A stretch of 64,000 bases of DNA from Phycisphaerae bacterium. Lineage in GTDB: Bacteria > Planctomycetota > Phycisphaerae > UBA1845 > Fen-1342. The notes under the pieces are model-generated. The model was not told where the DNA came from, made no database searches, and worked only from the letters and a program-made list of their open reading frames with translations. Shown here in pieces: positions 1 through 64,000 of the stretch. A program made the translations under genes and the position numbers. Location: NCBI GenBank assembly GCA_028279405.1, contig JANQNU010000021.1, positions 1-64,000 on the forward strand, given 5' to 3'. The stretch's first letter is position 1. Every line of letters starts with the position of its first letter.

Positions 1-39
1 ACCCTGGGGGACACATTGGTGTGCTGAGCGAAACGCGTC

Positions 40-63
40 CCCCACCCTGAAAGGGTGGGGCAC
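40..63. repeat. GC-rich hairpin repeat (family B), possible EPS operon terminator
   Basis: A perfect 9-base stem (CCCCACCCT at 40-48, AGGGTGGGG at 52-60) with a 3-base GAA loop, followed by CACC. A near copy lies at 36331-36353. It is just past the stop of the last EPS gene on the minus strand, so it could act as a terminator or 3-prime stabiliser. There is no T-tract, so intrinsic termination is uncertain. Bases 64-124 hold nothing else I can support. Confidence 0.5.
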
Positions 64-124
64 CTCGCTCGTCGGAAACAAACTTCGTGCGCCTTCTTCT
101 TGCGCTCGGGGCTCGTTCTTGTCG

Positions 125-1285
125 TCAGGATGGAGTAGGGGCACCCGTCAGTTCGCCGTCACGAACGAGTTGCTCGTACACGGCGACCGTCCGCGACGCG
201 ACCGAATCGGGATGGAAGCGTTCGAACGCGGATTGGCGCGCCGCCGAGCTCATGCGCTGGTTGAGCGGGTCGTCGGTCAGCAGCCCGCGCAGCCGATCGG
301 TCATGGTCGGCAAGTCGTCAGGATCGACCAGGTAGCCGGTGGCACCCTCGTCGATCATGTAGACCATGCCGCACCGATTGGACGAAATGACCGGAACGCC
401 CGCAGCCATTGCTTCCGAGATCGCCATCGGCGCGTTCTCCTGCAACGACGGCAGCACGAACACCTCAGCCTCCGAGAGCTGCTTGCGGATCTCCGCCGGC
501 GGTACGCGACCCAGCAACTGCACCTGGGATTCGACCCCGAGCGTACGAATCGTGTCGCGCAATTCCTGCGCGTACGGCGGGTCTTTCTCTTCGCCGGCCA
601 GGTGGAGGGAAACGGAGAGTCCCTCCTTCACGAGCGGCGCGAACGCCTTGACCAGCCCGATCGGGTTCTTGCGCGGCGTGATCCACCCGGCAAAAAAAAC
701 GCGGCCCGCGACCGGACGGCGCTCGATCTGGAAGAACGCCGGCTGCAACGGGTTCTCGATGTCGTGGATGGTGGCGTTCGTCCGACCTTCGATGTGCTCG
801 CGCACGTAAGGCGTAATCGAAATCACCTGCCGCAACCGCTTGAGACCGCTGCTTTCGATCCACTTCCATAGCGGAACTCGCAGCCATGCAAAGCGCCGGC
901 CCTCCGCCGGGATGTTCGCATGATCGAAGCCGTGGATCGTGAATACCATCGGGATCGGCAAGGTTGTCAGGCCGTAGCCGTACGTCTCATGGCAATGCAG
1001 TACATCGGGGCCGAGCGACAGCAGGTACCTTCGCAACGTCGCGCGGCCCGGACCGCAAAGAATATCGAACATCTGCGGCCACCGGGATCCCGGCAGGCGG
1101 TGGATCGTTGCCCCGTCGAAGGGCTCGACCTGCAACGTGCTGCGACCGCGTTCGAGCGTGACGACATGCACGTCCAGATCGTCGCGGGCAGCGAGAGCCC
1201 GGGTCAGGCCCAGGGTCACGGTCTCGACACCTCCGCGCGGCGCGTCGGGGTCGTTCGGGAATCGGCTGAACAACGCTACTTTCAT
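125..1285 (-). CDS. Glycosyltransferase, GT4 family (GT-B fold)
   Basis: 386 residues, the usual length for a GT4 enzyme. It probably adds a sugar from an NDP-sugar donor to the lipid-linked EPS repeat unit at the cytoplasmic membrane face. The N-terminal acceptor domain has the glycine-rich RGGVE motif (residues 17-21). The donor domain has basic residues at R205-K206 (TPRKNP) and the E-x7-E pair E283/E291 within LQENAPMAISEAMAAG, the family's nucleotide-sugar signature. It is the last gene of the EPS operon; its ATG overlaps the stop of the upstream glycosyltransferase by 4 bases. Sugar specificity cannot be read from the sequence. Confidence 0.92.
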   Translation of the reverse strand: MKVALFSRFPNDPDAPRGGVETVTLGLTRALAARDDLDVHVVTLERGRSTLQVEPFDGATIHRLPGSRWPQMFDILCGPGRATLRRYLLSLGPDVLHCHETYGYGLTTLPIPMVFTIHGFDHANIPAEGRRFAWLRVPLWKWIESSGLKRLRQVISITPYVREHIEGRTNATIHDIENPLQPAFFQIERRPVAGRVFFAGWITPRKNPIGLVKAFAPLVKEGLSVSLHLAGEEKDPPYAQELRDTIRTLGVESQVQLLGRVPPAEIRKQLSEAEVFVLPSLQENAPMAISEAMAAGVPVISSNRCGMVYMIDEGATGYLVDPDDLPTMTDRLRGLLTDDPLNQRMSSAARQSAFERFHPDSVASRTVAVYEQLVRDGELTGAPTPS

Positions 1286-2493
1286 CGCGTATCCCTATTC
1301 TTGTCGCTGGACTCGTCAAGCTCCCGAAAGATTGCCACGAAGCGCTGCATGCACGCGTCGAGCAAGTGATTATCGACATAGTAGCGGTGAGCGCGAGCCG
1401 ACGCGTCCCCCCATTCGGCCGGGTTCTCCAGCACGCGCCGCAATACCTCGGCCAACCCGTCGACCGAGCGCACCAGCCAACCGGCGCCCTCACGCTCGAG
1501 AATGCCGTCGGGATCGTAGGTGCTCAACGTGGGTGTCCCCTGGCTCCAGCCTTCAAGGAACGTGTTCGGAAACCCCTCGTAGATCGACGTACAGCAAAGC
1601 AGCGCGGCGTCCCGATAGAGAGGCCGCAACTGTTCCGGCGTCACGCGCCCGTGCAGGACGACGTTCGCGGTACGCTCGGCACGCGCCGCAACGTCCGCCG
1701 CATAGCGTTGGTAGTCGGCGCCGCGGTTCATCCCGCCCACGACGTCAAACACGACCTGCGGAAACCGGTCGGCGAGGTCGAGCAGCCATTCGAGCCGTTT
1801 CTCGATCCGAAACCGACCGACCCACAATACGCGCGGGGACGCCGGCAACGTGCGTCCCGCTTGCCCCGGCGGATAATCACACGGCATCGGCAATGTGAGC
1901 GACGTGCGACCGAACCCGTCAACGAGCATCCGCTGCTGCTCGCGCGTCTGGCAGACGATCTGGTCGACCCGGCGCAAACCATAGCGATAGAGGATCTTCT
2001 CGCGCATCGGCGGTAATGCCGGGAGGCGCGGATCACAATCTGGCGTACTCGCGACCGAATAGACGCACCGCTTGCCGGCTCGCCGACACCATGCAACGAC
2101 CTGACCCAGCCCGCCGTCACCTTTGTTGTAGTAGTAAACGTCGGCATCGGCGCGGCGCAGCGCCGCGTTGAGACTGAACCAGCGCGGGTAGACAAACCGT
2201 ACGAGCGGCAGTCCGGCATCGCGCTTGCAAAGATTGAACACCTCAACGCCATTGACGGGTGCCCCGTCAGGATTGCCGTTGTCCCAGGTAATCATCGCTG
2301 TCGGGATGCCCTGAGACGCCGTCCAGCGGGCCATCATCGCCAACTGGCGCTCTACACCGCCTGCGTGACCATCATCGACCTCTGCGAGTGCCCCATACCC
2401 GTTGTGCGCGATGAAACAGACGCGCGGGACGCGCAAATCATGCGGGACAGGCCCGGCAACCGCAACAGGACTGGTAACGGTGTCTTGGCTCAC
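1282..2493 (-). CDS. Glycosyltransferase, GT4 family
   Basis: 403 residues, GT-B fold. The N-terminal half has HAGGVERQ (residues 43-50), the acceptor-side glycine loop. The donor half has VGRFRIEKRLEWL (225-237) and the E-x7-E pair E306/E314 in EGFPNTFLEGWSQGTP. It sits between the flippase gene and another GT4 gene, with 4-base overlaps at both ends, so it belongs to repeat-unit assembly of the EPS. About 20 N-terminal residues before RVPRVCFIAHNG are not typical of the fold, so a slightly later start is possible. Donor and acceptor are unknown. Confidence 0.9.
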   Translation of the reverse strand: MSQDTVTSPVAVAGPVPHDLRVPRVCFIAHNGYGALAEVDDGHAGGVERQLAMMARWTASQGIPTAMITWDNGNPDGAPVNGVEVFNLCKRDAGLPLVRFVYPRWFSLNAALRRADADVYYYNKGDGGLGQVVAWCRRAGKRCVYSVASTPDCDPRLPALPPMREKILYRYGLRRVDQIVCQTREQQRMLVDGFGRTSLTLPMPCDYPPGQAGRTLPASPRVLWVGRFRIEKRLEWLLDLADRFPQVVFDVVGGMNRGADYQRYAADVAARAERTANVVLHGRVTPEQLRPLYRDAALLCCTSIYEGFPNTFLEGWSQGTPTLSTYDPDGILEREGAGWLVRSVDGLAEVLRRVLENPAEWGDASARAHRYYVDNHLLDACMQRFVAIFRELDESSDKNRDTR

Positions 2494-4079
2494 GAGGCCA
2501 CCTCCGGAGCGCCATCGCGCCGACGTCCAAGGCGTTTCAAGATCCGGTCACGCACTGTCGGCGGAAACACGAAAAACCAATAGGTGATCACCAGCACGGC
2601 ACCGCTTCCCCCGAGCGTGACGCCGAGCTGCGTCCATAGACCTACCGTGCCCAGCAGCGGGGGTACGGACAACAGTACGGCGACGAACGGCAAGCATGCA
2701 ACCAACGGCCCCCACAGGATCGTCAGCAGGTAGCGACCAAACGGAAGCTCGAGCGCCCGGCATGCATAGAGCGGAATCAACACGCCGCCGGTAGCCGTCA
2801 CGCAAAGACCGATGACGACAGCAGCGGACAGCATGCCCCAGCCCAGCCAGCCGATGCCGATGCCGACAACCACGAGACCGATGATTGCGACGATGCACTC
2901 GAGAACGGCCGCAAAGCCGTGAATCCCCATGCCCATCAGAACGCTGTAGGCGCTGTTCTGCCCGATTGCCAGCACATGCCCGGCCGCGAGTACTGCGATC
3001 ACCTCGGCCGCACGAAACGCCGGATCCTTCATCCACAGCTGCACGAGTGGCCCGCCTTGCAGGATGAGCACGATCATCAATGGAACCGCGAAGTACATTC
3101 CCCAGCGGTTTCCCTTGAGCATCAGTTCCTGGAGGGCCTTGGTGTTTTTTTCGGAGTGCAGCGCCGCTGCGCTGGGGACGAACACCTGGGAGTATTGTTT
3201 AAGGAAACGGTGCGCGTGCATGACGAGCGCCTGCTGTCGGGCGAAAACCGCCAGTGTCCCGGGCCCCAGCCATTTCGCCAGCATCAGCCGGACGCCGTAC
3301 TGCAACCCGCCGCGGGCGAACTCCTGCATCACGGTCTTGCCGCCGAACTGCAGCATCTCGGCCATGACGGATCGCCGAACGTATTGCGGTCCGATGCGCA
3401 ACGTGCGGCAGAGCCGAAAGGCCAGCGCCGCGCGTGCGAGCGTCGCCGCTACTTCGAGCGCCAGATTGAATGCCGCCAGACCCACGATGCTGCCGCCGAG
3501 GGTCAGAATCAGGATCATTCCGACCAGCGAGCTGGAGTCGCGCAGCCAGCGAATCCCGTTCAGCGCATCGAACCGTTCGTGTCCCGTGATGATGCCGTTG
3601 AAGGCGCCGCCCGGCAGCTGGATGGCGGCGGCGGAGATTAGCAGGATCGCCGTCCATTGCGCCGTCGCCCGCTGGTCGGACGTAACATCCCGGTCCAGGA
3701 ACGCGGCGGTCACGTCGAACGCAGTTACGGCGAGAATGACCAGCAAACACATCGACGCCAGTATCGCAAGGCTGGAACTGAAGGCGCGATTCAGATCCTC
3801 CCACGCCTCGACGGCTCGATACCGCGCGGTGTAGCGGCTCACCGCCGACGTGATTCCGAGCGAGAGCAGGCCGACGTAGAGCACCAGCGACCAGCCCCAG
3901 TCCCAGATTCCGAGGAGCTCCTGCCCACGATAGTCATTGATCAGCCGCGGCACGACAAAGCCGTGAACGACGACGATCGCATACCAGATCCAATTGGTGA
4001 CCACGTTGCGCATCAACGATGGTCGACGGGTCGGAGCGCGGGCCATCTCAACAGGGGCGGGTTTCGTCATCGGCGTCAC
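2490..4079 (-). CDS. Lipid-linked oligosaccharide flippase, Wzx/MOP superfamily
   Basis: 529 residues and strongly hydrophobic, with around a dozen predicted membrane helices spread over the whole length, as in polysaccharide biosynthesis (Wzx-like) proteins of the MOP exporter superfamily. The role expected from family and context is to flip undecaprenyl-linked EPS repeat units to the periplasmic side. A basic cytoplasmic N-terminus (ARAPTRRPSLMRN) comes before the first helix. It overlaps both neighbours by 4 bases. The presence of this gene together with an O-antigen-ligase-like protein and a Wzc-like kinase indicates a Wzx/Wzy-dependent pathway. Confidence 0.85.
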   Translation of the reverse strand: MTPMTKPAPVEMARAPTRRPSLMRNVVTNWIWYAIVVVHGFVVPRLINDYRGQELLGIWDWGWSLVLYVGLLSLGITSAVSRYTARYRAVEAWEDLNRAFSSSLAILASMCLLVILAVTAFDVTAAFLDRDVTSDQRATAQWTAILLISAAAIQLPGGAFNGIITGHERFDALNGIRWLRDSSSLVGMILILTLGGSIVGLAAFNLALEVAATLARAALAFRLCRTLRIGPQYVRRSVMAEMLQFGGKTVMQEFARGGLQYGVRLMLAKWLGPGTLAVFARQQALVMHAHRFLKQYSQVFVPSAAALHSEKNTKALQELMLKGNRWGMYFAVPLMIVLILQGGPLVQLWMKDPAFRAAEVIAVLAAGHVLAIGQNSAYSVLMGMGIHGFAAVLECIVAIIGLVVVGIGIGWLGWGMLSAAVVIGLCVTATGGVLIPLYACRALELPFGRYLLTILWGPLVACLPFVAVLLSVPPLLGTVGLWTQLGVTLGGSGAVLVITYWFFVFPPTVRDRILKRLGRRRDGAPEVAS

Positions 4080-4978
4080 GCGTATCCGTAGCCGCGGTTG
4101 ACCTCGCCGGCGAGTCCGTCGAACTCGGCCAACTGGTCCGCAGAGAGCTCGTCATGCCACTTTTCGTCCAGCCGGATCTCCCGCAACGGCTTGAGCCGCA
4201 TGCTATTGCCGAGGATGTGATGGGGCTCGGTCGCGGCACGCTGCGGGGTCTGCGGGTCGACGCCGACCAATCGAAACAGATCGGGCAGGATCTCGTCCGG
4301 ACGTAGACACAAGTCTTCGTAGCGCACGGTGGCGTACGCCGCTTCCGGGAGTCGGCGGAGTACACGCTGCGATTCCTCGTGCATGCGTCGCCACTCCTGC
4401 GCCGCGCTCGCGACGCTGCACGCGTCATGCTTGATCGTCGAGTTTGCAACGGCCCGGCCATCGCGTACGAGGTGGATCACGCGAATATCGGGAAAGCCGG
4501 CCTCGATCAGGTACTTGAGCCGCTGCGGTTCCTTTGATCCATCGAGAAACACATCCGCGCCCTGTAATTCCGTTACGACCTCGGCCAGCGCACGGTTGCG
4601 CTCCAGAATCTCCTCGAACGTACGCGCCGCCCCCGGCAAGGTCTGTAATGCCAGTCGGCGTACCGACTCGAACCCTGCGCCGCGCACCCGCGCCCGCAAC
4701 ACGCGGTCGAGCATCGGTCGTGCCGGGCGACGAAACGCAGTCCCGAAGTCCGCCAGATCGAACTCGATCCCGCGCTGCGCCAGTCCGTCAGCCACCTGTT
4801 GCCAGAAATCACATTCGACGATTCGTGTCCCGCATGAGCAAACGTACTCCGCAATCTCGCCCATATGCGTCGCTTTGAGCTCGCCGATCGTCGCGATCTG
4901 CGGATGCCGCGCGAGCAGGATGGTCAGAAGCGTCGACCCGGAATAACTGGGCGACAGGATGTAAGCGAATCGTTTCAC
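4076..4978 (-). CDS. Sulfotransferase family protein (EPS sulfation)
   Basis: 300 residues from a GTG start. A longer frame exists upstream, but the GTG at 4978 overlaps the preceding stop as GTGA, like the other junctions of this operon, and begins exactly at the fold (VKRFAYILSPSYSGSTLLT). The PSYSGST loop (about residues 9-15) is the 5-prime phosphosulfate-binding loop for PAPS. HLVRDGRAVANS near residue 155 matches the 3-prime phosphate-binding motif. By family it moves sulfate from PAPS to a hydroxyl; by context the acceptor is the polysaccharide or its lipid-linked precursor. A cysteine pair (VCSCGT) after the first motif is unexplained. Confidence 0.85.
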   Translation of the reverse strand: MKRFAYILSPSYSGSTLLTILLARHPQIATIGELKATHMGEIAEYVCSCGTRIVECDFWQQVADGLAQRGIEFDLADFGTAFRRPARPMLDRVLRARVRGAGFESVRRLALQTLPGAARTFEEILERNRALAEVVTELQGADVFLDGSKEPQRLKYLIEAGFPDIRVIHLVRDGRAVANSTIKHDACSVASAAQEWRRMHEESQRVLRRLPEAAYATVRYEDLCLRPDEILPDLFRLVGVDPQTPQRAATEPHHILGNSMRLKPLREIRLDEKWHDELSADQLAEFDGLAGEVNRGYGYA

Positions 4979-6396
4979 GAAGGCTGAACCTCGACATAGG
5001 CCTGACGCCCGGTCGGCGCGGCGGTCGCAATTCGCATACGGGCATCGGACATCCGCGCCTGGTGGATCGTCAACACGCGGTAGGTCATCGCGCCCGCCGC
5101 GATCAGCCACATGAGACTTTCCTTGGGATAGAAGAACTGCGAGGACAAACTCAGCGCCATGACGTTGATTACCGCGCAGAAGCCGACGGCGCCGGTCACC
5201 TGAATCAGTGGGTCGCCCCGCGTTCGCAACATGCCGAGCGCATTCCAGCCGATCGTCCCGAGCAGCCAAAGAACGATCGCCAGGCCGACGATCCCTGAAT
5301 CGAGCACGAGTTCCAGATAGGAGTTGTGCGGATGCGTCGGCACGTATCCCTCACGTTGAAAGATCGTCTGCGTATGCGGGATGCGACCGATCCCCAATCG
5401 GCCGATTCCGATGATCGGCGAGGCACCGATGTCCATCAACACCGGCTCCCAGATGTTCTCCGTACGGCCGGCCGTGACGGCGTTCCAGTCGACCTCCTCC
5501 GTCACCGAGTCCTCGGTGCCAAGGTCCATCCCGAGTCGCGCGAGCACCTGCGGAAACACGAAGACGACCAGGAGGACACCCGCCGGAAACAAGAGCAACA
5601 ACCGACGCCACCGAACCACCGCCAGCATGAAAGCGACGCCGACGTTCGCCAGATAGGCCGCGCGCGAATGACAGCCAATCAGGGTCGGCAGCACGATCGC
5701 CGCCCCGAGCAGCGCCCACAGACGCAGCTTACCGCGTTGCACCAGCGCTACGCTGATGAGCGCCCAGAACGTCGCGGTCAACAGGCCCGCGAGGTCGTTG
5801 GCATGCAGCCCGATGAGCTTTGTGGTCAGTCGACGCGCGTCGTTATAGTCGCCAAAGAACACCGCCCCCTTCATGGACTTGTACATCAGCAGCGAGTACG
5901 CAAGCCCGACAACACACGTCACCATGATCCCGTACCAGGCATGGCGACGCGTGCGGCAACTCATGAAGAGCAACGCCCCGACAAGCAGATACTTGCACGG
6001 GTTGATGATCGTGTCCTTGACGGCCTCGCTGACTGACATGAAATGTCCGCTGGCGGCCAGGATCTCGCGGCGCGACAGCAGTGTACCCAGGTCGATCAGT
6101 AGCCGAACGGCCCCGACCATCAGCAGTGCCCAGTAGGCGCTGAATGCGTAGACCATCCAACGCGGCGTCGGGGGCAGCAGCGATGTGTCGCGATGACTAA
6201 ACCAGGCCACCAGAATTCCCAGCAGGGCCACGTTCCACGGGTTCAGGCCGGAAATCCCGAACATCTGTGTCGGCGCGTCCGGATGCTGGCTGATGACGCT
6301 CAGCAGAATCAGCCCGCATAGCGCGATGAAGCGGTCACGCCAGGCCATGCCGCAAATGGCCGCCACGAACAGCCACAGTGCCGTCAGCCGAATCAC
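4975..6396 (-). CDS. O-antigen ligase/polymerase-like membrane protein (Wzy_C type)
   Basis: 473 residues with about ten hydrophobic segments and a large periplasmic loop near residues 290-360. After the loop is HPHNSYLELVLDSGIVG, the conserved HxxN block of the O-antigen ligase/Wzy_C family, which forms or transfers glycosidic bonds using undecaprenyl-diphosphate-linked glycans. In this operon it most likely acts as the EPS polymerase rather than a lipid A ligase. It overlaps both neighbours by 4 bases. The extreme C-terminus (about 40 residues) is a soluble tail of unknown role. Confidence 0.82.
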   Translation of the reverse strand: MIRLTALWLFVAAICGMAWRDRFIALCGLILLSVISQHPDAPTQMFGISGLNPWNVALLGILVAWFSHRDTSLLPPTPRWMVYAFSAYWALLMVGAVRLLIDLGTLLSRREILAASGHFMSVSEAVKDTIINPCKYLLVGALLFMSCRTRRHAWYGIMVTCVVGLAYSLLMYKSMKGAVFFGDYNDARRLTTKLIGLHANDLAGLLTATFWALISVALVQRGKLRLWALLGAAIVLPTLIGCHSRAAYLANVGVAFMLAVVRWRRLLLLFPAGVLLVVFVFPQVLARLGMDLGTEDSVTEEVDWNAVTAGRTENIWEPVLMDIGASPIIGIGRLGIGRIPHTQTIFQREGYVPTHPHNSYLELVLDSGIVGLAIVLWLLGTIGWNALGMLRTRGDPLIQVTGAVGFCAVINVMALSLSSQFFYPKESLMWLIAAGAMTYRVLTIHQARMSDARMRIATAAPTGRQAYVEVQPS

Positions 6397-8612
6397 AGCG
6401 CCGCTGCCTCCCGGGGCTGTTCGTTCTTCTCGCTCGTCGCCAGAAACGCCTGCACGTCGATCTGGATCGGAGCCCCGTTGGTTGCAGCTTCAGCGGCGCC
6501 GAAGGAAGCAAGGGTCGTCGCGATCGCCGACTCGAGCGCAATCGGTGCTGCTTCAGCACGACGCACGGCGTGCGTGAATGCGTGCAGCTCTTCGAAATGT
6601 CCTTTGCCCGGACGGGCCGGCTTGACCACCTGCTTCTTGCCGTCCCGGCTGATGATGGCGCGGTGCCAGTTGTCGATGACGCCGACCGCCCCCTGCCCAA
6701 AGACCTCGATCCGTTCCTTGTCGAAATGAGCATCACCGTTGGCGACATACATGAGCGTCGCGATCGACCCGTCGGCCATTCGCAACGTCACGATCATGTT
6801 GTCATTCTGGCGTCCCGCGGCGGAACCGCCGACCATCTCCGCATAGACGCGCACCGCGTGACTGTCGCAGAGATACTGGATCAGGTCGAGCCAGTGACAG
6901 CCCTCGCTAACGATCCGCCAGCCGCCCTCTTCGCTGTCCTGATACCACGAGTCCGCCTTGATCACGCCGGCGTTGACGCGACATTGGATCTCGATCGGAC
7001 CCTCGCGATTCTTGAACGCAGAATGGATCGCTTCGCTCAGCGGGCTGAACCGCCGATTGAATCCCGGCATGAGCAGTCGGCCTGATTCGCGCTGCGCGGT
7101 CACGACCGCCTTCAACTGTTCTCGATCGAGTGCCAGCGGCTTTTCGACAAACACGTGCTTGCCGGCGCGGAGCGCGTCGCACGTGAAGCGCGCGTGCGTA
7201 TCGTGGTGCGTCGCGATCACGACCGCGTCGATCGACTCGTCGCGCAACAACTCCTGGTAGTCGCTTGCACAGTATGCGAAGCCATGACGCTCGCCGGCGC
7301 TTCGTGCCGACAGACCGCCGGCCGAGCACAGGGCCACGAGCCGGGCCGCGTCAATCCGCTTCAGTGCGGGAATCAGCGTCCCCGTCGCGAAATTCCCGGC
7401 GCCAATCATCCCGTAGCCAACTGTGGCACCCGACGGCGCCGGCTTCGTCGCGGCGGGAAGCATGACTTTCCGCGTGGGTTCGTTCCGTTCGGGGTATTCG
7501 AAAAGGAACGCGATCGGGGCATCGGGCCCGCCGGCGTTGAGTTTGTCGTAGGCCTGCGGCGCGTCGGCGAGCTTGTAGACCTCGGGGCCGAGCTCGGACG
7601 GTCGCACTGACCCCGCCTGAATCAGGCGCAGGAACTCCGCGAGGTTGCGACGCTGCGTCCAGGGGATGTAGCCGATCGGGTAGTCGATCCCCTTGTTCTC
7701 GTAGTTGCGATCGTAGCGGCCCGGCCCGTAGGAACGCGACATGACGACTGACAGCTCTTTGTGGTAGTAGAGCCGCCAATCCGCCTCGACCTTGACCATG
7801 CCCACGATGACGACCGAGCCGCGATCGCGAACGATCTCACCCGCGAGTGCCATCGGGTCGCTGGTGTTGGCACTGGCCGCGATGTACGCCGCATCGACAC
7901 CGATGCCCTGCGTGAACTGCTCGATCGCTTCTTCCAGTCCCGGTGCGCTGCGTTCAAGCGCAAGATCCGCCCCGCACTTCCGCGCCAGGTCGACCTTGGC
8001 AGGATCGACATCGACGCCGATGACGCGGCAGCCGGTCGCTTTCAGCATCTGTACCGCCAGCAATCCGACCAATCCCAGTCCAATCACGACAACACTGTCG
8101 CCGAGCGTCACGTTTGCTTGCCGCACGCCCTGCATCGCGATCGCACCGACCGTCGCGAAGGCAGCGTCCTTCAATTCGACGCCTTCGGGGACGGGCACGC
8201 ACAAATTGCGCGGCACGAACACATACTCGGCGTGGCACGCGATCCCTTCGCCGGCACAGGCAACGGCCTGACCGACGTGCAGTTCGTCGAGCCCGCCGCC
8301 GACCTCCTCGACGACGCCGGCCAGGCTGTAGCCGAGGGGCGTCAGGGCGTCGAGTCGCTCGCGCACCTTGCGATAGGTTTCGAGCAAGCCGGTCTGATGG
8401 ATGCTCTGGATCACCTGCTTGACCTTGTCGGGCCGCGCCTTGGCCTTCGCAATCAGTCCCATGCGTGCCTGGGAGACCTTCATGCGCTCGGTCCCGCTGC
8501 TCACCAGCGAGTAGGCGGTGCGGACGAGCACACCGCCGCGCCGACAGACCGGAGCGGGAACATCCTCGAGCTTGAGCTCGCCGCTGTTGTAGTTCTGCAC
8601 AATCTGTTTCAC
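6393..8612 (-). CDS. Bi-domain oxidoreductase: zinc-type alcohol dehydrogenase fused to Gfo/Idh/MocA
   Basis: 739 residues from the GTG at 8612, which overlaps the upstream stop as GTGA and opens with KQIVQNYNSGELKLEDVPAP; the longer frame upstream is out of family. Residues 1 to about 350 form a medium-chain dehydrogenase with a GLGLVGLLAVQ nucleotide fold. From about 375 the Gfo/Idh/MocA half starts with YGMIGAGNFA and carries VEKPLA, the EKP catalytic signature. Such fusions occur in polysaccharide loci and are thought to oxidise or isomerise a sugar nucleotide, but the substrate is unknown. The ADH half lacks an obvious structural-zinc cysteine cluster. Confidence 0.88.
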   Translation of the reverse strand: MKQIVQNYNSGELKLEDVPAPVCRRGGVLVRTAYSLVSSGTERMKVSQARMGLIAKAKARPDKVKQVIQSIHQTGLLETYRKVRERLDALTPLGYSLAGVVEEVGGGLDELHVGQAVACAGEGIACHAEYVFVPRNLCVPVPEGVELKDAAFATVGAIAMQGVRQANVTLGDSVVVIGLGLVGLLAVQMLKATGCRVIGVDVDPAKVDLARKCGADLALERSAPGLEEAIEQFTQGIGVDAAYIAASANTSDPMALAGEIVRDRGSVVIVGMVKVEADWRLYYHKELSVVMSRSYGPGRYDRNYENKGIDYPIGYIPWTQRRNLAEFLRLIQAGSVRPSELGPEVYKLADAPQAYDKLNAGGPDAPIAFLFEYPERNEPTRKVMLPAATKPAPSGATVGYGMIGAGNFATGTLIPALKRIDAARLVALCSAGGLSARSAGERHGFAYCASDYQELLRDESIDAVVIATHHDTHARFTCDALRAGKHVFVEKPLALDREQLKAVVTAQRESGRLLMPGFNRRFSPLSEAIHSAFKNREGPIEIQCRVNAGVIKADSWYQDSEEGGWRIVSEGCHWLDLIQYLCDSHAVRVYAEMVGGSAAGRQNDNMIVTLRMADGSIATLMYVANGDAHFDKERIEVFGQGAVGVIDNWHRAIISRDGKKQVVKPARPGKGHFEELHAFTHAVRRAEAAPIALESAIATTLASFGAAEAATNGAPIQIDVQAFLATSEKNEQPREAAAL

Positions 8613-10087
8613 GTCGTAACGGCCTCGCTGGGTTGCTGGTCGTGCCTCATTTGTTGATCGACATATACGGTCTTGCCCAAACGGGTCAACGGGATTTCCG
8701 CGACGGACTCGATCGTGATCTGCATGCGCCCGTCGAATTTGCGGTCCAGGTTGCGCAAAATCCGCGCCTGGTCCGCGTCGCTGAAATCTGCGTCGGGCAC
8801 GATCTTCAGCGTGCAACGCCCGGCCTGTTCCTGACGGAACTGGAATTGACGCACGTTGTCGAATGTATCGTCATGCATGTTCAGCGCCACCCACGAGACG
8901 GCCGTACCTCCGGCAATGTACAGCACCTCTTGCGTCCGGTGGCCCTGCACGTCACGAATCAGCATGCAGGCGCGCCCGCAGGACTGGCAGTGGTCGCCGA
9001 CGTACTCGGCCCAATCGCCGGTACGGTAGCGGATGAACGGCATGACGTTGCTGATGAATCCGGTTCCGACGATCTCGCCGCGCTGTCCTGGTGTGGTGAC
9101 CGGCGCCCCTGCCTCATCCACCAGCTCGGCGTACCCGTAGGTCGGCCAGACATGGTAGTCGCGCGTACCCGCGCATTCGGAGGCCAGCACGAGCTTCTCG
9201 GAGTGCCCGTACCAGGTGTAGTAACGGGCGCTGAAGGCCTGCTCGATCCGCTCGCGCTGCCCGGGATAGGTACTCTCCGAACCTGCGAGGACTGCGCGAA
9301 CGTTCGTCAGTCGCGGATGCCCGCCACGTTCGATGAATCGCGCCAGCTGGAACGCGGACGAGGGATAGACCAGCAAAAAGCAGGGACCGAGGCCCGCCAC
9401 ATGCCGCAAATAGCCGGTCATCTCCGCGTCGGACATGTGAAAGTTGCTGTAGGCGTGACGGCGCAGGATGGGATCGTAGCTGTGGCGCATCCCCGATCCG
9501 CGCGGCTGCACGACGCCTCCGCGAAACACGGCGACCGGAGCTCGTAGCGAGTAGCCCACCTCGGCCCAGCCGGCGACCAGGTGCGCGTATTCGACACCGG
9601 ACCGATCCGCTTGAATATAGAATCGCAATGGCTCGCCGCTGCTACCGCCAGTCGATACGAGATCGACATCGCGCCCTTCCGGGTCACGGACGCACATCTC
9701 GCGCAAATGTGCCCGCAGCGCCTGCTTGTCAATCAGCGGTAGTTGCCGAAGGTCCGTCGGCGCCTGGAGCGCATCCGGCCGAAACCCGCAGGCGTCGAAC
9801 ACTCGCCGATAGTACGGCGCGTGTGCATACGCAGACTCACAGACCCGTCGCAACTGCGCCAACTGATGCGCCCGTACCGCGTCCGCCGACCACCCGCAGG
9901 ATTGCTCGATCAGCGCCTGCGTGCGCGCGAAGGTCCTGCCGAGCAACCATGTCGGTGGGACACAGCGCAAGACGGCACCCAGCGTGCCTTTCACCGGCGC
10001 CGGCAAGGCCTCCCACAGGTTCTTGCGCGAGAATGCTCGTTTCACGCCCACAACGCTCCATACGGGGCCACCGCGCGTCGTACACAC
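8609..10087 (-). CDS. Phenylacetate-CoA-ligase-like (CapK/PaaK) adenylate-forming protein
   Basis: About 490 residues. It has the ANL-superfamily ATP loop STGGSSGEP, then YGHSEKL in the middle and YRTGDW toward the C-terminus, the usual adenylation motifs. CapK-type members are common in capsule loci, where they probably activate an acid for attachment to a sugar, but the acyl substrate is not known. A CxxC pair (CQSCGRAC) near the C-terminal third may bind metal. The start is uncertain: the GTG at 10087 lies 3 bases after the upstream stop, but the GTGs at 10051 and 10045 follow a GGAG and begin closer to the fold (VGVKRAFSRKN). Confidence 0.82.
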   Translation of the reverse strand: MCTTRGGPVWSVVGVKRAFSRKNLWEALPAPVKGTLGAVLRCVPPTWLLGRTFARTQALIEQSCGWSADAVRAHQLAQLRRVCESAYAHAPYYRRVFDACGFRPDALQAPTDLRQLPLIDKQALRAHLREMCVRDPEGRDVDLVSTGGSSGEPLRFYIQADRSGVEYAHLVAGWAEVGYSLRAPVAVFRGGVVQPRGSGMRHSYDPILRRHAYSNFHMSDAEMTGYLRHVAGLGPCFLLVYPSSAFQLARFIERGGHPRLTNVRAVLAGSESTYPGQRERIEQAFSARYYTWYGHSEKLVLASECAGTRDYHVWPTYGYAELVDEAGAPVTTPGQRGEIVGTGFISNVMPFIRYRTGDWAEYVGDHCQSCGRACMLIRDVQGHRTQEVLYIAGGTAVSWVALNMHDDTFDNVRQFQFRQEQAGRCTLKIVPDADFSDADQARILRNLDRKFDGRMQITIESVAEIPLTRLGKTVYVDQQMRHDQQPSEAVTT

Positions 10088-10090
10088 CCG

Positions 10091-11443
10091 TTAATCATTA
10101 TCGGCCCTCGTGCGCTGGCCGAGCAAGGAGTCCCACTGCGCTGCGACCGCTGACCGACTGCAGAGCCGAACGGCTCGATCGCGTGCCGCATGCTGTGCCT
10201 GTTCCCAGCCATCGCCGTCACCGAGGGCGTCGGCGATCGTCTTCGCGGCAGAATCCGGATCGGTCGGATCGATCCACCAGCCGGTCTCGCGGTCGACGAG
10301 CATCGTCCCCAGGTCACCGACTGGCGGTACAAAGGCCGGCAGCCCACATGCCATCGCTTCGATCAGGGCAATCGAGAGTCCCTCGTTCTCGGACGTGAGT
10401 ATGAACGCCCGACTGGCACGCAGCAGATCCGCCACATCCTGGCGCTTGCCGAGAAACGCAACGTGCGCTTCCAAACCAAGCGCCGCCGACTGCTCTCGAA
10501 GCTCCGCTGCGCACGGCCCGTCGCCGACGAACGCCAACCGCAACGAGGGAACACGCCTGACCAGCAGCGCGGCGATCTCAAGCAATCGGGTGTAACGCTT
10601 CACCGGGACGAGCCGACCGACGGTAATCAGGTCCCACGTCTTCTCTTCGGCCGGCGCGAACTGCTCGACATCGATGCTGCCCGGCAGGATTACCGCACTT
10701 GCGGCGAGGCCGCGTTCCTGGAGAAACCGTTTCGCCGCGGGGCCCCGAACGATTACGTCGTCGAACCGCCGAACCGCATGAAACATTAGGCGCTCGAGCC
10801 ATGCCGCGCGCGTCCCGAGTTTTCGCAGCAGGACGTTTTCGCTGCCGAAACCACCGCCGTCAACCTGCACGGGGCCGCCGGTCATCTGGTAAATCGATCG
10901 GCGACCGAGCATGGCTGCTGCCGCCACACAGAGCAACCCGTTGGGCATGATGTGATAGCCCATCAGGATGCCACATCGCTCGCGCTGCGCGACGCGGAAG
11001 ACCCACAGCGCCCGAGCGGCGGCGCGACCGACCACCCGTGATAGCCAGCGCGGCGGGCAGGCATACACAACCTTGGGGGATTCGAACAGGGGCTGATCGC
11101 TGACCACCACGATCCGTTCGAGGGCCGTGCTCAAACTCAACGGCGTAATGTGCGATCGAAACCACCCCTCGTTGTAGAACGATCCGGCCAACAACATAGA
11201 CCGCGGATCGCCGGTCCCGGCCGCGCCACGACCCGTCAGCCGACGCACGCATCGCCAGAATCCCAGCCAGACCGCCAACAGGAAGAGCAGCCCGCCAACC
11301 ACCGTCTTGGCGAACGCGCGCGTAACCGGACCGGGCACGCGCTCCAACGCAGTGGGACCGGGTGCCGGTGCCGCGGTCGACACGATCGAGGCTGGCTCCT
11401 GCAAAACCGAACTGCTCATGCCAAAGGGCTCTTCAACCGACAT
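10091..11443 (-). CDS. Glycosyltransferase, GT4 family, with N-terminal membrane anchor
   Basis: 450 residues from the ATG at 11443, overlapping the upstream wecG-like gene by 11 bases; an ATG at 11419 is an alternative. A hydrophobic segment (VVGGLLFLLAVWLGFWRC) near residue 50 may anchor the protein. The donor domain shows GRLVPVKRY and ENEGLSIALIEAMACGLP, the E-x7-E motif of GT4 enzymes. It should add one residue of the EPS repeat unit. A longer frame extends upstream inside the neighbouring gene, but its codons do not give a plausible leader. Confidence 0.88.
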   Translation of the reverse strand: MSVEEPFGMSSSVLQEPASIVSTAAPAPGPTALERVPGPVTRAFAKTVVGGLLFLLAVWLGFWRCVRRLTGRGAAGTGDPRSMLLAGSFYNEGWFRSHITPLSLSTALERIVVVSDQPLFESPKVVYACPPRWLSRVVGRAAARALWVFRVAQRERCGILMGYHIMPNGLLCVAAAAMLGRRSIYQMTGGPVQVDGGGFGSENVLLRKLGTRAAWLERLMFHAVRRFDDVIVRGPAAKRFLQERGLAASAVILPGSIDVEQFAPAEEKTWDLITVGRLVPVKRYTRLLEIAALLVRRVPSLRLAFVGDGPCAAELREQSAALGLEAHVAFLGKRQDVADLLRASRAFILTSENEGLSIALIEAMACGLPAFVPPVGDLGTMLVDRETGWWIDPTDPDSAAKTIADALGDGDGWEQAQHAARDRAVRLCSRSAVAAQWDSLLGQRTRADND

Positions 11444-12227
11444 GCCGCGCCGAGGCAGTCTTGTCGACCGCCGACCGCGGAAGGAACCGCGCCCGCAGAC
11501 ACATTCCAATGAAGACCGTGTTGGTAACCAGGTACCGCTTTCCCAGACGTAGCGGCTCCTGCAGCGCGCGATAAAGCCACTCCAGACCCAGCTTCTGCCA
11601 AAGACGCGGCGCCCGGCGCACCTTCCCCGCGAGTACATCGAACGAACCGCCGACGCCGTGACAGACCGACACCTGTAGCACGGACGACCAGCGCGCCAGG
11701 AACTTCTCCTTCTTCGGTGACGTCATCGCCACGAACAACAGGTCCGCCCGCGCATCGCCGATGGCCCGCGCGACCGCCTCCTCGCCCGCCTCGTCAAAGT
11801 ACCCGTGATGGCTGCCGGCGATCACCGCACCGGGGTACAACGCCTGCAGTCGCCGGACAGACTCGTCCAGTACCTCCTGGGTCGCGCCCAGGCAGAAGAC
11901 GCGGAACCCCTGCTCGTCCGCGCGGCGCATCAGCGCGTGCATCAGATCGATGCCCGCGACCCGTTCGGGCAACGGACGTCCCAGCCAGCGCGACGCCCAC
12001 ACGACGGACATGCCGTCGGCGTAAATGACGTCTGCGGACATTACGGAATCGTGCAGCGCCGGATTTTTGCGCATGTTGACGAGCTTGGCTGCGTTGACGA
12101 CGCCGATCAGTTGCGGCTTGCGCTCCCGGATCGCCTCTTCGGCCAGCGCAACCGCCTGCGTCATGGTTGCGGCAGCGATCGGTACGCCGAAGAGTTCGCG
12201 GGTCTCAATCGCCGCCGTGCCGCTCAT
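11433..12227 (-). CDS. WecG/TagA/CpsF family glycosyltransferase (GT26)
   Basis: 264 residues from the ATG at 12227, chosen because it overlaps the upstream stop as ATGA and gives the usual family length; frames starting at 12314 or 12254 would overlap the neighbour by up to 91 bases. Visible family blocks are VVNAAKLVNM, ADVIYADGMSVVWA, ERVAGIDL and the HHGYF segment. Members transfer a sugar (often N-acetylmannosamine or its uronic acid) to a polyprenyl-linked acceptor at the second step. The usual GxPxQE block reads MTSPKKEKF here, a visible departure whose effect is unknown. Confidence 0.87.
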   Translation of the reverse strand: MSGTAAIETRELFGVPIAAATMTQAVALAEEAIRERKPQLIGVVNAAKLVNMRKNPALHDSVMSADVIYADGMSVVWASRWLGRPLPERVAGIDLMHALMRRADEQGFRVFCLGATQEVLDESVRRLQALYPGAVIAGSHHGYFDEAGEEAVARAIGDARADLLFVAMTSPKKEKFLARWSSVLQVSVCHGVGGSFDVLAGKVRRAPRLWQKLGLEWLYRALQEPLRLGKRYLVTNTVFIGMCLRARFLPRSAVDKTASARHVG

Positions 12228-13402
12228 GTCCGATTGCGAACCGCTTGACGCCATCGCTCCATCCGTGCTGTCGAAAAGGCGTAGAGAATCCAACCGAGAT
12301 GGTACGGCCGACATTCGTAGTCGATCGCTTTGGGCGGAAAGATCGTATTGGTCAACGGCACGCGCAGCCGCGCATGCAAGCGGCTCGCCACTGCCTGAAG
12401 CTTGCGGGTCAGCTTCCGCGGCTCACGCCGACAGACCTTCCGCCAAATCAGGTCAGCCTCGGTGTCGACGAGCGTCGCACCATTGAGTTCAGGCGATCGT
12501 GCTAGCCAATCGAGCCCGCGCGTCAGCGGCTCCGTGTAGTCGCCGCCGCCGGCCTCGTGCACGTCGAGCAGCGCCATCGGCGCCATCGAATCCTGATGAA
12601 CGGAATAGACCGGATAGCCTTCCAGCACGCGTCCGGTACGCGCGTCGTAGTGCCACCACCACTGGCCCGCCGACCCCATCGCATCACAAATGGCCCGCGC
12701 CCCGCGGTCCGCTGCCGCCAACGCGTCGGCGTGCCCCGTCGCGACCGAGAAGTACGAAAGGGCCTGAATCGGATAGACCTGGTCCGCGAAGCAGCCGACA
12801 TGGCCGCGCGCCCCACGTCGATCCACCGTGTGCGGGAAGATTCCGTGATCCGCTGCTAGCGCGAGGAGTTGCGCCGCCGACGAGTCGCGCAAGCCGAACA
12901 GTCGTTCGTCCGTACTGAGCGAAAGAGCAGATACGCACCACGCGAGCTCGACGACGTAATGGGCTGGATTCAACGGCTCCAACAGCGCGAGCTTGTCGGC
13001 AGCCGCCCGACGATCAGGGTGGTCGATCAGGTTGGCAACCCACAGGGTCAGTGCCACATCGCCGAGGTTCGTAACCGTTCCGACATCACTCAGCAAACCC
13101 GCGCAAACGTCATGCACGGTCGCGCCCTGCAGGGTTTCCTGGACGACCTTCGGATCCTCGCCGATCAACCCGAGCAGCGTGATGGCGGTGTACCGCCGCG
13201 AGTTGCCTTCCGGCGCGATCCGGCCGTCCTTTTTCCGCAGGCACCATATGAACCGCCGTTCGTCCGGCAGGTACATGCGGACCAGCGCTCGCAAAGCGAT
13301 CGCGCGCAACTGCTCGACATACGCCAACGTGTCGGCGGACAAGCCGTTCGAAGCAGGTGCCGCCCCGGATGCCGCTTGAGCCGATACGGCTGCGGTACTC
13401 AT
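12224..13402 (-). CDS. Unknown protein of the EPS operon, likely alpha/alpha-toroid
   Basis: 392 residues, not recognised. There is no signal peptide or clear membrane helix, so it is probably cytoplasmic. It is rich in regularly spaced amphipathic helices and aromatic/histidine residues (QWWWHYDARTG, YPVYSVHQDSMAPMAL, YHLGWILYAFS), resembling the alpha/alpha toroids of glycoside-acting epimerases, lyases and terpenoid cyclases. That fold guess is from pattern only. It lies between the initiating transferase and the WecG-like gene and shares 4-base overlaps with both, so its role is in EPS building or modification. No catalytic residues can be assigned. Confidence 0.75.
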   Translation of the reverse strand: MSTAAVSAQAASGAAPASNGLSADTLAYVEQLRAIALRALVRMYLPDERRFIWCLRKKDGRIAPEGNSRRYTAITLLGLIGEDPKVVQETLQGATVHDVCAGLLSDVGTVTNLGDVALTLWVANLIDHPDRRAAADKLALLEPLNPAHYVVELAWCVSALSLSTDERLFGLRDSSAAQLLALAADHGIFPHTVDRRGARGHVGCFADQVYPIQALSYFSVATGHADALAAADRGARAICDAMGSAGQWWWHYDARTGRVLEGYPVYSVHQDSMAPMALLDVHEAGGGDYTEPLTRGLDWLARSPELNGATLVDTEADLIWRKVCRREPRKLTRKLQAVASRLHARLRVPLTNTIFPPKAIDYECRPYHLGWILYAFSTARMERWRQAVRNRT

Positions 13403-15183
13403 GACGGCAACGCCTCCGTCTTGGAATCCATGATCGGAAGGGTAGCGACCGCGTCCGGCGTGGTGGCCGCAGGCCCGCCGCTGCTACCCGCTTCACGGCG
13501 CCGCGGCGCGACGATCCAGTCGAGGGGCACACTGAAGCGCCCGCCCAAGGTCAGCACGGTAGCCAGCAGGATCTTCAGGTCGAGCCAGAAAGACAGATGC
13601 CGAACGTACATCGTGTCATAGTAAATCCACTGGTGAAAGTCGCCACTCTCCCGATCGTGCCGACAGATCTGCCAGAGCCCGGAGATCCCCGGCCGCACCG
13701 AAAGTCTCGCCAGTCGCCAGGGAACACAAATCTGATTCTCGCGAAACGGCGACGGACGCGGTCCGATCAGACTCATCTGCCCACGCAGCACGTTAAAGAG
13801 CTGCGGCAACTCGTCGAGATTCGATGCCCGCAGGAAGCGCCCGACCAGCGTCACTCGTGGATCGTGTTTGAGCTTGAACTGCGGTCCGTCCACCTCGTTC
13901 TGCTGACGCGCCAGCGCCCGTTCCAGCGCCTGCGCATCCGCGATCATCGTCCGGAATTTCAAACACTTGAAGAGCTTGCCCTGCAGGCCCTCGCGATCGT
14001 GCCCGAAGAAGATCGGTCCACGGGACGTCAGCTTCACCGCCAACGCCGTCGCCAACATGATCGGCGACAGCAGCAGCAGCCCGACAGCTGCCACCACCGC
14101 TTCGACAACCGCCTTGCCCCGCATGTACCGTTTGCGTCGCGGGTCGAGCCGCGACTCGTTCACCGGCAGCGCCGACCGCACCGGCACGAAATCGTGATCC
14201 TCGGCGAGCAAGCGCCCCTGCACTGCTGAAACCAGCACCCGCCGATTCGCCACCGTATCGGCTGCTACCAGGGCCCGCTGCGCGATCCACGACTTCGCCA
14301 AAGTGGCCCGTGGGCCGACACAGGCGCCTGCCCCCACGACCGACGGGCCGATCAACACGACCTGCTCCTCGATCCGGGCCCCGGGTTGCACGATCAGCGG
14401 ACCGTAGAGCCGCGTATTCTCCGCGACCTGTGCGTCCTGAGCGACCCACACCTGGGGCGCCACTTCACGGTAGCTCTGCGGCAACGCCGGCCCCAACTCG
14501 GGCATCAGCCGATGCTCCAGCAGATGCACCATGCCCGCTTCGGTACGCAGGTCGACCGAGGCGGATTCGAGCGGAAAATCGCGACTGAACGCGCCGGTCG
14601 CGGACAATGTCCGCCGCAGACGCGGCAGATCGGTCAACGGAGGTGCCTCGATGTCCCACAGCGAACTCACGGGAATCAATGACGCGGCCACGGACTGTGT
14701 CTGCAGCCAGGTGTGACCCTCATAGTAGCGCTGGATGCGCCGTACGCGACCCTCGGCGTCGAACTGCAGGAACTCTCGCGTCCCGCCGTGAGATCGATCG
14801 AGCGCGACCTTGTGCCGCGCCCCGCGCATGTTCTCGATGTCGTGCAGGAACGAACTGTAGCGGATGCCGTCGATCGGAAAACAACGCGGGTCGATGACCA
14901 GCAGCACATCCGACGGCTCGAGCTCATACGCCAGTTGAGCCGCATTGTCTTCCACGATCCGCGCAATCCGGTCACCATGCTCCGCGAAACGCGCCCGATA
15001 CCGATCGTCGACCATGAATGCCGGTGCAATGATCGGCTTCTCGCGCGCGGCCCCTACCAGTGAATCCATCACGAGATCGAGTAGGATGCCCCCGCCGATG
15101 GGCAACGTCAGCAACGAGAGGCTCTCCTCCGGCTGACCGAGCGGTCGCGGCCGCGAGTCGATAATCACCGGGAAGATCGTCAC
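13399..15183 (-). CDS. Initiating sugar-1-phosphate transferase with N-terminal nucleotidyltransferase-like and hexapeptide domains
   Basis: 594 residues. The C-terminal part (from about 350) is a bacterial sugar transferase (WcaJ/RfbP type): a membrane helix after [15 protein letters not shown], then [30 protein letters not shown] and [10 protein letters not shown]. These enzymes load the first sugar phosphate on undecaprenyl phosphate. Instead of the common CoA-binding N-terminal half, residues 1-220 look like a reduced nucleotidyltransferase ([15 protein letters not shown]) and about 230-310 form hexapeptide repeats ([20 protein letters not shown]). The fusion is unusual. Start ATG overlaps the wzc-like stop by 4 bases. 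Confidence 0.88.
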
Positions 15184-17642
15184 GTCGAACCTCCAGCACG
15201 GATGTCGACCGCATCACTGGTGGCGTACTGCGGTCCCGCGTAGACGTAGTCCGCGTAGCTCGACGGATAGTAATACCGCTGCGAACGGCGCGAACCCAGG
15301 AAGACCGAGCCGAAGAAACGCCAGCTCGCCGCACTGAGCGTGTCCACCGCCTCGGTCACCTCGCGCCGGCGACAATGCGACTCGCGAACCACCAGCAACG
15401 TGCCATCCACGTGGCTTGCGAGAATCCGCGCGTCCGCGATCGGCAGCAAAGGCGGGCCGTCGAGAACCACGATGTCGTAGCCTTCGCGCCAACGCGCCAG
15501 CAAGCTCACGAACTGCTTGCCGGCCAACAGCTCGTATTGAAATGCCTCGGACACATGTCCCGCCGTCAACAGGTCAGGGCTACGGTCATCACCGGCGATC
15601 AACGCCGCGTCGCAATCCGCCTCCCCACACAGCACTTCGACCAACCCCGGCGACGTGCGCACGTTCAACCGCTTCGCGAGCGTGCCCTTGCGCAAGTCCG
15701 TATCGACCAGCAGCACCTTGCGCCCCGCATGAGCGAAGCTGCGCGCCAGCAACGCCGCGACGGTACTCTTGCCGGCACCAGGTCCGGCGCTCGTAATCAG
15801 GAGCGTATTGCCCGAGATCGATGAGAGCCGCTCGAACAACGCCGTTCGCAACATTCGACAGTATTCCGCCTGCAAACTCGGCGTGAGCGGATCGTTGGTC
15901 CCGTTCTCCGGAACCAGCGGCAGGAATCCGAGGATCGGACTCTGGGTCGAGTCGATCACGTCCTCCGTCTGACGTAGCTGCGAGCTGGCCAGCACGCGAA
16001 CGAACGCCAGACCGAACGAGATGCCAGCAGCCAGAAAGACGGCCATCGCCGTGAAGAGCACCCGCTTCTTCTCGTTGTTCGGAACCGAAGACGGAATCGC
16101 CTGGGACACGATCCGAATCGGCTGCGGAGCGTCCTTCTCGAACGTCTTCTGGGCCTCCGCCAGCTTCGCGATCTTGGCCACCTCCCGCTCCGTATTGAGC
16201 TCGTTCGTCTGGTTCTCGTAGTTGTTCGTCGCCTCGAGCGTGTTCCGAATGTCCCGCTCCTGCTCATCGATCAGCGACTGCAGCAACTCGTCACGCTTGG
16301 CCAACAGTACCTTCTGCTCCGTCAACGCCGCCAGTCGCGAAGCCGGCGTGTTGTCGAACCCGACGGTATGGTCGCCACGGGCCAGCGCGTCGTCGAGCTG
16401 GTTCTGGCGAATCGTCAGCAGCCGTAACGCATGGGCGGCGTTGTCGCGCAACTCAATCAGCCGCGGATTCCTCTCACCCAGATGCTGGGCGGCCAGCTTG
16501 ACTTCATGCCGCGCGTTCTGCCATTGGAACCACCGCAGCCGGAACTGATCGTCGTCCTGATACTCGCGCGGAATCTCACCTTCCGAGAGCGAATCGAGCG
16601 ATACCACCGGCTGCGTCGTCGGCTCCGACTCATCCGAACCCTCGGCGTCCGCAATCGCGTTGTTCTCCGCGTCCTCCGGACGCCCGTCGCCCGTCGCACT
16701 GGACGCGTCTTCGGCGTCCTCGCCAGCTTCGGCCTCCGCGGCCTCCAACTGGTCCAGCTGATAAGCGACCAGTTGCGCGTCGCGCCGCAGTTTGCTCTGC
16801 TCCTGTCGCAAGGTCTCCAGGTAGTTCCCCTGCTGCGTCACCAGCTCTTTCGGATCGCTGGTCTTGAACTGATATCGAATGCGCTCGATATCCGATTGCA
16901 ACTCGCTGATGCGGGCTTCAAAAGCACTCCGCTTCTCGCGCAGCTTGTCGAGAATGATGTCCTCGTCGGAGTCCGACTCCGTCGCGACTACCGATATGTA
17001 CGCGTTCGCCACGGAATTGACGATCACCGCCGCATCGCGCGGATTGCTCGTCTCGATCGAAATCCGCAACAGCTGCGTCCCGCTCAACGGACGAACCGAG
17101 ATCTCCTCCCGGAGCCGATCCACCGGCTCGATCGGCGTACCGAAAAGCGTCTTGGCACCCTTGCGAAACCACTCGGTCCGCATCACCGGCGACAACTCCG
17201 AAGATTCGGCGCTCCCCACCCGCACCGCAACCGGGTCGAAGACGCGCGCCAGAACCTTCGGATTGCGAATCTTCGCGACCTGCGTCCGCAGGTGCTGGTT
17301 GTAGAACGGCATGACGCCGTTGCTCTCGTTCTTGAACGCCAGCCGCGGCACGACCGGAGGGACCTCGATATCCGTGTACGACTGGTACACGGGCTGCTGC
17401 ATCATCCACGCCAGCGTCGCGCCCGGAACCGCCAACACCACGAACACGATCGCCATCGACCACTTGTAGCGCAGGAAGCTCTGAAGCGAAAGCCGACCGG
17501 CAAACGGCGCACTCGGTCGCGCCGGTCGCGACGCAGCCGGCGGTTGAGCCGGCCCGGCTTCGAACAGTTCGTAGTCGGTCGCCGAAACGGGCTGCCCGGC
17601 CCCGCGCCGATCCGGATGTTGTCGTTCAAGATTATTCGCCAT
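15180..17642 (-). CDS. Wzc-type polysaccharide co-polymerase with tyrosine kinase domain
   Basis: 820 residues. It starts with a Pro/Ala-rich cytoplasmic tail, a first membrane helix near residue 65, a long periplasmic coiled-coil region (about 200-500) and a second helix near 535. The cytoplasmic kinase has Walker A SAGPGAGKST (about 617), Walker A-prime LLVDTDLRKG and Walker B VVLDGPP. The C-terminus is tyrosine-rich (RYYYPSSYADYVYAGPQY), the expected autophosphorylation cluster. It controls chain length and export of Wzy-made polymers. Oddly, an acidic Ala/Glu/Asp-rich stretch of about 45 residues interrupts the coiled coil near 300-345. No outer-membrane Wza partner is in the window. Confidence 0.93.
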   Translation of the reverse strand: MANNLERQHPDRRGAGQPVSATDYELFEAGPAQPPAASRPARPSAPFAGRLSLQSFLRYKWSMAIVFVVLAVPGATLAWMMQQPVYQSYTDIEVPPVVPRLAFKNESNGVMPFYNQHLRTQVAKIRNPKVLARVFDPVAVRVGSAESSELSPVMRTEWFRKGAKTLFGTPIEPVDRLREEISVRPLSGTQLLRISIETSNPRDAAVIVNSVANAYISVVATESDSDEDIILDKLREKRSAFEARISELQSDIERIRYQFKTSDPKELVTQQGNYLETLRQEQSKLRRDAQLVAYQLDQLEAAEAEAGEDAEDASSATGDGRPEDAENNAIADAEGSDESEPTTQPVVSLDSLSEGEIPREYQDDDQFRLRWFQWQNARHEVKLAAQHLGERNPRLIELRDNAAHALRLLTIRQNQLDDALARGDHTVGFDNTPASRLAALTEQKVLLAKRDELLQSLIDEQERDIRNTLEATNNYENQTNELNTEREVAKIAKLAEAQKTFEKDAPQPIRIVSQAIPSSVPNNEKKRVLFTAMAVFLAAGISFGLAFVRVLASSQLRQTEDVIDSTQSPILGFLPLVPENGTNDPLTPSLQAEYCRMLRTALFERLSSISGNTLLITSAGPGAGKSTVAALLARSFAHAGRKVLLVDTDLRKGTLAKRLNVRTSPGLVEVLCGEADCDAALIAGDDRSPDLLTAGHVSEAFQYELLAGKQFVSLLARWREGYDIVVLDGPPLLPIADARILASHVDGTLLVVRESHCRRREVTEAVDTLSAASWRFFGSVFLGSRRSQRYYYPSSYADYVYAGPQYATSDAVDIRAGGST

Positions 17643-17656
17643 TACACACCTGCTGA

Positions 17657-18670
17657 CTACCCGGCATCCCGCTTGCGGTCCGGCGAATAGTAAAACGTAT
17701 GATCCACGCGGTGACGCGGTGCCACAACGGCACGATCTCCGAGAACCGCATGGTCAACGACACTGTGCTCCCCGAGGTAGCACTCATTCCATACCACCGA
17801 CGCACACACAACCGCCTCTGATTGAATCAGACACTCGCGACCGACGACCGTCGGCCCCACAATCGTCACGTCGCGGGCCACGACCGTCTCCGGCCCCAAC
17901 AACACCGGACCAATCAACCGATCCGAACTCGAAACCCGCGCGGTCTCGTGAATCAGGCTATCACCGACGCGCTTGTACCCCGGCGGGCAATAGGTGCCCG
18001 TCGTCAGCTGCCGGCACTGGACCGCATTCAGCGTGAGGTAGGATGACATATTCGTCACGCGCGGCAACACGTCGCCGAGCTCGTGGATCGCGACAGTATG
18101 CCCATCCTTGTGCAATCGCGGAATGAGCATCTCCTTAATGTCTTGAAAACCGTTGGGCTCGATGCAGTCGATCACGTCCCCTTCAACGACATACAAGCCG
18201 CCGGGAACGTAGCGTTCCGTCAAACCGCCGGTCGAACCAAACGGCGCCGGCGACGCCACCACGGTCAGCATCGCGTTGTGATCGATGTGCGTCTGCATGA
18301 CCGCCGCCAGGTCACAGTTCGGCAGAATCGTTCCCTCGACCACCAGCGCCCGGCGCCCACCGAACTGCTCCAGCGCGTCACGGATGCATCCCGCAGCCCC
18401 GCGCGGCGCAGCATCCACGAAGTATGTCAGCATCGCATGCTGTTCCGCAGCCAGCGCATGCCGCGTCTGCTTCCAACTCGAATTGGCGCATATGGTCGTT
18501 TCGGTGATCCCGCCCGCAGCCAGCCACTCCAGCGTGTGCGCCAGGAGCGGTACGTGCGCGACCGGGCGAAGGAACAGCGGACCCGAGTTGGCAAACTCGT
18601 CCTCTTCCCAACCGGTCCCGCCCGCCAGAATGATACCGCGTGTCTCCATCGTGCCCGTCGGTCCCTTCAC
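17657..18670 (-). CDS. Degenerate nucleotidyltransferase with left-handed beta-helix domain
   Basis: 337 residues from the GTG at 18670, which overlaps the heparinase stop as GTGA; the ATG at 18649 (METRGIILAGG) is an alternative. The N-terminus has the nucleotidyltransferase loop start GIILAGGTGW but lacks the conserved R and K that follow in sugar-1-phosphate nucleotidyltransferases. From about residue 245 there are hexapeptide repeats (LIGPVLLGPETVVARDVTI). It may be a regulatory or sugar-nucleotide-sensing protein rather than an active enzyme. Domain order resembles the N-terminal part of the initiating transferase two genes downstream. It lies 14 bases upstream of the wzc-like gene. Confidence 0.78.
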   Translation of the reverse strand: MKGPTGTMETRGIILAGGTGWEEDEFANSGPLFLRPVAHVPLLAHTLEWLAAGGITETTICANSSWKQTRHALAAEQHAMLTYFVDAAPRGAAGCIRDALEQFGGRRALVVEGTILPNCDLAAVMQTHIDHNAMLTVVASPAPFGSTGGLTERYVPGGLYVVEGDVIDCIEPNGFQDIKEMLIPRLHKDGHTVAIHELGDVLPRVTNMSSYLTLNAVQCRQLTTGTYCPPGYKRVGDSLIHETARVSSSDRLIGPVLLGPETVVARDVTIVGPTVVGRECLIQSEAVVCASVVWNECYLGEHSVVDHAVLGDRAVVAPRHRVDHTFYYSPDRKRDAG

Positions 18671-20682
18671 ACCGCCACGGACGCACTTCGGCGGCCGCCC
18701 GTCGTCACCCCCGCCTTCGCCCGGAGCGTGATCGTCGTCTCCAACCGCACGGAACGCTCGAACGTTCCGGAGGCGACAATGCAGGTCGCCACCTGCTTCC
18801 GGTGATAGGCATCGCTGAACCACCCACCCGTGTCCGCGTCGCCGCCGCGAACCAGCTCGAGCGAGACTGCCCCTTCATAGTTTATGGTTGCAATTCCGCT
18901 CCCAAGGTCAAGCTGAATCGCGTTTTCCTCGATCTGCTCCACCGGAACGTCCGGCGCCACCAGCAACCGATGTGCAAACGTGTGCTTCCCGCTGCCCGCC
19001 AGCTGATCGATGATGCGGACCTCCGCGCCCTCCAACGAAACCTGCCGCGTGTGCGTTACCGGATCATCCAGTCGCCGATAACCGTCATGCGACGCCGTCA
19101 CGCTCCCGCCGGCCGCGCCGGGCTTCCATTCGCGGACTTCGGTTGTCGCACGTCGACCCCAAAGAAACAAACCCTGCAACTCCGACTGGTCGCGCCCGTC
19201 GACTTCGATCGTGTTATGCGCCCGCGTGCTCCGGAAATGGTTACGCCACGGCTGGTAGGTGAAATAGTCATAGGTGCCCGCGTCCACCAGTACCGGCCGA
19301 CCAAAGGCCCGGAGCGTGATGGCCAACGCGTCGGCATGCCCATGGGCGGCGAGCGACCCGTAACCAAGCGGCCCGCAATCGACCGACACGCTCACAGGAG
19401 GGTCCGCTCCGACGCCCCCGGATTGTAGCAGGTAGAGGCCGGCGTCGCGGAAGCCGTGCGATTGCAGCGGGGCCTCGGGAGCCATCGGCATCTCGGCAAA
19501 CCGATCCAGCCCGGCGCTACCCAGGAGCCACCCAATCGCTTCGTCACTCCCCGCCGCCAAACGCTTGAGCCGCCCGTCGTCAAACAATACTGCACCGACC
19601 CCGAACCACGGCCGCAAGTCCAGCGGGTCGTCCGCGAGATCGAGCACGTATCCGTCGTCCGCGTCGTTAATCTGCGGAACCGGTCCGGCCTCGGCCAACG
19701 TGGCCAGGTAGCCGAACATCGCATGGACGCGCTTCCAATAGGCCGGAGAAAAATCGTCCTCAAAGCGCCGGGCGACCAGGCCCGCGAGCACGAAAAACTG
19801 CAACGTGAAGAAGTGGTAGCCCGTCGCGAGCTCGGCGTTCGCGCCGTCCGGCAACACCTGACGTTGAATCTCCTGCTCGAGAATCGCCTTCGCATGCCGC
19901 CGCACGCCCCGTCGGCTCCGTAACCCATCGAAATAGGCCGCCGCCACGTACGCGCCGGCCGCTTCCCCGATCAGATGATTGTTGGCCGACGAGCCCCGCG
20001 AGAACCGGATCCCGACGTCGTAGAGGTGCAGGTCGACCGCAGCCACCACGTCGCAAAGAAAATCGTCCGGCAGATAGCTCCGCAGAAGGTCGACGCACCA
20101 GGTCCAGTTGATCAGCCGAATCGCGAGCTCGAGCGGACTGCGCCAATTCATCCCGCGCGCATACGGGCATTGACTCAGCCACGAGCGCCAAAGTTGCTGC
20201 ACGGCCCGCGCGTAACGGTCGTCCTGCGTCGCACGCCAGGCGCGCGCCAAGACGACCATCTGGTGATGCCGGTTCGGTTCCCAGACCCATTTGCAGTCGC
20301 CGACCTCGCGAAAATCCCGGTAGTCAATCTGCGGCGCATAGTCGGCTGGCGAAGCCTTGTGGTGCTTGGGATCGTTGTTCCACTTGGGCGGGAGGCCGAG
20401 ATCGTACCACTCGCCGCCGAACAGCCGCAACTTACCCGTCGCGAGCTTGTCGGCCCTGGCCCGCAACGCGGCAGGATTCGAGGGGATGCCGATCGCGGGG
20501 CATAGCCGCGATTCCGCCGGAAGGTTCGGTACCGCTTCCGCGGCCGAACGCTCCGCTTCTCGCGTTCGCCGATCGAGTGCGAACCGTTCGGTCCGATCAT
20601 GCAGCGCCATGCGAACCCGCCAGAGAATCTCTGACGGGGACATAGCGCGTAATCGCTTGAAGTACCAGCCCAGTTTCTGCAT
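18667..20682 (-). CDS. Heparinase II/III family protein (polysaccharide lyase)
   Basis: 671 residues. The N-terminal part (YFKRLRAMSPSEILWRVRM, then an alpha toroid with WRSPLELAIRLINW and SANNHLIGEAAGAY) and the C-terminal beta-sandwich (HGHADALAITLRAFGRPVLVDAG, RSTRAHNTIEVDG) match heparinase II/III-like lyases found in EPS loci. These cleave uronic-acid-containing chains by beta-elimination. There is no signal peptide, though a periplasmic site would be expected for a lyase, so location is open. It is the first gene of the EPS operon; the upstream gap of 62 bases shows no clear promoter. Its presence suggests the polymer contains uronic acid. Confidence 0.9.
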   Translation of the reverse strand: MQKLGWYFKRLRAMSPSEILWRVRMALHDRTERFALDRRTREAERSAAEAVPNLPAESRLCPAIGIPSNPAALRARADKLATGKLRLFGGEWYDLGLPPKWNNDPKHHKASPADYAPQIDYRDFREVGDCKWVWEPNRHHQMVVLARAWRATQDDRYARAVQQLWRSWLSQCPYARGMNWRSPLELAIRLINWTWCVDLLRSYLPDDFLCDVVAAVDLHLYDVGIRFSRGSSANNHLIGEAAGAYVAAAYFDGLRSRRGVRRHAKAILEQEIQRQVLPDGANAELATGYHFFTLQFFVLAGLVARRFEDDFSPAYWKRVHAMFGYLATLAEAGPVPQINDADDGYVLDLADDPLDLRPWFGVGAVLFDDGRLKRLAAGSDEAIGWLLGSAGLDRFAEMPMAPEAPLQSHGFRDAGLYLLQSGGVGADPPVSVSVDCGPLGYGSLAAHGHADALAITLRAFGRPVLVDAGTYDYFTYQPWRNHFRSTRAHNTIEVDGRDQSELQGLFLWGRRATTEVREWKPGAAGGSVTASHDGYRRLDDPVTHTRQVSLEGAEVRIIDQLAGSGKHTFAHRLLVAPDVPVEQIEENAIQLDLGSGIATINYEGAVSLELVRGGDADTGGWFSDAYHRKQVATCIVASGTFERSVRLETTITLRAKAGVTTGGRRSASVAV

Positions 20683-20744
20683 GGATGGTCGGGTCCCGTT
20701 GGTTTTCCGTCGCGCCGATCGCTTGCGAACAAGATCGGTCCGAT

Positions 20745-21356
20745 CTACGCCCGCATTCGCTTGGCTGCCACGGATTCGAGGCGTGAGCGAATCGCTAGCC
20801 CGATAACCAGCAGCGCTAGCGCTCCAGCGAGCGCCAATCGCTGTTTCGGACCGATACCCTCGTTGCCGGATGGTCCAACCAAGTCCATAACGGCGGCGAC
20901 CGCCGCCAACGTGGTCCCGGCCAAAGCCACCGCGTCAATTCGCAGCAGCGCGCCCAGCACAATCACGAAACAGCCAACCAGGACGCCGAACTGTTGGAGC
21001 AGCCCGAACCCCTGCGTCGGCGTAATCGCGACCAGGTCTCCGAAAGCCGCCAGCAGCCCAACCCCAAGACCGGCCATCAGAAAGACCGTGCTGATTCGCC
21101 GATTGAGCGGCAAGCTGGAGACAGACGGGGCCGGTTCAGGCAACAAATCGGAGCATGCCGCGCAGAGCCGAATGAACTGCGGCTGCTTGTCGACATACTC
21201 GACCAGCACGCAAACGTCGGCAGATTTGCCGCATTGCGCGCAAAGGTTAGGAAGACGAAGCAGATCGCGCGGTTTGTCAGGCGTCACGGCAGCCCGTGCG
21301 GCCTGCGCAGTGCGCGGAGATTCCGCCTGAATGCCAGTGTCCAGTCCCTTGTTCAC
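20745..21356 (-). CDS. Membrane protein with zinc-ribbon, unknown function
   Basis: 203 residues. A soluble N-terminal part has a CAQCG and CAACS pair about 25 residues apart (near residues 38-70), which looks like a zinc ribbon. It is followed by four or five hydrophobic segments from about residue 90 (VFLMAGLGVGLLAAFGD onward). No family recognised. It lies between a PEP-CTERM gene and the EPS operon on the same strand, 62 bases before the heparinase gene, so it may be co-transcribed with the EPS genes. Confidence 0.75.
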   Translation of the reverse strand: MNKGLDTGIQAESPRTAQAARAAVTPDKPRDLLRLPNLCAQCGKSADVCVLVEYVDKQPQFIRLCAACSDLLPEPAPSVSSLPLNRRISTVFLMAGLGVGLLAAFGDLVAITPTQGFGLLQQFGVLVGCFVIVLGALLRIDAVALAGTTLAAVAAVMDLVGPSGNEGIGPKQRLALAGALALLVIGLAIRSRLESVAAKRMRA

Positions 21357-21402
21357 GGTTCAACCGCCTCGCCCGGCAGCGCTGATGGGAGCAGCACCAA
21401 TC

Positions 21403-21441
21403 TAAAAACCCGCGTGACCCCAGGAACCGGATCACGCGGGT
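21403..21441 (-). terminator. Rho-independent terminator of the PEP-CTERM gene
   Basis: Stem ACCCGCGTGA (21408-21417) pairs perfectly with TCACGCGGGT (21432-21441). On the minus strand the hairpin is followed at once by TTTTTAGA, a good intrinsic terminator. A third copy of the arm (AAACCCGCGTG) lies at 21466-21476, just after the stop codon, and could form a competing hairpin. Confidence 0.8.
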
Positions 21442-21483
21442 GACGGTCAGAAGCAAGAATCCAAGAAACCCGCGTGGTCTCTA

Positions 21484-22203
21484 CTACCCGATCCGACGAC
21501 GGACAAAGCCGATGGCCGCCGTACCCAGCAGACCGAGCATCGCAGCACCCGGAGCTGGGATCGGAACACCGTTGACCTCGAAGAGCCAATCGGAGGCGTA
21601 GATGTGCTGCTGGAAGGTGCCGTGGTTCAACCAGCCCCAACCGCTGACGCCCGGATTGCCCCGGTGACCAGTGTTGAGGTGGAACGTACGCCCAGCGGCG
21701 TTTCCGTTGTAGTCCGTGAGGGCAATCTGCGGGTTACCGGCGAAGTTGCCTGCACCGGCGAAGAGCGGCTGAATGAAACCGCTGTTCTGGGCGCTCATCG
21801 GGCCGGCGACGATCTCGCCGCTCGGCAGGGCCGTCACGCCGACATTGTAGGTGAAGTCGATCCGCCAGAGGCCGACGCGACCATTGGCCGGGTTGTCAAA
21901 GCCCGGACCCACATCGAGGCCGCCGAAGGCGGTGCCGAAGATGCGAATCGTGCCGCCCGCAACGTCCAGGTCCATCCGCATGTCGGCGCCCGGGGCGTCG
22001 AAATCGAACGTGTAGTCGTTGCCGACGTTTCCATCGAGCCCATCCAGACGCAGGCCGTACAGCGGCGGACGAAGCGCGCCATCGCGGTGGTTCTGCAGCT
22101 GATAAAGACCATCCGCCAACACCTGAGCCGCCAAGGCCGACGACGACGCGCACAGCGTCAGGGCCAAAACGGCAGCAAACTTTCCAAACTTCAAGGCTCG
22201 CAT
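21484..22203 (-). CDS. Secreted protein with PEP-CTERM-type sorting tail
   Basis: 239 residues. It has a signal peptide (MRALKFGKFAAVLALTLCA, cut after ALA) and a C-terminal tripartite tail: PIPAPGAAM, a hydrophobic segment (LGLLGTAAIGFV) and RRRIG. This is the PAPGA form of the PEP-CTERM signal, by which an exosortase processes exported proteins. The mature part is rich in Gly/Asp/Asn and probably a beta-sandwich; its function is unknown. A GGAAGGG ribosome site precedes the ATG. It is monocistronic by its terminator. PEP-CTERM proteins are often linked to EPS loci, which fits the neighbour. Confidence 0.85.
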   Translation of the reverse strand: MRALKFGKFAAVLALTLCASSSALAAQVLADGLYQLQNHRDGALRPPLYGLRLDGLDGNVGNDYTFDFDAPGADMRMDLDVAGGTIRIFGTAFGGLDVGPGFDNPANGRVGLWRIDFTYNVGVTALPSGEIVAGPMSAQNSGFIQPLFAGAGNFAGNPQIALTDYNGNAAGRTFHLNTGHRGNPGVSGWGWLNHGTFQQHIYASDWLFEVNGVPIPAPGAAMLGLLGTAAIGFVRRRIG

Positions 22204-22633
22204 GGTGGTTTACCCTTCCACGTAATCTGGTTTCCCTGCTCCTGTAACAGACTCAATCCTTAATCCGCATTTAATGCGCAGCGACCACACAACTCATTGA
22301 GGCAATAAGCGCTCTGCGAACGGATCAAGCCCAACCCACGTCAAAAATATACCCGGCCAGTCCCCTGGAATCCACCCCCATCCCGGCATTTCTTCAAATA
22401 TTCGACTGAAACCGTTACAAGCTCTCATAATCCGTGACGCCCAGCACCTCCGACGCCGACCAAACCGCAATCCGCCTGACCTCCCACCGACGACCAACGG
22501 ACCAGCCGGTAATCTCGCCGAAATCCGCCTGCCTCCGCGATATCCCGCCATTTTCTGCGGCGCCGACACGAAATCCACGCTCGCGATCGTATAATGACCC
22601 GATCTCAAAGCCCGAAACGATCGGAGACCGGAA
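22204..22633. other. Divergent intergenic region, 430 bases
   Basis: Lies between the PEP-CTERM gene (minus) and the dockerin gene (plus), so it must hold both promoters. It is more AT-rich than the flanks. I see a small palindrome GCATTTAATGC near 22268-22278 and a good -10 box for the plus-strand gene (listed separately). An open frame on the minus strand (22294-22707) has no family features and is taken as spurious. Confidence 0.6.
22590..22595 (+). promoter_or_regulatory. Candidate -10 box (TATAAT) for the dockerin/beta-propeller gene
   Basis: A perfect TATAAT sits 38 bases before the ATG at 22634, the distance expected for a short leader. No good -35 hexamer is visible at 16-18 bases upstream. 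A ribosome site GGAG follows at 22623-22626. Confidence 0.45.
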
Positions 22634-23710
22634 ATGTCGACCGCCCGAATATGCACGATCTGGATGCTGCTCGCGACCCACGCCACAGTCTGGGCCGGCC
22701 AGGTCATCGACTATGACTTGCTCATCGCCGGGTACGATTCCGCGACGATCGCCCGCTTCGAACTCGACGCGCCCAATACCCCCGCCGTCGAACTCGACGC
22801 CAGCTCCGGAATTCTCGGCCCCTTCGGCGCGAACGCACTCGCGTTCGACAGCGACGGCTGCCTCTACATCGGTGATTTCGATCAGCAGACCATCTGGAAA
22901 CGGTGCCCCGGCGCGGCCCCGGTACCGATCGTCACCGCAGAGGACGGCCTCCAGCGACCTGACGGCATCGTTCGACTGGACGACAATCTCTACATCGCCA
23001 ACCGCTTCGGCGGCAACATCCTCCAGTTTCCGCTCGTCGGCGGCCGCGGGGCCGTAACCGTTTTCGACACACTCCCCGGCGGGCAGCCGATGAGCATCGC
23101 AACCAACGGTTTTTCAAAGCTTTACGTCGCTACCGACCTCGGCGAACTGTTCGAGTACGTCGACGTGAACAGCGAGCCCACTCGCAATAGCCTGGGCTTC
23201 TTCGGCACCGGCGGCAACGTCGCGCTCGCCTACGACGGCGGCTGGGTCTACCACCTCGATGACGGCGAACTGCTCCAGATCGACCCCGCCGACATCAAAG
23301 CCCGGACGATCGCATCCGACCTCGGTGGCCATGACGAGGGGCTCGCAATCGACCCGCGGCCAACCAAGGTGACCGTGTTCTACGCCAGCGACTATGCCGG
23401 CGAGGTCATTCGGTTCACGGAAGGTGGGCCGATCGAGGTGTTTGCCGCGAACAGCGAGGCGTTTGCAGGCCCTACAGCGATGGTCTTTCGGTCCGGCGGC
23501 GCCTGCGCCGGGCTCTTACGCTGCGATGTGAATTGCGACGGCAATATCTCCGTCGGCGACATCAACCCGTTCGTCCTCGCACTGACCGATCCGGACGGCT
23601 ACGCGGCCGCGTTCCCGTTCTGCAACCGTATCTGCACCGCGGACACCAACCAAAACGGCGAGGTCAGCGTCGCGGACATCAACGACTTCGTTACCTGCAT
23701 CATTGATTAA
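22634..23710 (+). CDS. Secreted beta-propeller protein with C-terminal dockerin-like repeats
   Basis: 358 residues. It has a signal peptide ending near WAGQV, then NHL/SMP-30-like beta-propeller blades (YIGDFDQQTIWKRC, LYIANRFGGNILQFPL, VAYDGGWVYHLDDG) over about 30-280. The C-terminus holds two calcium-binding dockerin-type repeats, CDVNCDGNISVGDINPF and ADTNQNGEVSVADINDF, a tail typical of planctomycete surface proteins. It is probably exported and bound at the cell surface; the ligand is unknown. Start chosen for the GGAG ribosome site and signal peptide. A hairpin repeat follows its stop. Confidence 0.85.
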   Translation: MSTARICTIWMLLATHATVWAGQVIDYDLLIAGYDSATIARFELDAPNTPAVELDASSGILGPFGANALAFDSDGCLYIGDFDQQTIWKRCPGAAPVPIVTAEDGLQRPDGIVRLDDNLYIANRFGGNILQFPLVGGRGAVTVFDTLPGGQPMSIATNGFSKLYVATDLGELFEYVDVNSEPTRNSLGFFGTGGNVALAYDGGWVYHLDDGELLQIDPADIKARTIASDLGGHDEGLAIDPRPTKVTVFYASDYAGEVIRFTEGGPIEVFAANSEAFAGPTAMVFRSGGACAGLLRCDVNCDGNISVGDINPFVLALTDPDGYAAAFPFCNRICTADTNQNGEVSVADINDFVTCIID

Positions 23711-23730
23711 CGGGTGGTGGGTGATCCATC

Positions 23731-23776
23731 GCACGTTCCGAACACTGGCGGACAAGCCGCCAGTGCCACCCAGAGA
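23731..23776. repeat. Family A palindromic repeat
   Basis: Stem CACTGGCGG (23743-23751) and CCGCCAGTG (23757-23765) with a 5-base loop, flanked by GTTCCGAA on the left and CCACCC on the right. A near-identical unit occurs in the opposite orientation at 30093-30131 and a modified one at 52503-52565. It is placed between two convergent genes, where it could stop transcription from both sides. A separate GGGAGCTTGATCCCC element follows near 23823-23837, similar to one at 52694-52709. Confidence 0.75.
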
Positions 23777-23908
23777 GCGAACGTTTTGCAAGGGCGGGCG
23801 GCTTAGACACGGGCCTCGCAACGGGAGCTTGATCCCCACGGAGCACGAGCGACGGGGCGAATGCTCACCCGGGAGAAACGCCGGCGGACTCGCCAACGAT
23901 TCAGGACG

Positions 23909-24298
23909 TCACTGGGCGCCGTCGATCAACGTGAAGGCGACGATGAGCGCCACGATGACAAAAGCGACTCCGGGCAGCACGAATAGGCGCGAGTTGTCCA
24001 GCCGGACGCGCGCCATTGAACGCAAGCCGATCTCCGGAAAAACGAAGACGATCGCCCCCTTCGCGACCATTGCCCACGCCGTTGCCGTGAGGACTGCCGA
24101 CAGCCCGTGCCATACGTTGTGAAAGGAGACGATCAACGATCCGGTCGCGAGACTCAGGAAACCACTGACGAACGCACCCGGACGTCCCATCTCCTGAACA
24201 CGAACGAAGAACGCGGCCCAGGCCCGATGTTGAAAGATGTGCGAGAGTCCGATCACCAGGAAGTTGATCGTTGCGAAGACCGCGACCGCGCGCTCCAT
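23909..24298 (-). CDS. Small four-helix membrane protein, unknown function
   Basis: 129 residues from the ATG at 24298, which is preceded by a strong GAGAGGGG ribosome site; the longer upstream frame has no coding character. About four hydrophobic helices fill the protein (AVFATINFLVIGLSHIF, GAFVSGFLSLATGSLIV, VLTATAWAMVAKGAIVFV, LPGVAFVIVALIVAFTLI). A central SFHNVWHG contains histidines in or near the membrane. No family recognised. It is 43 bases downstream of a binding-protein gene on the same strand and is probably co-transcribed with it. Confidence 0.75.
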   Translation of the reverse strand: MERAVAVFATINFLVIGLSHIFQHRAWAAFFVRVQEMGRPGAFVSGFLSLATGSLIVSFHNVWHGLSAVLTATAWAMVAKGAIVFVFPEIGLRSMARVRLDNSRLFVLPGVAFVIVALIVAFTLIDGAQ

Positions 24299-24341
24299 GG
24301 ACCCCTCTCTTTCAGTTGTCGCTGCGCCAGGTTCGCGACCG

Positions 24342-25379
24342 CTACTGCGGCTTGGAGCGGAGAGCATCGATACCCCACCGCTGCATGACTTCGGCCAACT
24401 CCAGGGCGCCCGCCTCGCAGTAACGTCTCGCAAATCCCGGCAGCGTCTCGGCGGTGACGATCTCGCACGGGACGAGTACTTCATTATTGCCGATCGGCCG
24501 GCCCGCGAGAAGCTGGGTTGCGATCCGTGCTCCCGCCGACCCGATTTCACCGTCGATCGGCCCTACCAGCGCGCACGCCTCGCCAGCGACCAGCCGACGC
24601 CAGAGCGACGGCCCGGCTTCGATCGTCATGAACCGCGCCGTCGCGGGCAGCGGCCGGACGTTGGGCTCGCGGACCCAAAGCCGCGGGTCGAGCGTGACGA
24701 TCAGTCGGGTGTGCGGGTACTCCGCGAGCATTTCCGCCATCGCCGGCTCCAGCCCCGCTGCGTCGACGACGTCGCGCTCGTCCAACAGTGCGATCCGTGA
24801 CTGAGCGGCAAATGCGTACCGAAATCGGCCGTACAGCCGACGGCCGAGGCCTTCCCGCCCGCCGCGGTGCACAAGCACGCAACTCCGCGCCTGATCGGCA
24901 TAGTCGTAGGCCTCGCGAATCAGTCGCTCGAGGGGTTCTGCGTAGCCGACGCGCACGTGTACTACGGCCGCCGGATCACGGTCTGCCCCGCCGAGGGTGA
25001 TGACCGGCACGCGCGACCGGGGCCGAATGACGTTCGAAACGACGTCATTGCGATCGGTCCAAACAACCAGGACGCCGGGCTCGTCCGCCAGCACTTGCGT
25101 CAAGGTAGCCTCGAGCGCACTTGCCGATTCGTTGGCCGGCCGATACGTCCGGAACGGGTACACGTGCCCGTTGTCGAGGTATTGTCGCGCGCCCCCGACC
25201 ATCGCGCGCATTCCCGGCCGACCCTCTGGCGGGCCGATGAACGCGATGGCCGGCTTACCGTTCGCCGCCCTCGCCGACTGGGGGATCTCCCGCCCACAGC
25301 CGATGAGAAATAGCGCGGCCAACGCCAACAGACACCAAGGCGTTCGTCCGATAAATTTTACATGGGCTTTTTGATTCAT
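24342..25379 (-). CDS. Periplasmic-binding-protein-like lipoprotein
   Basis: 345 residues. It has a lipoprotein signal (CLLALAALFLIGC, Cys about residue 28) and then a two-lobe periplasmic binding fold of the sugar-binding/LacI type: KPAIAFIGPPEGRPGMRAM, VLVVWTDRND, VPVITLGGADRD, ARSCVLVHRGGREGLG and a late LVGPIDGEIGSAG block. No ABC permease or ATPase is beside it, so it may serve as a sensor or partner of transporter genes elsewhere. Start at 25379 has only weak ribosome-site complementarity. Confidence 0.75.
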   Translation of the reverse strand: MNQKAHVKFIGRTPWCLLALAALFLIGCGREIPQSARAANGKPAIAFIGPPEGRPGMRAMVGGARQYLDNGHVYPFRTYRPANESASALEATLTQVLADEPGVLVVWTDRNDVVSNVIRPRSRVPVITLGGADRDPAAVVHVRVGYAEPLERLIREAYDYADQARSCVLVHRGGREGLGRRLYGRFRYAFAAQSRIALLDERDVVDAAGLEPAMAEMLAEYPHTRLIVTLDPRLWVREPNVRPLPATARFMTIEAGPSLWRRLVAGEACALVGPIDGEIGSAGARIATQLLAGRPIGNNEVLVPCEIVTAETLPGFARRYCEAGALELAEVMQRWGIDALRSKPQ

Positions 25380-25393
25380 GATTGACGCATCCG

Positions 25394-25421
25394 TTGCTTG
25401 CCCGTAGCAATATAATAGAAT
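25394..25421 (+). promoter_or_regulatory. Candidate promoter in a 72-base divergent gap
   Basis: TTGCTT (25394-25399) and TAGAAT (25416-25421) are 16 bases apart and read toward the glycine-rich gene; a perfect TATAAT overlaps at 25411-25416. The same AT-rich box reads TATTATA on the other strand and could serve the binding-protein gene. A GGAGGAG ribosome site at 25437-25443 precedes the plus-strand ATG. Confidence 0.4.
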
Positions 25422-25451
25422 GTCCGAGGAAACCCCGGAGGAGTTTCGATC

Positions 25452-26408
25452 ATGCGATCAATACGTTCTATCGGCATCTTCGTTCTCGGCATCGCGGTCC
25501 TGGCTGGCAAAGCCGCGGCGCAGACGACTCCTGACACGTCGAACCCACTCGATAACACGCCGAGTGAGAACCTTCGACTGTTTCGAACGAATGCGCCTGG
25601 AAACGTGATCCGGGCGGCGATCACCCGGCATACAGAAGATACGAATCGGCGCGTGAACAATCCGCGTCAGGGCATGTCGGCGAGCGACGGAACGCGCGTC
25701 GGCGGCACCGGAACGACCGGCGGTGCGACCGGCACCGGAACGGGCGGGCTCGGCGATCTGGGTGCGCTGCTGAACCTCGCGGGTCTCGGTGACCTTGGCG
25801 GCCTGGCAGGCGGCCTTGGCGGGCTCGGCGGACTGACCGGTGGGACGACCGGCGGCGCGACGGGTACAACTGGTACTGGGGCGACCGGTGCAACGGGTTC
25901 GGAGTTCGCGCCGGCCAACGGCACTGACTTCACAGTCGACGACTTGCTTCGGCTGCGCGACTCGCTCGGCGGGACGGCCAAGCCGCAAAACACGGCACAG
26001 ACCAAGTCGAACAATCCGAACGGCTTTGGTGGAGCCGTGTCGCGGCTTCCGGATCCGAAGGTGGCGCAGCGTCAGCAAACGACCACTCCGCCGACGACGC
26101 CGACCGAGGAGCCCAAGTTTGTCACGCGTTTGGCCAACTCGCTGTTGAACCAGGTATTCGTCAGCTTGTCGGCGGCGCTGCGGCTGCCTTTTGTGGCGGA
26201 TGCAATCGCCGACGGGATTCGCGGCCTGATGCCGACCATGGATGCGGGCGGCGACAACGGCGGCGGTAACGGAGATGGCGGCGACGGTGGTGACAACGGG
26301 GGTGGAAACGGGGATGGCGGCAACGGTGGGACCGGAGACGGTTCCGACGGATCGATCGACGATCTGGATCCGCCAACGGATGATGGTGATACTGGCTCCG
26401 TGATCTAG
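25452..26408 (+). CDS. Glycine-rich secreted protein, unknown function
   Basis: 318 residues. It has a signal peptide (SIGIFVLGIAVLAGKAAAQ) and a short ordered part (about 30-70). Low-complexity Gly/Thr and Gly/Leu repeats follow at about 80-150 (GTGTTGGATGTGTGG-like and LGGLAGGLGGLGGL). A likely helical domain covers about 160-265. A Gly/Asn/Asp tail (GGDNGGGNGDGG) ends in an acidic stretch. The Gly/Asn/Asp tail may bind calcium. It is probably a surface or matrix protein. No family recognised. Confidence 0.7.
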   Translation: MRSIRSIGIFVLGIAVLAGKAAAQTTPDTSNPLDNTPSENLRLFRTNAPGNVIRAAITRHTEDTNRRVNNPRQGMSASDGTRVGGTGTTGGATGTGTGGLGDLGALLNLAGLGDLGGLAGGLGGLGGLTGGTTGGATGTTGTGATGATGSEFAPANGTDFTVDDLLRLRDSLGGTAKPQNTAQTKSNNPNGFGGAVSRLPDPKVAQRQQTTTPPTTPTEEPKFVTRLANSLLNQVFVSLSAALRLPFVADAIADGIRGLMPTMDAGGDNGGGNGDGGDGGDNGGGNGDGGNGGTGDGSDGSIDDLDPPTDDGDTGSVI

Positions 26409-26427
26409 GAGCGGGTTTCGAATACGT

Positions 26428-26456
26428 CGCGCGGGCTAATCACGTCTTCCCGCGCG
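26428..26456 (+). terminator. Possible terminator hairpin after the glycine-rich gene
   Basis: A perfect 8-base GC stem, CGCGCGGG (26428-26435) and CCCGCGCG (26449-26456), with a 13-base loop, 20 bases after the stop. No T-run follows, so it may be a pause or Rho-assisted site. Confidence 0.4.
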
Positions 26457-26566
26457 TCCGACGGTCAGGCCGGATCGTTCACTTCACGGTCCATCGTGCC
26501 GTTGTTGGGTCACGGATGACTTTGCGCGATTCGTCGTGCGTCAGCTGGGAAAGCGGGTGTTGCGCC

Positions 26567-27568
26567 ATGCCGAATCAGGCCAGACAATTCGAGGTCGTTC
26601 GCCGGGTTGCGGGAGTTCTCGCGACGATCGGTGTCGTTGCTGCCGCTGCCACGATCGGCTTCGGTGTTTACCATGCGGTCAACCAGGATGTCGGGATGGG
26701 CATTCTGCTGGCACTGGGCGGGTTCTTCGTCGTCATTGCGACACTGTTTCTCTACTACCAGGTTCTCCTGATGCACAAGCTGGTGAACACGTCGTATCGT
26801 ACGTACGACGTTCTACTCGATACCAGCGATCTGGCGCGGGTGAACACCAACGCAGCCCAGACCATCGCCGAGAACAGCTTGCTGTCCGAATGGGCCAAGC
26901 GGATCATCTACCGTGAGAAGGACTACGAGTTCCTGCGCGACACGATTCACGCGGCGATCGTTCGGCAAGACTGGGATGCAGCCGAGCATTTGATCGCTGA
27001 CCTGCAGGAGGAGTTCGGGTACGCCGACGAGGCGCAGCAACTTCGGGCGGAACTCGAAAAGGCGCGTTCGGCGACGACGGAAGAGAAGGTGCAAGCGGCG
27101 GTGAAACGCTTCGAGATGTTGTGTGCGGCGCGGAAATGGACCAAGGCCGAGGAGGAGAGCAAGCGACTGAAGAAGCTCTTTCCGGACGATCGGCGAATCG
27201 ACGGCCTGCCCCGCGACATCGAGCATCGCAAGAACCAGTACAAGCGTGAACTGCTGAAAGCCTACGAAGAATCGGTCCGATTACAGAACGTCGACCGCGC
27301 TCACGACCTGCTCTTCGAGCTCGACAAGTACCTGAGCCCGAACGAGAGTGCTGCGCTGAAGGAATCTGCGCGGGGCGTCTTCAAGGCAAAGTGCATGCAG
27401 ATGGGCGTGCAGTTCCGAATCGCGATCGACGAGAAGAACTACAAGCACGCGATCGATGTCGGTACGGCGTTGATGCGCGAGTTCCCCAATACGCGCTACG
27501 CGCAGGAGATCGAGCAGTTGCTGCCGACACTCCATAAGCGCGTCGCCGGCGAGCCCGCCGCCGTCTGA
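26567..27568 (+). CDS. Membrane-anchored helical repeat (TPR-like) protein
   Basis: 333 residues from the ATG at 26567. Two adjacent hydrophobic helices near residues 15-65 (VAGVLATIGVVAAAATIGF, GILLALGGFFVVIATLFLYYQVLL) anchor it. The remainder is a charged helical domain (RRDWDAAEHLIADLQEEF-type units, AARKWTKAEEESKRLKKLF, EKNYKHAIDVGTALMREFP) that looks like degenerate TPR repeats. This suggests a cytoplasmic scaffold at the membrane. No specific family or partner is recognised. An upstream in-frame ATG at 26516 would add 17 residues with no ribosome site. Confidence 0.72.
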   Translation: MPNQARQFEVVRRVAGVLATIGVVAAAATIGFGVYHAVNQDVGMGILLALGGFFVVIATLFLYYQVLLMHKLVNTSYRTYDVLLDTSDLARVNTNAAQTIAENSLLSEWAKRIIYREKDYEFLRDTIHAAIVRQDWDAAEHLIADLQEEFGYADEAQQLRAELEKARSATTEEKVQAAVKRFEMLCAARKWTKAEEESKRLKKLFPDDRRIDGLPRDIEHRKNQYKRELLKAYEESVRLQNVDRAHDLLFELDKYLSPNESAALKESARGVFKAKCMQMGVQFRIAIDEKNYKHAIDVGTALMREFPNTRYAQEIEQLLPTLHKRVAGEPAAV

Positions 27569-27801
27569 GCGGGCTACCGATCTTCCTTCCGGAATAGCAC
27601 GGTCCCCCGCCACGGCGCGCTTTGTCGATTTTTGTTAGCGACCGGCTGCGGCAGCCCGTGGGGATATCGAGACTCCTGGAATCGTGATAGGATCCAGTTG
27701 AGTGTTGCACCGGCTGCACCGGCCGACCGCACACTCCGCCTCCGGGCCGCGCACGCCGCCGCCCGTCCGCCGTGTTACGTTTGCGAACTGGGAGACATGC
27801 C

Positions 27802-29181
27802 ATGAAGGTCGGAAAGTGGATCATACTACTGGTCCTGCTGGTGGTCGTCGCCCAGGTCTGGTGGTACGTGAGCACGTTCGTGCGCGTCACGCCGCCGTGG
27901 CGGCAACCCAAGTTCGGCGTGGCTTCGGTCGGGGACATTCGCGTGCCGATCAGCGCTGCGGGCGTCGTCCAGCCCAAGCAGGTGATCGAGATCAAACCTG
28001 AAGCCTTCGGCCCGGTCGAGCAAGTCAGCATCTTCGAAGGCAAGACGGTCCGCGAGGGCGACGTGATGGTCGTGCTCGACAAAGTGGATGAGCAGCGGAA
28101 CGTTGACCGAGCAGAGACCGAAGTGACGCGCTTCGAGGCGCTCGTTGCTCAAGCCAAGGTCGCGATCGAACAAGCCAAGGCGCAGGTTACCGATTCGGAA
28201 TCACGAATCGAGGAAGCCAAAGCGAATCTGAAACGAGCCGACTTTGATTTCCGTCGGATCGACGTTTTGAAGCAGCGTGGCGGAACTTTCAGCGAGCAGG
28301 AGCACGTCGCCGCTGAATCCCAAGCACGCGTTGCGGCCGCGAAGGTGATTCAGGCAGAGCAAGCCCTGAAGACCGCCCATCACAGGGTCGCCACCGAGTA
28401 TGAGAACGAAAAGATCCAGAATGCCTCGCTCTCGGACGCACGGACACGATTGGCAGACGCGAAGGAACGACTGGCGGAGACGACGATCGTTGCGCCGGCT
28501 GACGCGATGGTGACCAAGGTGCAAGTTGAAAAAGGCATGATCGTCCAGTCCGGGACGCAGTCGATCACCGGCGGGACGATCGTGGCGATGCTGGCGGACA
28601 TGTCCGAGCTGAAGGTGGTGGCGCGAGTGGACGAGTCCGACTACGGACGCGTGCTGGACATTTCGCCGATCGACGCGCTGCCGCAGACGGAGGGGTTGCG
28701 GGAGGCTGCACGGGCGGACGCCGAGACGCTGGCCCGTCGCAGCGGCAAGGTCCGGGTGACGGTGGACGCGTTCCCGAACGACGTGTTCGAGGGGACGATC
28801 AAGCGGGTCGAGCCGCAGGGCGAGTTGAACCCAGGAGCGTCGATCATTCAGTTCGACGTGCACGTCGTGATTTCGGACGAGCGAGCGTTCATGCTTCCAC
28901 TGGGGTCGCAGGCGCAGGTAGAGTTCACTGTGGAAAGTGCGCTGGGCGTGCTCCGCGTGCCGACGGAGGCGATGCAGAACAACGAGGGGACGACGGGCGT
29001 ATGGATTAAGACGCCGCCGCTCGCAGGCACGACCGACAAGTTCGGAAAGCGTTTCGTGCGCTGCAAGTTCGGGATTTCCGACGGCGAATATGTCGAAATC
29101 GCCCAGATTCTGGACGAGCCCGGCGCGCTCGAGGACGGGATGGACGTGTTTACCAAGTTGCCGCCGGAGGATGATGACTAA
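27802..29181 (+). CDS. Periplasmic adaptor (HlyD/MacA family) of an ABC-type efflux system
   Basis: 459 residues from an ATG preceded by GGGAGAC. One N-terminal membrane helix (WIILLVLLVVVAQVWWYV) is followed by a lipoyl/biotinyl half (ISAAGVVQPKQVIEIKP), a long alpha-helical hairpin (about 100-220, heptad-rich), the second lipoyl half (IVAPADAMVTKVQVEKGMIV) and beta-barrel and membrane-proximal domains. In MacA-type systems this protein links an ABC transporter to an outer-membrane channel. The next gene, overlapping by 8 bases, is a MacB-type ATPase, but no permease follows. Confidence 0.87.
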   Translation: MKVGKWIILLVLLVVVAQVWWYVSTFVRVTPPWRQPKFGVASVGDIRVPISAAGVVQPKQVIEIKPEAFGPVEQVSIFEGKTVREGDVMVVLDKVDEQRNVDRAETEVTRFEALVAQAKVAIEQAKAQVTDSESRIEEAKANLKRADFDFRRIDVLKQRGGTFSEQEHVAAESQARVAAAKVIQAEQALKTAHHRVATEYENEKIQNASLSDARTRLADAKERLAETTIVAPADAMVTKVQVEKGMIVQSGTQSITGGTIVAMLADMSELKVVARVDESDYGRVLDISPIDALPQTEGLREAARADAETLARRSGKVRVTVDAFPNDVFEGTIKRVEPQGELNPGASIIQFDVHVVISDERAFMLPLGSQAQVEFTVESALGVLRVPTEAMQNNEGTTGVWIKTPPLAGTTDKFGKRFVRCKFGISDGEYVEIAQILDEPGALEDGMDVFTKLPPEDDD

Positions 29182-30046
29182 GCAGATGACCGAGCCCTCG
29201 GCGGCGCCCCTGATCGAGATCCGGGACCTCCGCAAGCAATACGTGATGGGGACGACGATCGTGCGCGCGCTCGACGGCGTCGATCTCGACGTCCACCACG
29301 GGGAGTTCGTCGCGATCACCGGTGCCTCCGGTAGCGGCAAGAGTACGATGATGCATCTCGTCGGCTGCCTCGACCGCCCGACCAGCGGACGCTATTCGCT
29401 CGATGGTCAGGATGTCAGCCGGTTGAACGACTCTCAGCTCGCACTGGTGCGGAATCGCAAGATCGGTTTCGTTTTTCAGACGTTCAACCTGATTCAGCGA
29501 ACGTCCGCCCTCGAGAACGTCAGCATGCCGCTGTTCTATGCGCGGGATGCGAACCCGCGCCCCGCAGCCCGCCGGGCGCTGGAGCGCGTCGGGTTGGGAC
29601 CGCGCGCCTCGCACAAGCCCAACGAACTCTCCGGCGGAGAGCGGCAGCGGGTCGCGATCGCGCGTGCGATCGTGGGGAACCCGCCGTTGCTGCTCGCCGA
29701 CGAACCGACGGGCAATCTCGATTCGCGTACCGGCACGCAGATCATGGAGATCTTTCATCAACTCAACGAGCAAGGCGTAACGATCGTGCTGGTCACGCAC
29801 GAGCCCGACATTGCGGCCCAGGCCCGGCGCGTCGTGCAGATGCGTGACGGTCAAATCGTCCGCGACGCGCCAACGTCCGAGGTGTACGGGACGCGCGACC
29901 CCCAGCATTACGACCCGATCGAGCGCAAATCGCCGACCGAGCCACGCACGGCGCAGCCGGCGTCCACCCCGCCCGAACCGCGCGCGGCGCAATCAGCTCC
30001 TGATCCCGCTGAGCCGACCCCCGACCCCGCCGAAATGGAATCCTAG
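29174..30046 (+). CDS. ABC transporter ATP-binding protein, MacB/LolD type, with Pro/Ala-rich tail
   Basis: About 290 residues. Walker [10 protein letters not shown], signature [15 protein letters not shown], Walker [14 protein letters not shown] and the H-loop LVTHEP are all intact, so it should hydrolyse ATP. It is the soluble-ATPase form with no fused permease. After residue 235 the family ends, and a disordered [12 protein letters not shown]-like tail of about 40 residues follows. The start could be ATG 29171, 29174 or 29186; GGAGG at 29166-29170 is close to the first two. It overlaps the adaptor gene by 8 bases. The cognate permease must be elsewhere. Confidence 0.87.
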
Positions 30047-30092
30047 CGGGCGGGCCACGGCTCGTTGTCGAGTTGCCTGCTTCACCCATCCT

Positions 30093-30131
30093 GGGTGGCA
30101 CTGGCGGCTGATCCGCCAGTGTTCGGAACAT
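30093..30131. repeat. Family A palindromic repeat, inverted copy
   Basis: Stem CACTGGCGG (30099-30107) and CCGCCAGTG (30113-30121) with a 5-base loop. Flanks are GGGTGG on the left and TTCGGAACATGC on the right, the exact reverse complement of the flanks at 23731-23776. Only the loop differs, so the flanking arms are part of the repeat unit. Confidence 0.78.
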
Positions 30132-30181
30132 GCGCTCGATTAACGGTGATTGTCATGATAGCGGTCCTATCACAGACACCC

Positions 30182-30216
30182 CTGAACACTGGTAGCAAGC
30201 TACCAGTGCCACCCCG
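30182..30216. repeat. Family A variant palindrome (TAGC stem)
   Basis: Stem CACTGGTAGC (30187-30196) and GCTACCAGTG (30199-30208) with a 2-base loop, then CCACCCC. It shares CACTGG and the CCAGTGCCACC right flank with family A but has a different stem core. A diverged inverted copy is at 52431-52464. Confidence 0.7.
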
Positions 30217-30385
30217 CCGCTGTGCGTCTTCCTCTCGCGTTTCGAGCTCGTTGTGTGCGGGCACTGGCGACGACCCGACCATGCTGCTCGACGAATGGTG
30301 GGCAACGGTGCTAGCATCCTATATGCGCTGGGGTATCTTGTGGCGATGGATGAGTGTGTAACGCCGCGATAGGGATCCCCGACGC

Positions 30386-32326
30386 ATGCCGCTCAAGATA
30401 CGCTGTCCGCACTGCCAGAAGACGCTGCTCGCGGAAGAATGGACCATCGGAGAGCCCCGGCGCTGCCCGTCGTGCACGATGGGCTTCACCGTGCCGATCC
30501 CCTTCGAGGAAGACGATTTCCCCGACGACGCACCGGCAGCGGTCGGCGTCACCTGTCCGCGCTGTCAGCACCCGCTCGCGTCCGGCAACCCCCTCTGCCG
30601 GCGCTGCTTCACGGATCTCCGCAACGGCGAACGGCTGTCGTATCGGTCCCGACTGTGGTACGGATCGACCTGGGCCTGGGCACAACTGGTCGGCAGCGGG
30701 CTGCTCGTGATGGCCGCAGCGATCGGCGGAACGATCGGCGTCCGGCACTGGCTCGACCAGAAGCCCCCGCCGACCCCGATCCCGGTCGTGGATCCGATCG
30801 GCCGTGCGGAAAGCCAGGCACTGTTCCAGGCGCGCACGGGCGCCGAACGCGATGCGGCATTGCGGACACTGCAACGGCTCGGCGATCGCGGCACCGCAGC
30901 CTTCATCGCGAGGTTCGAGGAGGAGACAAAGGAGATCTCGACCCGGCAGATCGCGAATCTCCGTGCGGCAATCGAGTACGTCCGCTCGATCGAGCCCTCG
31001 GTCGAACACCGGGCCCGGCTGTTACCCGGACTGTCGCGATGCACGGACCAATCCGCGTTACGCGCGGACGCGGAACAGGCCCGCGGCTTACTTGGTGACG
31101 CCGACGCGTTGCCGGAGTTGCGTCGTCAATGGCTTGGACAACTTCGACGTCTGCTCTTCTACGAGCGCTTCGCAAGACAATCCACGGCATCGTCACGCGC
31201 AGCGCTGGACCATGTGTTGCGCGCCGAGCGGAGGGCGTTCATGCGAATCGTGGCGGCACTGCGCGCCCTTGAGCGGTCCGACGCGGAAACGGTACTTGCA
31301 AGGCTGGTGGATTCGTTCTGGATCAGTCGACGCTGGCTGGGACAGCGAACGACGGAGGGCTTTTCGGAAGCCCTGTTTCGTACGGCACGATCGGCGGTCG
31401 CCGGCGATGAGGGGCTGGAGTTTGGGCCGGCGGCCCGGGACTCGATTCGCACGGCGCGACGCCGACTGGATCGGACCGCTGGCGATGTCGCGCCCGATCT
31501 CGCAGGCGCCATCGGTCTGACGCTGAAGCAGATGGCCCCGCAATATGCGCGCGTGCGCACGCGTATCGTGGAGCGCCTCGCGAAGGAGTTGGCATCCGGC
31601 GCGCCTGAGGAAAGGCAACGGATCGCGTGGGCGCTGGCCCAGCTGAGCGGTCGTTCACTCGGCGGGCTTCGCGCGCTGGATCATCCACTGGACGTGAAAC
31701 CGGCCCACATCGAGGCCGTGGATCGATTCGCGCGTTTTGAAGCAGCCGGTGGCGGCAACGGCGATCCCCTGCGCCACCCGGAGCGCGGGTACCCCGCACG
31801 CCCACGGTTTCCCTACCGCGTCATCTCGGCGTCAGCCCAGCACGAACATGCGCTCCTCGCAGAGATGCGCACCGACGCGCAGCGTGCGACGGCGGCATTA
31901 GATACCTGGCGTCGGATGGACCTGGGGTGCACGCCGCGCGTTCCGGCGCTGCTCGATGTCCGGACGGAGATGCCGGCGCTGCAACGGGCCTGCGGCCTGG
32001 TACTCGCGGCGGAGTGTGCGCCGGACGCGTTGACGATGCCGTTGCGTTTGTGGCGCCTGGCACAAGACGAGCCCGATTGGCTCCGCGAGTTGGCTTCAGC
32101 ACTCCGTGCGGTCCATGAACATGACGGCGGAGCCAAAGACGCGTGGGCGGTTCGGTTGCGTGCCGCCGCCCCGGCCCACCTGCACCGGTTTCAGCTCGAG
32201 TGCCTGGGACGGATACTGGGACGTGGCAGGCCGGATTTGCTGCAACTGCTTTCCAAGTCGAAGCTTAGCGATAACGATCAACGAATGGTGCGTCGTTTCG
32301 CGGACCGGGCGCGCAACGACCGATAA
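30386..32326 (+). CDS. Zinc-ribbon, single-membrane-helix protein with long helical domain, unknown function
   Basis: 646 residues. It starts with two zinc-ribbon-like Cys sets: CPHC with CPSC (about residues 8-33) and CPRC with CRRC (about 58-76). A membrane helix near 105-120 (LVGSGLLVMAAAIGGTIGV) follows. The remaining 500 residues are Arg/Ala/Leu-rich helices resembling HEAT-type repeats (QALFQARTGAERDAALRTLQ, GDRGTAAFIARF). Topology would put the zinc ribbons in the cytoplasm and the helical part outside, or the reverse. No family recognised; multi-ribbon membrane proteins of this type are common in planctomycetes. Confidence 0.72.
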   Translation: MPLKIRCPHCQKTLLAEEWTIGEPRRCPSCTMGFTVPIPFEEDDFPDDAPAAVGVTCPRCQHPLASGNPLCRRCFTDLRNGERLSYRSRLWYGSTWAWAQLVGSGLLVMAAAIGGTIGVRHWLDQKPPPTPIPVVDPIGRAESQALFQARTGAERDAALRTLQRLGDRGTAAFIARFEEETKEISTRQIANLRAAIEYVRSIEPSVEHRARLLPGLSRCTDQSALRADAEQARGLLGDADALPELRRQWLGQLRRLLFYERFARQSTASSRAALDHVLRAERRAFMRIVAALRALERSDAETVLARLVDSFWISRRWLGQRTTEGFSEALFRTARSAVAGDEGLEFGPAARDSIRTARRRLDRTAGDVAPDLAGAIGLTLKQMAPQYARVRTRIVERLAKELASGAPEERQRIAWALAQLSGRSLGGLRALDHPLDVKPAHIEAVDRFARFEAAGGGNGDPLRHPERGYPARPRFPYRVISASAQHEHALLAEMRTDAQRATAALDTWRRMDLGCTPRVPALLDVRTEMPALQRACGLVLAAECAPDALTMPLRLWRLAQDEPDWLRELASALRAVHEHDGGAKDAWAVRLRAAAPAHLHRFQLECLGRILGRGRPDLLQLLSKSKLSDNDQRMVRRFADRARNDR

Positions 32327-32562
32327 ATTCCGGATGGATTCTGTGCGAAAGTTGCGCGAACGGTCTTGCAACGTTGCCGACATGCGAATAGTCTAAGTGG
32401 TTAGCTCGGGTTGGGTCATTTTTCGCTTGGCGTCCGTTCCCGCCCCGGGCAAGTGGGACATTGACAACCTGTTGTCGGCGACGCGGCCATCTTCGTGCGG
32501 TCTCATCTCTTCCGTATCGGGGTCGTGTTAACCGGGACGAGTCGACAGCCGGGAGTGATCGA

Positions 32563-33444
32563 ATGCGATTGTCAGTTCGATCCAATCAGCGACCAGCTTT
32601 CTCTTTGGCGGAGCTTCTCGTCGTCATCGGCGTGCTTTCGCTCCTGCTAGCCGTACTAATTCCGCCTTTGCAACTCGCCAAACGTCAAGCGATGCGAGCT
32701 CATTGCGCCGCGAGCATGCAGCACGTCGGCATGGGACTGGAACAAGGACGTACCGAGTTCGGCTACTACCCGCTTTGGGACGACGGCGACACGCCGATTC
32801 GGCACACGTGGATGGATGTGCTGGTGCAGCGCGAGCTGGTTTCGCAGCAAACGGGGTATTGCTCCGCGGATCGGCGTCCGGACTTCCTGACGGAGGCCCG
32901 CGGACAGGCCTTCGGTATTCTGTATCCGGCAGACCGTTCGCGTTACGGCGTCGACTACAGCTATGGGATTTCCGTACCGCTCTCGGCTGCGGGCTGGACG
33001 AATCACCCGGTCGGGACGGACGGCCGCGCGAAGCGGCGCATTATTCAGGATATCGATCGCGACACCAGTCGGCGGATCCTCGCCTCCGACGCGCATTGGA
33101 GCGCGATTTACAACCTGAGTGGCGAAGCGATCCGAACGCGAATATGGAACCAACCTTCGCAGTTCGACAATACGATTGCCTATCGGCACTACGGGCAGTC
33201 CGCCAACCTGCTCATTCATGACGGCCACGTCACGCGGGCGGCATACCAGGTGAACACCGCCAATCCGGTTGATACCATCGCGCAGTTCGTGTGGCAGCCG
33301 GGCGAGTCCATCTTTGCGACGCCGGACGAGATCTTCGGAATCACCTGGCGTGCCACGACCGACCCGCCGAGTACCTTCCCGGTCGAGTTGTTGCCGAACT
33401 ACTACACGGACAACCACCTCTGGACGCGCATCATGCACAAGTAG
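32563..33444 (+). CDS. Prepilin-type N-terminal cleavage/methylation protein (pseudopilin-like, DUF1559-related)
   Basis: 293 residues from the ATG at 32563, preceded by CGGGAGTG; the longer upstream frame lacks coding features. The class III leader ends at Ala12 before FSLAELLVVIGVLSLLLAVL; Glu17 is the +5 residue needed for assembly. Ala replaces the usual Gly before the cut site, which prepilin peptidases tolerate in some proteins. The C-terminal domain (YYPLWDDGDTP, YSYGISVPLSAAGW, HDGHVTRA) resembles the large planctomycete family of pseudopilins with H-x-G-G/H endings. A PilB/GspE ATPase is encoded 25 kb away. Confidence 0.82.
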   Translation: MRLSVRSNQRPAFSLAELLVVIGVLSLLLAVLIPPLQLAKRQAMRAHCAASMQHVGMGLEQGRTEFGYYPLWDDGDTPIRHTWMDVLVQRELVSQQTGYCSADRRPDFLTEARGQAFGILYPADRSRYGVDYSYGISVPLSAAGWTNHPVGTDGRAKRRIIQDIDRDTSRRILASDAHWSAIYNLSGEAIRTRIWNQPSQFDNTIAYRHYGQSANLLIHDGHVTRAAYQVNTANPVDTIAQFVWQPGESIFATPDEIFGITWRATTDPPSTFPVELLPNYYTDNHLWTRIMHK

Positions 33445-33675
33445 ACTCTCGCGTCACGGAGCCTTCGGGGGAACATCGACACACGCGGATGCTGGCCTTA
33501 TCGGTCGCACGACTAATACGCTGGCCCAACACCCCTTTGTCCGTGTCATTCTGGCACATGGCACCCTGACGTCCTATAAAAACAGTCGCAGCGCTGTTCT
33601 CCTCGGTGCTGTCCCGGAACGCCGCGTGCAGTTCTGGGGTTGCGAGAGTGTTCGCGAGACGGAAGGGATATGTGT

Positions 33676-36300
<2,625 letters not shown>

Positions 36301-36330
36301 GCGATCGCCTGTCGAGGACATGCGTCAGTC

Positions 36331-36353
36331 CCCCACCCCTAGAAGGGATGGGG
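36331..36353. repeat. Family B hairpin, second copy
   Basis: CCCCACCCCT (36331-36340), a 3-base spacer and AGGGATGGGG, then CACC. It matches the hairpin at 40-63 with one stem mismatch. It lies 30 bases after the clpB stop and before the convergent peptidase T gene, a position fit for termination. Confidence 0.6.
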
Positions 36354-36400
36354 CACCATGACGCTGCGCGAACCAGACACCGATCATGACGAGCCGCGGG

Positions 36401-36431
36401 GTCAACAGCGGGCGAAACGCCCGCCCTACCC
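36401..36431. repeat. Family C hairpin
   Basis: Stem GCGGGCG (36408-36414) and CGCCCGC (36418-36424) with an AAA loop, then CCTACCC, preceded by GTCAACA. A close copy with the same GTCAA and ACCC flanks is at 52605-52634. It lies between the convergent clpB and pepT genes. Confidence 0.6.
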
Positions 36432-36502
36432 TAAGTTGCTGGAACCTTTTTGTGACGGAGCAGTGCTTCCCTGCCCGCTAGTGTTACGCCGGGCTCACAG
36501 GG

Positions 36503-37735
36503 CTACCGCTTCTCCGCACCCCAGAGCTTGGCCAACTCGAGCAGCATCTGCACCGCCGTCTCCATTTCCTCGAGACAAGCGAACTCCAACGGCGAATGAA
36601 TGTTGTGCATCCCCGCTGACAGGTTCGGCGTGGGCAGCCCCATCTCGCTCAGCTTCGAGCCATCGGTGCCGCCGCGGACAATCTCGAACACCGGCTCCAG
36701 CCCGATGTTGCGGAACGCCTGCTCTGCCAGTGCCACGGCCCGCGGCTCGCGCTCCAGCGCTTCGCGCATATTGCGATATTGATTACGCACGTCGACCTGG
36801 ATCGTGGACCGCGGATACGCCGCCCGCAACGTCTCGGCGATCGACTCGAGCAGTTCCGCCTGCTGCGTCAGCTCGGCGTTGTCGAAACTTCGCAGAATGA
36901 GTCGGATACGCGTCTCGGCGACGCCACCCTCGATCGCGTACGGATGGATGAATCCGTCACGGTCGGCCGTCATCTCCGGCGAAAGCGTCTGCTGCGGAAG
37001 CCGCGCCACGAACTCACTCGCGATGCGAATCGCGTTGACCATCCGGCCGGTCGCCATGCCCGGGTGAATATTCGTTCCCTGGATGGTCACGACCGCCCCG
37101 TCCGCCGAAAACGTCTCGGCAGCGATTTTGCCGGCAGAGTCGCCATCGAGCGTGTACGCGCAAACCGCATCGATCTTGCCGATATCGATCTTCTCGCAGC
37201 CGCGGCCGACCTCTTCGTCGCACGTGAATACGACACGAACCGGACCATGCCGAACGTCGTCGCCTCGTCGAATCAACTCGGCGGCGGCGGTCATGATGAT
37301 CGCGACCCCGGCCTTGTCATCCGCCCCGAGCAGCGTCGTACCGTCAGTCGTGATCAGCGTCTTTCCGACAAGCCCCTTCAACTCCGGCGCGTCGGCGACG
37401 CGAATGACTTTGCTCGGGTCGCCTGCAAGCGGGATATCATTGCCATCATAGTTGCGGTGTATTTGCGGTTTGACGTCGTGCGCCGTGTACTCCGGCGACG
37501 TGTCGACGTGGGCAATCCATGCGATGGTGGGCGCATCGACGTTACCTGGTACGGTACCCATCACGATGCCGAACTCGTCCACCGACGCGTCCGCGACGCC
37601 GATCGCCCTAAGCTCTTCCGCAAGCATGCGCGCCAACTCGAGCTGGCCTGCGGAACTCGGATACTGCTCCGTCTGTTCGACGGCCGTGGTCTCCACTTGC
37701 ACGTAACGACAAAAACGCTCCAGCATCGTGCTCAC
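36503..37735 (-). CDS. pepT: Peptidase T (tripeptide aminopeptidase, M20 family)
   Basis: 410 residues, the usual PepT length. Two-zinc M20 ligands and motifs are in place: IAHVDTSP (His, Asp), LLGADDKAG (bridging Asp), CDEEVGRGCEKID (catalytic Glu plus Glu ligand), YTLDGD and the late GMHNIHSPLEF (His). It removes N-terminal residues from tripeptides in the cytoplasm. The start is the GTG at 37735, seven bases after AAAGGA; an in-frame ATG three codons later is possible. It is probably monocistronic. Confidence 0.95.
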   Translation of the reverse strand: MSTMLERFCRYVQVETTAVEQTEQYPSSAGQLELARMLAEELRAIGVADASVDEFGIVMGTVPGNVDAPTIAWIAHVDTSPEYTAHDVKPQIHRNYDGNDIPLAGDPSKVIRVADAPELKGLVGKTLITTDGTTLLGADDKAGVAIIMTAAAELIRRGDDVRHGPVRVVFTCDEEVGRGCEKIDIGKIDAVCAYTLDGDSAGKIAAETFSADGAVVTIQGTNIHPGMATGRMVNAIRIASEFVARLPQQTLSPEMTADRDGFIHPYAIEGGVAETRIRLILRSFDNAELTQQAELLESIAETLRAAYPRSTIQVDVRNQYRNMREALEREPRAVALAEQAFRNIGLEPVFEIVRGGTDGSKLSEMGLPTPNLSAGMHNIHSPLEFACLEEMETAVQMLLELAKLWGAEKR

Positions 37736-37837
37736 GAGAACATCCTTTCGTCTCGATCTTGTTTGCCTCGACCCGCCATCAATCCCAGGTCCCTTCTTCG
37801 GACCGCACCCAGCCTCAGTGGCGGTCCGGTTGCCGAC

Positions 37838-39637
37838 TCAGTAGCCCGCCGCGTGCCCGTCCTTGCGCGACTCGGAGGCGGCAGCGTAGACGCCGGTCTG
37901 CGGATCGCGTTGAATCGCCTGGTAGCCGCCGAACGGGCCGGTGCGCTGGACGACGACGTGCCCCATCGCCGCGAGATCCCGCTGCGCCTGCGGCCCGATC
38001 CCGGATTCGAGCGCGAGGGTACCGCCGTCCTTCATGGTCGAGCCGGTGGGTTCCGACGACCCGGCGTGATGGAATCGCGGAGCGTCGCCGGCCTCCTGCA
38101 GGTTCATCCCGAAATCGATCAGGTTGCAGATGATCTGCACGTGACCCTGCGGTTGCATGTCGCCGCCCATGACGCCGAAGCTGAGCCAGGGCTTGCCGTC
38201 CTTGGTGACGAACGCAGGTATGATCGTGTGGAACGGGCGCTTGTTCGGAGCGTAAACGTTCGGATGCCCCTCCTCGAGCGTGAACAGTGCACCGCGGTCC
38301 TGGAAACAGAATCCCAAGCCGCGCGGGCACAGGCCGGAGCCGAAGCCGCGGTAGTTACTCTGGATGAGCGAGACCATGTTGCCCGCCTCGTCCGCTACCG
38401 TGAGATAGATCGTGTCGCCGCGGCGCAGCCGAGCGTCAGCCTGCGCGATCCAGCGGTCGACTTCAGGCGGTGTGGCGCGATCCGGATCGGCGCCGCGCGG
38501 CATGACGCGACCCGTACGGCGCATGGCGGGATCCCCGTGCGGGTATTCGCGGGCCGCGCGATTGGGCCGCAGGAATTTTCGACGAAGTTCGGCGTAGTCT
38601 TTCGAAAGCAGCATATCGATCGGGATCTCCGCGAAATCCGGATCGGCGTAGAACCGGGCACGGTCCTCGAACGCGAGCTTCTTGGCCTCGACCAGGTGAT
38701 GCAGGTAGGCAGGCGAGTTATGGCCCATCGCCGCGAGATCGAAGCCTTCGAGGATGTTGAGCATCTGCAGTGCCGCGATCCCCTGCCCGTTCGGCGGCAA
38801 CTCCCAAACGTCGTAGCCGCGATAGTTGACGGAGAGCGGCACGACCCATTCGCTCTTGTGGTTCATCAAGTCCTGCTTCCGCAGGAAGCAGCCGTGGAGC
38901 TTGCAAAATTCCTCCATCCGGTCAGCGAGCGCGCCGCGGTAGAACGCATCGCGCCCGCCCTCTGCGATCGCTTCGAGCGTATTCGCGAGCAGCGGGTTGC
39001 GGAAGATCTCACCTTTCCGCGGCGCACGCCCATTCGGCAGGAACGTTTTTCCGAAACCAGGGTATCGCGCCAGCCGCACGCCGAACGACCAGTAATGCGC
39101 GATCACCTCCGATACGGGAAACCCTTCGCGCGCGTAGCGGATCGCGGGCGCGAGCAGCGTCGGCATCGGCAGCTTGCCGAACTTTCCGTGCAGTTCGTAC
39201 CAACCGTCGACGCAACCCGGTACCGTCACCGGCAACGGGCCAAAGTCGGGCATCTTCTGGTGGCCCTTGTTGACCAGATCCTCATAATGCAGGGCGGCCG
39301 GGGATCGGCCGCTGGCATTGAGGCCGTGCAGTTGCTGGGTCTTGGCGTCCCAGACGATTGCGAACAGGTCGCCGCCGATGCCGCAACCGGTGGGCTCCAT
39401 CAGGCCGAGCGCTGCATTGGCGGCGATCGCGGCGTCTACCGCGCTGCCGCCTTGCTTGAGAATGTCGATGGCGATCTGTGTCGCCAACGGCTGGCTCGTG
39501 GCGGCAATGCCGTGCTGCGCGAAGACTTCGGAACGGGTCGCGAAGAATTCGCCGCGGATGCGATCGCCGGCATCGGCGAACGGCGCCAGTGACAGGATCG
39601 TAAGCAGAATGAGAACACCGGACCCGGTGAGGGACAT
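37838..39637 (-). CDS. ggt: Gamma-glutamyltransferase family protein (Ntn hydrolase)
   Basis: 599 residues from the ATG at 39637, which follows AGGAGG and opens with a signal peptide (SGVLILLTILSLAPFADA). The upstream longer frame is rejected. It acts outside the cytoplasmic membrane on glutathione or other gamma-glutamyl compounds after self-cleavage into two chains. The nucleophile Thr is in GDTIYLTVADEAGNMVS (about residue 410), aligning with the TTHxSVVD block of known enzymes. The later FGSGLCPRGLGF and FGVMGGDMQPQGHVQ blocks also match. His of TTH is replaced by Tyr here. Some relatives are acylases, so the exact substrate is open. Confidence 0.9.
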   Translation of the reverse strand: MSLTGSGVLILLTILSLAPFADAGDRIRGEFFATRSEVFAQHGIAATSQPLATQIAIDILKQGGSAVDAAIAANAALGLMEPTGCGIGGDLFAIVWDAKTQQLHGLNASGRSPAALHYEDLVNKGHQKMPDFGPLPVTVPGCVDGWYELHGKFGKLPMPTLLAPAIRYAREGFPVSEVIAHYWSFGVRLARYPGFGKTFLPNGRAPRKGEIFRNPLLANTLEAIAEGGRDAFYRGALADRMEEFCKLHGCFLRKQDLMNHKSEWVVPLSVNYRGYDVWELPPNGQGIAALQMLNILEGFDLAAMGHNSPAYLHHLVEAKKLAFEDRARFYADPDFAEIPIDMLLSKDYAELRRKFLRPNRAAREYPHGDPAMRRTGRVMPRGADPDRATPPEVDRWIAQADARLRRGDTIYLTVADEAGNMVSLIQSNYRGFGSGLCPRGLGFCFQDRGALFTLEEGHPNVYAPNKRPFHTIIPAFVTKDGKPWLSFGVMGGDMQPQGHVQIICNLIDFGMNLQEAGDAPRFHHAGSSEPTGSTMKDGGTLALESGIGPQAQRDLAAMGHVVVQRTGPFGGYQAIQRDPQTGVYAAASESRKDGHAAGY

Positions 39638-39854
39638 CTTCTTCGCCTCCTGGCTGTGGATACGATACGATTGGCGCCGCGTCGACGGACCGCGCGGCCG
39701 CGCCCGGTCCGGGAGTGCCTGCCCGTAGCGGCGATCAGCCGCCGGCACCGGAACGCCGAACCCGAACCGAGTCGTGTCCAGTGTAGCACGCCACCGGTTC
39801 GAATGGCCAGCCCGGCACGCGTCCCGACGATCGCGACGAAATGGAGGCCGAACG

Positions 39855-40145
39855 TTGCACATTCGTGAGTTTCAGGCACTGATCGAGGAAATGTACTCGT
39901 CCAAGGATCGCGCCCGCGGCACACCGGCGACATTTCTATGGTTCATGGAGGAGGTCGGCGAACTCGCCAGCGCGCTCGCCGACGGGCGCGATCGCGAAAA
40001 CCTGCGCGAGGAGTTCGCAGACGTCATGGCGTGGCTCGTCACGCTGGCGAACGTCGAGAACATCGACCTCGAGGAAGCCCTGCGAAAATTCACCGACGGC
40101 TGCCCGGGCTGCGGTAAACTGCAATGCACGTGTGTCGAGAAATAG
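39855..40145 (+). CDS. MazG-like nucleotide pyrophosphohydrolase
   Basis: 96 residues from a TTG start at 39855, supported by GGAGG at 39843-39847; no ATG is nearer the fold. The all-alpha NTP-PPase motif is present: EEVGELASAL (EExxE-type) then EEFADVMAWLVTLAN (E..D metal ligands). It should hydrolyse NTPs or dNTPs to monophosphates, a house-cleaning role. The C-terminus is cysteine-rich (CPGCGKLQCTC), a possible extra metal site. It is divergent from the gamma-glutamyltransferase gene and 35 bases ahead of a metalloprotease gene. Confidence 0.88.
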   Translation: MHIREFQALIEEMYSSKDRARGTPATFLWFMEEVGELASALADGRDRENLREEFADVMAWLVTLANVENIDLEEALRKFTDGCPGCGKLQCTCVEK

Positions 40146-40180
40146 GTAGGCCCGTCTCGTCGGGCATGGGGAGCAACCGA

Positions 40181-41353
40181 ATGACGAATCACGAACGACC
40201 AACCGCCGGACGGTTCCGACGGGCCACCGTCTGGCTCGTCCTCGCGGGCCTGCTGACGACCCCACCGGCGTTGGCACAGGCGCTGAAAACCTACAATACA
40301 CGCTACTACACGCTCCAATGCGACCTCGATGAGGACGCGACGAAGGAAGCGATCCTGCGAATCACATTGATGTTCGAGGAGTACCTGGCACGCACGCGAG
40401 GGTTCGCCGGCCGGCCGAACCGCAAGCTGCTTTTCCAGCTTTACAAGAAGTACGGAGACTACGTCCAATCGAGCGAGGCACCTGGCAGCGCCGGCGTCTT
40501 TACCGGAAACCGACTCGTCGCCTGGGCGGGTGGCGAGAATCCCTGGCATACGATCCAGCACGAAGGGTTCCATCAGTTCGTGCACTTCGCGATGAACTCC
40601 CAAAAAATCCCGATCTGGGCCAACGAAGGGCTCGCGGAGTACTTCGGCGAAGGTGTCTTTACCGGCGACAACTTCTACACTGGCTTCGTCCCGCCCGAGC
40701 GACTGCGCCGCGTACAGCGAATGCTCAAGGACAATCAGTTCCCCACGCTCTACTCCATGATGACGATGTCGCACACGACCTGGAACACCCAGCTCAAGCT
40801 GGAACACTACGACCAGGCCTGGATGATGGTCCATTTCCTGGCACATGCCGAAAACGGCAAGTACCAGAAGGCCTTCCAGCGATTCCTCCAGGCCGCGGGT
40901 CTGGCCCGCAACTGGGAACCCGTCTGGCAACGGTTCTTCGGCGGGGATGTCGGGTCGTTCGAGCTGCGATTCCGCGAGTACTGGGAGAACCTGCCGGCCG
41001 ACCCGACCGCGGAGTTGTATGCCCGCGCCACGACCGCGACCTTCACCAGCTTCTACGCGCGGGCCTTCAGCCAAGGCCAGTTCTATGATGACTGGGATCA
41101 ATTCGTGATGGATGGCCGGAAGGGCAAGCTGAAGTCTGCCGATGACAACTGGATTCCGTCGGCATTGTTCGACCGGGCGCTGCGCGACGGACCCAATCGC
41201 GGCCAGTTCTCGATCATCAAGAAGCCCGGCCGACGGTACGTCGTCTGCGAACTCGGCGACGGCACGCAACTACGCGGCCAGTTCAAGGTCCGCAATCGCC
41301 ACGTCATGAAGGTCGAAGTGAAGACCATCAAGGGCCGCAAACGACGCCGTTAG
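40181..41353 (+). CDS. Secreted peptidase-MA-like gluzincin (DUF1570-like)
   Basis: 390 residues from the ATG at 40181, seven bases after GGGGAG. It has a signal peptide (VWLVLAGLLTTPPALAQA) and a zinc metallopeptidase core: HEGFHQFVH with the HExxH ligands at about residue 127 and the third ligand Glu at about 149 in NEGLAEYFGEG. The spacing fits the gluzincin/peptidase-MA clan. The C-terminal part ends in a basic tail (KVEVKTIKGRKRRR). It is probably periplasmic or exported; the substrate is unknown. Its stop is 13 bases from the convergent hypB stop. Confidence 0.85.
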   Translation: MTNHERPTAGRFRRATVWLVLAGLLTTPPALAQALKTYNTRYYTLQCDLDEDATKEAILRITLMFEEYLARTRGFAGRPNRKLLFQLYKKYGDYVQSSEAPGSAGVFTGNRLVAWAGGENPWHTIQHEGFHQFVHFAMNSQKIPIWANEGLAEYFGEGVFTGDNFYTGFVPPERLRRVQRMLKDNQFPTLYSMMTMSHTTWNTQLKLEHYDQAWMMVHFLAHAENGKYQKAFQRFLQAAGLARNWEPVWQRFFGGDVGSFELRFREYWENLPADPTAELYARATTATFTSFYARAFSQGQFYDDWDQFVMDGRKGKLKSADDNWIPSALFDRALRDGPNRGQFSIIKKPGRRYVVCELGDGTQLRGQFKVRNRHVMKVEVKTIKGRKRRR

Positions 41354-41366
41354 GGCACGTTCGCCG

Positions 41367-42047
41367 TCACGTGTGCGTAGCGAACTCTGCGGTCCGGTGC
41401 GCGCTCAGGCGTTGCTCCAGCCATTCGAACCACGCGTCGAGGTGGCCTTGTGTCACCGAGACCGGGCAAATGGTAACGTCCTCGTGAACACGGCGAATGT
41501 CGCGCTCGAAGGCCGCCCTGTCGAATTCCACCACCGGCAACAGATCGATCTTGTTCAGCACGAGCGCTTCGACCGCCCGCACGAACTGCGGGTGCTTCGC
41601 CGGCTTGTCGTCACCTTCCGCGACTGAAAGCACGCCGACCTTCACGTCTTCGCCAAGATCGAAGTTCACCGGGCAAATCAGATTTCCGACATTCTCGATG
41701 AAAACCACGTCGAGCGCATCCAGCGGCAGGCGCCCGAGCGACTGTCGAACCTGATTGGCGTCGAGGTGACAGCCGTTGCCGGTGTTGATTTGAACCACAT
41801 GTTCGGCATGCCGGGCCAACCGCTCGGCGTCGCGCGTGGTGGCCAAGTCACCCACGAGCACGCCAATGCGCTCCCGACCTCCGAACCGCGCGAGCGTCGC
41901 CTCGAGCAACGCTGTCTTTCCGCAACCGGGCGCGCCCAACACCCCGATCGCCAGCACGCCCGCTTCGCGGAGCTGCGCACGATTGAACGCCGCCACTTCG
42001 TCATTGAGCTTGAGCACGTTCTCGACAATCTGAATCTGGCTGACCAT
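41367..42047 (-). CDS. hypB: Hydrogenase nickel incorporation GTPase HypB
   Basis: 226 residues. It is a SIMIBI GTPase with P-loop GAPGCGKTALLE (about 38-49), the ENVGNLICP metal/switch block and NKIDLL for guanine. It drives nickel delivery to the hydrogenase large subunit with HypA. It lacks the His-rich nickel-storage tail found in some homologues. The AAGGAGT ribosome site lies inside the 3-prime end of hypA, and the genes overlap by 47 bases. It is the last gene of the hydrogenase operon. Confidence 0.96.
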   Translation of the reverse strand: MVSQIQIVENVLKLNDEVAAFNRAQLREAGVLAIGVLGAPGCGKTALLEATLARFGGRERIGVLVGDLATTRDAERLARHAEHVVQINTGNGCHLDANQVRQSLGRLPLDALDVVFIENVGNLICPVNFDLGEDVKVGVLSVAEGDDKPAKHPQFVRAVEALVLNKIDLLPVVEFDRAAFERDIRRVHEDVTICPVSVTQGHLDAWFEWLEQRLSAHRTAEFATHT

Positions 42048-42405
42048 GACTGTACTCCTTGCCGCCGACTGCGGCGTCGACCTCGATCGATTCCAGCGTC
42101 AGTTCGGCGCTGCCCTCCGCCCACACAGCGTCACTCCCACAATCGCACGCCTCAGAGTAGTCCGCCGATTGCCAACGGCGTTCACAGCGCCGGCAGCGCA
42201 GCCGCCAGGGAAGCATCGCGAGCTCCAGCAGCGCCCCCTCAAGCGCCGTGGCCGTTGTCGCAGCCTGCCAGGCGAACTGCATCGCGGCCGGTTCGATCGC
42301 CTGTAGCGGACCGGCCCGTACGTGAACCACCCGAACCCGCACGTTGGCCGGCGCGTTCGCACGAACGAGATTCAACAACGCGTTGGCGAGCGACAACTCG
42401 TGCAT
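42001..42405 (-). CDS. hypA: Hydrogenase nickel incorporation protein HypA
   Basis: 134 residues from the ATG at 42405, chosen because it gives the conserved MHELS N-terminus whose His2 binds nickel, and GGAGG is eight bases away; the ATG one codon earlier would displace His2. The zinc site is CRRCERRW with CDCGSD (CxxC and CxC). Beyond ESIEV, where the family normally ends, about 20 extra residues run into the hypB overlap. Its start overlaps the protease stop as TGATG. Confidence 0.94.
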   Translation of the reverse strand: MHELSLANALLNLVRANAPANVRVRVVHVRAGPLQAIEPAAMQFAWQAATTATALEGALLELAMLPWRLRCRRCERRWQSADYSEACDCGSDAVWAEGSAELTLESIEVDAAVGGKEYSHGQPDSDCRERAQAQ

Positions 42406-42917
42406 CATGCATGCCTCCGCAACGCCAGCGCCGCGATTGTGTCGACGACCTTCGGCAACGCCGCGCGCATCGCAGCGCTCATCGAAGCACCGAGGGTGGT
42501 ATCGGCTACCGTCACACCGACCAGGCGCGCGATCGGCGGTAGTGCATCGAGGGTTCGCAACAGCTCCACCTGATCCAGCAATCCAAAGCCGTGTGAACTG
42601 GCACGACCTTCCGAGACAAGTTCCGGCCGATCATCCGCGAGTAAGTCGACCTCCACGACGCGACCCGGCGCGCATCCCGACATCTCGACCGCATCAACGA
42701 CGATGAGCGCCGCACGCTGCTCACGGCTCTCGAGGATCAAGCGTGCGGGATTGAGACCGACATCGAACACCTCTACACCGGGTAGCTTTCGGGCGGCGAG
42801 TGCGGTCGCAATCTGCGCCCCCATACCGTCGTCCGCACGATCACGATTCCCGCAGGTGACAACCAGCACCGGTTGAACGGCCATCGTGCCCGGACTGCCT
42901 GTGAAGTATGACAGCAT
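42405..42917 (-). CDS. Hydrogenase maturation protease (HycI/HyaD/HoxW family)
   Basis: 170 residues from the ATG at 42917, preceded by AAAGGAG; the ATG at 42884 (MAVQPVL) is an alternative. The family core VVTCGNRDRADDGMGAQIA holds the first metal-binding Asp/Glu position, VFDVGLNP the second and SSHGFGLLDQ the His. These proteases trim the C-terminal tail of the [NiFe] large subunit after nickel insertion. It is placed directly after the large-subunit gene, as expected for a dedicated protease. Confidence 0.9.
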   Translation of the reverse strand: MLSYFTGSPGTMAVQPVLVVTCGNRDRADDGMGAQIATALAARKLPGVEVFDVGLNPARLILESREQRAALIVVDAVEMSGCAPGRVVEVDLLADDRPELVSEGRASSHGFGLLDQVELLRTLDALPPIARLVGVTVADTTLGASMSAAMRAALPKVVDTIAALALRRHA

Positions 42918-42928
42918 GACCCGCTCCT

Positions 42929-44263
42929 TTAGCGCCAACTCCGTTCGAGCTTCAGGAAATGGACCGAGCAACTGATACACGGGTCGTAGTTGCGGATCAG
43001 GTGTTCGCATTGCAGCGCCGCGCGTTCATCGTCCACGTCGGCAAGCCGCTCGGCCAACAATCGGAGATCGTCCTCGATGGTCATCTGGTTCTGGCTCGTG
43101 GGTGGCACGATGCGCGCCTCCAGAATCGTCCCGTCGCGATCAGTCCGGTAGCGATGCCAGCAAACACCGCGGGGCGCTTCGGTGCCATGGCCGCCGACAC
43201 CCGGCCGCGGTTCGACTGGCACGTAGCTGCGGGTCGGCCGCTCATAGTTTTCGATGATGTCGTGCGCGAGTGCCAGCGCGTGCACGGTCTCGAGTGCCCG
43301 CGCGGGCAGGCTCAGGAAGTTGTTGGACCACGGCAGCGTACGGCCCACGCTTTCACAAACCTTCGGCAACAGTTCCGCGGCACGCGGGTGCAATCGATCG
43401 CTACACAGGTTGAGCCGAGCCAGCGGCCCGACAAGGTACGGCCCGCGGCCCTTGATGACAGAGTGCAGCGCCGTACTGTGTTCAACGTGAACCTCTTCGA
43501 TGACGTTGCCGAAGTCGTTCTGCTCGACCGCCAGTCCCTTGTTGGAACGAATCGGACCGAGGTTCATGGGGTACTCGTCTTCCGGACAGAGCGCCACGAA
43601 CTCGTAGTCCCGTTCCAGATCCGGGTACTCGACCTGCTCTGCGAGAAAGAGCGTCAGCTCCGACATCTGGTCCAGCGCGACCCGCAGTCGCGGCAGCAGG
43701 GCCCGCGCGTCCGCCTCGTCCGGCGCGCGATAGAAACCGCCCAGACGAGCGCCCACCGGGTGAACCGCTCGTCCACCCAGCAGCCCGACCAACTCGTTGC
43801 CGAGCTTCTTGATACCGAGCGCCTGCTTGACGATCGGCGCGTGATCCTCGGCCATGCTGATGGCACTTTCATACCCGAGGAAATCCGGCAGATGCAGCAT
43901 GAACATGTGCAGCACGTGGCTCTCGATCCACTCGCCGCAATAGAAGAGGTTGCGTAGTGTGCGAATCGGCGGGTCGATCATGTTGAAGGCGCCGAGCGCG
44001 CGTTCGAGCGCGTGGCAGGCCCCCATCTGGTAGGCCACCGGACAGATGCCACAGATGCGCGCCGTGATGTCGGGCACCTCGTGCATGTCGCGACCCCGGA
44101 GGAACGCCTCGTAGAACCGCGGCGGCTCGTAGATCTCCAACCGCACGGCGTCGGGCATTCCGTCCTTCATCTCGATGTGCAGCGCCCCTTCGCCTTCCAC
44201 ACGGGCCAGGGCGCCGACCCGGATCGTGCGCGTCTCATTCCTGCCCTTGTTCGATCTGCTCAT
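42929..44263 (-). CDS. [NiFe] hydrogenase large (alpha) subunit, group 3b type
   Basis: 444 residues. It carries the [NiFe] centre: L1 motif [11 protein letters not shown] (about 68-78, two Cys) and L2 motif [10 protein letters not shown] near the C-terminus (two Cys). L1 with PVAYQ and L2 with DPCxSC fit group 3b sulfhydrogenase-type enzymes rather than membrane uptake enzymes. It has RVEGEG at the N-terminus. The tail after the L2 His is nine residues long. It oxidises or makes H2 in the cytoplasm together with the next three upstream genes. Start is preceded by AGGAAGG and overlaps the small-subunit gene by 29 bases. Confidence 0.95.
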
Positions 44264-45059
44264 AGCGGTCGCCTTCCTGTTTGAAGGGCTCCAGATAACC
44301 GTTGTAGCTTCGCATCAGCCGTTTCAACGTGCGCGGCGAGCGTTCCTGTCGCTCGCTGAACCACCGGCCCAACGAACGGATGTTCGGTTGCTCCATCGGC
44401 CCGAAGCAGCCGTAGCACGCCCGATTACAGCCCGGACACAAAGCGCCGCAGCCGGCCTGCGTAACTGGCCCCAGACAAGGCTCCCCATTGCTGACCAGCA
44501 CACACGGCAGACCACGACGCTTGCATTCGAGGCAAACGCTGTGACGCGGGACCTTCGGCTCGCGCCCCATCAGCACCGCCGTCAACAGTTCGAGCAGTTG
44601 TTGCGCGTTGACCGGGCAGCCGCGCAGTTCGAAGTCGACGAATGTATAGGCCGCGATCGGCGACGCCGTGTCCAACGTCCGGATGTACTCCGGATTGGCG
44701 TACACCGCGCGCGTAAACTCCCGGACGTCCGCCCAGTTGCGCAACGCCTGGAGTCCACCTGACGTTGCACAGGCGCCGATCGCCACCAGGAACTTGCAGT
44801 CACGCCGGATCTGATGGATGCGCTCCGCCTCCTCCGGCGTCGAGATGCTCCCCTCCACCAGCCCGATGTCGTATGGCGGCGGCAGCACGCGACGCCGGGC
44901 TTCGAGGAAGTAGGCGATTTCGACCGCTTCCACCAGGTCGAGCAGCTCATCTTCGAGATTCAAGAGCGATAGCTGGCAGCCGTCGCAACTCGAAAACTTG
45001 TAGACGGCCAGTTTGGGACGGGCAGGCGGACCGCTCTGCTCGGATGCTCCGCTGACCAT
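44235..45059 (-). CDS. [NiFe] hydrogenase small (delta) subunit
   Basis: 274 residues from the ATG at 45059, one base after the upstream stop; an upstream longer frame is rejected. It has the small-subunit proximal cluster start [16 protein letters not shown], then GACATSGG, and a C-terminal Cys-rich region ([37 protein letters not shown]) for further Fe-S clusters that relay electrons to the flavin subunit. No Tat signal, so cytoplasmic, as expected for group 3b. The Cys-rich part is typical of HydD/HyhS-like proteins. Confidence 0.93.
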
Positions 45060-45060
45060 T

Positions 45061-45963
45061 TCAGATCTCCTCGATCGCGAAGATGTCCGCGATATCCTTG
45101 AAACAGAAGACCGGTCCGTCCTTGCAGACGAACCAGTGTCCATACTGACAGTGCCCGCAGCGACCGAAGCCGCAATTCATATTCCGCTCCAGCGACACGT
45201 ACACCTGGCTCGGCGGAACGTGCAGTTGAAGGAACTCCGACGCTGCCACGCGGTTCAGAATCCGCGGCCCACAGACCATCACGACCGTTCGCTCCGCGTT
45301 GACCCGAATGCGCTGTAGTAGCTTGGTGACGACGCCGACCGGTCCGGTCCAGCCGCCGGTGGCGTTGTCGACCGTAACCAGCACGTCGATCGGCGCGTGC
45401 TCGGCCCAGTTCTCCAACTCCTCGGCGTACACACGGTCCTCCGGCGTCCGGCAGCCGTACAACACCACGACCCGACCGACCCGATCGCGGTTGGCCAACA
45501 GCCAGTAGATCACCGGTCGCAACGGCGCGATCCCGATTCCGCCGCCGACCAGCACGACGTCTCGTCCGTCCAGCCGATCGATCGGCCAGCCGACGCCAAA
45601 GGGGCCTCGCAGTCCGAGAATCTCACCCACCTGTGTTCGGAAGATCGTCCGCGTGACCGATCCGACCACGCGAATCGTGTGATCGAGCATGTCCGGTGTG
45701 TCGGCGTCCGAGCTGATCGAGATCGCTGCCTCGCCGACACCCGGCGCGTAGAGCATGTTGAATTGACCGGGTGCCCAGCGGTACTGCGCTCGTAATGCCT
45801 CGTCGACGATCTCCATTCGATAGGTGTGCGTATTGAGATTTTCTCGCTTGATGGCCGTGACCCGAGTCGCAACCGGCATCCATGTATCCATCCCGCAGAT
45901 CGGCTCGGGGCGAGTGATGGACGATGTCGCCGGACCGCTGATTTCGTTCGTTCCTGTCGTCAT
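45061..45963 (-). CDS. Hydrogenase gamma subunit: FAD/NAD(P)-binding reductase with [2Fe-2S]
   Basis: 300 residues from the ATG at 45963, following AGGGGAGG and overlapping the beta-subunit stop as ATGA. It is a ferredoxin-NADP-reductase-like protein: FAD domain (about 20-120, GQFNMLYAP), NAD(P) site [14 protein letters not shown] (about 133-146), YGCRTPEDR and a C-terminal [2Fe-2S] cysteine set ([12 protein letters not shown], then C). It passes electrons between the Fe-S chain and NAD(P)H. Similar to the PyrK/HydG/AsrB family. The longer frame upstream is an antisense-like artefact. Confidence 0.93.
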
Positions 45964-47162
45964 CGGGGTACCTCCCCTGCCGCTTCCGCTTCCCCTTCCC
46001 CCTCCCACGCTTCCGCGAACGGCGAGTTGGACTGTGACGGTGTGGCGGCGATCGCGCAGGCTTCTTCGGTGATATCGATCCCGACCGGGCACCAGGTGAT
46101 GCAGCGGCCGCAACCGACGCAGCCGCTGCTGCCAAACTGGTCCCACCACGTCGAAAGCTTGTGCCGCAACCACTGCCGGTACCGTCCGCGAATCGAGTGC
46201 CGCACGGGCCCCGGGTGGGCATAGCTGAACTGATGCGTGAAGCACGACTCCCACAACCGCGTCCGCGTCACCGACCCGCCGTCCAGCGCGGACGAATCGA
46301 CGACCGTCGAACAGAAGCACGTCGGACAGACCATGGTGCAATTGCCGCAACTGAGACAGCGCTTGGCGACCTGATCCCAGCGGGGGTGCTCGATGTTTCG
46401 CGCCAGCGTCGTGCGTAGTCCGTCCGTCTGCAACGTGCGTCCCATGCTGTGCCGCGCCTGTGCGAGCTTGATGTCCGCCAGTTCGAGTTCGGCCTCCGTC
46501 GGCAATCGCAGCGGCAGCTGTGCGGCCACCTCGCGACCGCGCTCCGATCCGATCTCGACGACGAAACCTGCCCGCAACTCGGTCAGTGCCAGGTCGTAGC
46601 CTCGTTCGGCCTTTGGCCCGGTACCCATCGAGACGCAGAAGCATGTGCCGCCGGGCCGCGTGCAGTTGACCGCAACGAAGAACGCGTTCCGGCGCGTCTC
46701 GCAATACGACAACTCCGCCTCGCAACGAAACGTCCGCGGGTCGTCCGCACCGAAGACCCGATCCTGAACGGCAATCGCCGCCAGCTCGCAGGCCCGCACG
46801 CCGAGAAACGCCAACTTCGGCGGCGCCGGTGACGCCGCGTCCATGACGAAGCGTTGGCCCTCGACGTGTAGTTGAACGACCCGCTGTTGCGCCGGAAACA
46901 GGTAGCGTTTCGGCCCGTCGGCGCCGAGCACGTAGTTGAAATAGAGTTGGTCATCGTCGGCTGTCAGTCGGTAATGACCGGGCGCCTGCTCGTCGTGCAT
47001 GCCGTGAGCCAGGTCCGCGGCAGCGTGAACCTCGCGCAGCGCGATCACACCGTCTCGCTCACGTGGCCCGAGCACGGTGTACCCCTGGTCACGTAACGCC
47101 GCGATCAGCGCTTCAAGCGACGCCTTGGGAAGAAACTGTCGAACACTATCGTCCGCGTTCAT
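45960..47162 (-). CDS. Hydrogenase beta subunit: 4Fe-4S dicluster protein (HydB/AsrA type)
   Basis: 400 residues from the ATG at 47162, eight bases after GAGGAAG. The C-terminal half has two ferredoxin-like cluster sets: [16 protein letters not shown] and [16 protein letters not shown], the latter with CxxCxxCxxxCP spacing. The N-terminal part holds more cysteines ([17 protein letters not shown]) as in sulfhydrogenase beta and sulfite-reductase A subunits. It is an electron-transfer subunit between the flavoprotein and the delta/alpha pair. The C-terminal tail is Glu/Ala-rich. Confidence 0.92.
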
Positions 47163-47234
47163 GGTTGATACTTCCTCGCACACACCGCGTCAGACCGTTC
47201 GGTCCGGCCATAACGGATCACCTTGCCCTGATCG

Positions 47235-47396
47235 TCACTCATTGCCTCGCCGACCCTGTACGAGGCCGCGCAGCAGCCCCGCGATGCCGAGCACGGTCAT
47301 CAGCACCAGCGCGACGACCGCCGACTCATGGATCGGCGAACAGTGGGCCACCCAGGCGCCATGATCGTTCGCCAAACTCGCCAATCCCGCGTTCAT
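47235..47396 (-). CDS. Small membrane peptide inside the hydrogenase operon
   Basis: 53 residues. The ATG at 47396 follows AAAGGAAACG, a ribosome site that overlaps the hypE stop, so it should be translated with hypE. A hydrophilic N-terminus with two His (NDHGAWVAHCSPIHES) leads into one membrane helix (AVVALVLMTVLGIAGLL) and a basic tail. Function unknown; the His/Cys segment could bind metal. It is too short for routine gene calls but fits the operon spacing on both sides. Confidence 0.65.
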   Translation of the reverse strand: MNAGLASLANDHGAWVAHCSPIHESAVVALVLMTVLGIAGLLRGLVQGRRGNE

Positions 47397-47407
47397 GACG
47401 TTTCCTT

Positions 47408-48493
47408 TCAACAAATACGGGGCAACTGCTCGCCATACGGCTTTTGCAGAATGCGACGTCCGCCGATCGCCGTGTGCAATTCGCACACCCCGTCGCGCGG
47501 CGCCGTAACCCGTCCGATCGTGACCGCTGCGCGACCGTACGGCTCGTCGCGGAGCAGCGCCAGCGCTCGTTCCTCGGCCTCGGGCCGCACGACGATCACG
47601 GCCTTGCCCTCGTTCGCGACCTCGAGCGGATCGAGGCCCAGCATCTCGGCAGCGTGTCGCGTCGCGACATTGACCGGGATTCGTTCTTCATCGAGTGCTA
47701 CGTGCCAGCCGGACTGCGCCGCGAGGTCCGCGGTCACTCCGGCAAGACCACTCCGGGTCGGATCGCGCATCCACACAACGCCGGGTACGTCGACCATCAG
47801 CTTCCGGAGCATGTGGTTGAGCGGCGCGACGTCGCTACGAACGACCGATTGAACCTCCGGCATTTCGCGCGCCAGCATCACCGCCAGCCCGTGATCCCCC
47901 ACCGCACCCGTGACGATCAACACATCGTCCGGCTGAACGTTCTCCACCGTTAGCGCCGGACCGCGACAAATGCCGACACCGGCGGTCGTGACATAGACAC
48001 CGTCACCCTGTCCGCAACCGACGACTTTCGTGTCACCGGTCAGCACGTTGACGCCGGCCTCGCTGGCGATCGCGTGGATGGAGTCGAGAACCGCCGCCAG
48101 ATCGCCCATGGGAAACCCTTCCGTGACGATCAACCCCAGCGCAATACCCACCGGTTCCGCACCGCACACTGCCAGGTCGTTGATCGTTCCGCACATCGCG
48201 ATGCGCCCGATGTCCCCACCCGGAAACTGCCATGGCTGTACCACGTACCCGTCGATCGTCAGCGCGACCCGCCCGGCCTCACGAACGTCGAGGATTGCCG
48301 AGTCCAGCATCCGGCAAAGCTCCGCGTTGCCGATCCGCGGAAGGACGATCGTTTGCAGCAACTCGTCAGTCAACTGTCCGCCCCCACCGTGCGCCAGCAT
48401 GACCCGGCCGCGCGCCCGGCCTGCCGCAGCGTGCTGTCCCTCATCCTCGGCCATAAGACGGTCGGCGGTCGCAATCGTTCCGTTGGTCTTCAT
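47408..48493 (-). CDS. hypE: Hydrogenase maturation protein HypE (carbamoyl dehydratase)
   Basis: 361 residues. Start ATG at 48493 overlaps the hypD stop as ATGA; about 30 residues come before the family start MLAHGGGGQ. A PurM-like fold is visible (AHGGGGQ, TIDGYVVQPWQFPGGDIG, LTGDTKVVG). The C-terminus PRIC carries the Cys that accepts the carbamoyl group from HypF and turns it to cyanide for the Fe(CN)2CO centre. It is cytoplasmic and acts with HypF, HypC and HypD from the same operon. Confidence 0.96.
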   Translation of the reverse strand: MKTNGTIATADRLMAEDEGQHAAAGRARGRVMLAHGGGGQLTDELLQTIVLPRIGNAELCRMLDSAILDVREAGRVALTIDGYVVQPWQFPGGDIGRIAMCGTINDLAVCGAEPVGIALGLIVTEGFPMGDLAAVLDSIHAIASEAGVNVLTGDTKVVGCGQGDGVYVTTAGVGICRGPALTVENVQPDDVLIVTGAVGDHGLAVMLAREMPEVQSVVRSDVAPLNHMLRKLMVDVPGVVWMRDPTRSGLAGVTADLAAQSGWHVALDEERIPVNVATRHAAEMLGLDPLEVANEGKAVIVVRPEAEERALALLRDEPYGRAAVTIGRVTAPRDGVCELHTAIGGRRILQKPYGEQLPRIC

Positions 48494-49590
48494 CGCACAT
48501 CCTCCGTCACGACTCGCCGACGGTACTTGAACCACGCCTGGCACGTTCCCTCGCTACTGACCATGCAGGGCCCGATCGGCCGCACCGGCGTACACGCCGT
48601 CCCGAACAGCCTGCACTCTTCCGGGCTGCAACTGCCGCTGATGACCGCTCCGCAACGACAGCCGGCGGGCTCGCGATCGACGGGCGCCACCAAGCCGAAC
48701 CGGGCGCGCGCGTCGAATGTGGCGTATATGCGTCGAACCACGAGCGCGCTGCCCGCAATTTCTCCCAGCCCGCGCCAACGGGCGTCAGCCGACTCAAACA
48801 CCTCCGCCAACAATTGAACGGCCGTCGGGTTCCCCTGCGGTCGAACGGCCTCCGGATACGCATTCTCGAGTTCAGTTCGACCATCGCAGACCTGCTCGGC
48901 CAGATGCGTCAATGCCAGGATCATCTGCCAGTCTTCGAAACCCGCAACGACACACGGCATGTGGTATCGCGCCGTAAACGTGCGATACGCTTCTGCGCCG
49001 ATCACGATCGAGACGTGCCCCGGACACAAGAAACCATCCACCTCCACCTCGCCGGCCTGCATCAGGGCGTTCATCGCCGGCAGAATCCGCTTGTGGCTTG
49101 CGAGAACGGTCAGGTTCGGCAGCCCGCGCCGATGCGCCTCGACAACTAATGCGGCCGTGGCCGGCGCCGTCGTCTCGAACCCGACTGCGGCGAAGACGAC
49201 CTCGCGATCGGGCTCGGCCTCGGCCAAGCGCAGCGCGTCGAGTGCGGAGTAGACGACACGGACATCCGCCCCGCGACTGCGGGCCAGTTCGAGACTCCCA
49301 CGCGCACCGGGGACACGGAGCATGTCACCATAGGTACAAAGGGTGACCCGCGGCCGGTCGGCGAGCTCGATCATCAGGTCGATATCCGCTTGCGCGGTTA
49401 CGCAAACCGGGCATCCCGGGCCGCTCAGCAGCCGAACATTCGGCGGCAACAACCCGTGGAGCCCGCATCGAAAGGCACTCATCGTATGCGTGCCGCAGAC
49501 CTCCATGAACGCAATGTCACGCCCGATCGCCTTCGCGGCGACGAACAACCGATCGAGCAAACGTTGCGTGTCAGGTCGGCGGCCTTCCAT
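48490..49590 (-). CDS. hypD: Hydrogenase maturation protein HypD
   Basis: 366 residues from the ATG at 49590, preceded by GGAGAGGG; the upstream frame belongs to hypC. Conserved HypD blocks are FMEVCGTHTMSAF, LLSGPGCPVCVT, VGFETTAPA and ASHKRILPAM, and the C-terminal [4Fe-4S] cysteines CRCGAVI, CSPEECRLFGTAC. With HypC it forms the scaffold for the Fe(CN)2CO unit. It overlaps hypC by 20 bases. Confidence 0.96.
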   Translation of the reverse strand: MEGRRPDTQRLLDRLFVAAKAIGRDIAFMEVCGTHTMSAFRCGLHGLLPPNVRLLSGPGCPVCVTAQADIDLMIELADRPRVTLCTYGDMLRVPGARGSLELARSRGADVRVVYSALDALRLAEAEPDREVVFAAVGFETTAPATAALVVEAHRRGLPNLTVLASHKRILPAMNALMQAGEVEVDGFLCPGHVSIVIGAEAYRTFTARYHMPCVVAGFEDWQMILALTHLAEQVCDGRTELENAYPEAVRPQGNPTAVQLLAEVFESADARWRGLGEIAGSALVVRRIYATFDARARFGLVAPVDREPAGCRCGAVISGSCSPEECRLFGTACTPVRPIGPCMVSSEGTCQAWFKYRRRVVTEDVR

Positions 49591-49894
49591 GATTTCCGCC
49601 CTCTCCAGCGGGACCTCCCCCGTCGCGATTTCCGATCCGTCCAATGCCCGTTGTCGGTTGACTCTCGCGTTGCACACCGTCGATCCGTTCGACTTCATCG
49701 AGCACGGACCACGTCGCGCGCGCCTGCTGTTCATCGATGCGCTGCATGACGAAACCCGCATGCACCAGCACCCAATCGCCAACCCCGACCTCCGGCGTGA
49801 GCAGTGCACAGACCGGAACGCGATTGCCATGGAGGTCGACGACGCCCTCGGTCCCGTCGAGCGTGACCAGTCTTGCCGGGACGGCTAAACACAT
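49571..49894 (-). CDS. hypC: Hydrogenase maturation chaperone HypC
   Basis: 107 residues, starting MCLAVPARLV with the essential Cys2 that binds the iron unit; the ATG at 49894 is therefore fixed. The OB-like body (GNRVPVCALLTPEVGVGDWVLVHAG, then FVMQRID) matches the family. The last 30 residues are a Gly-rich extension running into hypD. It overlaps hypF by 10 bases. Confidence 0.95.
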   Translation of the reverse strand: MCLAVPARLVTLDGTEGVVDLHGNRVPVCALLTPEVGVGDWVLVHAGFVMQRIDEQQARATWSVLDEVERIDGVQRESQPTTGIGRIGNRDGGGPAGEGGNHGRPPT

Positions 49895-52275
49895 GGCTGA
49901 GTCCTCCCTGCCAATTGAGCCGCCGCCACCGCGGCCTGGCCGAACGCGATCCCGCCATCGTTGGGTGGTACGTGCTGGTGCCGCAGAACGCGCAGTCCAC
50001 GAGCCGCAAGCAGCGTTCGGAGTCGCTCGGTCAGCAGTTGATTGCAGAATACGCCGCCGCTCAACACGACCGTCGACAAGCCCGTGCGAGCTGCCGACCG
50101 CATCGTGACCTCCGCCCAGGCCTGCGCAATCTGCTCGTGGAACAGCGCCGACAGTTCGCACGCCGACGCACCACCGGCGACCCGAGCCAGCAGCGTCTGC
50201 ACCAACGGCGTCAGAGCGACTTCATCGATTGTGTTGCGATGGATGGCGAAGAGCCGAGCGGGCGCATCAACACCGGACCGCAAGACGGGCACCTCGTGGG
50301 CGGCAGCCTCCAAAGCGATCGGTGCCTCGGCCTCAAATCGGTTACGCCGGCACAGGCCGACCAGTGCCGCAACGCCGTCAAAAACGCGGCCCAGGGCGCT
50401 GGAGGCGACACAGTTGATGTCGCGCTCGAGCATCGTGCAGAGCATTCGGCGCTCGTCGACGTCCGGATAGAGCGCCGCCGTCATTGGCAGCTGCGCGAAA
50501 GTGCCGGGAAACGCGTCGTGCAGCAGCGCCAGAGCACAACGACGCGTGTCGCGCGCCGCGGCGTCCCCGCCGGGCAACCGAAGCGGCCGTTGCCGCGCCA
50601 ATCGCTCGTAGCCGCTCAGGTCCGCTCGCAGCAGCTCGCCGCCCCAGATCGTCCCGTCGTCGCCGAAACCCACACCGTCAAAAATGAGCGCCAGCGCCGG
50701 ACCCGACTCGCCGTGCTCGGCCAGTACGGCCGCCGCATGCGCGTGATGATGCTGCACTTCGATCAACGGCACACTGTGCCGCGACGCGAGCTGTTTCGCG
50801 TAGGTCGTGCTCAGATACAGCGGATGTCGATCACACGCGATCCACTGCGGCACAAGCTCGAACAACTGCTGCAGATCGTCAATGGTCCGTTTGAAGTGCG
50901 TAAAGGCCGACGGATGCTTGAGATCGCCGAGATGCTGGCTCAGGACAACCGTGTCCTCGCGAACGACCGCTACCGTGTTCTTCAACTCCCCACCGACGCA
51001 CACGCCCGGAGTCGGCGACGCGTTCGGCACCCTCAGCTCGGCCGGCACGTAGCCGCGTGCCCGGCGGATCGGCAGCACCGTCGTCGATCCCATATCGATC
51101 ACGACCGAGTCGTCCACAGAACGCGCGATCGGTCGATTGTGCCAGAGAATTGCGTCACACAACGCGCCCAGCCGCTCGACAACCTCCTCGTCACGGTAGG
51201 TCAACGGCTCGTCGCTCGTGTTGCCACTGGTCATCACCAGGACGCGCTGACCCGCCAGGCGCGGCCGCTCACATCCGAACAGCAGCGCATGCACCGGCGT
51301 GTACGGCACCATCACGCCAAGTCGATGGTTGCCCGGCGCCACCTCCGGCGCGAGGTCCGCACCGGCGCGACGCGGCGCCAGCACGATCGGTTTGACGCAC
51401 GATCTCAACACGTCACGCGCGGCATCACCAAGCGTGACGAGCGCATCCGCGGCGTCGATCGACTCGACCATCAGTGCGAACGGCTTTGCGTCACGCTGCT
51501 TGCGCTGCCGAAGTGCACGAACCGCCTCGTGATCGTCGGCCCGCACCGCCAGATGAAAGCCGCCGATACCCTTGACCGCCAATATCCGCCCTTCATTGAG
51601 CAGCGTCACGGCCTCCTGCACCGGATCTCCCGTCAGCTGCTCACCGCGCGGGTCCACGAGTTCGAGCCGCGGGCCGCAAACGCTGCACGCCGTCGGCTCG
51701 GCATGGAAACGACGATCGGCCGGCTCGACATACTCCGCTTCGCACCGCGGACAGAGCGAAAAACCCGCCATCGTCGTGTTCGTTCGATCGTACGGCGAAC
51801 GATGAATGATCGAGTAGCGCGGACCGCAATTCGTGCAGTTGATCAACGCGTAGCCGAACCGCCGATCCGTCGGCGTTCGCAACTCGCGCAGACAGTCGGC
51901 ACACGTCGCGGTGTCGACCGTGATCCGCGGATGATCGCCCGTCGACGCGCTCTGCGCAATCCGAAACTCGGACTCGTCCGCCTCGATCGCAATCTCGTCG
52001 ACCGTCATCTCACGAATGTCGGCCAGCGCCGGGGGATCCCGACGAACGTTCTCGAGAAAGCGCGCCAATCGACTCCGCGGCCCCTGAACCTCGATGATGA
52101 CACCGTCAGATACGTTACGAACCCACCCCCGCAACAGATGGCGCCGGGCCACACGGTAGATGAACGGCCGAAAGCCGACACCCTGCACCTGCCCACGAAC
52201 GTATACCCGCTGGCGAAGCACTTCGTCGGCGTCAGACGCCAGCTTCTCAACAGGTTGATCAAGTGCCAACAACAT
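49885..52275 (-). CDS. hypF: Carbamoyltransferase HypF
   Basis: 796 residues from the ATG at 52275, which follows CGGAG; a GTG at 52356 would add 27 residues with no ribosome site. Domains in order: acylphosphatase (VRGQVQGVGFRPFIYRVA), two zinc fingers (CADCLREL, CTNCGPRYS, CPRCEAEY, CSVCGP), YrdC-like (about 190-370) and Kae1-like with HHHAHAAAVLAEHG and FDGVGFGDDGTIWGGELL. It makes the carbamoyl group for HypE from carbamoyl phosphate and ATP. It is the first gene of the 12-gene hydrogenase operon. Confidence 0.96.
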   Translation of the reverse strand: MLLALDQPVEKLASDADEVLRQRVYVRGQVQGVGFRPFIYRVARRHLLRGWVRNVSDGVIIEVQGPRSRLARFLENVRRDPPALADIREMTVDEIAIEADESEFRIAQSASTGDHPRITVDTATCADCLRELRTPTDRRFGYALINCTNCGPRYSIIHRSPYDRTNTTMAGFSLCPRCEAEYVEPADRRFHAEPTACSVCGPRLELVDPRGEQLTGDPVQEAVTLLNEGRILAVKGIGGFHLAVRADDHEAVRALRQRKQRDAKPFALMVESIDAADALVTLGDAARDVLRSCVKPIVLAPRRAGADLAPEVAPGNHRLGVMVPYTPVHALLFGCERPRLAGQRVLVMTSGNTSDEPLTYRDEEVVERLGALCDAILWHNRPIARSVDDSVVIDMGSTTVLPIRRARGYVPAELRVPNASPTPGVCVGGELKNTVAVVREDTVVLSQHLGDLKHPSAFTHFKRTIDDLQQLFELVPQWIACDRHPLYLSTTYAKQLASRHSVPLIEVQHHHAHAAAVLAEHGESGPALALIFDGVGFGDDGTIWGGELLRADLSGYERLARQRPLRLPGGDAAARDTRRCALALLHDAFPGTFAQLPMTAALYPDVDERRMLCTMLERDINCVASSALGRVFDGVAALVGLCRRNRFEAEAPIALEAAAHEVPVLRSGVDAPARLFAIHRNTIDEVALTPLVQTLLARVAGGASACELSALFHEQIAQAWAEVTMRSAARTGLSTVVLSGGVFCNQLLTERLRTLLAARGLRVLRHQHVPPNDGGIAFGQAAVAAAQLAGRTQPCV

Positions 52276-52430
52276 CACGGGCTCCGGAGCGCTTGCACCT
52301 CCCGGACGCAACCAGCGGCGCAGTCGCTTGCGCCGCGTCTCTGCGTGAAACAACACAGCAATTTCGGTGCCGAAAATCCACCCGAGCGCGAGATTCGTTG
52401 ATGCGCAACGCCGCGCTGGCGAGCGAGTTG

Positions 52431-52464
52431 CACTGGTAGCTTGCTACCCGTTTTCAGGGGGTGC
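52431..52464. repeat. Family A variant palindrome (TAGC stem), diverged inverted copy
   Basis: CACTGGTAGC (52431-52440), a TT loop and GCTACC (52443-52448), then CGTTTTCAGGGGG. Read on the minus strand it aligns with 30182-30216, including the CCCCTGAA flank. One arm has lost its outer pairing bases. Confidence 0.6.
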
Positions 52465-52502
52465 TAGCGACATTCGCTGGATCCACTAGCGGCTTGATCA
52501 AA

Positions 52503-52565
52503 CGCACGTTCCCAACACTGGCGGACAAGGGGGCATTGCCCCTTTGCATTGCCAGTGCCACCCAC
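52503..52565. repeat. Family A palindrome with a nested hairpin insertion
   Basis: The left flank GCACGTTCC and arm CACTGGCGG (52516-52524) match 23731-23776. The right arm GCCAGTG (52551-52557) and CCACCC flank also match. Between them a second stem, AAGGGG with CCCCTT around GCATTG, has replaced the normal loop, giving a long compound hairpin. Confidence 0.65.
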
Positions 52566-52600
52566 CTGACGGCGCCAGTGCGAGCCGCGAGCGCAAGCGA

Positions 52601-52634
52601 GCGGTCAATGGCGGGCGAGACGCCCGCCCCACCC
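52601..52634. repeat. Family C hairpin, second copy
   Basis: GCGGGCG (52611-52617), AGA loop, CGCCCGC (52621-52627) then CCCACCC, preceded by GTCAATG. It matches 36401-36431 in stem and both flanks. Confidence 0.6.
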
Positions 52635-52759
52635 TTGTGTTTTTCTCGGGATCGTTCTTACTTACTGGGGGCGGCGTAGACGCCTGTCTCAGAAAGGGAG
52701 CTTGCTTCCCCCGTCGCTAGCGCTCCGGGGTCGCATGGGAGCGTCTCTCGGTGCCAAGG

Positions 52760-54085
52760 CTACTGCGTGAAAACGCGCATCCCGGGCGTGATCTCGCGCG
52801 ACGGATGAGCCACGATTTCCTCATCATCGGCGAGCCCGGCGATAACCTGCGCCCGGTCGTCGTTCATCAGGCCCACCTGGACCGCTTGTTGAACGACGCG
52901 TCCCTCCCGAACCGTCAACACCTGCCACTCCGAATCATCCGCGCGGAACAGGCAGGTACGCGGCACGGTCAGCGCATCCTCAGCTGTATCCAGGAAGATC
53001 CGCACGTACGCCCGAAACCCTGTCCCCAGCGCCGCCGGTCGCTGATCCATTGTGATCGCGACGTTGACGCGTTGCTGCTCGACGCCGAGCGAGCTGACTT
53101 TCCGGAACGCCGCGGGGTAGACCCGCGCGACACGCCCGGCGATCGAGCCGCTCGGCAGGCCGTGACCGAAGATCTCGACCGGGTCGTCCGACCGCACCTC
53201 CGTCGCGCGCTCGGTCAGCACCTCGGCGATCACCTCCATCTCCTCGAGCCGCCCGATGGTCAACAGCTGCGTCCCCGCCGCGAGGTACTGTCGACGCGTC
53301 TGATGCCGATTGAGGACAACGCCGCTGACCGGCGAGCGGATCTGCGCCCGAGCGAGGTTGCGTTGCTCGATCGTGAGCTGCGTCCGCGCCTCGGCAAGTT
53401 CCTTCCGCCGTTGTTCGAGGGTGAAGTCTTTGCGATCGGTGTAGTCGCGGATGAACTTGGGCCCGATGTACGCAACCGCTTCCAGTGTCTTCAGCGCCGC
53501 CAGCTCGAGACTGTCGCTTTGCAGCTCGGCACGTGCACGTCGAAAGTCCATCTCGGCCTCGCGCATCTCGCGGTCCGATGCCTGGGCAGCTTCGCCGAGC
53601 TTCCGTAGACGCCCGAGGTCGTGCTCGGCGAACTCCGCGATCGCCTGGCTGGCCTCGATCTTCGCCTCGGCCGCCTGGACTGTTTCACGGATCGCTTTGA
53701 CGGTCGCCTCCGCCTCGATCAGGGCGTTGTCTTCCAGCCGATGGTCGGAGACCTCCGCGATCTGTGCTTCCAGTACTGCGATCCGCTGTTCGGCCTGCGA
53801 TACGCGGTCACGTAGATCGTCGGCCTCCAGCGCAGCCACCACCTGGCCTGCCTCCACCCGGTCCCCTTCCCGTAGCCGAATCGGCTCGAGCCAGCCACTG
53901 ATCGGCATGGACACCAGGTAGTCGTGCGGCAGCTCCGTGACTGCCTGCTCCTCAACGTACGTCCGGATCGTCTCCCGGACCGGGCGGACGACCACCACGA
54001 CAGCGTCCGGCTGGACCGTCGACCAGGCAATCGCGCCTACCACCACGACCAGGATCCCGACCAGCACCACCCAGTTACGGTTCAT
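52760..54085 (-). CDS. Periplasmic adaptor (HlyD family) of an ABC export system
   Basis: 441 residues from the ATG at 54085; a GTG one codon earlier is possible. An N-terminal helix (VVLVGILVVVVGAIAW) is followed by a lipoyl half (SMPISGWLEPIRLREGDRVE), a long coiled-coil hairpin (about 80-230), the returning lipoyl half (QIRSPVSGVVLNR) and beta-barrel domains. It probably docks the transporter to an outer-membrane channel. It is the last gene of a three-gene operon with a permease and an ATPase. Confidence 0.88.
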   Translation of the reverse strand: MNRNWVVLVGILVVVVGAIAWSTVQPDAVVVVVRPVRETIRTYVEEQAVTELPHDYLVSMPISGWLEPIRLREGDRVEAGQVVAALEADDLRDRVSQAEQRIAVLEAQIAEVSDHRLEDNALIEAEATVKAIRETVQAAEAKIEASQAIAEFAEHDLGRLRKLGEAAQASDREMREAEMDFRRARAELQSDSLELAALKTLEAVAYIGPKFIRDYTDRKDFTLEQRRKELAEARTQLTIEQRNLARAQIRSPVSGVVLNRHQTRRQYLAAGTQLLTIGRLEEMEVIAEVLTERATEVRSDDPVEIFGHGLPSGSIAGRVARVYPAAFRKVSSLGVEQQRVNVAITMDQRPAALGTGFRAYVRIFLDTAEDALTVPRTCLFRADDSEWQVLTVREGRVVQQAVQVGLMNDDRAQVIAGLADDEEIVAHPSREITPGMRVFTQ

Positions 54086-54096
54086 CACGCACCCCG

Positions 54097-56478
54097 TTAC
54101 TCCTTGACCTTTACACCTTCAAGCCAGTTGAGTTTGCGCACCTGCCAATAGACCAGCACCTGCGCCGAAAGAACGAAAAGCAGCGCGAGCAGCGCCGTCA
54201 GCCCCGCCACCTCGGGCTTGATCCGGATCGGCATACGGAACAACTCCGTGTCGTAGGCCTGTGACACGAGCTGAATCAGGCCGTACCCCATCGGGCCCGC
54301 CAGCAGCACACCAAGCACGAATATGATCATGTTCTGACGGATCAGGATGCCCGCAACCTCCGCAGGCGAGTACCCCAGCACGCGCAACGTCGAGATCTCG
54401 CGCAGCCGGTCACCAATCTCGATCAGCGCGTTGTTGAGCGCGCTGCCGAACGAGATGGCACCGGCGAACAGCACCATCAGACCGATGGAGAAGCGGCCGG
54501 TCTCGACGAGCGTCCGCTCCAGATTACGCTTGGTCTCCGCACGCACACTCAATCCCTGCGCGTTGGGCAGCGTCTTGATTCGCCGATACAACGCCGCACG
54601 CTGCGGCTCATCGACCAGTAGTTGAACCGAGTTCAGCACCAGCGATTCGCCCACGAGCGTACTCAGATATCGCAGATCGGCATAGCAATCGAGCCCGATG
54701 AACGTGTCCGTAATCGCCACGATCGGGGCCCGGCGCATCTGACGCCGACCACGCACCGGCGTGACCCGCACGGCATCCCCCACGTCCACTCCGAGCAGGT
54801 CGGCGAGCTTGCGCGAGAACACCAGCCCGTGCGGCGGAATGTCCACGACCGCACCGTCCGCCCGGCGCGGCGTCGTGAGCCGGTGCCCTTCGACGAGCCC
54901 GCTGATGGCCATCCGCCGCGAGGCGGCTCCATGAGCGAGATCGCAGCGCAACCCGAACAACGGCTCGGCCAGCTCAACGCCCGGCAAGGCCTGCGCTTCG
55001 AACAAGGCCGCCAGCGACTCCTCATCGCGCATTCCAACGTCGAGATCGCTGTGCGCGACCGCGTCGAACTGATAGTCGATCATCGAAATGAACGAATCGA
55101 ACAATACCAACGCCATCAGAATGATCGAAATCGAGACTGCGGTCGCGAAGATCGAAGTGGCGGTCCGGAAGTGGTTGCGAAACACACTACGGAACGCCAT
55201 GTGCGTGCGAAACCCGAACAGGCGCCAGAACCAGCGGCACCGTTCGAGCAAGATGGCGCCGCCACGTTCCGGCGGGTTCTGACGCATCGCAGCGGCCGGC
55301 TGAAGCCGCAGGACCGCCAGCACGCCGCGAAACGTTCCCAGGATCGAGAAGCCAACGCTGATCACCAGGCCCCAGATGAGCAGATCCGGATAGACATGGA
55401 ATGCAAAGCCGGGAAAGCTGAAGAAGCTCTTGTACGTCTCGATCATCGCATACGCCATGCCGAGTCCCAGTGCGGCACCGCCTAATGCCCCAGCAATCCC
55501 GACGACCACGCCGAATGACAGGTAATGCCACATTACCTGCCGGTCGGAGTAACCGATCGCCTTGAGCGTGCCGATGACCGCGCGTTGTCGCTGCGCGAGC
55601 CGCAACATGAGGATATTGAGCGCCAGTGCCGCGACACTCAGAAACACCGCCGGCATAACGGTCGCAGTCTTGCCCAAACCGTCGATCTCGTCGGAGAGAA
55701 ACCGATGCGACGCCTGTCGCTTGCGCGGCACGACTTCCAACACGCCGAACGGCTCGAGCACACGTTCCAGTCGCGCCAACAAGTCTTCAGGGCGCGCCGC
55801 TGCGCTCGGCGTGAGCTGGCACACAACCTGGTTACACGCGTCCTTGAAACCGAGCACGTCACGTGCGAAACGCTCTTTCACGTAGAGCACACCAAAATGC
55901 TCGGGGTCCGGGATGATGTCGCCAGGCCCGCGCACCATGTAGGCGTACTCGGGACTGATCGCGGTACCGACGATCACGAATGACTCGCGCTTGCGATTGA
56001 GGATGACGTGCAGGCGATCGCCGGGATCAAGCCCACGCGCCTTGGCAAAATCCTCGCTAATGATCGCTTCCGAATCGCGGCGCTGCGAGAAGCCGGAGCC
56101 GCGCACCAGGTGGATGCCATTGAGAGTACGGTCGTAACCGACCGACGGCGTTGAAATGAGCCGGGCGCTCAACGGGCGCGTCTCGTCCGGCACGTCGAGA
56201 ATCACATCGAAGACGACCCGCGCGTCCAGCCGGGCGATCTCGGGCCACGACCGGATGCGTTCGGTCACCGAGAGCGGTGCCTTTTTGAGATCCACCCAGA
56301 CATCGGCAAAATGGTACGCTCGGTAGTACGATGCCTGGCTCTCGACGAGGTTGCGCTGGGCGGTACCGAGACCGACGAACGCGCCGATCCCGATCCCGAT
56401 GATCAGCAGAATCGACGCCAGCGTCCCGAGACTGGCAAAGGTGTCGCGAAGCAACTTCCGATTCAGGACGCTCAGCAT
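54097..56478 (-). CDS. ABC transporter permease, FtsX/MacB-like, two-module form
   Basis: 793 residues. It has a first helix near the N-terminus (FASLGTLASILLIIGIGIGAF), a large periplasmic MacB-PCD-like domain, then three helices of a first FtsX module (about 265-400, VMPAVFLSVAALALNILML). A second N-terminal-like helix near 440 and a second periplasmic domain follow, with a final FtsX module at about 660-790 (IGLMVLFAGAISFGSALNNAL). The duplicated plan resembles YbbP-type permeases. It exports or mechanically transmits to an unknown substrate. Its start lies 3 bases after the ATPase stop. Confidence 0.88.
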   Translation of the reverse strand: MLSVLNRKLLRDTFASLGTLASILLIIGIGIGAFVGLGTAQRNLVESQASYYRAYHFADVWVDLKKAPLSVTERIRSWPEIARLDARVVFDVILDVPDETRPLSARLISTPSVGYDRTLNGIHLVRGSGFSQRRDSEAIISEDFAKARGLDPGDRLHVILNRKRESFVIVGTAISPEYAYMVRGPGDIIPDPEHFGVLYVKERFARDVLGFKDACNQVVCQLTPSAAARPEDLLARLERVLEPFGVLEVVPRKRQASHRFLSDEIDGLGKTATVMPAVFLSVAALALNILMLRLAQRQRAVIGTLKAIGYSDRQVMWHYLSFGVVVGIAGALGGAALGLGMAYAMIETYKSFFSFPGFAFHVYPDLLIWGLVISVGFSILGTFRGVLAVLRLQPAAAMRQNPPERGGAILLERCRWFWRLFGFRTHMAFRSVFRNHFRTATSIFATAVSISIILMALVLFDSFISMIDYQFDAVAHSDLDVGMRDEESLAALFEAQALPGVELAEPLFGLRCDLAHGAASRRMAISGLVEGHRLTTPRRADGAVVDIPPHGLVFSRKLADLLGVDVGDAVRVTPVRGRRQMRRAPIVAITDTFIGLDCYADLRYLSTLVGESLVLNSVQLLVDEPQRAALYRRIKTLPNAQGLSVRAETKRNLERTLVETGRFSIGLMVLFAGAISFGSALNNALIEIGDRLREISTLRVLGYSPAEVAGILIRQNMIIFVLGVLLAGPMGYGLIQLVSQAYDTELFRMPIRIKPEVAGLTALLALLFVLSAQVLVYWQVRKLNWLEGVKVKE

Positions 56479-56480
56479 CG

Positions 56481-57227
56481 CTACCAGGTGACCTCGTTCG
56501 CCGCGAGCGGCGATTCGTTCTCGAGCGACTCGGTGACGCGGCCGCTGACAATCCGCACGACGCGATCGGCGATCGATGCGATTGCCGGGTTGTGCGTAAT
56601 CAGCAGGATCGAAAGCCCGCGTTCCCGGTTCAACGCCTGGAGCAGTGCCAACACCGTCCGTGCGGTGGGCAGGTCGAGCGCCCCCGTCGGCTCGTCAGCG
56701 AGCAGCAGGGTCGGACGCTTGGCCAAGGCGCGCGCAATCGACACGCGTTGCTGCTCGCCGCCGGACAGCTGGGCGGGAAAGTGGTCGCATCGCTCGGCCA
56801 GCCCGACCAACTCGAGTGCCTCGCCGGGATCGAGCGGACGCTCGGCGAGCTCCGTCGCGGCCTGCACGTTTTCGTACGCCGTCAGCGTCGGAATCAGATT
56901 ATAAAACTGAAAAATGAAACCGACGTGAGCGCGACGGTAGCGCGTCAACTCGCGATCCGAGAGTGCCGCGAGATCTTCCTCCAGATGCCAGACGTGCCCG
57001 CTCGTGGGACGGTCCATTCCGCCGATGAGGTTCAAGAGTGTGCTCTTGCCCGAGCCCGACGGCCCGAGAATCGTGATGAACTCACCGAATCGAATATCGA
57101 GGTCCGCGTCGACGAGCGCCGGCACCTCGATGTCCCCCATCCGAAAGATGCGCGCAGCACGTTCCACGCGAATCTGTACACCCCGGTCCAATTCCGATCC
57201 TGCCTGCGTCGAATCAACTGTTGCCAT
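56481..57227 (-). CDS. ABC transporter ATP-binding protein (LolD/MacB type)
   Basis: 248 residues from the ATG at 57227; the fold begins about 20 residues in, so earlier starts are unlikely. Walker A LGPSGSGKSTLLN, Q-loop FIFQFYNL, signature LSGGEQQRVSIARAL, Walker [13 protein letters not shown] and the H-loop LITHNP are intact. It powers the permease encoded just downstream. First gene of the operon; the upstream 194 bases show no convincing promoter hexamers. Confidence 0.92.
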   Translation of the reverse strand: MATVDSTQAGSELDRGVQIRVERAARIFRMGDIEVPALVDADLDIRFGEFITILGPSGSGKSTLLNLIGGMDRPTSGHVWHLEEDLAALSDRELTRYRRAHVGFIFQFYNLIPTLTAYENVQAATELAERPLDPGEALELVGLAERCDHFPAQLSGGEQQRVSIARALAKRPTLLLADEPTGALDLPTARTVLALLQALNRERGLSILLITHNPAIASIADRVVRIVSGRVTESLENESPLAANEVTW

Positions 57228-57421
57228 GGACACCCGCGTCGTGGAACGCCTGATCGGCGCGGCCGCGCGCCGAGCCCTTTCGCTGATCATACGGCCGCGC
57301 GCGCCGCCTGCCCACCGAGGATCCCGCTTCAGGAGCAGAGGCGCACTCGCGTGCGCCGCTTCAAGAAGCCCCCGACAGAGCAAACCGGGCGCACCGTCAC
57401 AAGTCAGGGAAACGTCGACTG

Positions 57422-58075
57422 TTATGCCACGGGCTTGACCTCGGGCTCGATCAGGTTGAGCACTGTGTGCGGATCGCGCCCGCTCGCGAGCAGCTTGATC
57501 ACGATCGCTGCCGCCGCTTCGAGTAGCCGGGCATAGTGGAGCTCGCCGAGGTCAAACGGAGCGCTGCCGAGATCCTCGATGAGCGTTGCCGCCTGTCGTT
57601 TGGCGCCGAGGTCGTCTCCGCAGTAAAGCGTGACAAGGGTCCGACCGTCGAACACCGGCGGCTCCATCCCCCACACCGTAGCCTGACACATGTTGAACGC
57701 TTTGACCACATGCGCCTGCGGAGCGCAGTCGGCGATTACCTCGGACAGTGATTTGCCGTCATACGTTCGGGGCAGGAAGTCGTTTCGGTTATGACTGACC
57801 GGATTGTTGATATCCAGTAACGTCTTGCCGGCCAGCGCGTCGGCTCCACCAATGAGATCGATGGCGTCGATGGCGACCTCATGCCGCGTCGCCAGGACAA
57901 TGACGTCCGCTACCTGCACCAGTTCGGACGGCTCGCAATGCGACGCCCCGATCGCCTCGGCCAGGGCTTGCGCCTTCTGACGACTCCGGCCGCTAATCGA
58001 AACCGCGTGATCCGCGACCCAGCGAGACCCCAGTGCCCGCGCCATGCTCCCGTAGCCGACAAAGCCGATCCGCAT
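57422..58075 (-). CDS. NADP oxidoreductase, coenzyme F420-dependent-like family
   Basis: 217 residues. It has a Rossmann fold with FVGYGSMARALGSRW at the N-terminus, then SISGRSRQKAQALAEAIG, ADVIVLATRHEVAIDAI and LLDINNPV, a pattern of the F420_oxidored domain (NPDG-like). VKAFNMCQATVWGM matches the conserved KAFN segment. F420 use is not shown; many bacterial relatives only bind NADP. The start at 58075 is preferred because GGGAGG is six bases upstream and it overlaps the small upstream frame as TGATG. Confidence 0.82.
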   Translation of the reverse strand: MRIGFVGYGSMARALGSRWVADHAVSISGRSRQKAQALAEAIGASHCEPSELVQVADVIVLATRHEVAIDAIDLIGGADALAGKTLLDINNPVSHNRNDFLPRTYDGKSLSEVIADCAPQAHVVKAFNMCQATVWGMEPPVFDGRTLVTLYCGDDLGAKRQAATLIEDLGSAPFDLGELHYARLLEAAAAIVIKLLASGRDPHTVLNLIEPEVKPVA

Positions 58076-58227
58076 CATGCACCTCCCATCGAACGCCCGT
58101 CATTGGGCGCCAGGACCCCCACGACCACGCCGATCCCCACGAAAAGAGCGCTCAACACAATGCAATAAACTAATCCCACCGCCTCGGACCTGGTTAGCAA
58201 GGTCCGAAAAACAAAGTCGACGCTCAT
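58075..58227 (-). CDS. Small membrane peptide, translationally coupled
   Basis: 50 residues. The ATG at 58227 opens SVDFVFRTLLTRSEAVG, followed by one membrane helix (LVYCIVLSALFVGIGVVVGVL) and a short tail. Its stop codon TGA overlaps the ATG of the oxidoreductase gene, which argues for real coupled translation. No family recognised and the ribosome site is weak, so this call is moderate. Confidence 0.5.
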   Translation of the reverse strand: MSVDFVFRTLLTRSEAVGLVYCIVLSALFVGIGVVVGVLAPNDGRSMGGA

Positions 58228-58241
58228 AGTAATACCATCAG

Positions 58242-58276
58242 GCACCAAAATCGGTCATTCCGCACCAAAAAGTCAT
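58242..58276. promoter_or_regulatory. Tandem direct repeat, candidate operator
   Basis: Two copies of GCACCAAAA followed by GTCAT start at 58242 and 58262, exactly 20 bases apart (about two helical turns). They lie 15-50 bases upstream of the small membrane peptide on the minus strand. That spacing suits a protein-binding site, but no regulator is known. Confidence 0.4.
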
Positions 58277-58354
58277 ATTTTATGGGAAACAGAAGTTAGG
58301 AGAGATTCCCTGGAGAGAATCCGGCAAGCTAGAGAAAAATGGGTCGTTGCTGCG

Positions 58355-60046
58355 CTAGACCTTGGTAACGCGCAGCACTTCCTCGGCGGTGGTTACGCCC
58401 TCGCGCACCAGGTCCCAGCCGGCGTCGCGCAGAAGCCGCATGCCGTTTTGCTTCGCGACGGGAACGAGTTGTGATGCCGATTGGCGCTGGACCACCATCT
58501 CGCGGAGTTCGTCGTTCATGGTCATCAGCTCAAACAGCGCTCGTCGGCCTGCGAAACCGGTCCCGCGACAATCGCGACATCCCTTGCCACGATGCAACAC
58601 ATCGCCGGCCTGGAAGCCGTAATCAGGCGGGAGTTCGGATTCGGGATGCTCGGGAACGTACTCTTCCTTGCAGCTCTTGCAGATCGTCCGCAGCAACCGC
58701 TGGGCCATCGCGGCCTCCAACGAGCTGGCCACCAGGAACGGCTCGATGCCCATATCGAGCAACCGCGTCGTCGCCGAGACGGCGTCGTTGGTGTGGAGCG
58801 TGCTGAAAACCAGGTGACCGGTCAGCGAAGCGTTGATCGCAACTTCCGCCGTCTCGAGGTCGCGAATCTCACCAACCAGGATCACGTCCGGGTCATGTCG
58901 CAGAAAGGCCCGCAATGCACGAGCGAAGTTCAGCCCGACGCGCGGCAGCACCTGGACCTGGTTGACCCCCTCCAGGTAGTACTCCACCGGGTCTTCGATC
59001 GTCAGGATCTTGAGTTCGTCACTGACGATCATACTGAGAGCGGCATACAGCGACGTCGTCTTGCCGGAGCCGGTGGGACCGGTCACGAGAACGATGCCGT
59101 GCGGCCGGTTGATCAGGTCGACGAAGCGGTCGTAGGTCTGACCGCGCATCCCGAGTTCCGGCAGCGTCAGCTTGATCGCGGTGCGGTCGAGGATACGCAG
59201 TACGGCCCCCTCGCCGAAGGCCATGGGGACGATGCTGACACGCAGGTCGATCTCGCGTCCGTGCACCTTGATCTTGAAGCTGCCATCCTGTGGCAGACGC
59301 TTCTCCGCGATGTTCATTCCCGAGAGAATCTTGAGTCGGCTGATGACCGCATTCTGGAAGCGACGAATTTCCGCGGGCACATTGGCCCGATGCAAGATGC
59401 CGTCAATCCGGTAACGGACGACAAAATCCGTCTCGAACGGCTCGAAGTGAATATCGCTGGAGCGCTGGTCGACCGCCTCCACGAGGATCTCGTTCACGAG
59501 CTTGACGACCGATGCCTCCTGGGCCATCTGGACGTCGAGATCAGAGGAATCGACCCCGGCTTCGTCGATGACCTCGACGCCGTCGCGTTCGCGCACCATC
59601 TCGTGCAGCACTTCGCCGCCGACGCCGTAGAAGGCCTTGATCATCTTGTTGATGTCCGGGCGACTCGCGAGCACGGGCTCGACCGGCATGTTGATGATCG
59701 TCCGTAACTCGTCCAAAGCGTACAGGTTGTTCGGATCGCAGGTCGCGACCCGCACCCCGCAATCGCCGCGATCGATCGGCATCAGGAAGTACTTGTGAAC
59801 GATCTGGCTCGGGACGAGTGTCAGCAGGTCGGTGTCGATATCGCCTTCATTGAGCTCGACGACCGGCATCCCGTACTGTTCGCCGTAGACTTCGAGCAGA
59901 TCGCGCTCGGTGATCAGGCCGTTGCGGACCAGCGTCTCTTCGATCCGCTGATCGCCGTTGTGGGACCGCTCGGCCTCCGCCAGCTGCTCTTCACTCAGAA
60001 GGCCCTTGGAAACCAGTGCTTTGCGAATCGGCATGCTGACGTTCAC
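58355..60046 (-). CDS. Type IV pilus/type II secretion ATPase (PilB/GspE family)
   Basis: 563 residues. The N-terminal MshEN-like domain (about 5-150, IRKALVSKGLLSEEQLAEAE) may bind cyclic di-GMP. The motor has Walker A GPTGSGKTT (323-331), the Asp box ILTIEDPVEYY, Walker B ILVGEIRDLETAEVAI and His box FSTLHTNDA. A four-cysteine zinc site follows (CKSCKEEY, CRDCRGTGF). It drives assembly of pilus or pseudopilus subunits at the inner membrane. No other pilus genes are beside it. Start may be GTG 60046 or the ATG at 60034. Confidence 0.94.
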   Translation of the reverse strand: MNVSMPIRKALVSKGLLSEEQLAEAERSHNGDQRIEETLVRNGLITERDLLEVYGEQYGMPVVELNEGDIDTDLLTLVPSQIVHKYFLMPIDRGDCGVRVATCDPNNLYALDELRTIINMPVEPVLASRPDINKMIKAFYGVGGEVLHEMVRERDGVEVIDEAGVDSSDLDVQMAQEASVVKLVNEILVEAVDQRSSDIHFEPFETDFVVRYRIDGILHRANVPAEIRRFQNAVISRLKILSGMNIAEKRLPQDGSFKIKVHGREIDLRVSIVPMAFGEGAVLRILDRTAIKLTLPELGMRGQTYDRFVDLINRPHGIVLVTGPTGSGKTTSLYAALSMIVSDELKILTIEDPVEYYLEGVNQVQVLPRVGLNFARALRAFLRHDPDVILVGEIRDLETAEVAINASLTGHLVFSTLHTNDAVSATTRLLDMGIEPFLVASSLEAAMAQRLLRTICKSCKEEYVPEHPESELPPDYGFQAGDVLHRGKGCRDCRGTGFAGRRALFELMTMNDELREMVVQRQSASQLVPVAKQNGMRLLRDAGWDLVREGVTTAEEVLRVTKV

Positions 60047-60266
60047 TCGACAATGACCATCCTGGAACCGGCCGGCCCGGCCTGACCTACCCTGATCTTA
60101 TACGCTCGAACATGCTACGCGATTGCACCGGCCGACTCCAGCGGGGGACCGTCCCACAAACAGCCTCCCGCTGATGCCTCGCCGCCGGGGCGTATAGCCG
60201 TTGGCGGGCGTCCGATAGCGGGCGCGCGTGCCCGGACGGCCCGTCGACCCGACCCGACGAGAACCG

Positions 60267-61679
60267 TCACGCGTTGACGTAGCGGGTCATCCGTACGAGC
60301 CGCCAAACGTGCAGCGGGTGCGCCAGGAGGAGGGCGGCGGCCGGCACGAAGAGGCCGATGACGCCAAGAATCGGCAGCTGAAACTCGATCAGGCCCGGGA
60401 TCGTGATCTGGGTATCGGGAATCGCGCGTTCGACCGAGGGCATCAGAAACCATGCTGCGCCGCCAACCACGGCCGTCAGCCACAACCAACTCGTAGAGTA
60501 GCACAGGAGATTGCTGATCCGTACCGTGTCGTATGTGGCGCCTCGCGTGAACACGAGCCCCCAGAACAATAGCCAGAGCCAGGAAGCCGCCACCATCACG
60601 ATCGCCTCCGCAACGTAATCCTCCGAATAGCGCGTTCGGAACAACGCCCAGCTAAACGCGCCCCCGATATGCAGGTTCAACTTGTGCGCGGCATCCATCG
60701 CGCCGACCACCAGGAAGAGCAAGCCCGGCGCGAACAATGTCACGAGGGCGAACGTCCGCGCCGCGCTGAATCCGCGGATGCACTCGTAACGGCGCGAGAA
60801 CGGTCGTGCGCGAAACGCCAACGGCAGTGTCCGCAACCAGCCGAGCGGCTTGACGTACCAGCGCGCTGCACACCAGGGCGTCGGCTCTCGCCCCTCCGGC
60901 AACGAAGCACGGACCGGTTCGCCGCAATCCGGACAGTCGCCGTCTACCCGCAACGATCGGAGCTCGTAGCCGCATTGCCAGCAGATTGACCGGCGCTGTC
61001 GCCAACCGGGTCCGATCGGCTTACCCGAATACGCGGGCATCATCCGCCAGAGAGTGATCTGAGCCAGAAACACCATCGCCACCATTACGTAGACCACGTC
61101 GATATGGAGCGCATGGTCGTGCAACCAACGCATGTTGCAGTACACCGCTACCAACAGCGAGCAGAATACGAGCGTGCCCGACCAGCAGCCCAGCTTGCCT
61201 GCTCGGAGCAGCAAGCGCGGATAGGACTCGCCGACACTGAGGAACGGTAAGTTGATCAGCGCAGACGCCAGCACCACAAGGGCGACACGCCCGCCCACTC
61301 GGCGAAGGATCTCGGCGTCCTCACCACTCACCATTACTGCAAAGGAGAGGCTAGCCCCTACGTCGCGACAAAATGTCAGCCAATCCACCGGCGTTCGATC
61401 GTAGCCCAATGGTCGCAACCACCCCATCGCACCACCGAGCGCGAGCAGAATCGTCACCGTCAGCACGAACGCCGCAGTCACCATGCTTGATCGCAACAGG
61501 ACCCGCGCAGTCGATGCAGGTGCGGGTATGAGGAACGGGATTGCGAACACGGCCAGCACCCAATGCAATCGGATGCCGTCCCGTGTCGGAATAGCGGGCT
61601 GCGGCAGCTGTTCATCCGCGACGTGGCTGTGAGGCGTGGCGTCCGTTGGCAATGCCTGTGCGCGCCGCCCGTCATTCAT
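60267..61679 (-). CDS. Multi-helix membrane protein with zinc ribbon, unknown function
   Basis: About 470 residues from the ATG at 61679 (an ATG at 61691 is an alternative); upstream frame is rejected. Several membrane helices fill residues 35-250, then a zinc ribbon (CWQCGYELRSLRVDGDCPDCGEP) sits in a middle loop, followed by four more helices at about 320-450. No family recognised. The ribbon of this type, in a membrane protein, recurs in planctomycetes. It overlaps the upstream gene by 8 bases. Confidence 0.72.
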   Translation of the reverse strand: MNDGRRAQALPTDATPHSHVADEQLPQPAIPTRDGIRLHWVLAVFAIPFLIPAPASTARVLLRSSMVTAAFVLTVTILLALGGAMGWLRPLGYDRTPVDWLTFCRDVGASLSFAVMVSGEDAEILRRVGGRVALVVLASALINLPFLSVGESYPRLLLRAGKLGCWSGTLVFCSLLVAVYCNMRWLHDHALHIDVVYVMVAMVFLAQITLWRMMPAYSGKPIGPGWRQRRSICWQCGYELRSLRVDGDCPDCGEPVRASLPEGREPTPWCAARWYVKPLGWLRTLPLAFRARPFSRRYECIRGFSAARTFALVTLFAPGLLFLVVGAMDAAHKLNLHIGGAFSWALFRTRYSEDYVAEAIVMVAASWLWLLFWGLVFTRGATYDTVRISNLLCYSTSWLWLTAVVGGAAWFLMPSVERAIPDTQITIPGLIEFQLPILGVIGLFVPAAALLLAHPLHVWRLVRMTRYVNA

Positions 61680-62916
61680 TTCCGAACTCATCTCGAAGTC
61701 GACCGTGGTCGTACTCGGCCGCGCATTCCGCGGGGCGCAACTGGTATCGATCCGGGGCAAGACGCTTGTACCAAAACATGCGCCCCGTTCGCGGGTCGCT
61801 CGGCACGGCCAGCAAGTAGCCCGGAACAAGCGCATCGAGCCCCTCCGGGAACACACCGTGGTCCAGCGCGTAGGCATGTAGCGTCAGTTTCAAAAGGCAA
61901 AGACGCCGAAGCGTGACGGTCTCTCGCACACCCGCGAAGAACATCGGGACGGGCTCGACGACGAAGGGCGATCGAAGATCCCAGGACCACTCCCTCAGAT
62001 CATAGCTACCGTCCAATCCAATACTCCGGCCGCGGGCCAGTAGCTCCGCCCGCACGCTTTCACACCATCGGTAAGCGTCACGCCGCGACTGAAATAGCAA
62101 GGACATCGCGTTCCAACCGCCGCTCGGCCCCGGCTCCGGAAAGTGGTTTAGGACAAACCAGCCGTCGCCGTTGGTACCTTGCGTGTAATGCGTATCGAGG
62201 AACGCCTCCGTCCCAGCGCGAAACACCGTGCGGTTCAACAACTCGGGCACCAGATCGCAACCGACCCCCTGCTCCAGGTAGAGCACCAAACGGTCGGTTT
62301 CAGCGGATGTCAATGCATACTGGTCAATCAGGTTCGCGAGCGCGTTCAGCGTGAGCCCCTCGCGCCATCCATGGAATCGAAGGTCGTGAAGACGGGCAAT
62401 GCGGTTTGCGTCCAGCCAATGCTCGATCGCTGCGACGCGATCGCCCCGTTCGGACGCCTCGTCAAGCCACGTCAGGCATGACTCGGCCATTTGAACCCAC
62501 GCGAAACTCAATTGACTGGAGTCGATCCAAATTAGCGCCAGCCAGCCAGGCGAACGTTCGAATTCAAGAATGGCATCAGCGAGGGCTGCGACCAGCAGCT
62601 TCGACTTGGGATCTCGGAGAAATGATTGCGTAGCGGGCGCGGAAAAGGGATAGTCGTTGCCGTAGTACGCACGAAATGCATTCGGATGCGCCCGTATCCG
62701 GTAGCCCTCCACCGCGTCCCATGCCGCCGCGAGTTTGGCATGCGCCACGCGGCGCGCCAGGTTGTCCTTCCCCGCCGGCTTGCCGTCCCAGCGATCGATC
62801 GTCACCCAGACCAACCACGCCACAATCGTGATATCAACAAACCGCCCCAACCAACACCATAAGCGCCAGCGATACCACGGCCGCAAGGCGTCGACGCTCG
62901 ACAGTTGCTCAGACAC
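61672..62916 (-). CDS. Single-helix membrane protein, unknown function
   Basis: 414 residues from a GTG at 62916, nine bases after GGAGG. One N-terminal membrane helix (VDITIVAWLVWVTID) is followed by a large soluble, mainly helical domain with many Trp and Arg. The end has LLKLTLHAYALDHGVFPEGLDALVPGYL and a SDPRTGRMFWYKR segment, similar to the C-terminal repeats of planctomycete hypothetical proteins with a YxxxHGxxPxxLxxLVP pattern. It is co-transcribed with the next membrane protein. Function unknown. Confidence 0.72.
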   Translation of the reverse strand: MSEQLSSVDALRPWYRWRLWCWLGRFVDITIVAWLVWVTIDRWDGKPAGKDNLARRVAHAKLAAAWDAVEGYRIRAHPNAFRAYYGNDYPFSAPATQSFLRDPKSKLLVAALADAILEFERSPGWLALIWIDSSQLSFAWVQMAESCLTWLDEASERGDRVAAIEHWLDANRIARLHDLRFHGWREGLTLNALANLIDQYALTSAETDRLVLYLEQGVGCDLVPELLNRTVFRAGTEAFLDTHYTQGTNGDGWFVLNHFPEPGPSGGWNAMSLLFQSRRDAYRWCESVRAELLARGRSIGLDGSYDLREWSWDLRSPFVVEPVPMFFAGVRETVTLRRLCLLKLTLHAYALDHGVFPEGLDALVPGYLLAVPSDPRTGRMFWYKRLAPDRYQLRPAECAAEYDHGRLRDEFGNE

Positions 62917-63086
62917 TCCGCAGAACCTCCACTACACACGATACCCAACTCGGCCGTTGCGCTTTCACCCCCGGCAACATGACGATTGCTGCGGTCCGGC
63001 GCGAGGCGCACGTCCACCGCTTCGCGCGGCGTCATTGTAGTGGAACGGTAACCGCCCCCCGAACACGTAACAGCTGCAGCTTGCGA

Positions 63087-63148
63087 CGTCCAAAAAGGGA
63101 CGAAGCCGCCAAGGCGTGCTCCTCCAGCCACGCCCCGACGGCAACGTC
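63087..63148 (-). terminator. Cluster of three small hairpins after the PEP-CTERM gene
   Basis: CGTCC/GGACG (63087-63102), GGCGTG/CACGCC (63113-63132) and CCGACG/CGTCGG (63133-63148) follow each other downstream of the PEP-CTERM stop on the minus strand. A T-rich loop CCTTTTTGG is present, but no T-run follows a strong stem, so the terminator call is tentative. Confidence 0.35.
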
Positions 63149-63184
63149 GGTCCCCCACTTCGGGTATCGTCGGATGATTGTCGG

Positions 63185-64000
63185 CTAGCGGCGACGCAGC
63201 CCGATCAAGCCCGCCAGACCGAGCAGCAACAGACCGGTCGGCTCCGGAACCACCCGCAGGTTGTCATACACGACGAACTGCGACTGGAACGGGCTCGCAA
63301 CCGACGTGAAGACATCCGCGTAGCCCAGGCTGACGAGACCGTCGGTGAACGCGGTCGTCCCGAGAATGATGTCCGTTCCGTCGAGCGCGTACGTGATCGT
63401 GTCGGCGCCGGCATCAACGGTAATGTGAACCGTCGTCCAGATGTTGGTCGGCGATCCATCCGTATTCGGATAGATCTGCTGATAGAGCGCTGCGGTGTTC
63501 ATCCCGGATCCGGCCAGATAGCTCGGATCGTCGGACGGAACCGTCGTGATCTCCTGGTTGAACCAGCGGTAGTCCGAGCCGCCCGAGCCGCCGTCACCCG
63601 TGAACGCCAGGAACGAACCGCTACCCGAGATCGGCGAGAAGACCTGGTTGAATGTGGCGCCGTCGCCACCGACGCCGATGTGCGCGTACTCGGTCGTGCC
63701 GCCCGCGCCCGTCACGCCCATGTAGACGTCGACGAACATCTCAAAGCTGCCGTTCACCGCCGTGTTGTGAAAGGCCGTGAAAGCGTCAGCCGCACCGACA
63801 GCGTCGTTCGCTGTGAAGCGCAACCCGCCGCGATCACCCGCAACGGAATTCGGCGCCAGCGGAATGCCCGCCGCGATGTAGTCGAACGCGAACGTGACCG
63901 TGCCGTCCGGTGCCCCGTCGTTCACGACCGTGTAACTCGCGGACGAGTCGACTTCGAAGTCGTCCGCCAGAATGCCGGCGAGCGCACTGCCCGCACCGCC
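63185..64000 (-). CDS. PEP-CTERM secreted protein, 5-prime end outside the window
   Basis: At least 272 residues; the reading frame stays open to the window edge, so the signal peptide is missing and the GTG at 63925 is internal. The mature part begins with ADDFEVDSSASYTVV and continues as a beta-rich, lectin/jelly-roll-like domain (FAFDYIAAGIPLAPNS, TVHITVDAGADTITYALDG). The tail RVVPEPTGLLLLGLAGLIGL with RRR is a classic PEP-CTERM exosortase signal. It is probably exported and processed; function unknown. Confidence 0.85.
   Translation of the reverse strand, partial: GGAGSALAGILADDFEVDSSASYTVVNDGAPDGTVTFAFDYIAAGIPLAPNSVAGDRGGLRFTANDAVGAADAFTAFHNTAVNGSFEMFVDVYMGVTGAGGTTEYAHIGVGGDGATFNQVFSPISGSGSFLAFTGDGGSGGSDYRWFNQEITTVPSDDPSYLAGSGMNTAALYQQIYPNTDGSPTNIWTTVHITVDAGADTITYALDGTDIILGTTAFTDGLVSLGYADVFTSVASPFQSQFVVYDNLRVVPEPTGLLLLGLAGLIGLRRR

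Follow-up and report, generated by a model that had tools for sequence, protein, structure and literature searches.

A putative exopolysaccharide operon of a Phycisphaerae bacterium with a conserved core that includes an undescribed protein family

Gene content and conservation

The genes listed in Table 1 probably form one transcription unit, with which a Phycisphaerae bacterium synthesises and exports a single exopolysaccharide (EPS) of the Wzx/Wzy type by the mechanism proposed below. Its novelty sits in a conserved core of genes, common to many relatives, and not in the overlaps between genes; the packing and most of the genes are ordinary. All 14 minus-strand open reading frames (ORFs) described in the initial annotation were found, in the same order, from 20682 to 125 of the window, the 64,000-nucleotide stretch of DNA analysed here, and profile matches confirm an EPS operon with Wzx, Wzy and Wzc, a CapK-like ligase, a sulfotransferase and a heparinase-type protein. 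What that annotation overlooked is gene 5 as an undescribed family, the degenerate nucleotidyltransferase (NTase) domains, the missing Wza and a gene upstream of the heparinase.

The components of Wzx/Wzy-dependent EPS synthesis are present: an initiating sugar-phosphate transferase (PHPT), Wzx and Wzy (PF13440 and PF04932, both over cut-off) and a co-polymerase/tyrosine autokinase. The outer-membrane exporter Wza is not among the 14 operon genes; in many relatives its gene lies between PHPT and gene 5, and in this genome a homologue is located on contig C52 (39% over 328 aa, E 7e-62). The operon itself likewise contains no genes for sugar-nucleotide or PAPS synthesis, and the genome possesses UDP-sugar dehydrogenase and UDP-GlcNAc 2-epimerase genes. 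Profiles of the XrtA/PEP-CTERM EPS cluster (TIGR03018, TIGR03007, TIGR03013, TIGR03088) all scored far under cut-off in the operon; XrtA-like features sit on contig C63 instead. An Rfam scan of the window gave no match.

A comparison of gene order across relatives, suggested earlier as a check, reveals a 5' half (heparinase, NTase-like, Wzc, sugar-phosphate transferase, gene 5, WecG) that is conserved across the order, with the recurrent arrangement hep-NTP-Wzc-PHPT-(Wza)-g5-WecG, and a 3' half that varies. A split bi-domain oxidoreductase in one related locus (L031) was considered as evidence of a natural gene fusion and rejected: the locus holds a run of N, and the aligned translation has an X at the break.

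Table 1. Features of the putative EPS unit and its gene junctions (positions in the window).
Feature	Position	Strand	Assignment	Profile evidence or remark
Hairpin	21408..21441	-	terminator-like, with T-run	13-pair stem; probable upstream limit of unit
Upstream gene	20745..21356	-	203 aa, two CxxC pairs and hydrophobic segments	probable first gene of unit
Gene 1	18667..20682	-	heparinase II/III-like, no signal peptide	PF07940 1.7e-51, PF16889 6.4e-26
Gene 2	17657..18670	-	nucleotidyltransferase and left-handed beta-helix (LbH), catalytic motifs lost	PF00483 3.5e-7, LbH; start 18670 or 18649
Gene 3	15180..17642	-	Wzc-like polysaccharide co-polymerase / BY-kinase	TIGR01007 117.8 bits, over cut-off
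Gene 4	13399..15183	-	NTase-like domain and beta-helix fused to PglC-like sugar-phosphate transferase	PF02397 1.8e-59
Gene 5	12224..13402	-	unnamed (alpha/alpha)6-barrel family	pairs with WecG; forms a fusion with gene 4 in G030
Gene 6	11433..12227	-	WecG/TagA/CpsF family glycosyltransferase (GT26)	PF03808 4.8e-64, TIGR00696 over cut-off
Gene 7	10091..11443	-	GT4 glycosyltransferase	PF00534 8.6e-35; start 11443 or 11419
Gene 8	8609..10087	-	PaaK/CapK-like adenylate-forming ligase	NF045666 116.9 bits, under equivalog cut-off
Gene 9	6393..8612	-	bi-domain oxidoreductase (MDR/ADH and Gfo/Idh/MocA)	PF00107 7.5e-20, PF01408 2.9e-25
Gene 10	4975..6396	-	Wzy-like polymerase	PF04932 1.2e-16; 9 hydrophobic segments
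Gene 11	4076..4978	-	sulfotransferase, PAPS motifs conserved	PF13469 3.9e-15
Gene 12	2490..4079	-	Wzx flippase	PF13440 2.1e-7; 11 hydrophobic segments
Gene 13	1282..2493	-	GT4 glycosyltransferase	PF13692 2.8e-18
Gene 14	125..1285	-	GT4 glycosyltransferase	PF00534 9.2e-33; probably last gene
Junctions, 4-base overlap	18670/18667, 15183/15180, 13402/13399, 12227/12224, 8612/8609, 6396/6393, 4978/4975, 4079/4076, 2493/2490, 1285/1282	-
Junction, other	17657/17642	-	gap of 14
Junction, other	11443/11433	-	overlap of 11	gap of 13 if gene 7 starts at 11419
Junction, other	10091/10087	-	gap of 3

Extent and packing of the unit

Overlaps of four bases between start and stop codons are a common feature of operons. 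They occur at 10 of the 13 junctions here and at 5 of the 36 elsewhere on the contig (Fisher p = 7.1e-5), when the same crude ORF caller is applied to both, and the packing is genuinely above chance level. The five junctions previously given as examples are all correct, and the description of almost every junction as an overlap stands, apart from three exceptions. In relatives the homologous junctions are often gapped by 10-350 bases; the overlaps are therefore not a conserved trait of the system, and conserved packing is no proof of co-transcription. The overlaps were also said to pin several starts, which can be followed in part: alignment of homologues backs the starts of the bi-domain oxidoreductase (8612) and the sulfotransferase (4978), and leaves that of gene 2 ambiguous, GTG 18670 and ATG 18649 both being compatible with it. 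By itself, NTGA says little about a start, since it arises wherever a TGA stop follows A, G or T.

Although the 14 genes are present, the unit probably comprises 15, because a homologue of the gene at 20745-21356 lies directly upstream of the heparinase in three related loci (L037, L045, L053) and a terminator-like hairpin stands above it. The product of this gene matched no Pfam or NCBIfam family; the hairpin is the one match in a region where 2.2 are expected by chance, and only its 13-pair stem is notable. At the other side the window starts at the contig end, the final 78 bases of which form an exact overlap with contig C63, and the first genes on C63 are convergent housekeeping genes. Gene 14 is therefore probably the last gene and the 3' end of the operon at 125 probably real. 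A hairpin at 41-59 was not accepted as a specific terminator, as it is devoid of a T-run and adjoins a dispersed repeat, and contig C52, considered as a continuation of the operon on account of its Wza gene, was rejected for want of an end overlap.

Degenerate nucleotidyltransferase domains and gene 5

Judged from their sequences, neither gene 2 nor the gene 4 N-terminus retains the motifs of active sugar nucleotidyltransferases: the GxGTR loop and the catalytic Lys are absent from 18 of 18 sequences for gene 2 and 16 of 16 for the gene 4 N-terminus, whereas both NTases of this genome that served as controls have the loop. Residues 3-324 of the gene 4 model match GDP-mannose pyrophosphorylase (Z 21.9). 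The transferase part of gene 4 shares 38% identity with PglC, with D457-E458 invariant. The architecture of an NTase domain with a beta-helix is shared with the pairs GMPPA/GMPPB and eIF2B gamma/epsilon, of which GMPPA and the eIF2B subunits are inactive; the catalytic motif is lost in gene 2 and in the gene 4 N-terminus, and gene 4 differs from these proteins in the fusion of its NTase-like domain to a sugar-phosphate transferase.

Gene 5 is, by sequence criteria, a member of an undescribed family with at least 356 genomic occurrences: profile searches with it matched no Pfam or NCBIfam family, PF07221 included. WecG follows it immediately in 59 of 80 loci and precedes it immediately in 3 of 80, the pair is present in three or more phyla, and two loci of one genome (G030; fusion ORFs L043 and L053) carry gene 5 as a fusion with PHPT. 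In Rhizobiaceae, Microbacteriaceae and Micromonosporaceae, WecC-like (UDP-ManNAc-dehydrogenase-like) and WecB-like (UDP-GlcNAc-2-epimerase) genes lie beside the pair. The structure model (pLDDT 91) is an (alpha/alpha)6 barrel, for which the structural aligner placed cellobiose 2-epimerases of the AGE superfamily first (Z 27, rmsd 3.8, 328 aligned); GH88, GH76 and terpene cyclases are further matches to the fold. When hhalign compared the gene 5 profile with a crude AGE and GH88 reference set of small size, it found no relationship. Invariant polar residues are H191, R199, H201, D207, H251, D253, H269, R321, D361, E363 and H368. Assigning a function to this family, tied to WecG across phyla and unnamed in Pfam and NCBIfam, would improve the annotation of many EPS clusters.

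Heparinase-like protein and sulfotransferase

Gene 1 displays the two-domain heparinase II/III profile (PF16889, PF07940) and is close to heparinase III in the PDB (8e-37); N235, H236, Y289, H447 and H489, which align with the heparinase III active site, are invariant in 16 homologues. The heparinase type proposed initially thus stands, but all 16 of these homologues are devoid of an N-terminal hydrophobic stretch or signal peptide, therefore an exported lyase is unlikely and the protein probably acts inside the cell. It is probably cytoplasmic, and a role as an epimerase or lyase whose substrates are precursors or mis-routed chains is more likely than one as an exported lyase. The argument from this lyase to a uronic acid is accordingly weak; another route, the ManNAcA genes beside the gene 5-WecG pair in Rhizobiaceae and Actinobacteria, lends indirect support to a polymer that may contain uronic acid.

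In gene 11 the PAPS-binding motifs SGSTLL and RDGR are both invariant in 8 homologues, as expected of a PAPS-dependent sulfotransferase, and the genome carries two APS kinase genes. The sulfated polymer suggested earlier is plausible on this ground. Acylation, for which the PaaK/CapK-like ligase was the one basis, is unsupported.

Alternative explanations

The 20 kb might instead represent two or more merely abutting transcription units, which we consider very unlikely: the one promoter-like match inside the operon (17659-17631) falls on a non-overlapping junction, such matches being fewer than expected by chance, but the ten overlaps of 4 bases, the lack of any gap longer than 14 bases and terminator-like sites at chance level (14 found vs 15.4 expected) speak for a single unit, which would yield one transcript. 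Gene 5, for its part, may not be an enzyme on the sugar. A terpene-cyclase-kind barrel could hold undecaprenyl-PP-sugar between the initiating transferase and WecG, as a polyprenyl-binding or scaffolding partner; Foldseek ranks a squalene-hopene cyclase first (8pak_A, E 1.2e-6), 3 of the 21 members give weak SQHop_cyclase_C matches (E 0.0012 at best), and the PHPT fusion and WecG pairing would suit such a role. We nevertheless doubt it, given that the structural aligner puts AGE-type sugar epimerases higher (Z 27 vs 22.5) and the many invariant polar residues resemble a sugar active site, not a greasy pocket.

Similar weight is due to two readings of the modifying enzymes. Gene 1 may be a true lyase that trims or recycles this same uronic-acid polymer and is exported without a classical signal peptide, in line with its invariant active-site positions and with the upstream place that the heparinase gene takes in the module of most relatives (23 of the 39 loci whose upstream sequence is long enough); the uniform lack of an N-terminal hydrophobic stretch makes this improbable, and we know of no lyase activity in its heparinase-like subfamily. 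Unlikely, too, is an ordinary non-sulfated EPS with a sulfotransferase whose substrate is a protein, a lipid or a small molecule. The family PF13469 is broad, the operon has no PAPS genes, and the sulfotransferase is confined to roughly half of the related loci (20 of the 42 that extend 9 kb or more downstream); where present, however, it usually has Wzy on one side and Wzx on the other, an order repeated in many genera, and here it is inside the string of overlapping genes.

Proposed mechanism

In the single-unit explanation that we favour, gene 4 would probably begin each repeat unit by transferring a sugar phosphate to undecaprenyl phosphate, WecG (gene 6) would add a second sugar, probably HexNAc or HexNAc-uronic acid, and gene 5 would act on the same early intermediate as WecG. 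Three GT4 enzymes would lengthen the repeat unit, which the sulfotransferase, and possibly also the bi-domain oxidoreductase and the CapK-like ligase, would modify. Wzx would then flip it and Wzy with Wzc polymerise it, Wza would be supplied from another locus, and the probably cytoplasmic heparinase-like protein may serve as an epimerase or a lyase on precursors or mis-routed chains. The explanation is built on profile identities, synteny, fold models, missing signal peptides and lost NTase motifs, and we infer the single transcript, the sugar identities, the order of steps and every enzyme activity of the pathway.

A more far-reaching reading, to which we give only a small chance, regards genes 2, 4, 5 and 6 as an initiation complex of a new kind: two catalytically dead nucleotidyltransferase modules would regulate or position the PglC-like transferase, the (alpha/alpha)6 enzyme would modify or check the first sugar on the lipid ahead of the addition of a ManNAcA-type residue by WecG, and the heparinase-fold protein would be an intracellular epimerase. 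If true, the product would be a bacterial sulfated, uronate-epimerised polymer.

Comparison with known systems

The enterobacterial common antigen genes wecB-wecC-wecG share the WecG family transferase with the operon, and in other phyla gene 5-WecG stands beside WecB- and WecC-like genes; the antigen system, however, is without gene 5, and its initiation is by the polytopic WecA, compared to a PglC-like transferase here. None of the texts searched, which dealt with Wzy clusters of planctomycetes, fusions of monotopic transferases and the clusters of Vibrio HE800, Vibrio KMM 8419 and Cobetia, yielded a gene set that matches. That a heparinase fold need not mean a degradative lyase is illustrated by dermatan sulfate epimerase 1, a eukaryotic, luminal protein cited solely for this argument, in which a heparinase-like fold with active-site residues common with heparinase II serves as a uronate C5-epimerase on a biosynthetic polymer (PMC8006597).

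Few clusters for sulfated bacterial exopolysaccharides have been characterised. The synechan (xss) cluster of Synechocystis PCC 6803 is likewise Wzx/Wzy-dependent, with sulfotransferases, several glycosyltransferases and an outer-membrane exporter gene elsewhere in the genome; in contrast to the present operon, which contains a single sulfotransferase and a gene 5/WecG core and lacks regulators, it has two sulfotransferases and its own regulators, and the word heparinase is absent from the text (PMC8205485). The wps-1 cluster of Actinoplanes missouriensis, for which a sulfated matrix polysaccharide has been proposed as the product, resembles the operon in Wzx/Wzy/Wzz, a GT26 (WecG family) enzyme and two sulfotransferases and differs in the presence of GH26 and a methyltransferase, heparinase being unmentioned in the paper (PMC13390465). 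The putative sulfated glycosaminoglycan-like EPS cluster of Pontiella sulfatireligans, also from the PVC superphylum, has a sulfotransferase among GT4/GT2 genes; its polymer was measured chemically, without gene-by-gene proof, and the genes named include no WecG, heparinase or comparable Wzx/Wzy/Wzc set (PMC7356697). The makers of glycosaminoglycan-like sulfated polymers in anammox and sludge granules were noted there as unknown (PMC7356697), and the planctomycete module, of whose loci roughly half carry the sulfotransferase, offers a concrete candidate maker of such polymers.

Organization and limits of the operon

The fourteen minus-strand open reading frames lie where the initial annotation had placed them, and the genes from which it read an EPS operon (heparinase-type, sulfotransferase, CapK-like, Wzx/Wzy/Wzc) were each matched by profile. 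The matches comprise assembly and export proteins (a Wzc-like kinase, a PglC/WbaP-type sugar-phosphate transferase, Wzy and Wzx), glycosyltransferases (WecG and three GT4 enzymes), a PF13469 sulfotransferase, a PaaK/CapK-like ligase, an MDR-Gfo/Idh bi-domain oxidoreductase and a heparinase II/III-like protein. Four-base overlaps had been described at almost every junction; they are exact at 10 of 13, but the other three differ (see table). With a single crude ORF caller run on the entire contig, such overlaps occur at 10/13 operon junctions but only 5/36 other contig junctions (Fisher p = 7.1e-5), and the tight packing of the operon is genuine. Overlaps of four bases are, however, common among operons in general, and in relatives gaps of 10 to 350 bases are frequent at the homologous junctions. 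Homologues back the starts of the bi-domain oxidoreductase (8612) and the sulfotransferase (4978), and are compatible with both GTG 18670 and ATG 18649 for the nucleotidyltransferase-like gene 2.

Coordinates of junctions, flanking features and repeats
Feature	Coordinates	Remark
Junction	17657/17642	gap of 14
Junction at gene 7 (GT4)		overlap of 11 (start 11443) or gap of 13 (start 11419)
Junction	10091/10087	gap of 3
203-aa ORF	20745-21356	minus strand; 62 bases upstream of gene 1
Hairpin, 13 pairs, then T-run	21441-21408	above the 203-aa ORF
Recurrences of about 60 aa of the 22634-23710 ORF, L051	1117-1290, 3609-3782, 5962-6147	

The transcription unit probably starts one gene upstream of gene 1, because homologues of the 203-aa ORF stand immediately upstream of the heparinase gene in three other loci (L037, L045, L053) and a hairpin with a T-run is located above that ORF. 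The stretch 21484-22203, immediately upstream of the unit, encodes a protein whose C-terminus bears a PEP-CTERM-like signal (E 0.0046, below cut-off). About 60 aa of the ORF at 22634-23710 are found again, with about 57% identity, at three positions of one contig (L051) and in L137.

On the 3' side the window start is the contig end, so the initial annotation could not tell whether more genes lie beyond it. The final 78 bases of this contig (C62) exactly equal the first 78 of C63, another contig of the genome; exact end overlaps of this kind are typical leftovers of a k-mer assembly graph. Past the join, the opposite strand carries DHDPS and pterin-binding genes. The join is probable but repeat-mediated, since the region holds a 17-mer, CGAGCCCCGAGCGCAAG (window 99-115), found 59 times in the genome against 0 for a control. 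Its copies, frequently arranged in tandem with a spacing of about 94 bases and close to contig ends, form a dispersed repeat family that probably breaks the assembly. A perfect hairpin, CCCCACCCTTTCAGGGTGGGG (window 41-59), has four genome copies, one of them at the C63 start.

A conserved core around gene 5

The comparison of gene order among relatives, proposed with the initial annotation, divides the operon: the half from the heparinase-like gene to WecG is conserved, but the downstream half varies. Gene 5 occurs in 23/61 genomes in a search among relatives and in 33 of the 73 genomes of the order with completeness of 90% or more. Its bearers keep the order heparinase-like, nucleotidyltransferase-like, Wzc, PglC-like transferase, gene 5, WecG, followed by a variable part (GT, CapK, bi-domain, Wzy, sulfotransferase, Wzx); of the 42 planctomycete-type loci that extend 9 kb or more downstream, 20 include the sulfotransferase. 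Many relatives carry a Poly_export (Wza) gene between the PglC-like transferase and gene 5 (e.g. L058 8494-9957, L077 8719-9954). The operon in the window carries no Wza gene; a homologue on contig C52 (39% over 328 aa) has no adjoining genes from the operon. The planctomycete-type cluster is also present in records titled Klebsiella pneumoniae (L059) and Alphaproteobacteria (L077), at least the latter title being probably wrong. A second EPS locus, at L174 12210-18347 and C63:20638, contains a polysaccharide deacetylase with DUF3473, a FemAB-like gene, a Wzc-like ATPase and a Poly_export gene, similar to XrtA-type clusters.

Gene 5 itself has no match in Pfam or NCBIfam, and single family members give weak DUF6288 and SQHop_cyclase_C matches. 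A pattern scan retrieved 356 stretches that encode it, and Planctomycetota, Actinobacteria and Rhizobiaceae are represented among the best 80. Among these 80 loci WecG directly follows gene 5 in 59 and directly precedes it in 3, some of the remainder being truncated by contig ends, and Wza is matched in 27. In one genome (G030) gene 5 is fused to a sugar-phosphate transferase in two separate loci, with no N-runs. The gene 5-WecG pair adjoins UDP-sugar dehydrogenase and UDP-GlcNAc 2-epimerase genes, the two steps that yield UDP-ManNAcA in known pathways, in Rhizobium, Shinella, Cryobacterium, Allorhizocola and Virgisporangium loci. The gene 5 model is an (alpha/alpha)6 barrel (pLDDT 91), closest to cellobiose 2-epimerases (Z 27, rmsd 3.8, 328 aligned) and next to GH88, GH76 and terpene cyclases (Z 22-23); Foldseek ranked squalene-hopene cyclase first. 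The modelled fold alone does not determine the function.

Polymer chemistry and unusual modules

Sulfation of the polymer, as initially proposed, is plausible on sequence grounds because PAPS motifs are conserved and the genome has APS kinase genes. A uronic acid is suggested indirectly, by the context of WecG in other phyla and by dehydrogenase genes elsewhere in the genome. For the proposed acylation the CapK-like ligase is the sole support.

Gene 2 and residues 1-324 of gene 4 (Z 21.9 for the latter) have the architecture of GDP-mannose pyrophosphorylase and eIF2B. The GxGTR loop and the PKP lysine are missing from all 18 gene 2 and all 16 gene 4 homologues, and the loop is intact in both control enzymes of the same genome. 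The modules are probably regulatory or structural. GMPPA and GMPPB bind one another, and one might guess at a similar pairing of gene 2 with gene 4.

In the heparinase-like protein N235, H236, Y289, H447 and H489 align with heparinase III and are invariant in 16/16 homologues. An exported lyase is unlikely, because an N-terminal hydrophobic stretch occurs in 0/16 homologues, and the protein is probably cytoplasmic. Dermatan sulfate epimerase 1 illustrates that a heparinase fold can serve as a biosynthetic C5-epimerase (PMC8006597), and the present protein may be an epimerase. More is learned from gene 5, from the dead nucleotidyltransferase modules and from this probably cytoplasmic protein than from the overlaps or a polymer without a named match. 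The locus is a true EPS operon of a kind already known, and its core is conserved and partly undescribed.
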